Shown here: positions 1 to 38,705 of the stretch, one piece after another
Layout of the letters: each line of letters opens with the position of its first letter
Numbering within the stretch: position 1 is the stretch's first letter
DNA from: Gulosibacter macacae
GTDB taxonomy: Bacteria; Actinomycetota; Actinomycetes; Actinomycetales; Microbacteriaceae
Reading direction: 5' to 3'
DNA length: 38,705 nucleotides
Assembly: GCF_003865375.1 (NCBI RefSeq)
Contig: NZ_RQVS01000015.1
Coordinates: 1 to 38,705, forward strand
Notes under the pieces: model-generated
Databases searched by the model: none
What the model saw: the letters and a program-made list of their open reading frames with translations, nothing else
Told to the model about the DNA's origin: nothing
Position numbers and translations under genes: made by a program

Positions 1-41
1 CACCAACCGGCACAGTCTTGCACGAGAGCAACTTCTCTATC

Positions 42-194
42 TTAGGAGCCGCGCTTCACCTTGTCAAATTGGCTGGCTGCTGTTCGCGGAACCTGTTTCC
101 ACTTGTCCGGGCGTGGCGAAGTCGATGACTTCGGCTTGGCCGGAGCTGTGGAGCTTGTCGCTGCCTTGAGGCCTTCGCGCCTTGCGCTTGGCAC
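42..194 (-). CDS. possible small basic hypothetical protein (low confidence)
   Basis: This is a candidate 50-residue protein, rich in Ser, Thr, Lys and Pro, ending in a basic stretch (…QFDKVKRGS). I do not recognise it. A GTG at 194 preceded by a weak GCGAG is one possible start; the frame stays open upstream to 284, so the start is unsure. It is listed only because its composition looks more like a low-complexity bacterial tail than a shadow frame and no other gene occupies positions 1-290. It could equally be non-coding. Confidence 0.22.
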   Translation of the reverse strand: MPSARREGLKAATSSTAPAKPKSSTSPRPDKWKQVPRTAASQFDKVKRGS

Positions 195-292
195 CTCGCG
201 GCGACAAGGGAATACATTACGCAGAGTTGGGCATCCGTGCAAACCGAGGCCGAATCCCGGGCGTGTCGGGCCTGTTAAGGCCATTGTGCTTA

Positions 293-370
293 GAGAGCCT
301 CAGCACACGGTCGACCGCTTCGAGAGCCTCAGCACACGGTCGACCGCTTCGAGAGCCTCAGCACACGCGC
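293..370. repeat. tandem 29-bp repeat, about 2.6 copies, downstream of thiQ
   Basis: Units begin at 293, 322 and 351 with exact 29-bp spacing. The core reads GAGAGCCTCAGCACACGG followed by TCGACCGCTTC; the third copy diverges after GCCTCAGCACACG. The core (reverse complement GTGCTGAGGnnnTCGA) recurs in other gaps of this window near 7,500, 12,960-13,030 and 17,373. It lies just past the thiQ stop and may belong to the transcript end of that operon. Apart from this repeat and the doubtful small frame at 42-194, I see nothing in the first 397 bases. Confidence 0.8.
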
Positions 371-397
371 ACGTGCACCGCAGCTCGCACACCCGAA

Positions 398-1243
398 CTA
401 GCTGATACGCAACGACACCTCATCGCCCGGTTCGCCCCGCATCCCCCGCACTTCGGTCACCACATCGAGTAGTTCTACCTGTGTGGTGGTCGGTCGTTGC
501 GCGACGATGCGGCCACGCACTCGCCCGTCAGCACCGAGGAAGTCCCGCACCTCGGTGCTTGCCGGAGCACCAAGCAATTCCTCACGGCTGCCGATCTGGC
601 CGATGCGACCGTCAATCATGATCGCAATGCGGTCAGCGATGGCGGACGCCTCCTGCTGATCGTGCGTTACGTGCACCGCGCTGATACCGGCAGCGCGAAT
701 GATGTCGCGCAGCTCAACCGACAGCCGCTCCCGCAGCGCACGGTCGAGTGCAGAGAGCGGCTCATCGAGCAACAGCATTTGCGGAGCCGGTGCGAGTGCC
801 CGCGCCAGCGCCACTCGTTGCGCCTGTCCACCTGAAAGCGTCGCCACCGACCGTGACTCATAGCCTTCGAGACCAACGAGCTCGAGCATTTCGGCAACGC
901 GCTCAGCCCGCGCGGCCCGGGGCATCCCGGTGGTTTCGAGACCATAGGCAATATTTCGACCAACCGATCGGTGCGGGAACAACTGGCCGTCCTGAAACAC
1001 CATGCCGCAACCACGCTCGTGGGTGGGCGTGGCCACGACGCTGTACCCATGCATCCTGATGTCACCGGCGGCAACCGGCTCGAGGCCGGCGATCGCACGA
1101 AGCAGGGTCGACTTGCCCGAGCCCGAGGCTCCGAGTAAAGCCACGATCTCGCCCTCGGCGACCTCAAGATCTACATCGTGCAGCGCCACAAACTTGCCGT
1201 AGGTGACCGAGAGGTCACGCACCTCAAGTGCTGGAATCACCAC
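398..1243 (-). CDS. thiQ: thiamine ABC transporter ATP-binding protein
   Basis: This is the cytoplasmic ATPase of a binding-protein-dependent importer. Walker A is GASGSGKST (about residues 38-46), the signature is LSGGQAQR with Walker B MLLLDEP close behind, and the switch His is in HVTHDQQEA. At 281 residues it is longer than typical ThiQ and carries a short C-terminal extension. A GTG start at 1243 sits about 6 nt after a full GGAGG and overlaps the end of the upstream permease gene, so the two are translationally coupled; a second GTG follows immediately. The thiamine assignment rests on the TPP riboswitch at the head of the operon and on the neighbouring fused permease. By ATPase sequence alone it could serve iron, sulfate or polyamine uptake. 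Confidence 0.88.
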   Translation of the reverse strand: MVIPALEVRDLSVTYGKFVALHDVDLEVAEGEIVALLGASGSGKSTLLRAIAGLEPVAAGDIRMHGYSVVATPTHERGCGMVFQDGQLFPHRSVGRNIAYGLETTGMPRAARAERVAEMLELVGLEGYESRSVATLSGGQAQRVALARALAPAPQMLLLDEPLSALDRALRERLSVELRDIIRAAGISAVHVTHDQQEASAIADRIAIMIDGRIGQIGSREELLGAPASTEVRDFLGADGRVRGRIVAQRPTTTQVELLDVVTEVRGMRGEPGDEVSLRIS

Positions 1244-2937
1244 AGATCACCTCCAGAACCTCGCGGCCGCAGCCGCTCGCTGAGCATCATGACGCCGGCT
1301 GTGACAAGCGCGAGCAGGGTCGCCGCGGCCATCGCCATGCCGTAGTTGTCGGCTCCGGGTCGCCCGAGCACCCGCACAATGAGCACCGGCAGAGTCAGGT
1401 AATCCGGCCGGGCGAGGAACGACGTCGCGCCGAACTCCCCGAGCGACATGGCAAACGCGAAACCAGCCGCCGTGCCGATGCCGCGGGCCAATACGGGGCC
1501 GTCGATCGTGCGCAGGATTCGTCCGGGTCCGGCGCCGAGCGTCGCCGCCACTTCGCGTTGTCGCGGATCGATTGCCCGAAGCGCAGGCACCAATACGCGG
1601 ATGACGAGTGGCAACGCCACTACCGCCTGCGCAAATGGCACGAGCAGGCCCGAGCGCGCAACTTCGGGCCAGGCCACCTGCAGCGAAATAACGAAACCGA
1701 ACCCCACCGTCACGGCAGATACGCCAAGCGGCAACATGATGGCGCCATCGAGGATGCGTTGGCGTCGCGCCCATTTCGCACCGGCGCGTCGCGAAAGTGC
1801 CAGTGCGAGCGGAACACCGATCGCGAGCGAAATCCACGTGGCGTCGATTGCAATGCGCACCGAGTGATCGAGCGCTTCGAGCATGGTCGTACCGCCGGCA
1901 AACCCCGACCCCGAGGTGGCGAGCAGCGCAAAGTTGCCGAAGCCAAACCCATCCCGGCTCGCGAGTGCGCGCAGGGCGAGCGCCACGAGCGGGGCGATGA
2001 TGAGCCCACCAATGACGAGCAACGTCAGTGCGAACGCGGGCATGTCGGCTCGGCCGAGCGGATGGGTCGTGGCATCGCGCATCCGCAATGCCGTCTCGGT
2101 GCCGCGACGCAAGCGGTTGGCGACGAGCACCGCCACCACGACGATAAGGAATTGCAGGCACGAGAGCGCCGCCGCCGTTCGCAGGTCAAGCAAGGTCGTC
2201 GTCTGCACGTAGATTTCGGTTTCGAGCGTGCCGCCGCCCGGTCGACCGAGGGTTTGCACGATGCCGAACGCTGTCGAGCAGAACAAGAACACGATGCTCG
2301 CGGCCGAGGCAATCGCCGGCACCAATTGCGGCAGTGTCACCGTGGTGAATGCGCGTAGCGGCGAGGCACCGAGCGTGCGGGCGGCCTCGGCTGAGCGTGG
2401 ATCGAGCGATGCCCAGAGTGGGCCGACAGTTCGCACGACGACCGAAAAATTGAAGAACACCATCGCAAGCACAACAGCTGTGGTCGTGCCGTCGAGGCCG
2501 AGGAATCCGAGTGGTCCGCGATCGGCAAGGAGCGCGCGAAAGGCGACACCGACGACGACGGTCGGCAAGACGAACGGCATGGTGGCGACGGCGCGCAGCA
2601 GGTTTCGTCCAGGGAACCGACAGCGATAGAGCACATAGGCGCCGGGGGTGCCGAGGAGAACCGCACCTGCCGTACCAGCGAGGGCAAGCCAGAGCGTCTG
2701 CCCGAGGATGCGCCAGGTGCGCGCCTGGGTGAGCACCTCACCAAACGCTCCCCCATCGCCTGTGCCGGCATCGCTCACCCCGCGCCAAAGCATGGAGCCG
2801 ACGGGCCAGAGAAAGAAGACCGCGAGGAACGCGACCGGGATGATCACCGCGAGTGACCACGCGACCGGGGCGGCGAGCTTTGGGGCTCGCCGCCCGTGGT
2901 CGACGTGTGGTGTCGTCACCCGCGTGATCGGGGTCAT
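1237..2937 (-). CDS. thiP: thiamine ABC transporter permease, two fused membrane domains
   Basis: This is an integral membrane permease that moves substrate delivered by the lipoprotein ThiB, powered by ThiQ. The 566 residues contain two tandem binding-protein-dependent transport domains, as in ThiP/FbpB proteins (usually about 530-560 residues). A first membrane helix lies near residues 25-47 (AWSLAVIIPVAFLAVFFLWP). Each half carries an EAA-like loop: EAARTLGASPLRAF in the first and REVAATLGAGPGRIL in the second. The gene starts 19 nt after thiB and I see no good Shine-Dalgarno, so it may depend on readthrough coupling. Its stop overlaps the thiQ start. Fused double permeases also occur in ferric-iron importers; the TPP riboswitch decides for thiamine. 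Confidence 0.88.
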   Translation of the reverse strand: MTPITRVTTPHVDHGRRAPKLAAPVAWSLAVIIPVAFLAVFFLWPVGSMLWRGVSDAGTGDGGAFGEVLTQARTWRILGQTLWLALAGTAGAVLLGTPGAYVLYRCRFPGRNLLRAVATMPFVLPTVVVGVAFRALLADRGPLGFLGLDGTTTAVVLAMVFFNFSVVVRTVGPLWASLDPRSAEAARTLGASPLRAFTTVTLPQLVPAIASAASIVFLFCSTAFGIVQTLGRPGGGTLETEIYVQTTTLLDLRTAAALSCLQFLIVVVAVLVANRLRRGTETALRMRDATTHPLGRADMPAFALTLLVIGGLIIAPLVALALRALASRDGFGFGNFALLATSGSGFAGGTTMLEALDHSVRIAIDATWISLAIGVPLALALSRRAGAKWARRQRILDGAIMLPLGVSAVTVGFGFVISLQVAWPEVARSGLLVPFAQAVVALPLVIRVLVPALRAIDPRQREVAATLGAGPGRILRTIDGPVLARGIGTAAGFAFAMSLGEFGATSFLARPDYLTLPVLIVRVLGRPGADNYGMAMAAATLLALVTAGVMMLSERLRPRGSGGDLW

Positions 2938-2956
2938 CTAGTGATTATTGCCGTCG

Positions 2957-4024
2957 TTACCGCGACTCATTCAGGGTGGTCCACTCACTGATCCACGCGG
3001 TGCGGTTTGCCGCGACGGTGGCAGCGTCGAGATCGAGCGGGTTCGCGCTCAGTGCGGCGAATTCGCTCCATTCGGTCGGGAGCGACACGCGGTCGTCGAC
3101 CGGGTACATGTACATGTTGTCGGGGAGCCCTGCCTGGAACTCGTTTGAAAGCAAGTAGTCGATGAACGCCTGGGCGCCCTCCGGGTTCTTCGCACCAGCC
3201 ACGACGCCGGCGTACTCCACCTGGGTGGTACACGTGGCCTCGATCGACCCGGTGGCTCCACCGGTGTAAGCAGGCGACGACGAGTAGCTCAACACGAGCG
3301 GGTAAGCGCCTTTGCCGTCGGCTCCCGAAAAGTCGGTGTAGTACGCATCCGACCAGCCCGCAGCCACCTTGGTGCCGCCAGCGAGCAGCGCCTTCCAGTA
3401 GTCCTGCCAACCGTCCTCACCCTTCGCCGCGATGGTGGCCACGAGGAAGGCGAGACCGGGCGATGAGGTCGCCGGGTCGGTGACGACAAGCAGCTTCGCG
3501 TACTCAGGCTCGGCAAGCTGATCGAGCGTGGTCGGCTCGGCAACACCGTTCGCGGCAAACCACTCGTGGTCGATGTTGATGCACACCTGGCCCATGTCGA
3601 TCGGCGTGAGTTCGCTGCCGACCGAGTAGGTCTTGGCCGATTCGGGCAGCGCCGGTGAGCCGTACGGTGCGAGCGCGCCCGCGTCTATTACCGCCTGGGC
3701 TGAGTAGTTGTCGATGCCGTAGACACCGTCGACCGTCGGCGCATCCTTGCTCAGAATGAGCTGATTCACCACGAAGCCGGCGTCACCGGGTGCCGTGGTG
3801 ACGAGTGTGTAGCCCGAGGCCGCCTCGAACGCGGCAATCTGCTCCTCGCTGATGTTGAACGAGTCGTGCGTGAGGATCGTGACGGTGCCATTGCTTGCGC
3901 CCGTTGAGTCGGTGCTCGACGGAGCTTGCTGGCCAATGGCCGAGCATCCGGTGAGCGCGAGCCCTAGGGCTGCGGTCGCGGCCAGAGCGCGGATGCCTCG
4001 CGCGGTAATGGTGTGACGCTTCAT
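2957..4024 (-). CDS. thiB: thiamine ABC transporter substrate-binding lipoprotein
   Basis: This is the extracellular, lipid-anchored thiamine or thiamine phosphate binding protein. I chose the ATG at 4024 because GGAGGT lies 4 nt upstream and because it gives a clean lipoprotein signal: a basic N-terminus, a hydrophobic stretch and lipobox LTGC with Cys27. The frame stays open 12 codons upstream, but that stretch overlaps the regulatory hairpin. After the signal comes a Ser/Thr-rich linker and then the periplasmic-binding fold typical of ThiB (VTILTHDSFNISEEQIAAFE near residues 45-65, and an internal GYTLVTTAPGDAG). At 355 residues it is slightly longer than enterobacterial ThiB. It is the first gene of thiB-thiP-thiQ and is directly preceded by a TPP riboswitch. 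Confidence 0.92.
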   Translation of the reverse strand: MKRHTITARGIRALAATAALGLALTGCSAIGQQAPSSTDSTGASNGTVTILTHDSFNISEEQIAAFEAASGYTLVTTAPGDAGFVVNQLILSKDAPTVDGVYGIDNYSAQAVIDAGALAPYGSPALPESAKTYSVGSELTPIDMGQVCINIDHEWFAANGVAEPTTLDQLAEPEYAKLLVVTDPATSSPGLAFLVATIAAKGEDGWQDYWKALLAGGTKVAAGWSDAYYTDFSGADGKGAYPLVLSYSSSPAYTGGATGSIEATCTTQVEYAGVVAGAKNPEGAQAFIDYLLSNEFQAGLPDNMYMYPVDDRVSLPTEWSEFAALSANPLDLDAATVAANRTAWISEWTTLNESR

Positions 4025-4029
4025 TGCTA

Positions 4030-4075
4030 CCTCCATGCGTTGATGGAGGGCCTGCGGCACGAAATGCGCCGCAGG
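4030..4075 (-). promoter_or_regulatory. expression platform: hairpin sequestering thiB Shine-Dalgarno
   Basis: Reading the minus strand between the TPP aptamer and thiB there are two hairpins. The first is CCTGCGGC / GCCGCAGG (4068-4075 with 4051-4058), an 8-bp perfect stem. The second is CCTCCAT / ATGGAGG (4043-4049 with 4030-4036), whose 3' arm contains the GGAGG used for thiB. The second stem would hide the ribosome-binding site, so ligand-bound aptamer could switch translation off. Pairing is seen directly; the switching role is inferred. Confidence 0.7.
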
Positions 4076-4084
4076 GAGAGATCC

Positions 4085-4170
4085 CGACTCCCTACGCCGG
4101 TGCTAACCGGTTCAGGTTCGAGGGTCTGCGGATACGCCGCACTCTCAGCGCCCCGCGGGCGCTCCCCTGT
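4085..4170 (-). promoter_or_regulatory. TPP (THI-box) riboswitch aptamer
   Basis: On the minus strand the hallmark THI-box parts appear in order: GGGGAGCGCC, the P3 loop region, GCTGAGAGTGCGG, GCAGACCCTCGAACCTGA, ACCGGTTAGCACCGG, and GTAGGGAG. CTGAGAG and the CCTGAACC…GTAGGGA tract are the thiamine pyrophosphate binding signatures. It precedes thiB by about 60 nt and should repress the thiamine import operon when TPP is plentiful. Confidence 0.95.
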
Positions 4171-4181
4171 CGTCACGAGCC

Positions 4182-4187
4182 ACCCTA
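4182..4187 (-). promoter_or_regulatory. probable -10 box of the thiBPQ operon
   Basis: TAGGGT on the minus strand lies such that transcription would begin near 4175, at the very start of the TPP aptamer. No convincing -35 was seen. Confidence 0.5.
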
Positions 4188-4204
4188 GCAGTCGGGAAAC
4201 GGGT

Positions 4205-4239
4205 TGCGGCCCACGAAGCGCGATGCTTCGCGGGCCGCA
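4205..4239 (-). terminator. terminator hairpin after gdhA
   Basis: TGCGGCCC-a-CGAAGC (4205-4219) pairs with GCTTCG-c-GGGCCGCA (4225-4239) around a 5-nt loop, with one A-C mismatch. It begins 16 nt past the gdhA stop and separates gdhA from the riboswitch-controlled operon. No long T-run follows, only GTTTCCC. Confidence 0.7.
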
Positions 4240-4254
4240 GAGCCAACAGGTCGT

Positions 4255-6419
<2,165 letters not shown>

Positions 6420-6426
6420 CCCGCCC

Positions 6427-6464
6427 ACCCTACGCCGCCAGTTTCAAGGCGCTGTGCCTAGGCT
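6427..6464. promoter_or_regulatory. divergent pair of leaderless promoters
   Basis: On the minus strand TAGGGT (6432-6427) lies 7 nt before the ATG at 6419. On the plus strand TAGGCT (6459-6464) lies 6 nt before the GTG at 6471. Both fit the actinobacterial leaderless pattern, in which the transcript begins at or next to the start codon. Inference is from spacing alone. Confidence 0.6.
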
Positions 6465-6470
6465 GACGGT

Positions 6471-7478
6471 GTGATGCCCAAGTCTGCCAACCCCGAGTCT
6501 GCCAACCCCGTGCCTGTCGACCCCATGCCTGCAAGCGCCGTGCCACCGTCGCCGCATTGGACTCCGGAGGGATTGCGCGCTCCCGAGTTGCCGACCCAGG
6601 TCGATCTCTCGCAATTGCCGCCGATGCAATCGTTCTTGCGGGCAATGCAGCTCGATAACCCCGGCGCACGCACTCGCGATGACACCTTCACCGGGACGAA
6701 CATTTGGGATCTCTACGATCGCGTGTTCGGTGGCCAGGCCGTGGCGCAATCGGTGATCGCGGCCGGGCATACCGTTGATGATGATCGCGTCATCCACTCG
6801 ATTCACGGGTACTTCATGCGGCCTGGCAATGTGGATGAACCGCTCACGTTCTCGGTGTCGCGGCTCTTTGACGGCGCCTCGTTTTCGACGCGCTCGGTAA
6901 CCGCGTATCAGAACCGCTTGCCGATGTTCACGATGCTCTGCTCGTTCCAGTTGCCGCAGGAAGGACTCGAGCACTCAATTTCGATGCCGGAGGGCATTCC
7001 CGACCCGGATTCACTACCCGATGAGGGACCGATCGTGAGCGCGGTAAGTGAGGATCTCGCGAACTACTGGGTGTACCGCCGACCGTTCCACATTCGTCAC
7101 GTGGAGGGTCAGATTTACACGGCCCCGGCCGCGACGCGCACGAATCACCAGGCGGTGTGGTTCAAGGCAGTCGAGACGCTGCCGGATGATGACCACCTGC
7201 ATCGGGCTGCGCTCGGATTCCTGAGCGATTACACCGTGCTCGAGTCGCTCTTGCGGTCGCACGGACTGTCGTGGGCGACGCCGGGATTGCGCGCAGCGAA
7301 CCTTGACCATGCGGTGTGGTGGCATCGTTCGGCGCGGGTCGATGAGTGGTTGCTCTATCTGCAGGAGTCGTCGACGACACAGGGTGGGCGGGGCCTCATC
7401 CAGGGTCGTATTTTCACGCGCGAGGGTCTGCTTGTCGCGACGGTGACCCAAGAGGGCATGGTGCGCGTCAGCGAGTAG
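6471..7478 (+). CDS. tesB: acyl-CoA thioesterase II
   Basis: A double-hotdog thioesterase that hydrolyses acyl-CoA to fatty acid and CoA in the cytoplasm. Family signatures are NIWDLYDRVFGGQAVAQ, HSIHGYFMRPG, the Asp of LDHAVWWH, and RGLIQGRIFTREGLLVAT near the C-terminus. At 335 residues it is longer than E. coli TesB (286) because of a Pro/Ala-rich, low-complexity N-terminus of about 35 residues containing a short ESANP/KSANP repeat. The GTG at 6471, directly followed by ATG, fits a leaderless transcript from TAGGCT at 6459; if that is wrong, a later Met (residue 19) is possible. It is monocistronic, ended by the strong stem at 7498-7537. Confidence 0.93.
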   Translation: MMPKSANPESANPVPVDPMPASAVPPSPHWTPEGLRAPELPTQVDLSQLPPMQSFLRAMQLDNPGARTRDDTFTGTNIWDLYDRVFGGQAVAQSVIAAGHTVDDDRVIHSIHGYFMRPGNVDEPLTFSVSRLFDGASFSTRSVTAYQNRLPMFTMLCSFQLPQEGLEHSISMPEGIPDPDSLPDEGPIVSAVSEDLANYWVYRRPFHIRHVEGQIYTAPAATRTNHQAVWFKAVETLPDDDHLHRAALGFLSDYTVLESLLRSHGLSWATPGLRAANLDHAVWWHRSARVDEWLLYLQESSTTQGGRGLIQGRIFTREGLLVATVTQEGMVRVSE

Positions 7479-7497
7479 GCGCAGGCCGCTTCGCGTA

Positions 7498-7537
7498 CTG
7501 AGGCCCTCGAAGCACGCTTGCACTTCGAGGGCCTCAG
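7498..7537. terminator. bidirectional terminator-like perfect 15-bp hairpin
   Basis: CTGAGGCCCTCGAAG (7498-7512) pairs perfectly with CTTCGAGGGCCTCAG (7523-7537) around a 10-nt loop. It lies between convergent tesB and the thioesterase gene and can serve both strands. A further GAGAGCCTCAGG at 7550-7561 belongs to the same repeat family as the tandem units at 293-370. Confidence 0.78.
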
Positions 7538-7572
7538 CGCGCCAACAGCGAGAGCCTCAGGCGGTCGGTCGA

Positions 7573-8097
7573 CTACTTGCGGTCGGCACGCATCGCGACG
7601 CGCTCACCGAGGAACGGCTGCCAAGCGGCTCGTTCGTCGTCGTTGATCCGGCGGGGGCGCTGCGTTTCGGGATCAATGAGCACGATCGTCGAGCGCGCCA
7701 CGGTGTGCAGCAAGCGCGGATCGTCACCGACCGGGCTGTACACCGCATATGAGATCTCGGCCGAGGCAGAGCCGATTTCGCTGATCCACATCTCCACATC
7801 GATCGGGTCGAGCGCGTGGCCAATCGGCACGCGGTATTCGATCGCGTGGGCTGCGATGAGCGTGATGGTGTCAGCGTTGTCGCCGGCGCCAACTACCGCG
7901 AGCGGTCGGGTCGGATCGTAGCTGCCGTCTGGTGCACGCCAGAACGCCGAGATTCGCGCCTCTTCAAGGAGCGAAAACATGGTGGCGTTGTTGACGTGTC
8001 CGTAGGCATCGAGGTCGCGCCACCGAACCGGCACCGGTACGTGTACGCGCCGGTGGCCGTCGGTGTCGCCGGTGACGAAGCAGTCGCGAGCGATCAT
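7573..8097 (-). CDS. hotdog-fold acyl-CoA thioesterase (4HBT/YbgC type)
   Basis: A 174-residue single-hotdog thioesterase. The family signature is VRWRDLDAYGHVNNATMFSLLEEAR (start near residue 24), containing the catalytic Asp of the 4-hydroxybenzoyl-CoA thioesterase group (D-x-x-G-H-V-N-N). Substrate cannot be read from the sequence. The ATG overlaps the last base of the ettA stop (TAATG), so translation is coupled to ettA and the two genes form one transcript on the minus strand. A functional link between ettA and this enzyme is not obvious, though the pairing seems common in Actinobacteria. Confidence 0.88.
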   Translation of the reverse strand: MIARDCFVTGDTDGHRRVHVPVPVRWRDLDAYGHVNNATMFSLLEEARISAFWRAPDGSYDPTRPLAVVGAGDNADTITLIAAHAIEYRVPIGHALDPIDVEMWISEIGSASAEISYAVYSPVGDDPRLLHTVARSTIVLIDPETQRPRRINDDERAAWQPFLGERVAMRADRK

Positions 8098-9779
8098 TAG
8101 TCGCGCGTGAGCTTGCGGTAGGTCACCCGCGACGGCTTTGCCGCTTCGGGGCCGAGACGCTCGATCTTATTGGCCTCGTATCCCTCGAAGTTGCCCTCGA
8201 ACCAGTACCAGTTTGACGGGTCGTCTTCGGTGCCCTCATAGGCGAGGATGTGGGTCGCGACGCGGTCGAGGAACCACCGGTCGTGCGTGATGACCACAGC
8301 GCATCCGGGGTATTCGAGCAGTGCGTTCTCGAGGCTCGAGAGCGTTTCGACGTCGAGGTCGTTAGTCGGCTCGTCAAGGAGCAAGAGGTTGCCACCCTGC
8401 TTGAGCGTGAGCGCGAGGTTGAGGCGGTTGCGCTCACCACCCGAGAGCACGCCGGCCTTCTTCTGCTGGTCGGGGCCCTTGAAGCCGAACGACGAGACAT
8501 AGGCACGCGAGGGAATTTCAACCTGACCGACCTGAATGTAGTCGAGTCCGTCGCTGACGACCTGCCACACATTCTGCTCGGGGTCGATGCCCGCACGTGA
8601 CTGGTCGACGTACGAAATCTTGACCGTCTCACCGATCTTGAGGTCGCCACCATCGAGTTCTTCGAGGCCAACGATCGACTTGAACAGCGTCGACTTACCG
8701 ACACCGTTCGGGCCGATGATGCCGACGATGCCGTTGCGGGGCAGCGAGAAGGTGAGGTTGTCGAAAAGCACGCGCTCGCCGAAACCCTTCTTCAGGTTCG
8801 TGGCTTCGAGCACAACATTGCCCAGGCGCGGCCCCGGCGGAATCTGAATCTCTTCGAAGTCAAGCTTGCGAGTGCGCTCCGCCTCAGCAGCCATCTCTTC
8901 GTAGCGAGCAAGACGAGCCTTCGACTTCGCCTGGCGGCCCTTGGTGTTTGAACGCACCCACTCGAGTTCTTCGGCAAGACGCTTCGCGAGTTTCGCATCC
9001 TTCTTGCCCTGGATCTGCAGGCGCTCGGCCTTCTTCTCGAGGTAGGTCGTGTAGTTGCCCTCGTACGGGTAGAGGCGGCCGCGGTCGACCTCGGCGATCC
9101 ACTGTGCGACGTGGTCGAGGAAGTACCGGTCGTGGGTGATCGCAATCACGGCGCCGGGGTACTTCTGCAGGTGCTGCTCGAGCCAGAGCACACTCTCGGC
9201 GTCGAGGTGGTTGGTTGGCTCATCGAGGAGCAGCAGGTCGGGCTTCTCGAGCAGCAACTTGCACAGTGCCACGCGGCGGCGCTCGCCGCCCGAGAGGTTC
9301 GTCACCGGCTCGTCGGCAGGCGGGCAGCGCAGTGCATCCATCGCCTGTTCGAGCTGCGAGTCGAGATCCCACGCGTCGAGCGCGTCGATCTCGGTCTGCA
9401 GGGTGCCCATTTCTTCCATGAGCTTGTCGAAGTCGGCGTCGGGGTCGGCCATTTCGTTCGAGATCTCGTTGAAGCGGTCGAGCTTGCCCTTAATGTCGGC
9501 AACGCCCTCTTCAACGTTCTCACGCACGGTCTTCGTCTCGTCGAGCGGCGGTTCCTGCAACAGGATGCCGACCGAGAAGCCCGGCGTGAGCTTAGCTTCA
9601 CCATTCGACGGGGTGTCGAGCCCCGCCATGATCTTGAGGATCGTCGACTTACCGGCACCGTTGGGGCCAACCATGCCAATCTTGGCGCCGGGGAAGAACG
9701 ACATCGTAACGTCGTCGAGAATGAGCTTGTCGCCCACCTTCTTGCGGGCGCGGACCATTTGATAGATGTACTCGGCCAT
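8097..9779 (-). CDS. ettA: energy-dependent translational throttle protein EttA (ABC-F)
   Basis: A ribosome-associated ABC-F ATPase that binds the E site and gates the first elongation step according to ATP/ADP ratio. Two ATPase domains are seen: GPNGAGKST (near residue 39) with LSGGERRRVAL and LLLLDEPTNHLDAES, then GPNGVGKST (near residue 355) with LSGGERNRLNL and LLLLDEPTNDLDVET. Between them is the basic linker (KKAERLQIQGKKDAKLAKRL…) of the P-site tRNA interaction motif. There are no membrane segments, so it is not a transporter. The length of 560 residues matches EttA. The ATG at 9779 lies 7 nt after a TAGACT box, suggesting a leaderless mRNA. Confidence 0.96.
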   Translation of the reverse strand: MAEYIYQMVRARKKVGDKLILDDVTMSFFPGAKIGMVGPNGAGKSTILKIMAGLDTPSNGEAKLTPGFSVGILLQEPPLDETKTVRENVEEGVADIKGKLDRFNEISNEMADPDADFDKLMEEMGTLQTEIDALDAWDLDSQLEQAMDALRCPPADEPVTNLSGGERRRVALCKLLLEKPDLLLLDEPTNHLDAESVLWLEQHLQKYPGAVIAITHDRYFLDHVAQWIAEVDRGRLYPYEGNYTTYLEKKAERLQIQGKKDAKLAKRLAEELEWVRSNTKGRQAKSKARLARYEEMAAEAERTRKLDFEEIQIPPGPRLGNVVLEATNLKKGFGERVLFDNLTFSLPRNGIVGIIGPNGVGKSTLFKSIVGLEELDGGDLKIGETVKISYVDQSRAGIDPEQNVWQVVSDGLDYIQVGQVEIPSRAYVSSFGFKGPDQQKKAGVLSGGERNRLNLALTLKQGGNLLLLDEPTNDLDVETLSSLENALLEYPGCAVVITHDRWFLDRVATHILAYEGTEDDPSNWYWFEGNFEGYEANKIERLGPEAAKPSRVTYRKLTRD

Positions 9780-9786
9780 GTCGTCC

Positions 9787-9792
9787 AGTCTA
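9787..9792 (-). promoter_or_regulatory. -10 box of leaderless ettA promoter
   Basis: TAGACT on the minus strand is followed by 7 nt and the ettA ATG. No Shine-Dalgarno is present, consistent with a leaderless transcript. Confidence 0.6.
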
Positions 9793-9855
9793 CGGATGGG
9801 CCCGGCTACGGGCAGAGTGGGAGCGGTGAATCGGACCGCTCAGGACCACGGCACC

Positions 9856-10314
9856 TTACCAGTCAATGGGCTCCGGCTTCCCCATGAGGCACTGACCGGA
9901 GTCAGTTGGTGCCGCCATTTCCGACGAGTAGCCGCGAGCGCCCCACTGCCCGAGCAGACACTGATCGTCAGGCATTTTGACCGCGACGATCATGAAATCA
10001 ACTTCCAGGCCGATCGCCGTCTCATCAGCCGTGACTTCCATGCGCGACTTGTCGAAGCCTGCGTTGACGAGGGTGTCGACCATGGTCTTGCGGTCTGGCT
10101 TCGGGTTCGCAGCAATGAGCTGTTCGAGCGTGTAGTCGAAGAACGGCTTATTCGCCTCGGCGCCGCCATCGGGCACAAAGGTGGGAATCTCGACCGCTGT
10201 GGTCTCGGTCGGTGCGATGGTCTCGGTCGGCGCGGGGGTGCCCTGCGTGCATCCTGTGAGCAGGGCACCCACTGCGAGCGACACGGTGGCAGTGACAAGG
10301 CGGAATCGGCGCAC
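9856..10314 (-). CDS. small secreted lipoprotein, DUF6993-like
   Basis: A 152-residue exported lipoprotein of unknown role. The N-terminus has an Arg-rich start, a hydrophobic segment and lipobox LLTGC (Cys22), then a Thr/Glu/Pro-rich spacer (PTETIAPTETTAVE). The globular part holds two Cys residues (DDQCLLGQWG and SGQCLMG) that may form a disulfide, and ends KPEPIDW. This pattern recalls the actinobacterial DUF6993 family from memory; no search was possible. The GTG at 10314 is preferred because GAAAGG lies 6 nt upstream and the signal peptide begins right there; the frame is open much further upstream but that part overlaps ssb. Confidence 0.8.
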   Translation of the reverse strand: MRRFRLVTATVSLAVGALLTGCTQGTPAPTETIAPTETTAVEIPTFVPDGGAEANKPFFDYTLEQLIAANPKPDRKTMVDTLVNAGFDKSRMEVTADETAIGLEVDFMIVAVKMPDDQCLLGQWGARGYSSEMAAPTDSGQCLMGKPEPIDW

Positions 10315-10375
10315 GGACGACCTTTCAAGAACAATCAACCCGTGCATCCTACGTCGCCACCTTGACGGTGCCTGG

Positions 10376-10960
10376 TCAGAAGGGTGTTTCGACCGCTCCC
10401 GGTGCCGCCCAAGCCAGCTCGCGCTCGGTGTCGACAACCTCGCCGGTCTCGGGGTCGACCTGAACTTCGGCGTCGGGCTCGGGCTCGGGCTCGGTTCGTG
10501 CGAACGTCGGCGCCTGGTAGTCGGCAGCAGCCATCGGATGCAGCACTGACGGCACCTCTGAACGCTCGGTTTCCGGGGTGGGGTCGTCAGCAGTCGGCTG
10601 GTTTTCGGATGCGCGCTTCGTCGCCGATACCGGGCCGACCGTGAGGTCATGACCGATAGCGCCGGCAACGATTTCGGGTCGGATGCGCTTAATGCCGCCC
10701 TCAGGCGTGTACTCATTGAGCTGCAGGCGACCCTGCACAATGAGCCGCTGACCCTTCGTGACCGAGGCGTTGACATTCGTGGCGAGCGACCGGAAGCAGG
10801 TCACCGAGTACCAATTCGTGTCGCCGTTCTCCCAACCATTCTCGGTGCGACGGCGTTCGGTGCTCGCAATGCGAAAGGTGGCTCGGGGCATGCCCGAGTC
10901 GTGCACCTTGAACTCGGGGTTCGTGCCCACGGTGCCGACGATGGTGATGTGGTCCTGCAT
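10376..10960 (-). CDS. ssb: single-stranded DNA-binding protein
   Basis: An OB-fold protein that coats single-stranded DNA in replication, repair and recombination. The N-terminal 110 residues carry the SSB core (ITIVGTVGTNPEF, ATFRIASTERRR, NWYSVTCFRSLATNV, KGQRLIVQGRLQLNEY). The tail is acidic and disordered (EPEPEPDAEVQVDPETGEVVDTE) but ends AVETPF rather than the usual acidic DDIPF tip that docks SSB partners, so this may be a secondary SSB paralogue and not the essential replicative one. Start ATG 10960 has AGGAGA 5 nt upstream. It is followed after 61 nt by the lipoprotein gene and is on its own strand block with it. Confidence 0.9.
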   Translation of the reverse strand: MQDHITIVGTVGTNPEFKVHDSGMPRATFRIASTERRRTENGWENGDTNWYSVTCFRSLATNVNASVTKGQRLIVQGRLQLNEYTPEGGIKRIRPEIVAGAIGHDLTVGPVSATKRASENQPTADDPTPETERSEVPSVLHPMAAADYQAPTFARTEPEPEPDAEVQVDPETGEVVDTERELAWAAPGAVETPF

Positions 10961-11107
10961 GTCTTCTCCTATTCAGCCGCGGCGCGGCACGAGTCAGTTC
11001 GCGCCGTGGTGACGCGAGCCAGGTGCGCCCGGCGGGGTGGTGCCGTGCGATTGCTCCCCCGCCGGACGCGTGCACATAGTGCACTTCGCTGCCGACTTAC
11101 GACCCGG

Positions 11108-11150
11108 AAAAGGGCTACCCCTGTGGATCAATGAGATTCCACAGGGGTAG
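11108..11150 (-). terminator. intrinsic terminator after msrA
   Basis: CTACCCCTGTGGA (11115-11127) pairs perfectly with TCCACAGGGGTAG (11138-11150), a 13-bp stem with a 10-nt loop. On the minus strand it is followed by CCCTTTTCC, so it acts on msrA transcripts. It fills the gap between msrA and ssb. Confidence 0.8.
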
Positions 11151-11173
11151 CGGTAGAGGTCTGTGCTGCGGAG

Positions 11174-11698
11174 TTACTGCATCCACTCGGCGAAGCCGGC
11201 CCGCACCTTGCGCACTTTGGGCACGGCAACGGCTTGGCAGTACCCATTACCCGGGTTCTTCGCGAAGTAGTCCTGGTGGTAGTCCTCGGCCTCCCACCAG
11301 GTGCCGAGCGGCTCAATCGTGGTGACGGTGCTACCGCCCCAGAGTTCGTCAGCTCGCTCGAGCGCGGCGGCGAACTTCTCGCGTTGGGATTCGTCGGCCG
11401 GGAACATCGCTGACCGATACTGCGTGCCAATGTCGTTGCCCTGGCGGTTGAGCTGACGAGGGTCATGCAGCGTAAAGAACATGTCGAGTACGACATCACC
11501 CGGAATCACGTTCTCATCGAAGTCAATGCGAACTGCCTCGGCATGACCAGTCGTGCCAGTGCAGACCGAGCGATAGTCGGGGTTCTCCGTGTCGCCACCG
11601 GTGTAACCAGACACGACATCGCTCACGCCCCGCACGCCTCGATACACCGCATCCAAACACCAGAAGCAGCCACCAGCGAGCACATATGAAGTCGTCAT
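11174..11698 (-). CDS. msrA: peptide methionine (S)-S-oxide reductase MsrA
   Basis: This enzyme repairs oxidised methionine (S-sulfoxide) in proteins using thioredoxin. The catalytic GGCFWC motif (Cys11 nucleophile) is near the N-terminus, followed by GVSDVVSGYTGG, GHAEAVRIDFDE, and FFTLHDPRQLNRQGNDIGTQYRS, all MsrA signatures. It has 174 residues, a normal length. The ATG at 11698 begins a product that starts right at the domain; a -10-like TAAAGT ends 7 nt upstream (11706-11711), suggesting a leaderless transcript. The open frame reaching 11743 is not supported. It is divergent from the small gene at 11,799. Confidence 0.95.
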   Translation of the reverse strand: MTTSYVLAGGCFWCLDAVYRGVRGVSDVVSGYTGGDTENPDYRSVCTGTTGHAEAVRIDFDENVIPGDVVLDMFFTLHDPRQLNRQGNDIGTQYRSAMFPADESQREKFAAALERADELWGGSTVTTIEPLGTWWEAEDYHQDYFAKNPGNGYCQAVAVPKVRKVRAGFAEWMQ

Positions 11699-11705
11699 GT
11701 CGGCA

Positions 11706-11711
11706 ACTTTA
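11706..11711 (-). promoter_or_regulatory. possible -10 box of leaderless msrA promoter
   Basis: TAAAGT on the minus strand is followed by 7 nt and the msrA ATG, with no Shine-Dalgarno in between. Confidence 0.45.
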
Positions 11712-11798
11712 CGGCGACAAGCTGGCGATGTCGGAGGCTCCACCTACCCTGCTAGCGAACACCCATCCAGCACGTTGAATTCGAGGGAAGGACCACTC

Positions 11799-12062
11799 AT
11801 GACCGCCGTCGCCAGCTCCGCCCCCATGCTTCACCTCCACCTCGGCCCGACGACGATCGAGCGGCGCGGGCTCCGTTGCGTGCGCATCACTGATCGTCGC
11901 TGGCGGGTCACCCAACCCGGCGGTGCCATCGTCGGCTACCTCGACGAGCGCGATTCGGGCAGCTGGGTGGTGGCGCGCATGACTCCTGATCGGCGATCAT
12001 TCATGGAACTCGGCTCGCACCCGAGTTTTGACGACGCGTTTGACAGCCTGCGGCGCGGCTAG
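11799..12062 (+). CDS. small conserved hypothetical protein
   Basis: I do not recognise a family for this 87-residue protein. It has a central pattern RWRVTQPGGAIVGYLDE and a C-terminal ELGSHPSFDDAFDSLRRG, which looks like a small mixed alpha/beta domain. There is no signal or membrane helix. The ATG at 11799 has GGGAAGGA about 7 nt upstream; the frame is open back to 11,697 but that part crosses the msrA promoter. Its stop lies 17 nt before pabC, yet pabC has its own -10 box inside this gap, so they may be transcribed separately or together. Confidence 0.7.
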   Translation: MTAVASSAPMLHLHLGPTTIERRGLRCVRITDRRWRVTQPGGAIVGYLDERDSGSWVVARMTPDRRSFMELGSHPSFDDAFDSLRRG

Positions 12063-12067
12063 GCCAC

Positions 12068-12073
12068 TACGCT
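12068..12073 (+). promoter_or_regulatory. -10 box of leaderless promoter for the class IV aminotransferase
   Basis: TACGCT is followed by 6 nt and the ATG at 12080. No Shine-Dalgarno is seen, matching the leaderless pattern of neighbours. Confidence 0.5.
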
Positions 12074-12079
12074 GACGCC

Positions 12080-12943
12080 ATGACGTCGCCTTCTGCAACT
12101 CCGGCAAACCTCGTCGCACTTCTCGACGGCACGGTCGTCGATGTGGCCTCGCCCCTGATTCGCGCCGATGATTTGGGGCTCGTGCGCGGCGATGGCATAT
12201 TCGACGTGGCACACGGTCACAACGGTCGAGTGCCAGGGCTTGAGGCGCACCTCGGCCGACTCGCCGATTCGGCACGCATTCTCGTATTGCCCGAGCCTGA
12301 TTTTGACGGCTACCGCCGAGCCGTGGATGCACTGGTTGAGGCTTGGGACTGGCAGGCAGAGCCCGAAGCGCTCATCCGCATGGTGTTCACTCGCGGCCCG
12401 GAGGCCGGTGGCGACCCCACGAGCTTCGTGATGATTGCGCCGGTTTCGGCGACCGCGAAACGCGAGCGCGAGGGTGTACGGGTGGTCGTGCTCGATCGCG
12501 GCATGGAGGGCGAAGGCATCGTCGACCTGCCGTGGCTGCTGCCCGGCGCGAAGAGCCTGTCGTACGGCATCAACATGGCCGCAAAGCGGTGGGCCGTCGC
12601 GAACGGTGCCGATGACGCACTGTTCATCACGCCGAGCGGCCGCCTGCTCGAGGGCCCGACGTCAACGCTCGTTGTTGATCTCGATGGAGCGCTGCGCACG
12701 CCGACGCAAGACGGCATTCTTAAGTCGATCACGCTTGAAGACCTCTTTGCGAAGGGGCCGGCGGCTGGCCTCGACGTTGCGTTTGCCGATCTGCAATTGG
12801 CTGATCTCGACCGCATCCGCGGGGCGTGGCTGCTGTCTTCTGGTCGCATCCTCGCGCCAATCACACACCTCGATGGCAAGCCGGTACCGCGCTCGCCGCT
12901 GCACGACGAACTCGCGCGCGTACTCGAGGTGCCGGGCGCATAG
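12080..12943 (+). CDS. pabC: class IV aminotransferase, probably aminodeoxychorismate lyase
   Basis: A PLP-dependent fold-type IV enzyme. If PabC, it cleaves 4-amino-4-deoxychorismate to 4-aminobenzoate for folate synthesis. Seen are the N-terminal DDLGLVRGDGIFD (family R-G-D-G-x-F), PGLEAHLGRLADSA, the probable PLP lysine in GAKSLSY (K158), and ADDALFITPSGRLLEGPTSTL binding the cofactor phosphate. The length of 287 residues fits. D-amino-acid or branched-chain aminotransferases share this fold, so the exact reaction is inferred. No pabA or pabB is in the window. It ends in the tandem repeat and strong hairpin at 12,958-13,033. Confidence 0.82.
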   Translation: MTSPSATPANLVALLDGTVVDVASPLIRADDLGLVRGDGIFDVAHGHNGRVPGLEAHLGRLADSARILVLPEPDFDGYRRAVDALVEAWDWQAEPEALIRMVFTRGPEAGGDPTSFVMIAPVSATAKREREGVRVVVLDRGMEGEGIVDLPWLLPGAKSLSYGINMAAKRWAVANGADDALFITPSGRLLEGPTSTLVVDLDGALRTPTQDGILKSITLEDLFAKGPAAGLDVAFADLQLADLDRIRGAWLLSSGRILAPITHLDGKPVPRSPLHDELARVLEVPGA

Positions 12944-12957
12944 GCGTGCGGATGGTC

Positions 12958-13009
12958 TCGAAGCACTCGTGCTGAGGTCCTCGAAGCACTCGTGCTGAGG
13001 TTCTCGAAG
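12958..13009. repeat. tandem 23-bp repeat downstream of pabC
   Basis: TCGAAGCACTCGTGCTGAGG recurs at 12958 and 12981, and a third partial copy (TCGAAGCAC) begins at 13004, giving an exact 23-bp period. The unit contains the GTGCTGAGGnnnTCGA core shared with the repeats near 293-370, 7,498-7,561 and 17,373. Confidence 0.8.
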
Positions 13010-13033
13010 CACGCGGCACTTCGAGAACCTCAG
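12995..13033. terminator. bidirectional terminator-like perfect 15-bp hairpin
   Basis: CTGAGGTTCTCGAAG (12995-13009) pairs perfectly with CTTCGAGAACCTCAG (13019-13033) over a 9-nt loop. It lies between convergent pabC and the transglutaminase gene. Its arms differ from the 7498-7537 stem only at compensating positions. Confidence 0.75.
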
Positions 13034-13060
13034 GGCACGACCGGGCCTCAGCCCGCGCGG

Positions 13061-16000
13061 TCAGCCGATCTGGATGCGCTGATGCGGCTCGTCGGGTTCC
13101 GGTCCAGTCGTCGGCACCTCGACTTCAAGCTCATCCCCGGCTTCGCGGGCTGCGTTTGATCCCGGCAGGAATCGACGCAGGTCGAGCGTGTACGGGTATT
13201 CGCGATGATCGGTTTCGAGCATCCCGGTGCCCTCAGGCCGAGCCTGCTCAAGCACGCCACCACTGAGCCCGAGCGTCTCAAAGCGGTTCGAGCGGCGCGA
13301 TTCAGCTTCCACCGCGTTCACCGGCGGGCGCTCGTACGTGCGACCACCCGGATGCACGACGTGATAGGTGAAGCCGCCGAGCGAGCGGCCATTCCACGTG
13401 TCAACGAGGTCGAACACGAGCGGCGAGTGCACGCCCATGGTCGGATGCAGCGACGACGAGGGCGCCCAAGCCCGGTACCGCACGCCACCAATGACGGTGC
13501 CGGTGCGCAGTTCGTGCAACGGCACCGGGACCCCATTGCAGGTGACCCGGTGTCGGCCCTCGATGAGCCCCGTCGCCCGCAATTGCACGCGCTCGACCGA
13601 CGAGTCGACGTAGCGCGAGGTGCCAGTAGCGGTGGCTTCTTCGCCAAGCACATGCCAAGGCTCAATCGCATGCCGCAGTTCGAGATCGACACCATCGATG
13701 CGTGCTTCGCCGATGCGCGGGAACCGGAATTCGAGGAAGGCGTCAAACCAGGCCGGATCCATGCGCAGCTCGGTGCCAGTGGTCGCGAGGTAATCGTTCA
13801 CATCAGCGATGACGTCGTGCAGATCGGCGGCCGCATAGTCGGGCAGGAGGTAGCGGTCGTGGAGGCGAGTGCCCCAGCGCACGAGATCGCGACGGTACGG
13901 CTCGTGCCAGAACTTTGCGACAAGGGCACGGATGAGGAGGGCCTGCACGAGCGCCATCCGCGGATGCGGCGGCATCTCAAAGGCGCGCATCTCGAGGAGG
14001 CCCAAGCGCCCACGGGCCGGCCCGAACGGTTCGTAGAGCTTGTCGATGCAGAACTCAGCACGGTGCGTGTTGCCCGTCGTGTCGGTGAGAAGGTTCCGCA
14101 GCAGGCCACCGACTTCGGCGAACTCGGCCGGGGCGATGCGCTCGAGTTCCGCGAACGCGATCTCGAGTTCGTAGAGTGTTTCGGCTCGGCCCTCATCCAC
14201 GCGCGGCGCCTGCGAGGTCGGCCCGATGAAGCGACCCGAGAATACGTACGAAAGCGCCGGGTGGTGCTGCCAATAGGTGATGAGCGAGCGCAGCAGGTCG
14301 GGGCGGCGCAGCAGCGGTGAATCGGCCGGAGTCGCTCCGCCGAGGGTGAAGTGGTTGCCGCCGCCAGTTCCGGTGTGCGTGCCATCGAGATCGAACTTCT
14401 CGGTGATCAGGCGCGAGAGTCGAGCATCCTCGTAGAGCCCGAAGGTGAGGTCGCGCAGGCTCGGCCAATCGCTCGTCGGCGGGGTGTTCACCTCGATCAC
14501 GCCCGGGTCTGGAGTGACCGACATCGTTTGCACGCGCTCGTCGGTGGGCAGCGGATAGCCCTCGATGACGACCGGTGCGCCCGTTGCGGCGGCGGCGTTT
14601 TCGATGGCGCTGATGAGTTCGAGCGCGTGCTCAAGTGCCGTGAGCGGCGGGAGGAAGACGAAGTAGCGACCCTCGCGCTCTTCCACGACAAGTGCGTGGC
14701 GGGGTGCGTCTTCAATATCGAGCACCTGCGCCGGCTGCGGGGCGTCAGGGGTGGATGCGAGTGGCTCGAACCCGTGTGTGAGGTCGCGTTCTTCTTCGCT
14801 CGGCGGCTCCGACCAGGCAATCGACGAGAGCGGCAGTCGGTAGCCTGCGGGCGAATCCCCAGCGACGAGGTAAAGCTCGCGCCGACGCGGGCGCCACATC
14901 GCGGTACCCCACGCATCCTCGTCAGGAACTCGGAAGAGCGGCACGACCTGCGCCCGGGCATCCCCCGGCTCGTCCAACTGTTCGACCAGGTTGGCTCGCG
15001 CAGCCGCATCGGCAGGGCGTTCCTCGGGATCGATCCCCGGCCGCTCCCCCTGGGGAGCCATCGCTTCGCGCAGCGCTTCCGCCAGCGCATCCTCGTAGGC
15101 GGCAATGACGAACGACGGGTCAACGCCCATGCCCTTCGCGATCTCGGCCGCGAGCGCCGCGACAGTTGCGGTCGCCTCGGCTGAACCCGGCTCAACCACG
15201 GGCTCGTTCCATGGGGATGCGAGGAGCGTCTGATCGCGCCAGATCGGCTCGCCGTCGGTGCGCCAGGTGAGGGCGATCTGCCAGCGCGGCAGCGGCTCGC
15301 CGGGGTACCACTTGCCCTGGCCGTGGTGCACGAGACCGAGTGGCGAGAGGCGCGTGCGCAAACGGTCGGCGAGGTCTTGTGCGAGCTGGCGTTTTTCGGG
15401 GCCGTCGGCGGCGCCGTTCCACTGCGGGGTGGTCGCGTCATCGAGCGAGACGAACGTGGGTTCACCACCCATCGTGAGGCGCACATCGGCTTCAGCGAGG
15501 ATGCCGTCAAGGTGCACGCCGAGCGCGTCGACTCGCTCCCACTCGCTGTCGGAGTAGGGCTTGGTCACACGCGGGTCTTCGTGTACGCGGGTGACTTCGT
15601 TGCTGAACGAGAAACTCACGCCCACCGGGGCCGTGGCACCCGAGATCGGTGCTGCGGCTGAGGGGCTTGGCGTGCACGAGAGCGGGATGTGGCCCTCCCC
15701 CGCGAACAGTCCACTCGTCGCGTCGAGGCCAACCCAGCCGGCGCCCGGCACGAACACTTCGGCCCAGGCGTGCAGGTCGGTGAAGTCTTCGGCGGGGCCG
15801 GAAGGTCCATCGAGCGATTCGACGTCGCTCGTGAGTTGCACGAGATAGCCCGACACGAAGCGAGCCGCGAGCCCAAGGCGACGCAGTACGGCCACGAGCA
15901 GCCAGGCTGAGTCGCGGCAGGAGCCGAGCGCGCGGGTGATCGTTTCGTCGGGCGTCTGCACGCCGGCTTCCATGCGCACTGTGTAGTCGACATCGTCACG

Positions 16001-16462
16001 GATGCGGCGGTTGAGATCGACGAGGAAGTCAACGATCGGCGGGCCGTCTTCAGGGATGCTGATGTTGCGTTCAATCCAGCCGTCGACGAGCGCCGATTCG
16101 ACGTCGCTGCGGTAGGGCGCGAGGCTCGCGGCAAGGTCGTCGGGGTAAGCGAAGGGGAAGCGGCTTGCGTAGTCCTCGACGAAGAAGTCGAAGGGGTTGA
16201 TCACCGTCATATCAGCGACGAGGTCGACGGTGATCGAGAGCTCTTCGGCCGGGTTCGGGAACACGAGACGCGCGAGCCAGTTACCGAAGGGGTCTTGCTG
16301 CCAATTGATGAAGTGGTCGGCAGGTTCGACCGTGAGCGAGTACGAGGTCACCGGCGTGCGGCTATGCGCGGCCGGGCGCAGTCGAACGGTATGAGGGAAC
16401 ACCTTGACCGGCTCGTCGAAGGTGTACGTGGTTCGATGCTGAAGAGCTACCCGTATGGTCAC
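13061..16462 (-). CDS. large transglutaminase-like protein with DUF2126 domain
   Basis: A cytoplasmic 1,133-residue protein of unproven function. Residues 1-300 are a bacterial transglutaminase-like module: N-terminal beta region (HRTTYTFDEPVKVFPHTVRL) and catalytic triad Cys184 (GSCRDSAWLL), His233 (DLHAWAEVFVP) and Asp249 (VGLDATSG), numbered from the first GTG at 16468. The rest matches DUF2126 (ADVRLTMGGEPTFVS, GTHTGTGGGNHFTLGG, RDLVRWGTRLHDRYLLPDY), as in known long fusions. No signal or membrane helix is seen. A -10 box TAGAAT lies exactly 6 nt before the GTG at 16462, so I prefer that start for a leaderless mRNA. In many genomes it neighbours alpha-E and ATP-grasp-like proteins; here it stands alone. 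Confidence 0.9.
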   Translation of the reverse strand: MTIRVALQHRTTYTFDEPVKVFPHTVRLRPAAHSRTPVTSYSLTVEPADHFINWQQDPFGNWLARLVFPNPAEELSITVDLVADMTVINPFDFFVEDYASRFPFAYPDDLAASLAPYRSDVESALVDGWIERNISIPEDGPPIVDFLVDLNRRIRDDVDYTVRMEAGVQTPDETITRALGSCRDSAWLLVAVLRRLGLAARFVSGYLVQLTSDVESLDGPSGPAEDFTDLHAWAEVFVPGAGWVGLDATSGLFAGEGHIPLSCTPSPSAAAPISGATAPVGVSFSFSNEVTRVHEDPRVTKPYSDSEWERVDALGVHLDGILAEADVRLTMGGEPTFVSLDDATTPQWNGAADGPEKRQLAQDLADRLRTRLSPLGLVHHGQGKWYPGEPLPRWQIALTWRTDGEPIWRDQTLLASPWNEPVVEPGSAEATATVAALAAEIAKGMGVDPSFVIAAYEDALAEALREAMAPQGERPGIDPEERPADAAARANLVEQLDEPGDARAQVVPLFRVPDEDAWGTAMWRPRRRELYLVAGDSPAGYRLPLSSIAWSEPPSEEERDLTHGFEPLASTPDAPQPAQVLDIEDAPRHALVVEEREGRYFVFLPPLTALEHALELISAIENAAAATGAPVVIEGYPLPTDERVQTMSVTPDPGVIEVNTPPTSDWPSLRDLTFGLYEDARLSRLITEKFDLDGTHTGTGGGNHFTLGGATPADSPLLRRPDLLRSLITYWQHHPALSYVFSGRFIGPTSQAPRVDEGRAETLYELEIAFAELERIAPAEFAEVGGLLRNLLTDTTGNTHRAEFCIDKLYEPFGPARGRLGLLEMRAFEMPPHPRMALVQALLIRALVAKFWHEPYRRDLVRWGTRLHDRYLLPDYAAADLHDVIADVNDYLATTGTELRMDPAWFDAFLEFRFPRIGEARIDGVDLELRHAIEPWHVLGEEATATGTSRYVDSSVERVQLRATGLIEGRHRVTCNGVPVPLHELRTGTVIGGVRYRAWAPSSSLHPTMGVHSPLVFDLVDTWNGRSLGGFTYHVVHPGGRTYERPPVNAVEAESRRSNRFETLGLSGGVLEQARPEGTGMLETDHREYPYTLDLRRFLPGSNAAREAGDELEVEVPTTGPEPDEPHQRIQIG

Positions 16463-16468
16463 GGGCAC

Positions 16469-16474
16469 ATTCTA
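16469..16474 (-). promoter_or_regulatory. -10 box of leaderless promoter for the transglutaminase/DUF2126 gene
   Basis: TAGAAT on the minus strand is followed by 6 nt and GTG 16462. This spacing decides the start codon over the GTG at 16468. Confidence 0.55.
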
Positions 16475-16508
16475 GGGAGTGATGCCGTGGGGAAACCACA
16501 CTGGGTTG

Positions 16509-17333
16509 TCAACGCCACCAGTCGTCGCTCGGCGCCACCGGAAGGTGTCGCTTGTGCCGCGAGCGCTGGTAGTAGCCCTCGATCTTTTCGGCCACCTCGT
16601 CGGCGACCTCACCGCCGGTGAGATAGGTGTCGATATCGGCGTAGCTGAGGCCAAGTTCGACCTCGTCGGGGCGACCGGGGATGCCGTCAAGAAGGTCGGC
16701 GGTCGGCACCTTGAGATAGAGCCGTTCGTTCGCGCCGAGGTGTTCGAGGAGCTGTCTCCCCTGTGATTTTGTGAGCCCCGACAGCGGTAGGAGGTCGGCA
16801 GCGCCGTCACCGAACTTGGTGAAGAAGCCGGTGACCGCTTCGGCTGCGTGGTCGGTGCCAATCACGAGCATGCGCTCGTCGCCGGCGACTGCGAATTGCG
16901 CGATCATCCGCATCCGCGCCTTGTTGTTACCGCGGGTGAAGTCAGTGAATTCGGCGTCGAAGCCCGAGCCTGTGAAGCCTTCGTCGAGGCCAACAACGGC
17001 CGGTTTGATATCAACCGTGAGCACCTCGTCAGCCTGGATGAATTCGAGGGCGAGCTGCGCATCCGCCTCATCGAGTTGCACGCCGTGCGGCAGGCGCATC
17101 GCCACAAACTTCGCCTCGGCACCCTCGGCACGAAGCTCTTCGGCCGCGAGTTGCGCGAGCCGTCCCGCGAGCGTCGAGTCTTGCCCGCCCGAGATGCCGA
17201 GCACGAAGCCGCGGGAGTGGGCGGCGCGCAGGTAGTCCTTGAGGAAGTCGATGCGGCGGCGAATCTCGGCCACCGGGTCAATCGCGGCGTTGACGCCGAG
17301 TTCACGGATGATCTGAGCCTGCTGGGTGCGCAT
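16509..17333 (-). CDS. nadE: NH3-dependent NAD+ synthetase
   Basis: The last step of NAD synthesis: nicotinic acid adenine dinucleotide plus ammonia and ATP gives NAD+. The PP-loop SGGQDS (residues 48-53) binds ATP pyrophosphate; further signatures are [41 protein letters not shown] and the C-terminal [13 protein letters not shown]. It has 274 residues, normal for the short ammonia-using form without a glutaminase domain (E. coli NadE is 275). ATG 17333 is chosen because it gives the family length and because CAGAAT sits 7 nt upstream (17341-17346), a plausible leaderless -10; a far longer open frame upstream is not protein-like. Confidence 0.95.
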
Positions 17334-17372
17334 GGCGCCGATTCTGCCACGCGCGTATCCGCGGTTCACCGT

Positions 17373-17393
17373 GTGCTGAGGCAATCGAAGCAC
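17373..17393. repeat. single copy of the GTGCTGAGGnnnTCGAAGCAC repeat
   Basis: The sequence GTGCTGAGGCAATCGAAGCA followed by C is a lone member of the intergenic family seen at 293-370, 7,498-7,561 and 12,958-13,033. It lies between divergent nadE and nhaA, so it is not always at a transcript end. Confidence 0.6.
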
Positions 17394-17423
17394 TACGCCG
17401 CACCTGCGCGACCACCCGTCGGC

Positions 17424-17429
17424 TAGGCT
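17424..17429 (+). promoter_or_regulatory. probable -10 box of nhaA
   Basis: TAGGCT predicts transcription from about 17,436, giving an 85-nt leader before nhaA. No clear -35. Confidence 0.5.
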
Positions 17430-17435
17430 TGCCCG

Positions 17436-17520
17436 CGGTGAGCCGGGAAGTCTGGTCGGCACGACGCCGGAGTCGATGAACTCTGCGTCGTTCGTTGTCT
17501 GACCATCCCCTGAGGACTCC
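17436..17520 (+). promoter_or_regulatory. structured 5' leader of nhaA, possible cis-regulatory RNA
   Basis: The leader holds GGTGAGCCGGGAAGTCTGG and then a strong hairpin ACGACGC (17461-17467) / GCGTCGT (17485-17491), extended by GAGT/ACTC inside. TGGTC (17453-17457) can pair with GACCA (17501-17505), closing the hairpin into a larger fold just before the GAGGA ribosome-binding site. Weinberg-type nhaA leader motifs are known upstream of Na+/H+ antiporters, but I cannot confirm a match. Pairing is seen; regulation is inferred. Confidence 0.5.
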
Positions 17521-18843
17521 ATGAACCCGTCGACGTCGACGTCGCAACCCACCGCATCCTCCGAAGCTGCGTTCGCCCCGGCCACCACCGACGCAGATCG
17601 CAGCGAAGTCGCGCGCCTTAGCGCGATCATGAGCAAAGAGACGATCGGCGGTGGCCTGCTCATCGCTGCGGCCGCGCTCGGAATCGTGCTCGCGAACTCA
17701 CCGCTTGCCGAGTGGTATTTCGGCCTGCGCGATAGCTACGCCGGCGTGCAGGTTGGTGAGTGGTCGTTCGAAATGTCGATCGGGCATTGGGCCGCTGACG
17801 GCTTCCTCGCCGTGTTTTTCTTTCTTGCCGGGCTCGAACTCAAGCGCGAGTTTGTCGCGGGCGACCTGCGCAAACCCTCGCGTGCGGCCATCCCGATTGT
17901 CGCGGCGTTCGGCGGTGTCGCCGTTCCTGCGCTCATCTTCGTTGCGATCAACTGGTCGAGCCCCGACACCCTGCACGGCTGGGCGATTCCGACCGCGACC
18001 GATATTGCCTTCGCCATCGCGGTGCTCGCCGTCGTCGGCTCGAAACTGCCGCTGGCACTGCGCACCTTCTTGTTGACGCTTGCGGTCGTCGATGACCTCA
18101 TCGCCATCAGCATCATCGCGATCTTCTACACCTCAGCTCTGCAGCTTTGGTACCTCCTCGCCGCGATGGTGCCGCTCGCGCTCTACTGGGTCGTCGCGCA
18201 CCGTCGCCGCGATCTCTTCCGCCGTGACCTCGGCGCGGCCTGGTACATGCTGCTGCCGCTGGGCCTTGTCTGCTGGATGCTCTTCTATCTCTCGGGCGTG
18301 CACGCGACGATCGCCGGGGTGCTCCTCGGATTCGCCGTGCCGGTGCGACCGCGAGGCAAAGAGGACCCATCTCTGCCGAGTCTTGCCGAGACCTTCGAGC
18401 ACCGGTTCCGGCCGCTGTCGGCCGGCATCTGCGTGCCGATCTTCGCGTTCTTCTCGGCCGGCGTCTCGTTCTCGGGGCTCGGAGGTGACGGCGATGGATT
18501 GCTCGCGCCGGTCTCGCTTGGCATCATGCTCGCGCTCTTGTTGGGCAAGCCGCTCGGAATCACCTTGGCCGTGTGGCTTACGACGCGAGTGCGCGGCATC
18601 AACCTGGATACATCCATTCGTTGGCTCGACGTGTTTGCGCTGGCAACGCTGGCCGGTATTGGGTTCACGGTGTCGTTGCTCATCGCGGAGCTGTCGTTCC
18701 CTGTCGGTGACCCCTCGCACGAGCTTGCGAAGGTTGCGATCTTCATCGCTTCGGGCATCGCTGCGATCGTCGGTGGTGGGATGCTCTGGTTCCGCGGCCG
18801 CTCGCACGCCCGCGCCGGCGCCGACACCCACGCCGAGGGCTAA
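17521..18843 (+). CDS. nhaA: Na+/H+ antiporter NhaA
   Basis: An inner-membrane antiporter exchanging Na+ (or Li+) for protons in pH and salt homeostasis. About 11-12 hydrophobic helices are visible. Family marks are [37 protein letters not shown] and the ion-binding Asp pair in [10 protein letters not shown] (D191-D192, equal to D163-D164 of E. coli NhaA). It has 440 residues, with a soluble N-terminus of about 40 residues and a short charged tail. ATG 17521 has GAGGA 4 nt upstream. It is expressed from its own promoter through the structured leader described above and ended by the hairpin at 18,845-18,902. Confidence 0.95.
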
Positions 18844-18844
18844 T

Positions 18845-18902
18845 CCGCGCGCTTCCGCCTATTCCGCGCGTTGCAGCGTGCGGTTTAGGCGGGAGCGCGC
18901 GG
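18845..18902. terminator. terminator hairpin between nhaA and tRNA-Arg
   Basis: CCGCGCGCTTCCGCCTATTC and following GC pair almost fully with GCGGTTTAGGCGGGAGCGCG and following CGG, a stem of about 23 bp with two or three mismatches. It lies directly after the nhaA stop and before the convergent tRNA-Arg, so it can serve both. Confidence 0.72.
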
Positions 18903-18918
18903 TTTAGTGGTGGATGAG

Positions 18919-18991
18919 CGCCCCCGGCCAGACTCGAACTGGCAACCTACGGATTAGAAGGCCGGTGCTCTATCCATTGAGCTACGGAGGC
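18919..18991 (-). tRNA. tRNA-Arg (anticodon UCU)
   Basis: The minus strand gives a full cloverleaf: acceptor GCCTCCG/CGGGGGC with one G-U, D arm with GCTCAATGGATAGAGC, anticodon loop CTTCTAA (TCT) and T loop GTTCGAGTC. It has 73 nt and no encoded CCA, followed by CTC. Confidence 0.95.
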
Positions 18992-19035
18992 ATGCGGTAC
19001 GAGGGTACTCGGTGTGCGGCCTGATCGGGCGTCAC

Positions 19036-19041
19036 TAGACT
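19036..19041 (+). promoter_or_regulatory. -10 box of leaderless orn promoter
   Basis: TAGACT is followed by 7 nt and the orn ATG, with no Shine-Dalgarno, the same geometry as ettA. Confidence 0.58.
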
Positions 19042-19048
19042 GAACGGC

Positions 19049-19678
19049 ATGAGTGCTACGAACGACCGATTGGTGTGGATCGACTGCGAGATGACCGGTC
19101 TCGAACTCGAAATCGATGAGCTCTGCGAGGTCGCGGTGTACATCACCGACTACGAACTCAACCTCATCGACGACGCCGGCCTCAGCGTGGTCATCAAGCC
19201 TTCGCAGGCTGCACTTGACCACATGGGCGACTTCGTGACGCAGATGCATACGGAATCGGGCCTCATTGACGAGATTCCGAACGGCCTCGAGCTTGAGGAT
19301 GCGCAGCAGCAAGTACTCGAGTATGTGCAGCGTTTCGTTCCGGCCGCGAAATCGGCGCCGCTTGCGGGCAACACAATCGGCACCGACCGGATGTTCCTCA
19401 TGCGCTACATGCCGGAGCTCGACGCGCACCTGCACTACCGCAACATCGACGTGTCGACGTTCAAGGAACTCGCTCGCCACTGGTACCCGCGCATCTACTT
19501 CAATGCGCCCGAGAAGCATGGTGGCCACCGTGCGGCAGCCGACATCCTCGAGTCGATTCGCGAGTTGCGTTACTACCGCGAGTCGATGTGCGTGCCGCAA
19601 CCGGGCCCCGAGACGGCGACAGTCAAGGCACTTTCAGGCCGCATCGTCGAGGAGTTCGCGCCGCACCTCGAAGCCTGA
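19049..19678 (+). CDS. orn: oligoribonuclease
   Basis: A 3'-5' exoribonuclease of the DEDDh family that degrades 2-5 nt RNA fragments, including pGpG and nanoRNAs. Exonuclease motif I is WIDCEMTGL (Asp12, Glu14); others are [34 protein letters not shown] and the C-terminal [22 protein letters not shown] with the catalytic His. It has 209 residues, a little longer than the E. coli protein (181), with a short extra tail. The start ATG follows a leaderless -10. It is the last core gene before tRNA-His and the accessory island. Confidence 0.96.
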
Positions 19679-19703
19679 GTTCACCTCGTCACTGAAAATG
19701 CGG

Positions 19704-19709
19704 TAGGCT
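19704..19709 (+). promoter_or_regulatory. possible -10 box of tRNA-His
   Basis: TAGGCT lies 44 nt before the tRNA. It is listed on box sequence and position only. Confidence 0.35.
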
Positions 19710-19752
19710 CTCCTGGTTGACGCCAGCGGATACAAGTTCGCAGGCCGAACAT

Positions 19753-19829
19753 GGTGGGTATAGCTCAGCTGGTAGAGCGCTTGGTTGTGGTCCAGGAGGT
19801 CGCGGGTTCAAGCCCCGTTACTCACCCCA
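19753..19829 (+). tRNA. tRNA-His (anticodon GUG), island attachment site
   Basis: The cloverleaf shows the extra 5' G(-1) opposite C73 typical of tRNA-His, acceptor GTGGGTA/TACTCAC with one G-U, anticodon loop TTGTGGT (GTG), T loop GTTCAAG and an encoded CCA at 19827-19829. A tyrosine recombinase remnant on the opposite strand begins just past its 3' end, the classic layout of tRNA-targeted integration. I searched the rest of the window by eye for a second copy of the tRNA 3' end (attR) and found none, so the far boundary is probably outside the window. Confidence 0.95.
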
Positions 19830-19836
19830 AGTTTTA

Positions 19837-19874
19837 GGCCCCGACTTCCCTACATTTAGGCGGAAGTTGGGGCC
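19837..19874. terminator. 13-bp inverted repeat after tRNA-His
   Basis: GGCCCCGACTTCC (19837-19849) pairs with GGAAGTTGGGGCC (19862-19874) with one G-U. It is 8 nt past the tRNA CCA end and could terminate tRNA-His transcription or that of the opposing integrase remnant. No T-run follows on the plus strand. Confidence 0.6.
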
Positions 19875-20169
19875 AAACTCATTTGCTCGGATGCTCCTTT
19901 GAGTGCGTCTTGAGCGCAAACTTGCCAGACTGAGCCACCCACAAGGCGATCCAAACGCACTTCAACGTCGTCGAGATCGTTGTCGAAAAAGTCGGCCTAT
20001 TGATCGAGCGTCATCGCCGCTGACGCATGCTGAGCATCTCTTGAACGATCGTATAGTTTGCGCTCGATGCGACTGCCAACGATGCGGCCGTGTGGCGCAG
20101 GAGGTCGTGCGGAGTGACACTTGGAAATCCCGTGTCAGCGTCCGTGCAGCGGGCCACCGCGCCTGGCAC
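19856..20169 (-). pseudogene. decayed tyrosine recombinase (phage-type integrase), C-terminal remnant
   Basis: Minus-strand translation gives FPSVTPHDLLRHTAASLAVA…YTIVQEMLS in one frame, then after a one-base loss near 20,030 HASAAMTLDQ*ADFFDNDLDDVEVRLDRL in the next. These match the end of the actinobacterial tyrosine integrase catalytic domain (VTPHDLRHTAASLAVSAGAN…MLGHASAAMTLD-Y-ADLFDDDLD). There is an extra Leu in the HxLRH motif, and the codon for the nucleophilic tyrosine is now TAG (19997-19999). The upstream catalytic domain and the N-terminus are missing or unrecognisable. The product cannot be active. It marks an integration event at tRNA-His. Confidence 0.85.
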
Positions 20170-20445
20170 CTACGACCTCTGGTTCGAGCACTGCGCCCGG
20201 CCTCACCCCGGAGGTTGGTGATCGTGCCTCCTAGAGTGGCATCTACTACGCCACTCCGACCGATGGCAGAAGACAGCGACGACCTGGCTAATGAAGCGCG
20301 TCCCGACCCGAGCGGCCGAACCTTGCGGCCCGCTCTCCGCACCCATCTCGTTCGGCCATGTCCGGAAAAACCCCACTCAAGCCGTACGCCGCCGGTATCA
20401 TCGTGAGTGTCGGCCTGCCTGGGCCATTGAGCGAGGAGGACCAAC
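20170..20445. other. gap between integrase remnant and the island operon
   Basis: I see no gene here. Open frames on both strands read as Arg/Ser/Pro-rich shadow peptides. It may be further eroded integrase DNA plus the operon promoter; a TATCAT at about 20,397 is a weak -10 candidate for the HTH gene. GAGGAGGA at 20433-20440 is the ribosome-binding site of that gene. Confidence 0.4.
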
Positions 20446-20646
20446 GTGGCTGAGCCATGGCTGTCCGCAGATGACATCGCCGCCCACCTCGGGGTCACCA
20501 AAGACACCGTCTACACCTGGATCGCCGAGAAGGCCATGCCCGCCCACAAAGTCGGACGCCTCTGGAAGTTCCAAGCCAGCGAGATCGACGACTGGGTGCG
20601 ACGAGGTGGGGTTGCCGCCGACTCCGAACTCTCGCCGCCACGGTGA
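20446..20646 (+). CDS. excisionase-family helix-turn-helix protein
   Basis: A 66-residue MerR/excisionase-type DNA-binding domain (HTH_17 class): WLSADDIAAHLGVTKDTVY makes the helix-turn-helix, followed by the wing segment AHKVGRLWKF and a last helix ASEIDDWVRRGG. GTG 20446 is set by GAGGAGGA 5 nt upstream. Such proteins act as recombination directionality factors or transcription regulators. Because it heads the BREX operon and lies 90 nt before brxA, a regulator of defence expression is plausible; because it also lies next to an integrase remnant, it could be a leftover excisionase. The sequence does not decide. Confidence 0.85.
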   Translation: MAEPWLSADDIAAHLGVTKDTVYTWIAEKAMPAHKVGRLWKFQASEIDDWVRRGGVAADSELSPPR

Positions 20647-20735
20647 GCGCGTCACTCACTTCGAGCCCCCGCTGACACTTTGTCGGTGGCACCACATATC
20701 CTGATCCACTGCCCAAAATCGGAAGGAGGCACCAG
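20647..20735 (+). promoter_or_regulatory. gap before brxA, possible promoter
   Basis: The gap holds CTGACA near 20,670 and ATATCC about 17 nt later, a weak -35/-10 pair, then AAGGAGG close to the brxA start. The BREX genes may thus have a promoter separate from the HTH gene. This is weak evidence. Confidence 0.3.
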
Positions 20736-21356
20736 ATGAGCATTACGTCTCAGGGACACGACCGATACGCCCTCTCCTTCACCAGTGGTGCCCTCCTGGC
20801 TCGGGAGGCGGTAATCGCGGTGCCGCTCTTCCTCGAGGTTCGTGACTGGGGTCTGGTTCGAGACCGGCTCCGTTCAGAGAACTTGCTCCAGGCGCGAACC
20901 GCGTCGTCCGGATTCCGGTTGGCGCGCGAGATCGCGCAGCGATTGGCGGTGCTCACGCACCCGGAGCTGGAGTTGCTGCGAGATGCCAGCCCCAGCGAAC
21001 GCGGTCACCTAATGTGGGTCGCCGCATGCCGACGCTACGCACTCATCGGCGACTTCGCGGAAGAGGTAGTACGCGAGCGCTTCCTCCTGCTCACTCCCAC
21101 CTTGGGATACGACGACTTCGACAGCTTCGTTCGTGGGAAAGCGCTGTGGCACCCCGAGCTCGCAGAGGTGAAGGACTCGACGTTGCAGAAGCTCCGGTCG
21201 ACCGTGTTCCGCATGCTGACCGAGGCTGGACTGCTTGCAGGCGGCGAGATCGTCCATGCGGCGCTGTCAGAGCGTGTCCGGGACGCACTCGACGCTCAGC
21301 TACCAAGCGACCTCCGCTACCTCCCGGCCCGCGACATCAAAGAGGTCTCGTTGTGA
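20736..21356 (+). CDS. brxA: BREX protein BrxA (DUF1819)
   Basis: A 206-residue BREX component, a small mostly helical DNA-binding protein of the DUF1819/NusB-like group. Family pattern: YALSFTSGALLAREAVIAV at the N-terminus, RTASSGFRLAREIAQRL, LMWVAACRRYALIGDFAEEVVRERF, and LQKLRSTVFRMLTEAGLLA near the end. ATG 20736 follows AAGGAGG with good spacing. The stop overlaps the brxB GTG (GTGA). It is the first of the type I BREX set, usually encoded beside brxB. Its exact biochemical task in BREX is not settled, though DNA binding has been shown for homologues. Confidence 0.93.
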   Translation: MSITSQGHDRYALSFTSGALLAREAVIAVPLFLEVRDWGLVRDRLRSENLLQARTASSGFRLAREIAQRLAVLTHPELELLRDASPSERGHLMWVAACRRYALIGDFAEEVVRERFLLLTPTLGYDDFDSFVRGKALWHPELAEVKDSTLQKLRSTVFRMLTEAGLLAGGEIVHAALSERVRDALDAQLPSDLRYLPARDIKEVSL

Positions 21357-21952
21357 CGCCCCATGAACTTTCGCGCCAGGAAGAGCATCTGTTCGCGGTG
21401 CTCAGTGGCGATCGCTTCCTGAAGATGGAGGGCTTGTCCAACGAGGTCCCGTTCTTCATCTACCCCTACGCGCCGGAGCATGCGCTTGATGTCGCGAAAG
21501 CCAAGAAGCGCGTCAAGAACCGCCTGGCAGGCAAGGGCATCGAGGTACGCGAGATCAACCTCTACGACCTGTCGATCGACGTCCTCAAGCAGCGCGGCGA
21601 CTGGGACGAAGTGCTTGAGGTCGAGCCCGAATTGGACAAGGCCGAGTTCACCGAGATGTTGCAGTCCATGCTCAACCCGCAGCAGCACCTGGCTCCCGCA
21701 ATCCGCGATCAGCTGGCTGAGGGCGAGTTCGACATCGTGTTCCTGACCGGGATCGGCGAGGTCTTCCCCTACATCCGGTCTCACAACGTGCTCAACAACT
21801 TGCAGAGCGTTGTGGTGGGCCGGCCGATGCTCATGTTCTTCCCCGGCCGCTACGAGCAGTCCGACACGCTCGGCTCATCGCTCGTGCTGTTTGGCAGGTT
21901 GAAGGACGATCAGTACTACCGCGCCAAGAACATTCTGGAACAGGAACCGTGA
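21353..21952 (+). CDS. brxB: BREX protein BrxB (DUF1788)
   Basis: A 199-residue BREX protein of the DUF1788 family. Typical parts are FAVLSGDRFLKMEGLSNEVPFFIYPY, LYDLSIDVLKQRG and FDIVFLTGIGEVFPYIRSHNVLNNLQ, followed by PMLMFFPGRYEQ. The start is GTG 21353, overlapping the brxA stop by GTGA, which signals translational coupling; the frame is open far upstream but overlaps brxA. Its own stop overlaps the brxC GTG in the same way. Its molecular role is unknown; genetic work in other species shows it is needed for BREX activity. Confidence 0.93.
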   Translation: MTPHELSRQEEHLFAVLSGDRFLKMEGLSNEVPFFIYPYAPEHALDVAKAKKRVKNRLAGKGIEVREINLYDLSIDVLKQRGDWDEVLEVEPELDKAEFTEMLQSMLNPQQHLAPAIRDQLAEGEFDIVFLTGIGEVFPYIRSHNVLNNLQSVVVGRPMLMFFPGRYEQSDTLGSSLVLFGRLKDDQYYRAKNILEQEP

Positions 21953-24900
21953 CCGTCATGCAGCTCACTGAGATTTTCGCCAAGGACGTCCAGCGGCCCA
22001 TCGAGGGCGTCATCAAGGCCGACGACGCCCGGCACCTGGGCACCGAGGTTGACGAGTACGTTCTGACTAACGAGGCCGCCAAGGGACTTGAGTTGCTGCT
22101 GGAGGCGTACACGAACTACACCAACGCGAACGGCGTGTGGATTTCAGGCTTCTTCGGCTCCGGTAAGTCGCACCTCTTGAAGATGCTCGCGCACCTCCTC
22201 GGCGATGTGGAGGGTGACGATTTCCCTCGCGAGCGCGTCTCGGAGAGCTTCCGCGCCAAGGCGACGGATGCCTTCCTCCCACCCCTCCTCGACAAGGCCG
22301 ACCGCATCCCAGCCAAGAGCCTGTTGTTCAACATCGATCAGAAGGCCACCCTGATCAGCAAGGATCAGACCGACGCCCTCCTACGCGTGTTCGTGAAGGT
22401 CTTCGACGAGTCTCGCGGCTACTACGGCGACCAGGGACACATCGCCCACTTCGAGCGCCAGCTCGACGACGAGGGGCAACTCGATGCGTTCAAGAGCGCG
22501 TTCCAAGCTGCGTCGGGCCGGGAGTGGCTGGAGCGCCGACCGAGCTTCGGCCTTCCAACCGTGCGCAAGCAAGTCAACGAGGCATACGCCCAGATCACCG
22601 GCCTCGACGCATCTGCCGCACCCGACATCTTGAAGACCTACCAGGACACCTACTCGGTCTCGATCGAGGACTTTGCCGACGAGGTCCGCACCTGGCTAGA
22701 CAAGCAGCCCGCAGGCTACCGATTGAACTTCTTCGTGGATGAGGTCGGCCAGTTCATCGGCTCGAACACGCATCTGATGCTGAACCTTCAGACGATCGCC
22801 GAGTCGCTGAACACGAAGTGCGGCGGACGGGCCTGGGTGTTCGTGACCTCCCAGGAGGACATGGACAAGGTCGTCGGCGACCGCACCAAACAGCAGGGCA
22901 ACGACTTCTCGAAGATTCAGGCCCGGTTCAAGACCCGAGTGAAGCTCACCTCCGCAGACGTCGAAGAGGTCATCCGCAAGCGACTGCTGGAGAAGAACGA
23001 CAAGGGCACCCAGGTGCTCGAAGCCGTCTACGCGCAGGAGTCTGCGAACTTCAAGACACTGTTCGACTTCGTCGATGGAGCGAAGACCTACCGGAACTTC
23101 ACAGACGAGACCCACTTCGTCGGCACCTACCCGTTCGTGAGCTACCAGTTCCCGCTGTTCCAAGCCGCGATCGAGGGCATCTCCGACCACAACGTCTTCG
23201 AGGGCCGCAACAGTTCCGTTGGTGAGCGCTCCATGCTCGGCGTCGTCCAGCAAGTCGCCAAGGACATCGGCAATGTCGAGATCGGCACGTTGGCCACCTT
23301 CGACGCCATGTTCGCAGGCATCCGCGCGTCGTTGAAGTCCGCGGCACAGCGCTCGATTGACCGCGCCGAGCGCGACCTGCCCGACAGCGGTTCACCAGTC
23401 ACCAAGCTCGCCGTGCGACTGCTCAAGGCACTGTTCCTGGTGAAATACGTCGAGAGCTTCCAGGCCACTCCGCGCAACCTGACCGTGCTCGTCTACGACC
23501 GATTCGGGCTCGATCTGCCAGCGTTGTCCAAGCAGGTCCAGGAAGCGCTGACGCTGCTGGAGACGCAGACCTACGTGCAGCGCAACGGCAATGTCTACGA
23601 GTACCTGACCAACGAAGAGCAGGTGATCGAGGAAGAGATCAAGAACGTCGAGATCGACTCCTCCGAGGTCTCTACCCGGCTGAACAAGATTCTGTCCGGC
23701 GATGTCGTCAAGACCTCGAAGCTCCGGTACGCCAAGAACGGGCAGGACTTCCCGTTAGGGTACAAGCTCGACGACCAGGCATTCGGCCAGCAACGCGAAC
23801 TCTCTCTGCACTTCATCACTCCCGAGTACCCATACGGTCCGGAAGAGATTCGGATGCACTCGGCAGGCAAGGACGAGCTCCGTGTGATCCTCGCTCCCGA
23901 TGACCGGGCGCTGGCCGACCTGCGGCTGCTGATCAAGACCGAAAAGTACACCAAACGCAAGCAGACCAGTTCACTCTCTCCGGTCGAGGAGCAGATTCTG
24001 CGCGCCAAGGCGACTCAAAACGCGCAGCGCGAGAAGGAGCTTGTAGAGCGAATCCGCCGCGCCGTCGGGCGAGCCGATCTCGTGATCAACGCCGCAGACC
24101 TCACATCCGGGTCGCAGGAAGCAGTCACGCGGATCACCGAGGGGTTCCAAGACCTCATCGCGCGTACCTACACGCAGCTCAGCCTGCTCGGTGGACGCAC
24201 CTACAGCGAGCAGCAGGTTGCCGGGTTCGCGAACCCCGACCAAGCCGCCATGATTGACGACTCCTCAATGCACGCGCTCGCGGCCCCGGCAGATGAGGTG
24301 CTGTCGTACGTCCTGCAGCGCGACCGTCTCGGGGAGCAGATCACCGTCAAGAAGATCGTCGATCACTTCCAGGCCAAGCCCTACGGATGGGACCTCGCCT
24401 CCATCGAGTGCGTCGTCGCCTGGCTCGTCGGCACCTCGAAGATCACTCTCACGGTGGACTCGAATATCCTCAAGCGCAGCGAAATCGCGGCAGCACTGCG
24501 CAACACACAGAAGCACTCCCACGCCGTCGTCGCACCTCAGAAGACCTTCGACCAGCGCAAGGTCGCCACGCTTCGGGCCTTCTGCACGGACTTCTTCGAT
24601 GAACCCGCCGTGCCGAAAGACCCGCTCGAACTGGCCCGGCACACAAGCGAGCGCCTCCGCGCCAAGAGTGAAGAACTCAAGGCGCGAGTCAGCGGCTCCA
24701 AGTACCCCTTCGTGACTCAGCTCGAAGCTCCGATCGCGCTGCTGGATTCTGTCGTGGGCAAGCCCGATGACTGGTACCTGACCGACTTCGCCGCTACCGA
24801 CGACCTGCTCGACGCGAAGACAGACATCATCGACCCCATCCAAGCCTTCCTCGGCGGCGCCCAGCGCAAGATTTACGACGAGGCAAGCGAACTCCTCACG

Positions 24901-25470
24901 ACCAACGCCAACAACCTCAACTATCTGCCCGCCGGCAGCAGCCAGGAGGTGGCCGGACTCCTCGCCGACCCGCAAGCCTTCCGTGGCAACCGGATGACCA
25001 AGTTGAAAGCCGCCGCAGTCGAGCTTGAGGCGCGCATCAGCGAGGCGCTTCTCGCGAACCGCGACGCTGCGCTCCTGGAGATCGACTCACGTTGGGCGCC
25101 CCTCCAGACCAGCACGATCTACCTCGACGCCACTGACGCCGCCAAGCGCAACGCGACCCAGAAAGTCAACACGATCCTCGACCGGATCGGTCGAGAGAGC
25201 CAGATCGCCGTCGTCCGCGAGATCGCCAACACCTTCGAGGAACACACCTACCCGACCATCCTCGACCAACTCGCCGAGAACCCCCGTCCTCGCAATGACG
25301 ACACAGCGGTCTCGCCGGTTCCTGTGAAGCAGACCGTCTCGGTCAAGAGCATCAGCACCACAGGCATCCACGGCGTCCTGGAGACCGAAGACGACGTAGA
25401 CCGCTACCTCGATGCGCTCCGCACCGCGCTGCTCCAGGCCCTCAACGACGACAAGCGCATCGCGCTGTAG
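21949..25470 (+). CDS. brxC: BREX ATPase BrxC
   Basis: A 1,173-residue P-loop ATPase, core of the BREX complex. Walker A is GFFGSGKS (residues 67-74); Walker B is LNFFVDEVGQF (Asp264-Glu265); the N-terminus MQLTEIFAKDVQRPIEGVIKAD is typical of BrxC. The middle part (TKRKQTSSLSPVEEQILRAK, QNAQREKELVERIRRAVGRA) includes charged helices. The length fits the family, about 1,150-1,250. The first GTG overlaps the brxB stop; an ATG 9 nt later is also possible. Only 12 nt separate it from pglX. It is thought to couple ATP use to the PglX/PglZ complex on DNA. Confidence 0.95.
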   Translation: MTVMQLTEIFAKDVQRPIEGVIKADDARHLGTEVDEYVLTNEAAKGLELLLEAYTNYTNANGVWISGFFGSGKSHLLKMLAHLLGDVEGDDFPRERVSESFRAKATDAFLPPLLDKADRIPAKSLLFNIDQKATLISKDQTDALLRVFVKVFDESRGYYGDQGHIAHFERQLDDEGQLDAFKSAFQAASGREWLERRPSFGLPTVRKQVNEAYAQITGLDASAAPDILKTYQDTYSVSIEDFADEVRTWLDKQPAGYRLNFFVDEVGQFIGSNTHLMLNLQTIAESLNTKCGGRAWVFVTSQEDMDKVVGDRTKQQGNDFSKIQARFKTRVKLTSADVEEVIRKRLLEKNDKGTQVLEAVYAQESANFKTLFDFVDGAKTYRNFTDETHFVGTYPFVSYQFPLFQAAIEGISDHNVFEGRNSSVGERSMLGVVQQVAKDIGNVEIGTLATFDAMFAGIRASLKSAAQRSIDRAERDLPDSGSPVTKLAVRLLKALFLVKYVESFQATPRNLTVLVYDRFGLDLPALSKQVQEALTLLETQTYVQRNGNVYEYLTNEEQVIEEEIKNVEIDSSEVSTRLNKILSGDVVKTSKLRYAKNGQDFPLGYKLDDQAFGQQRELSLHFITPEYPYGPEEIRMHSAGKDELRVILAPDDRALADLRLLIKTEKYTKRKQTSSLSPVEEQILRAKATQNAQREKELVERIRRAVGRADLVINAADLTSGSQEAVTRITEGFQDLIARTYTQLSLLGGRTYSEQQVAGFANPDQAAMIDDSSMHALAAPADEVLSYVLQRDRLGEQITVKKIVDHFQAKPYGWDLASIECVVAWLVGTSKITLTVDSNILKRSEIAAALRNTQKHSHAVVAPQKTFDQRKVATLRAFCTDFFDEPAVPKDPLELARHTSERLRAKSEELKARVSGSKYPFVTQLEAPIALLDSVVGKPDDWYLTDFAATDDLLDAKTDIIDPIQAFLGGAQRKIYDEASELLTTNANNLNYLPAGSSQEVAGLLADPQAFRGNRMTKLKAAAVELEARISEALLANRDAALLEIDSRWAPLQTSTIYLDATDAAKRNATQKVNTILDRIGRESQIAVVREIANTFEEHTYPTILDQLAENPRPRNDDTAVSPVPVKQTVSVKSISTTGIHGVLETEDDVDRYLDALRTALLQALNDDKRIAL

Positions 25471-25482
25471 GAGACCCCACCC

Positions 25483-28400
25483 ATGGAAACCGCACCGCTG
25501 AAGAGCTTCGCCACATGGGCCAGGCGAGAACTCATCACCCAGGTCAGCGCCCGGCTGACCGCAGTACTCGCCCCCTCCTCACCGGAACGGGTCGAGAACC
25601 AGCGCGCAGTGGCCATGCTCGAACGCGATATGGCAGCCGCCGGAGGCGGTGCCAAGGGCAAGGACGCGATCGCCGACAAGGTCGCCTACACCTGGTTCAA
25701 CCGCATCATCGCGCTCCGTTTCATGGACGCCAACGGCTACACCGGCATCGGCGTCGTCTCACCCGCTCACGGCCAGCAAGTCGGACAACCCGAGATACTC
25801 GCTGACGCCAAACGAGGCAGCATCGACCCCGCCGTCATCACCAGCAAGCGCACCCTCGACGCGATCACCGGCCTCCTCGACGGAACCCGCCCCAGCGCAG
25901 ACGCCCAGGGCGAGGCCTACACACTCCTGCTTGCCGAGTACTGCCGTTACTGGAACCGCTCGATGCCGTTCATGTTCGAGCGCGAAGGTGACTACACCGA
26001 ACTCCTCATCCCCGCGAACCTCCTCGCAGCAGACTCCATCCTCACGCGGGCAACCGCGGCTCTCACCGAAGAGGTCTGCCGCGAAGTCGAAGTGATCGGC
26101 TGGCTCTACCAGTTCTACATCTCTGAACGGAAAGACGAAGTCTTCACCGGATTCAAGAAGGGCCAGAAGGCCGGAGCCGCCGAAATTCCCGCTGCGACAC
26201 AGCTCTTCACCCCGCGCTGGATCGTCCGCTATCTCGTTGAGAACTCCGTTGGCCGACTCTGGATGCTTAACCACCCCGAGTCCCATCTCGTCGACCAGAT
26301 GGACTACTACATCGCGCCGGTCGACGACAATGCCGACTTCCTCAAGATCACCAGCCCCGAGGACCTGACGGTCATCGACCCAGCCTGCGGGTCCGGACAC
26401 ATGCTCACCTACGCGTTCGACCTGCTCTACGCGATCTACGAGGAGGAGGGCTACGCTCCGTCCGATATTCCGGAGCTGATCCTCGCTCACAACCTCTATG
26501 GCATCGAGATCGACCCACGTGCCGGAGCGCTGGCAGCGTTCGCACTCACCATGAAGGCGCGCGCCAAGCAGCGCACGTTCTTCGGCCAGCAGGTCCAGCC
26601 GAACATCTGCGTGCTTGAACCGATCTCGTTCAGCCCTGACGAGTTGGACTACATCATCACCGCGGATGGCGACAAGCACGCAGAGGAACTGTTCTGGAAC
26701 CAGTTCGCCGGAGCCGACACCCTCGGGTCACTCATCCAGCCCGATCCCGATCTGACCGTCCGACTCGGCCAACACCTCGCGACGCTCCACGACGAAGGCG
26801 ACATCCTCCGCGCCGATTCGATCGAGCGGGCCCAGCAGACGATCCGACAGGCGGAGTTCTTGTCCGCTCGTTATTGCCTCCTCGTTGCGAATCCCCCCTA
26901 CATGGATGCTCGCAACATGGGCGGGGCTCTGTATGACTTCGTAGTAGAGCACTTTCCGAAAGCATTCACTGGGATAGACCTCGCCTTCGTGCTTCGGTCG
27001 CGTTCACTAGTACAGCCGATGGGTTACCTTGCGCTTCTGAACATGGATAGTTGGCTCGGGAACGTCGAATGTGCGGAGTTCCGAGATGTCGTCCGTGAGA
27101 CATTGTCTCCCCGAATACTTCTCCATCTCGGGCCGCGCGCATTCCCCGAGATCGCAGGTGAAGTCGTCCAGGTCTCTGCCACGCTCTTCCAAAATGCCGC
27201 CCCAGGCTCCGCGAAGAGCATCTTCATCGCCGCCACCGGAGGAGCTACCACGGATGCAAAGGTGGCGCAGTTCCGGGACTCGTCTCGGCACTACGGGCAC
27301 ACGCTTGACTGGTTCGATGTCTTTCCGGGCCGGGTTTTCACCCCGTATGCGGCATCCGAAAGCGCACACAGCACGTTTGCCTCAGCATCGGCAATGAGTT
27401 CGATCGCTGAGGTCCGCACAGGACTCCAGACCGGAGACAACTCCCGGTTCCTACGCCAATGGTTTGAGGTCTCCTATTCCAACGTTCGTGTCGATGGTCT
27501 TGGCGACAACTCACGCTGGGTGCCGTACGTGAAGTCAAGTTCACCGACTCGATGGTTCGCACGCGAGGACCTGGTCGTTGACTGGCGGGGCGACGGTGCC
27601 GAGATTCGAGCGCATCCGAGTTCCGTGGTTCGAAACTCAACGTACTACTTTCGGCCTGGCCTTTCCTACGGTGGGCTCGCGGGGAATCTCAAGGCGCGCC
27701 TTGTTTCAACGGACACCATCTTCGATCAGAAGAACTCGATGGTATTCCCGGTTGGGGCAACCACGATAGAGCAACTGCTCGCGCTCATGAACAGCCCGGC
27801 CTTCGAGGTTTTGGCGCGGCTCGTTTCGCCAAAGGGTTTCGGCGTTGGTACGCTCTCCCAGCTCCCGATCCCGAAGGAGACGCTGGCAGCGCCGCGCATC
27901 GAAGCGATCGCGCAGCAAGCGATCGAGTTGTCACGGGCAACTTTTGATCGGTCGGAGATATCTCGCGGGTTCGTTGGTCTCGACTCGATCTTCATGGGTG
28001 CTGAGAGGCATCCCTTACTTCGGTTCAGCGTGAGATCCATGCAGGAGATGGATGCCCGGATTCAGAGCGAGCTGAGAGACATCGAGACCGAGAATGCTCG
28101 TATATTCCAAGCGGCCCTGCTCGCTGTCGCTGACTGGTCGCCAGCGGAGGTACCGCTCGCGCCGCCGTACTCAGAAGCGTCAGTCGTGCGGGACCTGGTC
28201 TCGTATGCGATCGGCTGCATGTTCGGTCGGTACAGCCTCGACGAACCCGGCCTGATTCTCGCTGACCAGGGCGCCACGCTGCAGGACTACCTCGCCAAGG
28301 TGCCACAGCCGACGTTCGTTCCTGATGCGGACAACGTGCTGCCGATCGTTGATGGTGACTGGTTCGAGGACGACATTGTGGCGAGGTTCCGCCAGTTCCT

Positions 28401-28926
28401 GCGGGTGGCGTTCGGCGAGGAGCACTTCGAGGAGAATCTGCGTTTCGTTGAGGAGTCGCTCGGCGTCAAGGCTCTGCGGGAGTACTTCGTTACCCGTGCC
28501 GGACGATCCAAGTTCTACGACGATCACGTGAAGCGTTATAAGAAGCGCCCGATCTACTGGCTGTTCTCCAGCCCGAAGGGCTCGTTCAACGCGTTGATCT
28601 ACATGCACCGCTACACGCCGTCTACGGTCTCGACGGTTCTGAACGAGTACCTGCGGGAGTTTGAGTCGAAGCTGGAGGCGAACCTTCAGCACCAGGTGCG
28701 TCTCACCGCCGGGGACGGTACGCCTCGCGAGAAGGCAGCGGCGCTCAAGGAAGCCGAGCGGCTCCGCAAGGTGCTGGTGGAACTCAGCGAGTACGAGCAT
28801 GACGTGCTCTACCCGCTTGCGTCTCAGCAGGTCTCCATCGATCTCGACGATGGGGTGAAGGCCAACTATCCCAAGTTCTACCCGGCCCTCAAGAAGATCG
28901 CAGGGTTGGAGGCTACCGATGACTGA
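25483..28926 (+). CDS. pglX: BREX adenine-specific DNA methyltransferase PglX
   Basis: The methyltransferase that marks host DNA at an asymmetric adenine site and sets BREX specificity. AdoMet motif DPACGSGHM is at residues 299-307 and the catalytic NPPY at 470-473. It has 1,147 residues, within the type I PglX range. The central and late part (about residues 465-880), which follows NPPY and should include the target recognition region, has visibly less GC-biased codons than both ends. ATG 25483 has AGGAGA about 9 nt upstream. Its stop overlaps the next start (ATGACTGA). There are no frameshifts, so it should be active. Confidence 0.96.
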   Translation: METAPLKSFATWARRELITQVSARLTAVLAPSSPERVENQRAVAMLERDMAAAGGGAKGKDAIADKVAYTWFNRIIALRFMDANGYTGIGVVSPAHGQQVGQPEILADAKRGSIDPAVITSKRTLDAITGLLDGTRPSADAQGEAYTLLLAEYCRYWNRSMPFMFEREGDYTELLIPANLLAADSILTRATAALTEEVCREVEVIGWLYQFYISERKDEVFTGFKKGQKAGAAEIPAATQLFTPRWIVRYLVENSVGRLWMLNHPESHLVDQMDYYIAPVDDNADFLKITSPEDLTVIDPACGSGHMLTYAFDLLYAIYEEEGYAPSDIPELILAHNLYGIEIDPRAGALAAFALTMKARAKQRTFFGQQVQPNICVLEPISFSPDELDYIITADGDKHAEELFWNQFAGADTLGSLIQPDPDLTVRLGQHLATLHDEGDILRADSIERAQQTIRQAEFLSARYCLLVANPPYMDARNMGGALYDFVVEHFPKAFTGIDLAFVLRSRSLVQPMGYLALLNMDSWLGNVECAEFRDVVRETLSPRILLHLGPRAFPEIAGEVVQVSATLFQNAAPGSAKSIFIAATGGATTDAKVAQFRDSSRHYGHTLDWFDVFPGRVFTPYAASESAHSTFASASAMSSIAEVRTGLQTGDNSRFLRQWFEVSYSNVRVDGLGDNSRWVPYVKSSSPTRWFAREDLVVDWRGDGAEIRAHPSSVVRNSTYYFRPGLSYGGLAGNLKARLVSTDTIFDQKNSMVFPVGATTIEQLLALMNSPAFEVLARLVSPKGFGVGTLSQLPIPKETLAAPRIEAIAQQAIELSRATFDRSEISRGFVGLDSIFMGAERHPLLRFSVRSMQEMDARIQSELRDIETENARIFQAALLAVADWSPAEVPLAPPYSEASVVRDLVSYAIGCMFGRYSLDEPGLILADQGATLQDYLAKVPQPTFVPDADNVLPIVDGDWFEDDIVARFRQFLRVAFGEEHFEENLRFVEESLGVKALREYFVTRAGRSKFYDDHVKRYKKRPIYWLFSSPKGSFNALIYMHRYTPSTVSTVLNEYLREFESKLEANLQHQVRLTAGDGTPREKAAALKEAERLRKVLVELSEYEHDVLYPLASQQVSIDLDDGVKANYPKFYPALKKIAGLEATDD

Positions 28927-29965
28927 GATCGCTCGGAGCAGCGGGGAGGCAGAGCGAGACCTGCTCGCTCGCGCCTCTGAGGTGATCGAGGAGGGGCAGG
29001 CTGCGGTTGCTCGTCAAGCCAACCTTGCCCTCACGGTGACCTTCTGGCGGCTCGGCCGCCTCGTCAGCGAGGAGGTGCTCGGCTCGGAGCGAGCCGCCTA
29101 CGGGGAGCAGATTGTCGTCTCACTGGGACGACAGTTGGTGAAGCAGTACGGGCGCTCGTACGAGGAGAAAAACCTCCGCCGCATGATCCAGTTTGCCCAG
29201 CAGTTCCCTGACGAGCAGATTGTCGTCTCGCTGGGACGACAATTGAGCTGGACCCACTTCCGGGCGCTGCTTCCCCTGAAAACAGCCGAGGCCAGAGCCT
29301 TCTACGCGCAGGAGGCCATGAGCCAGGGGCTGAGCGTCCGCGGCCTGCGGCAGCTGATCGCGCGGAAGGGCTACGAGCGCCGCGAGATCGCCAACGCGCA
29401 GATCGTTGGCGAGACCGCTGTCCCGCGAGATGTGTTCCGCGACCCCTACCTGCTGGACTTCCTCGGCCTGGAAGACACCTTCCTCGAACGCGACCTTGAA
29501 GCCGCGATCATCCAGGACATGGAGGCATTCCTGCTCGAAGCGGGGAACGGCTTCGCCTTCGTCGAACGACACAAGCGAATGATCATCGACGACGATGACT
29601 ACCACCTGGACCTGCTCTTCTTCAGTCGGCCTCTGCGACACCTCGTCGCCGTCGAACTGAAGATCGGCAAGTTCAAGGCCGCTTACGAGGGCCAGATGAA
29701 GCTCTATCTGAAGTGGCTCGACCGCTACGAACGCAGGGAGGGCGAGGAGTCGCCGATCGGCCTGATTCTCTGTACTGCGGCGAGCCGCGAGCAGATCGAA
29801 CTACTGGAGATGCACAAGGACGGAATCGTGGTGGCGGAGTACTGGACGGCGCTGCCGCCGAAGGCTGAGCTTCAGGCCCGCATCCAGCAGATTTATGAGG
29901 CAGCAGCCGAGCGGGTCGCAAGGCGCGAGCTCGAAGCTTCCTCAGAACGGGAGGACGACGAATGA
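28919..29965 (+). CDS. DUF1016 / PD-(D/E)XK nuclease-like protein inside the BREX operon
   Basis: A 348-residue protein of the DUF1016 (YhcG) type. The N-terminal half is helical (LALTVTFWRLGRLVSEEV, NLRRMIQFAQQFPDE, LSWTHFRALLPL). The C-terminal half is a PD-(D/E)XK fold: Asp231 in HLDLLFFSR, then VELKIGKF with Glu246 and Lys248, and EGQMKLYLKWLD. All three catalytic residues appear intact, so DNase activity is plausible but unproved. It starts inside the pglX stop and its own stop overlaps pglZ (ATGA), so it is made with the BREX core. It is not one of the six standard type I genes. A 33-bp direct repeat lies in its N-terminal half. Confidence 0.9.
   Translation: MTEIARSSGEAERDLLARASEVIEEGQAAVARQANLALTVTFWRLGRLVSEEVLGSERAAYGEQIVVSLGRQLVKQYGRSYEEKNLRRMIQFAQQFPDEQIVVSLGRQLSWTHFRALLPLKTAEARAFYAQEAMSQGLSVRGLRQLIARKGYERREIANAQIVGETAVPRDVFRDPYLLDFLGLEDTFLERDLEAAIIQDMEAFLLEAGNGFAFVERHKRMIIDDDDYHLDLLFFSRPLRHLVAVELKIGKFKAAYEGQMKLYLKWLDRYERREGEESPIGLILCTAASREQIELLEMHKDGIVVAEYWTALPPKAELQARIQQIYEAAAERVARRELEASSEREDDE
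29105..29245 (+). repeat. in-frame 33-bp direct repeat within the DUF1016 gene
   Basis: Two copies, 29105-29137 and 29213-29245, differ at two positions and lie exactly 108 bp (36 codons) apart. Both encode EQIVVSLGRQL. Homologous DUF1016 proteins usually have differing sequences at these two places, so gene conversion or slippage is likely. Confidence 0.85.
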
Positions 29966-32457
29966 GTTCACTCAGCGCTGTCCTGCCTCACCTGGAGCAG
30001 AGGTTCGATTCACAGCGCCTGGTCTTCTGGCACGACGCAGACGGTGAGTACGCCGCCGAGCTTGACGCGCTTGATCTCAGCGGCGTGACCATCGTGCGGG
30101 TCGAGAACAACGAGTATGCCGTGAAGAACCGCGTGCTCCACGACGAGCCAGCGGGCAAGTTTCTCCTGTACCGAGGCGCTCCTGTTCCTCCGGGTACTGG
30201 GAACTGGCTGCTTGATCTTGAGCTTGCCTACGGGGTCTTCACCGCTGACCGGACCGCGCTTGTGAGCCAGGACCTTGGCCTCAGCGGTAGCGGGATCGAT
30301 GAGGTGGTGCGAGAGCACGAGAAGTTTTTCCGCGTCGCCAAGCGAGTCCAGAGTCTCAAGGCGCTCCTCGCGACCGACGATGACGCCGACAGGTTGCAAG
30401 CGAAGATGTCGGCGGTGGTGCTCGGCCAGCGCGAGCACAGCATGCTAGAGCTCACGCGCGCATTGCTGATCGAGAACGCACGCGGGGCGCACACCAAATA
30501 CGACGCGCTGGCCGAGCAGAGCCTCGACGGTTTCCACTGGGCCGGTGTTGCCAAGGTTTATGGCTACGAAGCAAGTGAGCCCAGCGTCGACGACTTCGTA
30601 CTGTGGATGTTCCGCCAGGCAATCAACGGGTTCGCGTCGGACACGCCCGGAGCCCTGCGCAACATCCAGCTCGACTTCGCGAGCCTGCGCAACGACCGAC
30701 GCAGCGCCGATGCGCTCGCCACGTTGGCTCGGCACGCAGCGGAGAGCCTCGACTACGCCAGCAGCATCGAGAATGCCGAACTGCCTGAACTTGTGGGCAA
30801 CGATCTCTTTGAGGACGTGGAGCGCAAGATCATCAGCGCGCTCACGCAGGCGATCGTCGAGCGGACAATGAGCGCACGCGAGGTTTCCGAGACGATCCGT
30901 GCCCGACAGAGCAGCATCTGGGTTGATCGATACCGGGAACTCTACGCCGCGCTCGCCGCTGCCTCCGACCTGCTGAGCGAGCTCGCGACTGCAAGATTCG
31001 AGATCGCGTCGTTCGATGACGGACTCGACCGGTACCGCAAGCACTGGTTCCGCATCGACCAGCTGTACCGACAGTTTCACTTTGCCGCCCGCACAACCGA
31101 GTACGCAGGCCCTCTCGAAGCGCTCCGGGTCGAGGTGGAGAAGCACTACGCGAACCGATACCTCTACGAGCTCGGCAACGCCTGGCAACAGCAGGTCGAT
31201 GCCGTGACTGACTGGCGATCAGTCGCACTCCGCCCGCAGACAAGGTTCTTCACCGATCACGTCGAGCCCATCATCAGGAAGGTCAACCGGAAGGCCGTCG
31301 TCATCATCTCCGATGCGCTGCGCTACGAGGTCGCCGAAGAATTGGGTTCACGTATCCGCCAGGAAGACCGCTTCGACGCGGAACTCGACGCGATGCTGGG
31401 TGTGCTTCCGAGCTACACACAACTCGGTATGGCCGCCCTGCTTCCGCACAAGACGCTGGCCCACTCGCACGATGGCGACCCGGTGCTCGTTGACGGCCAG
31501 CGTTCCGACGGGACAGGGAACCGCAACAAGGTGCTGGCTCCGGTGGACGGGTTCGCGATCCAGGCCGAGGACGTCCTCGCTATGCCGCGTGGCGAGCTGC
31601 GCGAACTCTATGGCGCGCACCAGGTGTTGTACGTGTACCACGACCGGATCGACGCTGCAGGCGACAAGGCCCGCACCGAACGTCAGGTGTTCGAGGCCGC
31701 CAACGACGCGCTGCGCGAACTGGTCGACATCATCAAGCGACTGACGAACGCGAACGCCACGAACATCCTGGTGACTGCTGACCACGGCTTCCTCTACCAG
31801 GACACCGCGCTTGCCGATGCCTCCTACCTCTCGACCAAGCCGCAGGGCGACGAGCTCGTCGTGACAAACCGTCGATACGTGCTCGGCCGGGGACTCAAGG
31901 ATAATCCCGCGTTCCGGAAGTTCGAGCCTGAACAGCTCGGGCTCAGCAGCGACCTTGAGGTGCAGCTTCCCAAGTCGATCCATCGACTCAAGCTGCCGGG
32001 CGCGGGCTCCCGGTTCGTCCACGGCGGCGCCGCACTCCAGGAGGTCGTCGTTCCGATACTCACCGTCAACAAGAAACGCAAGAGTGACACTCGGCCCGTC
32101 AACGTCGAAGTACTGCCCGAGACGGACAAGATCACCACCGGCCAGCTCGTCGTGAAGCTCTTCCAGTCCGAACCGGTCGGCGAGAAGGTTCAGGCCCGCA
32201 CACTACGGGCTGGCCTCTACGTCGGCGAGACCCTGATCTCGAATCAGCCCGAGCTGCTCTTCGACCAGCCTTCCGACGACAAGCGCGACCGCTATCAGAG
32301 TGCACGGATGCTCCTCAGCCAGGACGCCAACGAGTTCAACAACCGCACGGTCGAGTTCCGACTCGAAGAGCAGATACCCAACACCACCCAGTGGCGCGTC
32401 TACCAGCGGGCTCAGTACCTGCTCAAGCGCTCGTTCATATCGGACTTCGATTTCTAA
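29962..32457 (+). CDS. pglZ: BREX-1 phosphatase-like protein PglZ
   Basis: An 831-residue protein of the alkaline-phosphatase superfamily, the hallmark of BREX. Metal-binding stretches are VVIISDALRYEVAEELG (near residue 450), TNILVTADHGFLYQDT (near 606) and RFVHGGAALQEVVVPIL (near 686). The N-terminus begins FWHDADGEY, as in the BREX-1 type A form. ATGA overlap joins it to the DUF1016 gene. PglZ homologues bind divalent metal and may cleave phosphodiesters; the function in defence is not fully known. Only 13 nt separate it from brxL. The frame is intact. Confidence 0.95.
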   Translation: MSSLSAVLPHLEQRFDSQRLVFWHDADGEYAAELDALDLSGVTIVRVENNEYAVKNRVLHDEPAGKFLLYRGAPVPPGTGNWLLDLELAYGVFTADRTALVSQDLGLSGSGIDEVVREHEKFFRVAKRVQSLKALLATDDDADRLQAKMSAVVLGQREHSMLELTRALLIENARGAHTKYDALAEQSLDGFHWAGVAKVYGYEASEPSVDDFVLWMFRQAINGFASDTPGALRNIQLDFASLRNDRRSADALATLARHAAESLDYASSIENAELPELVGNDLFEDVERKIISALTQAIVERTMSAREVSETIRARQSSIWVDRYRELYAALAAASDLLSELATARFEIASFDDGLDRYRKHWFRIDQLYRQFHFAARTTEYAGPLEALRVEVEKHYANRYLYELGNAWQQQVDAVTDWRSVALRPQTRFFTDHVEPIIRKVNRKAVVIISDALRYEVAEELGSRIRQEDRFDAELDAMLGVLPSYTQLGMAALLPHKTLAHSHDGDPVLVDGQRSDGTGNRNKVLAPVDGFAIQAEDVLAMPRGELRELYGAHQVLYVYHDRIDAAGDKARTERQVFEAANDALRELVDIIKRLTNANATNILVTADHGFLYQDTALADASYLSTKPQGDELVVTNRRYVLGRGLKDNPAFRKFEPEQLGLSSDLEVQLPKSIHRLKLPGAGSRFVHGGAALQEVVVPILTVNKKRKSDTRPVNVEVLPETDKITTGQLVVKLFQSEPVGEKVQARTLRAGLYVGETLISNQPELLFDQPSDDKRDRYQSARMLLSQDANEFNNRTVEFRLEEQIPNTTQWRVYQRAQYLLKRSFISDFDF

Positions 32458-32470
32458 GGAAGCAGCAGCC

Positions 32471-34597
32471 ATGACGGACACCGAGAGCCGCCCCGGCGAG
32501 GAACGCAACGCCGAGCCGGGCACACCGCAGCAGAGCGACCTTGATTACAAGATCAACCTGCTCTTCGGCGGCTCCGTCGTCCGCAAAGACCTCGTGAAGG
32601 CCGTCAAAGGCAACGCGATCGTCCCCTCCTACGTGCTGGAGTACCTGCTCGGCCAGTACGCCGCCTCTGACGACGAAGCAACCATCCAGGCGGGAATTGA
32701 CGCGGTGCGCAAAATTCTCGCCGACCACTACGTGCACCGCAACGAGTCAGAACTGGTGAAATCCACCATCCGGGAGAAGGGTCGCCACCGGATCATCGAC
32801 AAGGTCTCCGTGACCCTGAACGACAAGCAGGACGTGTACCAAGCCTCGTTCGCCAACCTCGGGATCAACGGCGTGATCGTCGAACCCGCGACGGTGAAGG
32901 CGAACCCAAAGCTGCTGGTCGGCGGCGTGTGGTGCATCTGCGACATCGAGTACTTCCACAGCGACGACACCCGCGTCGTGCCTTGGATACTGGGAAGCCT
33001 GAAGCCCATCCAGATGTCAAGCTTCGACTACGAGGGCTATCTCGCATCACGGAAGGGGTTCAACACCGAAGAGTGGATCGATTTGCTGATCCAATCCATC
33101 GGGTTCAACCCTGAGCTGTTCGGACGACGGGCCAAGCTGCTGCAACTCGTCCGTCTCATCCCGTTCGTCGAGCGGAACTACAACCTGGTTGAGTTGGGGC
33201 CTAAAGGCACCGGAAAGTCCCATATCTACTCCGAGTTCTCGCCCCACGGAATGCTGATCTCTGGTGGCGAGGTCACCGTCCCGAAGCTCTTCGTGAACAA
33301 CGCCAACGGCCGCATCGGTCTGGTCGGCTACTGGGACGTGGTGGCGTTCGACGAGTTCGCCGGCAAGAAGAAGCGCACCGACAAGGCGCTCGTCGACATC
33401 ATGAAGAACTACATGGCGAACAAGTCGTTCTCCCGTGGCGTCGAGACCCTCGGAGCTGAAGCGTCGATGGTGTTCGTGGGCAACACCTCGCACAACGTGC
33501 CCTACATGCTCAAGCACTCTGACCTGTTCGACGAACTGCCGGAGGCGTACCACGACTCCGCCTACCTCGACCGCCTCCACTTCTACATCCCCGGTTGGGA
33601 GGTAGACACGATCCGCAGCGAGATGTTCTCCTCCGGGTACGGATTCGTCGTCGACTACATCGCCGAAGTGCTCCGATCTATGCGGAACACCGATTACTCC
33701 GACCGCTACCAGCAACACTTCACGCTCGGATCCGACATCTCCACACGAGACCGAGACGGCATCCACAAGACCTTCTCTGGCCTGATGAAGCTCATCTTCC
33801 CGGGCGGCGAGGCCACGCAAGAAGAGATCGAGGAACTGCTGCGCTTCGCCGTGGAAGGACGCAAGCGCGTCAAGGACCAGATTCTTCGGATCGACACCAC
33901 AATGGCCGCCGTCAACTTCGGCTACTCCGACAAGACCGGCACCTGGCGTGGCGTCACCACGTTGGAAGAGGACGAGTACCCCGACTACTACCAGGCTCGC
34001 CGCGCCGAGGCCGAGGGCGAAGTAGAGTCGTCGACGGAGCCTGGGTCCGCGCAAGCAGAGGTCGCAGTTGCGGCTCCAGTTGCTCCCGAGGCGGCGGCGC
34101 CCCTGTTCGAAGGGCACCGCGAGTTCCAAGAGAACCAGCGTGGAGTCTCGTACGAGACGCTGCTCATGCCCTACCTGCGCGATGCCACCAACATCACCAT
34201 CATCGACCCCTACATCCGGCTCCCGCACCAGGGACGTAACTTGGCCGATCTGCTGGCCCTGCTCGCGGCGGCCAAGGATCCTGCCGACGAGATCGCGGTG
34301 ACGCTGGTGACCAAGGAGGACCGCGGCGAGTACGCCCAGCAGCACCTCTTCATGCTGAAGGACATCCAAGACAGCGCCGCCACCGTCGGCATCCAGTTCA
34401 CCGTCACCTGGGACGAGACCATCCACGACAGGTCGATCCGCACCGACCATGGGTGGAAGCTTCTCCTCGGGCGGGGGCTCGACATCTTCCAGAAGGGCTC
34501 CGGTAGCCAGTTCGACCTCGGCTCCCGCCGCCAGGAGTTCCGCCAGGTCTTCGCCTTCGGCATCACCTACATCAACGAGCAAGAGGGGGCCCGATGA
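32471..34597 (+). CDS. brxL: BrxL-type AAA+ protein with MIT C-terminal (PLD-like) domain
   Basis: The sixth standard BREX-1 gene, a 708-residue product. The N-terminal region (DYKINLLFGGSVVRKDLVKA) and ATPase core (Walker A GPKGTGKS 243-250, Walker B VVAFDEFAG with Asp294-Glu295, sensor FVGNTSHN) are those of BrxL, a DNA-binding hexamer. In place of the Lon protease domain with its Ser-Lys dyad, after a Glu/Ala-rich linker (about 515-555), the last 150 residues read YETLLMPYLRDATNITIIDP, YIRLPHQ, IHDRSI (His652-Asp653-Arg654) and GWKLLLGRGLDIF. This resembles the MIT_C phospholipase-D-like fold of MITD1. ATG 32471 follows AAGGAAG. ATGA overlap with the next gene. Confidence 0.9.
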   Translation: MTDTESRPGEERNAEPGTPQQSDLDYKINLLFGGSVVRKDLVKAVKGNAIVPSYVLEYLLGQYAASDDEATIQAGIDAVRKILADHYVHRNESELVKSTIREKGRHRIIDKVSVTLNDKQDVYQASFANLGINGVIVEPATVKANPKLLVGGVWCICDIEYFHSDDTRVVPWILGSLKPIQMSSFDYEGYLASRKGFNTEEWIDLLIQSIGFNPELFGRRAKLLQLVRLIPFVERNYNLVELGPKGTGKSHIYSEFSPHGMLISGGEVTVPKLFVNNANGRIGLVGYWDVVAFDEFAGKKKRTDKALVDIMKNYMANKSFSRGVETLGAEASMVFVGNTSHNVPYMLKHSDLFDELPEAYHDSAYLDRLHFYIPGWEVDTIRSEMFSSGYGFVVDYIAEVLRSMRNTDYSDRYQQHFTLGSDISTRDRDGIHKTFSGLMKLIFPGGEATQEEIEELLRFAVEGRKRVKDQILRIDTTMAAVNFGYSDKTGTWRGVTTLEEDEYPDYYQARRAEAEGEVESSTEPGSAQAEVAVAAPVAPEAAAPLFEGHREFQENQRGVSYETLLMPYLRDATNITIIDPYIRLPHQGRNLADLLALLAAAKDPADEIAVTLVTKEDRGEYAQQHLFMLKDIQDSAATVGIQFTVTWDETIHDRSIRTDHGWKLLLGRGLDIFQKGSGSQFDLGSRRQEFRQVFAFGITYINEQEGAR

Positions 34598-35991
34598 CAA
34601 CAACGAACACCGCAACGGAGTCGGAGGATGACGCCAAGGGCCTCCTCGTCATCGGTGGCACGGTGAAAGAGATCATCACGACATCCGAGCCGAAATTGGT
34701 CCGGGAACATCTGGGTTCGCTGCTGCAAGTGAAGAACCTCGTCGTCCTTCTTGGCTCTGGCGCGTCGTTCCACTTGGGCTCTCCAAAGACGCGAGACCTG
34801 TCCAATGAGCAGGTACTTGGGCTCATCAGGGAGGCTGGCGGTGAACCAACGGAGGAACACCAATCGCTCCTTGCCACGATCAATCCCACCGACAGCGGTG
34901 ATCTAGAAAAGCTCCTGAACGGACTCCAGCTTGCCGCATCGCTTGCGACGCAAGCTGGCCAGGACTCGGTGACGCTCGGTTCGGGGGCGGACGCCAAGTC
35001 CTACCCGAAGAAGCAGGTCGATGCCTTGCGACAACAGATCAACCGGGCGCTCGCCGAAGCATGCCGTCTGCCGAAACCCGGCAAGCCGTTGGACGCACCG
35101 TTCGATTCCGACCCACTGCTTGCGCACCGGACGTTCCTCTCCCGAATCATCCGTAGTCGTCGCGTCAATCTGCCAAGGCCACAAGTCTTCACCACGAACT
35201 ACGACCTGGTCATTGAGAGCGCCCTCGATCAACTCGGATATCCGTACATCGACGGCTTCAGCGGGACGGTCGAACGTCGCCTCAACCTCGCGTTCTACGG
35301 ACTTGACTTCCACCGAGTCGAAACGACGACGCAATCGGTGCTGGCGCGCGCTGAGGGGGCCATCTATCTGCACAAGGTCCACGGCAGTCTCAACTGGCGA
35401 TCGTCCAGCGACAAGGATCGGTTGACCGGACTTGAGTCACTAGAGGTGAGACACAGCAACGCCTTCCCCGAAGACGACCAGCTGGTGTTGATCTACCCGA
35501 CTTCAGCGAAGGAGGGTGACACCCTCGCATACCCGTACTCAGACCTCCTTCGGCTACTGGGTGATGCTGTACAGCAGGAAGACACCGCAGTAATCGTCGT
35601 TGGCTACGGATTCGCCGACCCGCACATCAACCGTCTACTTCTCCGCAGCCTTGCCACGAACTCCGCTCTCAATGTGCTGGTGGCTGATCCCTTCGCGGTG
35701 CTTGAAGACGCAGACATCTCCTCGCTAACGTCGGACTCTCTCCAGCAGCACCTCAGCGATCTCGACGTTACGCCGAAGAAAACGGCAATCGCTGCCCTCG
35801 CTACCTCCAGTGACTCCCGCATTTCCGTACTCACTGGCGAGTACGGCAAGTTCACGGAGCTTTCCCGCCTCCTACCGGGATCATCCCAGTTGGGCGATAC
35901 ACCCACGGCCGTTACAGCACTGATCGAGGCGCTTGAGCAAGCTGCGCGTGACGGCAACTTGCCAGCCTCGGGAGTGAAGTCCAATGACTGA
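34594..35991 (+). CDS. SIR2-domain defence protein (probable NADase)
   Basis: A 465-residue SIR2-like protein. NAD-binding motifs are GSGAS (54-58), TTNYD (200-204), HGS (263-265) and GYGFADPHINRLLL (337 on). In phage defence, SIR2 domains hydrolyse NAD+ and stop infection by cell dormancy or death; that Asn202 and His263 are the catalytic residues here is by analogy. It starts in the brxL stop (ATGA) and its end overlaps the HerA gene by 8 nt, so a fixed ratio of both proteins is expected. Codon use is less GC-biased than in brxC or brxL, hinting at a separate origin. No transmembrane segment. Confidence 0.9.
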   Translation: MTTTNTATESEDDAKGLLVIGGTVKEIITTSEPKLVREHLGSLLQVKNLVVLLGSGASFHLGSPKTRDLSNEQVLGLIREAGGEPTEEHQSLLATINPTDSGDLEKLLNGLQLAASLATQAGQDSVTLGSGADAKSYPKKQVDALRQQINRALAEACRLPKPGKPLDAPFDSDPLLAHRTFLSRIIRSRRVNLPRPQVFTTNYDLVIESALDQLGYPYIDGFSGTVERRLNLAFYGLDFHRVETTTQSVLARAEGAIYLHKVHGSLNWRSSSDKDRLTGLESLEVRHSNAFPEDDQLVLIYPTSAKEGDTLAYPYSDLLRLLGDAVQQEDTAVIVVGYGFADPHINRLLLRSLATNSALNVLVADPFAVLEDADISSLTSDSLQQHLSDLDVTPKKTAIAALATSSDSRISVLTGEYGKFTELSRLLPGSSQLGDTPTAVTALIEALEQAARDGNLPASGVKSND

Positions 35992-38059
35992 GACCGGCAT
36001 TATCGGACGTGTAATCGACGTCCGCAGCACGACGATCCGAGTCGCGCTGGACGTTGGATCGAAGGGCTTCACGAAGGTGGGTCCTGACGGTCTCCAGACC
36101 GTCGGTGTGGTGAACTCCTACATAACGGTACCTGCTGGCGCGCATCGCGTTGTTGGCATCGTCAGCGGCGTCTACATCAGCGGGAGAGACGACCAAAAGG
36201 TAAAGGCACCTCTCCTTAGCCAGGACGACACGGCAGCCTATGAACTTGAAGCGACGGTGGTAGGCCGCTTCGAGAACGACTGCTTCAAGTCTGGGCTGAC
36301 TGGATACCCTCCGCTTCACGCGCCAGTGCAGGCAGCCACGCCTGGCGAAGTGAAGAACATCTTTCTCTCCAAGGGCGGCCCGTCGCTTCGTATTGGCACT
36401 TCGGCGGTGGCCGCTGAGCAGGCTGTTCACCTTGATGCCAACCTGCTCCTCGGTCATCACTGTGCTGTTGTCGGCTCCACGGGCTCCGGCAAGTCCTGCA
36501 CTGTCGCCGCCATCATTGATGGGCTATTGGATCACGGAATCCCCAATGGGCATATCGTCATCTTCGATATCAACGGAGAGTACGCACAGTCCTTCGGGTC
36601 TTCTACGCCTCGGGGCAAGAAGACTCGGCCGCTGGTGCTCGGCCCCAAGCCGGGGACGGACTCCGGACTCTTCCTACCGCACTGGTTCATGAACAACGAG
36701 GAGCACATGAGCCTCCTCAAGGCCAGCGAAGGTGTTCAAGCTCCCGTGCTCCAGCGGTCCATAGCTGATGCGCGAGTAGCTGGAGCCTCAACGAATTTGG
36801 ACTTGCTCCGTCTGCAGAACCTGCTCAGTTCTATGGGGATCATCGAAGGAGCCTTCAGTAACACCAAGAGTGGCTCAGATACGACCTTCGCCCAGCTCGA
36901 CGGTATGACCAACCTGGTCAATGGCCAGCTTGGTCAAGCAAGTGTGTGTTCTGCGCAATGGTCGCAAATAAAGGTGATTCTCGATGCTGGTACGCCTCAG
37001 GCCTCCGTGTCGAATGTCCAGTGGACGCCACTAACAGCACCTCAACGCGACATCCTTGCGAGGATGTTTGTCGCCATCCGGAAAGAGATCTCGGCTGCTT
37101 TCGGCGCGCTCGGCATGGGTAGCGCTCAAGCAGCGCCTGACTTCGACGCGCCTGTGTACTACTCGCTCCAGGAGCTGTGCGACTTTTTCCTCCCAAACCG
37201 AATTCAGATGGAGCAGGCGAATGACAGCAAGATCGCTGGCTACGTCGCGACACTACAGATGCGCCTGAGTCGGCTACTCGCCGATGGTCGCTACGACTTC
37301 ATAACGCGGGTCGAAAAGCACGACGACCCCCTCGGAACTTATCTCAAGGCGCTCCTGGGCGTCGACCCAACAAACGACAACGCGGCTTCCGACTGGCCTG
37401 CAACGTCCCACCATCGTGCGCAGAGCGCCACACATGGCGATGGTCCGTCTGTGACAATCTTCGACCTCAGTCTCGTCGCTAACGACGTCCTGGAGAGCGT
37501 CACCGCGCTATTGGGTCGAATCCTCTTTGACTTCGCAGTTCGGAGCCATCCGCGTGCTGAGCACCCGGTCATGTTGGTGCTCGAAGAAGCACACCGCTTC
37601 ATACCGTCCCGGCTAGATTCCACCGGTGGGGTGAATCGCTCAGCGGTCATCTTCGAACGCATCGCGAAGGAAGGCCGCAAGTTTGGGCTCTCACTTCTGC
37701 TCGCAAGTCAGCGTCCGAGCGAACTCAGTGAAACCGTCGTTGCCCAATGCGGGACCGTCATCGCGCACAGGCTCACCCACGAGGCCGACCAGCGGTTGCT
37801 CCGTCACGCAACAGCTCTTAGTTCCCGCGCGCTACTTGAACAGCTGCCAAGCCTCGCGCAACAACACGCTCTCGTCACTGGTGTCAGCACCGGGGTGCCA
37901 GTTGCTGTTCGCGTCCGCGATGTTCAGAACCCGCCGAAGAGTGACGATCCGAAGTTCATCGACATCTGGAGCGATGCCCAAAGGCTCGCGACCCTTCCAG
38001 ATCACATCGACACCGTGGTTCGAGACTGGCAGGGGGACGTAGGCTCAGTTGCGCCATAG
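35984..38059 (+). CDS. HerA-type hexameric ATPase/helicase (SIR2 partner)
   Basis: A 691-residue FtsK/HerA-like motor. The N-terminal 70 residues form the HAS beta-barrel (TGIIGRVIDVRSTTIRVAL). Walker A is GSTGSGKS (164-171), Walker B is VMLVLEEAHRF (Glu534-Glu535), and an arginine-rich stretch IAKEGRKFGLSLLLASQRPSE and AHRLTHEADQRLL are typical of DUF87 ATPases. It overlaps the SIR2 gene. SIR2-HerA pairs are known to act as a joint complex (Nezha-type), with NADase and nuclease-like activities triggered by phage. It is the last gene of the operon; beyond it is debris. Confidence 0.92.
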   Translation: MTETGIIGRVIDVRSTTIRVALDVGSKGFTKVGPDGLQTVGVVNSYITVPAGAHRVVGIVSGVYISGRDDQKVKAPLLSQDDTAAYELEATVVGRFENDCFKSGLTGYPPLHAPVQAATPGEVKNIFLSKGGPSLRIGTSAVAAEQAVHLDANLLLGHHCAVVGSTGSGKSCTVAAIIDGLLDHGIPNGHIVIFDINGEYAQSFGSSTPRGKKTRPLVLGPKPGTDSGLFLPHWFMNNEEHMSLLKASEGVQAPVLQRSIADARVAGASTNLDLLRLQNLLSSMGIIEGAFSNTKSGSDTTFAQLDGMTNLVNGQLGQASVCSAQWSQIKVILDAGTPQASVSNVQWTPLTAPQRDILARMFVAIRKEISAAFGALGMGSAQAAPDFDAPVYYSLQELCDFFLPNRIQMEQANDSKIAGYVATLQMRLSRLLADGRYDFITRVEKHDDPLGTYLKALLGVDPTNDNAASDWPATSHHRAQSATHGDGPSVTIFDLSLVANDVLESVTALLGRILFDFAVRSHPRAEHPVMLVLEEAHRFIPSRLDSTGGVNRSAVIFERIAKEGRKFGLSLLLASQRPSELSETVVAQCGTVIAHRLTHEADQRLLRHATALSSRALLEQLPSLAQQHALVTGVSTGVPVAVRVRDVQNPPKSDDPKFIDIWSDAQRLATLPDHIDTVVRDWQGDVGSVAP

Positions 38060-38071
38060 AGCGGAATCGAC

Positions 38072-38359
38072 TTACGTGGCAAGTAGGCTCACCCGGTCAC
38101 CACGCACACACCTGAGCGCCGCGCAGGCTTGAAGAGGTAGCACACGGTTGCCGAGCGCGGTGATCTGCTGGTTATGCGTCAGGTCATCGGCGCCGGTGAC
38201 CCATTCGGTGGGCAGGCCCATCAGCCACTCCACGAACGCGGGTGCCGGGCGGGGGCCGTCGGTGTCGTTCAGGAGGGCCGGTGCGGGCGCTGACCGTCCG
38301 GCCTGACTCGTGCCACTTGACGTGAATCTGGTGGGTTGGTTCGCGTTTGCGCTGGTCAA
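38072..38359 (-). pseudogene. C-terminal fragment of a DNA (cytosine-5) methyltransferase-like gene
   Basis: The minus strand reads FVEWLMGLPTEWVTGADDLT followed by HNQQITALGNRVLPLQACAALR to a stop at 38072. This is the conserved end of phage-type cytosine methyltransferases (FVEWMMGLP…LGNGVVPLQA). The homology extends back only to about 38,300; the catalytic PCQ part is not in the window and the upstream sequence is unrelated. It faces the HerA gene, with stops 12 nt apart. A broken remnant from another mobile element is likely. Confidence 0.7.
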
Positions 38360-38559
38360 AGAGGTGGCGGCGCTCGGATTGACACACCCCGCTGCTGGGT
38401 AGGCTGGCTGGTCGTGGTGTTCGTGCGTGACGTCCCGGGCCGGTTAGGGAGCACGGAAGTGCAGATCGCGGAGCGCGGGCAGGCCGTGAAGTGGTGGTGG
38501 AGCAGTCGGGACGGCTCCGTCAGAGGCTTTCCTGGCGGTGCTGGTGGCCCAGGCTCGTC
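38360..38559. other. decayed sequence with no recognisable gene
   Basis: All frames are short and of Arg/Pro/Thr-rich shadow type. A minus-strand LPALRDLHFRAP could be a worn continuation of the neighbouring transposase remnant in another frame. Nothing else seen. Confidence 0.35.
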
Positions 38560-38705
38560 CTGGAGGTAGCGGGCTACGGTCAGGGCAGCCAACACGATGG
38601 CGAGGTGGGCGTCGATGGCTTCGCGGGGGTGTCCAAGACCGACGGGCGGGCACTGGCGGTCTTTACCGGCTCTTCCCAGATGAGGGTGTAGAGCGGCTGT
38701 GAGGT
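38560..38705 (-). pseudogene. transposase remnant, probably IS1634-like
   Basis: On the minus strand PREAIDAHLAIVLAALTVAR and following YLQ (38640-38560) resembles the end of the DDE transposase domain of IS1634/IS4-type elements, where REAIDAHL…FAALAVARYLQ is common. The usual next part (SIKKFVRTLRPLR) is replaced by unrelated or frameshifted sequence. Further upstream, SQPLYTLIWEEPVK appears in another frame. It is inactive and runs off the window end. Family assignment is from memory of the motif. Confidence 0.5.

Follow-up and report, generated by a model that had tools for sequence, protein, structure and literature searches.

A type I BREX operon with two additional defence modules

The window analysed here is a stretch of 38,705 nt of Gulosibacter macacae contig NZ_RQVS01000015.1. 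Nine genes (brxA-brxB-brxC-pglX-DUF1016-pglZ-brxL-sir2-herA) lie on one strand at 20736-38059 with an HTH gene in front, as an earlier note on this DNA had read them, and its description of a tight operon with mostly overlapping junctions was borne out by overlaps of 4 or 8 nt at 6 of the 8 junctions. In the features below, motifs of the BREX, DUF1016 and SIR2 proteins were judged by the motif definitions presumed to apply to these families.

20446..20646, plus strand, HTH_17 (excisionase/MerR-like) DNA-binding protein of 66 aa (PF12728, 54.2 bits against a cut-off of 27)
20736..21356, plus strand, brxA (PF08849, 3.1e-49; PADLOC BrxA)
21353..21952, plus strand, brxB, with a GTG start and a 4-nt overlap with brxA (PF08747, 1.5e-41; PADLOC BrxB)
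21949..25470, plus strand, brxC, with Walker A GFFGSGKS (NF033441, 1173 bits against 400)
25483..28926, plus strand, pglX, type I BREX adenine methyltransferase with NPPY (NF033452, 1147.7 bits against 500)
28919..29965, plus strand, DUF1016/YhcG PD-(D/E)XK nuclease carried in the pglX-pglZ slot (cut-offs passed for PF17761 and PF06250; PADLOC PDC-S02)
29962..32457, plus strand, pglZ type A (TIGR02687, 754 bits against 270)
32471..34597, plus strand, brxL, with BrxL_N, AAA+ and C-terminal PLD-like domains (PF20442, PF13337, PF16565)
34594..35991, plus strand, SIR2 NADase-like protein of a type A SIR2-HerA pair, post-brxL cargo (PADLOC SIR2, 1.1e-61; PDB 8j4u chain A, 5.3e-27)
35984..38059, plus strand, HerA ATPase of the SIR2-HerA pair (PADLOC HerA, 6.7e-189; PDB HerA chains including 8j4u_M)
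38114..38301, minus strand, 3' remnant of a convergent C5 cytosine methyltransferase gene (90-93% patch in relatives L002 and L058)

The type I BREX core order claimed earlier was confirmed, with brxA, brxB, brxC, pglX, pglZ and brxL all present in order, BREX_1_MTaseX, TIGR02687 and NF033441 above cut-off, and DUF1016 standing between pglX and pglZ. BrxL passed its equivalog model (TIGR02688, 617 bits against 329) and fell below the Lon-related model TIGR02653 (597 against 628), whose match stops before the PLD-like C-terminus. That C-terminus carries the motif HDRSIRTD (HRD), and a Lon-like identity of BrxL was ruled out by PF16565 and the HRD motif.

The inner additional protein combines DUF1016_N and YhcG PDDEXK domains with a catalytic D and E-x-K (D...E-L-K), and E-L-K was found in 10 of all 11 aligned DUF1016 sequences, with D-L-K in 1. 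PADLOC candidate PDC-S02 likewise has both domains and D...E-x-K, and is a candidate defence label only. A sequence search of PDB with DUF1016 returned chance matches only and no solved relative, and a search of viral contigs returned no relative.

SIR2-HerA pairs form a large complex with NADase activity, and nuclease and ATPase activities have been reported too. In the window the two genes are adjacent with an 8-nt overlap, and the SIR2 protein has TTNYD and KVHGS motifs. Because the NCBIfam equivalog cut-offs were not reached (SIR2_antiphage, 154.6 against 500 bits; HerA_antiphage, 230.3 against 800 bits), we take the pair to be at best a divergent subtype, from which its activity is deduced; from its sequence it is probably an NAD-depleting pair. 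As far as the available text on the solved complex goes (PDB 8j4u and related; PMC12198126), SIR2 and HerA of the window both match its chains and similarly have adjacent genes and retained NADase motifs; unlike that complex, which is encoded alone, the window pair sits inside a BREX operon.

The 66-aa HTH_17 protein is a putative regulator of the BREX operon. In 8 relatives that were aligned, its gene extends into the start of brxA, and the copy in L127 is apparently frame-broken in the alignment; it has no WYL domain, and no WYL-domain BrxR was found upstream of brxA. A scan of 19700-38705 for sigma-70-type promoters, a method poorly suited to this organism, gave 0 sites against 2.4 expected by chance, and a terminator scan gave 7 against 11.4, of which one, within brxB, is on the operon strand. 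Rfam at gathering threshold gave no match inside the operon. Since a short minus-strand frame at 20011-20169 matched no Pfam family, its interpretation as an integrase remnant comes from inspection by eye.

Apparent exchange of cargo at fixed positions

Relatives were taken as the best 80 of 582 confirmed stretches, chosen by similarity to the window BrxL, which is not a survey of all BREX. pglZ and brxL were 92.1-95.6% identical in all six pairs among the window, L058, L108 and L002, and these four loci carried all four combinations of DUF1016 or Schlafen with SIR2-HerA type A or type B. The pglX-pglZ cargo was 97.1% identical between the window and L058 and 88.1% (725 gap columns) between L108 and L002, against 44-48% in the other four pairs; for the post-brxL cargo the values were 99.1% (window-L108), 98.0% (L058-L002) and 52-54%. 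Cassette identity exceeded core identity in 3 of the 4 pairs with a shared cassette, the exception being the L108-L002 Schlafen, which was below the core. The long window-L108 match also stops at 38301, at the edge of the methyltransferase remnant, whose longer frame in L002 matches PF00145 (1e-29). Judging from these alignments, the remnant is the right-hand boundary of the post-brxL slot common to the window, L002, L058 and L108.

Where cargo differed, local alignments broke about 50 nt or less from the ends of pglX, pglZ and brxL, with short overlaps kept; L004 is an exception, in which a DUF1016 fragment lengthens the alignments. A GGAG stretch just 5' of pglZ was common to unrelated cargos in 10 of 12 operons, and the pglX-pglZ gap exceeded 300 nt in 23 of 70 scorable relatives and was lacking altogether in 29. 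These three observations speak against plain defence-island hitchhiking, in which the modules are chance neighbours, each selected alone, and the operon layout is a by-product. We consider hitchhiking very unlikely here, even though defence genes generally cluster and SIR2-HerA also occurs elsewhere, either by itself or following a type I restriction operon.

Cassette traces were found in three relatives: L004 has gajA pieces and a DUF1016 with an internal deletion, L008 retains 341 nt of sir2-B, and L003 shows a short trace of sir2-A. By their sequence these pieces are scars of lost cassettes. No recognised defence cargo was found behind brxL in near-set loci L009 and L010. The middle part of pglX (about 26920-28190) was also replaced in near relatives, with identity breaks on both sides in 11 of 13 aligned loci, a break on the right alone in L003, and no call made for L009; by its place it is the putative specificity region. 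Taken at the sequence level, the added modules appear to behave as independent plug-ins, swapped at fixed positions.

Association of SIR2-HerA and DUF1016 with BREX

Of the best 80 of 582 relatives, 9 had SIR2-HerA no further than 10 kb from brxL (some pairs truncated), and in 7 it stood directly behind brxL. Relatives retain SIR2-HerA or DUF1016 with BREX in the same places, contrary to the case that would have refuted the earlier note, in which related genomes never keep them. All three parts occurred together in one locus (L058) among the best 80 of 582 plus L108, where flanks of some loci are short, and the SIR2-HerA of L058 is a different subtype from that of the window. In this set the parts were not kept together as an obligate composite, and a single fixed composite of BREX, DUF1016 and SIR2-HerA was rejected, since a single core was seen with each of the four cargo pairings and there are relatives without BREX.

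In an integrated guard, the reading of the earlier note, SIR2-HerA (and DUF1016) would be mechanistically tied to BREX, and NAD depletion would set in once BREX is inhibited or has stalled a phage genome. Several observations lean towards it: in all 9 post-brxL cases the probable start of sir2 overlaps the stop of brxL, three distinct SIR2-HerA subtypes adjoin BREX, and L058 likewise bears both kinds of cargo. The BREX label was also clustered on the HerA tree (37 rows from 46 hits, leaving out 7 near-duplicate or partial rows and, by E-value limit, L121 and L122). The label needs at least 6 changes on this tree, each required by starred branches, which in itself speaks for separable modules; shuffles had a mean of 9.7 and were as low as 6 in 2 of 500; this clustering is owed partly to near-copies, and long branches meet there. 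The six changes can represent fewer gains plus losses. There is published precedent in back-up effectors embedded in BREX, and in PARIS, which senses the BREX inhibitor Ocr, according to the available part of PMC12839542. In the Salmonella BREX-PARIS island, on the other hand, PARIS deletions had about wild-type methylation and Ocr could not trigger PARIS (available text of PMC11341690).

Both cargos were exchanged independently on near-identical cores, and both modules have relatives without BREX, which argues against a guard. In genome HerA searches, BREX genes stood beside only 2 of 14 SIR2-HerA pairs, namely the window and G599; this count leaves out L121, L122 and L123 (HerA-like match, SIR2 not found), L109 (second stretch of the L108 genome) and two partial matches in G1013. 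Among viral contigs, HerA matches led to 15 distant SIR2-HerA loci, and BREX genes were absent from the available stretch of every one. For DUF1016, contexts were read from annotation in four of 453 plasmid records, and its tree (11 rows) had 2 changes of BREX linkage, with weak placement and very long branches for two proteobacterial rows. We regard the guard as unlikely. Of the composite defence operon proposed earlier, the complete BREX, the tight operon and the recurring extra modules stand; the guard role of SIR2-HerA found no support, nor did functional linkage through coupled translation, as the modules were exchanged independently in all four combinations between loci with 92-96% identical pglZ and brxL. 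A functional coupling deduced from overlaps alone was rejected as unproven. The tight operon could be a sign of real mechanistic coupling, and a back-up role for SIR2-HerA is possible.

A probable BREX chassis with interchangeable backup layers

These sequence comparisons make it probable that a type I BREX chassis co-expresses two interchangeable, mechanistically separate, putative backup layers. The complete operon with HRD-type BrxL would be the chassis, the DUF1016 PD-(D/E)XK nuclease the exchangeable cargo of the pglX-pglZ slot, and SIR2-HerA that of the slot directly behind brxL. One regulated transcript would supply every layer simultaneously. In characterised members of these families PglX marks self DNA and PglZ nicks DNA; here unmarked phage DNA would be the target of BREX, BrxL-HRD and DUF1016 may contribute DNA cleavage, and SIR2-HerA would be fired by its own trigger, halting the cell where phage still replicates. 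Cargo would enter the operon through recombination in flanking conserved genes, and the link would therefore be one of co-expression and co-inheritance, not of an obligate joint machine.

With roughly even chances, this BREX lineage may be a standardised docking chassis, in which four regions (the pglX specificity region and the pglX-pglZ, pglZ-brxL and post-brxL slots) are exchanged independently through recombination in conserved flanks, the inner slot favouring nucleases and the outer one multi-gene abortive modules. The cargo would be whole unrelated systems (DUF1016, Schlafen and Shedu; DRT reverse transcriptase; two SIR2-HerA types, Gabija and dynamin-like GTPases), joined near start and stop codons with translational coupling preserved, and the cell would refit target specificity and effector layers with the core retained. 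If so, actinobacterial BREX operons would act as natural cassettes for expressing other immune systems, and near-identical cores that differ in cargo would offer ready comparisons of the contribution of each layer and of whether co-expression suffices for layered defence. A rule for defence-gene discovery would be to inspect the pglX-pglZ, pglZ-brxL and post-brxL intervals, scars included.

Comparison with published BREX systems

For BREX, the literature already describes both backup nucleases and cargo inserted between pglX and pglZ. According to the available text of PMC8565348 and PMC11341690, about 7,000 of about 9,000 genomes carry one or more genes in the pglX-pglZ interval, BrxU and PARIS being among the most common of those known; the available text of PMC12839542 gives PD-(D/E)XK nucleases as the commonest BREX auxiliary effectors. 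The main text of PMC12839542, as available, makes no mention of Sir2, NAD+, NADase, DUF1016, YhcG, reverse transcriptase, dynamin or recombination, and leaves cargo exchange untreated; searches of an open-access library turned up neither SIR2-HerA described as BREX cargo nor an account of cassette exchange. Like the type I operons with embedded BrxU or PARIS (pglX-pglZ or brxC-pglX) in the accessible parts of PMC8565348 and PMC11341690, the window has a complete core that encloses a foreign defence gene; unlike them, it has a DUF1016 nuclease as inner cargo and a second module, of two genes and NADase type, behind brxL. Its BrxL shares the HRD (PLD-like) C-terminus of the BrxL-HKD(HRD) fusions; the part of PMC12839542 available counts 1030 type I taxa whose BrxL has an HKD-type (HRD) domain, out of 2913 having BrxL.

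Gene content of the operon

The earlier note described nine same-strand genes behind an HTH gene, mostly joined by overlaps of 4-8 nt, and both points were borne out in the window. The window makes up one complete contig of 38705 bases in a genome of 2.82 Mb that, to judge from relatives, is probably actinobacterial:

20446-20646 (+), HTH_17 gene, 89 nt upstream of brxA
20736-38059 (+), nine genes in the order brxA-brxB-brxC-pglX-DUF1016-pglZ-brxL-sir2-herA

Six of the eight junctions overlapped (in order, by 4, 4, 8, 4, 4 and 8 nt), and the remaining two were gaps of 12 nt (brxC/pglX) and 13 nt (pglZ/brxL). By Pfam, PADLOC and NCBIfam, the core is firmly assigned to type I BREX; it keeps the type I order claimed earlier, with DUF1016 interposed between pglX and pglZ. 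Walker A was found in BrxC, BrxL and HerA, NPPY in PglX, TTNYD and KVHGS in SIR2, and D...E-L-K in DUF1016, all of them motifs of these families. The C-terminus of BrxL was a PLD-like domain (PF16565) with HDRSIRTD. A 2026 paper (PMC12839542) reports HKD/HRD-type BrxL of this kind for 1030 of the 2913 type I taxa that have BrxL.

SIR2-HerA and DUF1016 recur with BREX in relatives

We compared the best 80 of 582 confirmed BrxL stretches, taken from named genomes together with as much as 10 kb of flanking sequence at either end. SIR2-HerA was present in at least 9 of these 80 loci (tblastn map and profile search), a lower bound because some locus flanks were short. It lay directly behind brxL in seven (L002, L011, L013, L015, L017, L026 and L058), between pglZ and brxL in L060, and upstream of pglZ in L070. 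A further operon, L108, came from genome G599, of the same order and another family, and its HerA was 98% identical to that of the window. In all nine post-brxL operons (the seven loci, the window and L108), a likely sir2 start overlapped the stop codon of brxL; six of the overlaps were of 4 nt, two of 8 nt and one of 1 nt. The pairs beside BREX formed three subtypes, A (window), B (L002, L058 and L013) and C (L060 and L070), called from the best PADLOC models (window, L002, L060 and L070) or, for the others, from the HerA tree. DUF1016 was located between pglX and pglZ in L033, L044, L058, L064 and L072. L009 had it ahead of pglZ, with no pglX found there, and L004 had a fragment of it. Each cargo kind recurs with BREX; among the best 80 of 582 both occurred together in L058 alone.

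Three slots hold different defence cargo

The gap between pglX and pglZ exceeded 300 nt in 23 of 70 scorable loci and was absent (genes overlapping or abutting) in 29. Its cargo included DUF1016, Schlafen (AlbA_2 + HATPase), Shedu, GmrSD and an AAA_21 ATPase, as identified by scanning one member of each kind. The pglZ-brxL gap exceeded 300 nt in 4 of 76 loci (L003, L006, L060 and L077); L077 held an ankyrin protein, and two loci held reverse transcriptases:

L003, 6952-9996, UG5-nitrilase DRT reverse transcriptase between pglZ and brxL
L006, 6949-9996, DRT reverse transcriptase relative in the same slot, placed only by clustering with the L003 copy

Behind brxL we found, besides SIR2-HerA, LeoBC-like GTPases, Gabija (GajA in L005; GajB in L005 and L007), an AAA_13 and SbcC-like ATPase set (L064) and, in L014, a SIR2 protein on its own (candidate type PDC-S65). 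Among twelve close-core operons (window, L108, L002-L010 and L058), whose pglZ-brxL blocks were 83-95% identical to the window, this slot held intact SIR2-HerA in four, a SIR2 scar in two, Gabija in two and a Gabija scar in one, a scar being the leftover of a lost cassette. L006 had a NERD-UvrD gene 522 nt past brxL, and no recognised defence gene was seen behind brxL in L009 and L010. A convergent C5 cytosine methyltransferase remnant (38114-38301, -) marks the right edge of the slot in the window; it is longer in L002 (19321-20475, -) and L058.

Cassettes are probably exchanged independently of one another

Four close-core operons showed a four-gamete pattern of cargo combinations.

Cargo of four close-core operons (pglX-pglZ slot; post-brxL slot)
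Window: DUF1016; type A SIR2-HerA
L058: DUF1016; type B SIR2-HerA
L108: Schlafen with an extra 265-aa gene; type A SIR2-HerA
L002: Schlafen; type B SIR2-HerA

In all pairs of these operons, pglZ and brxL were 92.1-95.6% identical. Identity of the shared cassettes was 97.1% for DUF1016 (window-L058), 99.1% for type A (window-L108), 98.0% for type B (L058-L002) and 88.1%, with 725 gap columns, for Schlafen (L108-L002); non-shared pairs were 44-54% identical, a level of distant or no relationship. Three of the four shared cassettes (all but Schlafen) were closer in sequence than pglZ and brxL were, so that they either moved after the cores diverged or are under stronger constraint. Movement is the simpler reading. 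The extra gene of L108 (12585-13442, -), ahead of Schlafen, shows by eye a hydrophobic stretch resembling a membrane segment close to the N-terminus and matched no Pfam family.

Scars lend support to such cassette turnover. L004 retained two gajA pieces and a DUF1016 gene with an internal deletion, and L008 retained 341 nt of sir2-B. In L003, the first bases of sir2-A were joined to the end of a frame found behind the type B cassette, which by eye resembles a second GTPase; this sir2-A trace reaches only 11 nt past the stop codon of brxL, and among the scars it is the weakest.

Local alignments covered thirteen loci (the eleven close-core relatives, L011 and L026). Alignments of differing cargo ended within about 50 nt of the pglX, pglZ and brxL ends, the DUF1016 fragment of L004 excepted. 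In 10 of the 12 close-core operons, otherwise unrelated cargo ended in a GGAG stretch 12 nt ahead of pglZ, so a likely pglZ ribosome site survives cargo change. Identity broke on both sides of the pglX middle (window ~26920-28190) in 11 of the 13 loci and only on the right side in L003, while L009 could not be judged; the flanking blocks remained 80-95% identical in near relatives. This replacement between near relatives suggests that methylation specificity is probably exchanged too.

The modules also occur outside BREX

HerA was found at E<=1e-20 in 8 of the 396 genomes searched for the order and 10 of the 396 searched for the phylum, and HerA (PDLC04106) at E<=1e-40 in 2 of 394 class genomes, the window's genome included in each case; BrxL was found in 8 of 394 class genomes. 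The genome searches yielded 14 SIR2-HerA pairs, window included. When the proteins of the window were searched by tblastn against ~16-20 kb around each pair, unevenly split between its two sides, only the pairs of the window and G599 had BREX genes beside them. HerA relatives, each with SIR2, were also carried on plasmids of Rhodococcus opacus (82%), Mycolicibacterium poriferae (82%) and Corynebacterium glutamicum (67%), with no BREX genes in the 38 kb examined around these three pairs. On the M. poriferae plasmid (L101, 8791-20070), SIR2-HerA followed a type I restriction operon and an SprT protease, so the module is found with other modification systems as well. SIR2-HerA is thus uncommon and usually without BREX.

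By a rough estimate, its occurrence in or against the BREX operon (at least 9 of 80) far exceeds what chance placement of two rare genes would give, but general clustering of defence genes explains part of this association. In the HerA tree (37 rows), BREX linkage needed 6 changes, all forced by starred branches, vs a mean of 9.7 in shuffles (2 of 500 as low); this clustering comes partly from near-copies, and several long branches meet there.

Of 453 plasmid records with DUF1016, four contexts were viewed, and none had a BREX gene annotated within 12 kb. In three of these (plasmid loci L104, L105 and L106, near 12000), DUF1016 directly followed an integrase/recombinase gene, overlapping it by 4, 4 and 11 nt, respectively; a recombinase-nuclease pair is possible.

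Proposed working and published precedents

PglX marks host DNA, as is established for BREX elsewhere. The single regulated operon would supply several defence layers at once, with DUF1016 and BrxL-HRD possibly contributing DNA cleavage and SIR2-HerA responding to its own trigger and aborting infection. In type I BREX, PglZ is reported as a nicking nuclease (PMC12839542). In PMC12198126, the SIR2-HerA complex is described as a SIR2 dodecamer with a HerA hexamer; HerA opens the NAD+ pocket in one pair of this kind, and activity as a nuclease and as an ATPase is reported besides. SIR2-HerA might also guard against phages that overcome BREX, as the earlier note proposed, a less likely reading. Two precedents, BrxU, which reportedly confers its protection by itself (PMC8565348), and PARIS, whose deletion is reported to leave BREX methylation near normal (PMC11341690), suggest by analogy that embedded cargo can act independently.

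One or more genes, BrxU and PARIS included, are reported between pglX and pglZ in ~7,000 of ~9,000 genomes having both (PMC11341690). PMC12839542 describes auxiliary nucleases, and also OLD-linked pairs, throughout BREX; its main text contains no mention of Sir2, NADase, NAD+, DUF1016, YhcG, reverse transcriptase, dynamin or recombination. In open-access literature, mostly judged by title and abstract start, we found no report of SIR2-HerA as BREX cargo or of BREX cassette exchange.

Surroundings of the island

Two features precede the island:

19754-19829 (-), tRNA-His, directly upstream of the island
20011-20169 (-), short frame resembling by eye a decayed tyrosine-integrase C-terminus, with no Pfam match

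Together they make the tRNA-His region the probable integration site. An NAD synthase gene (16509-17663, -) lies 2 kb ahead of the tRNA-His that borders the island; its closeness to a module that probably depletes NAD is probably due to chance. A TPP riboswitch (Rfam RF00059) was located at 4072-4178 (-).
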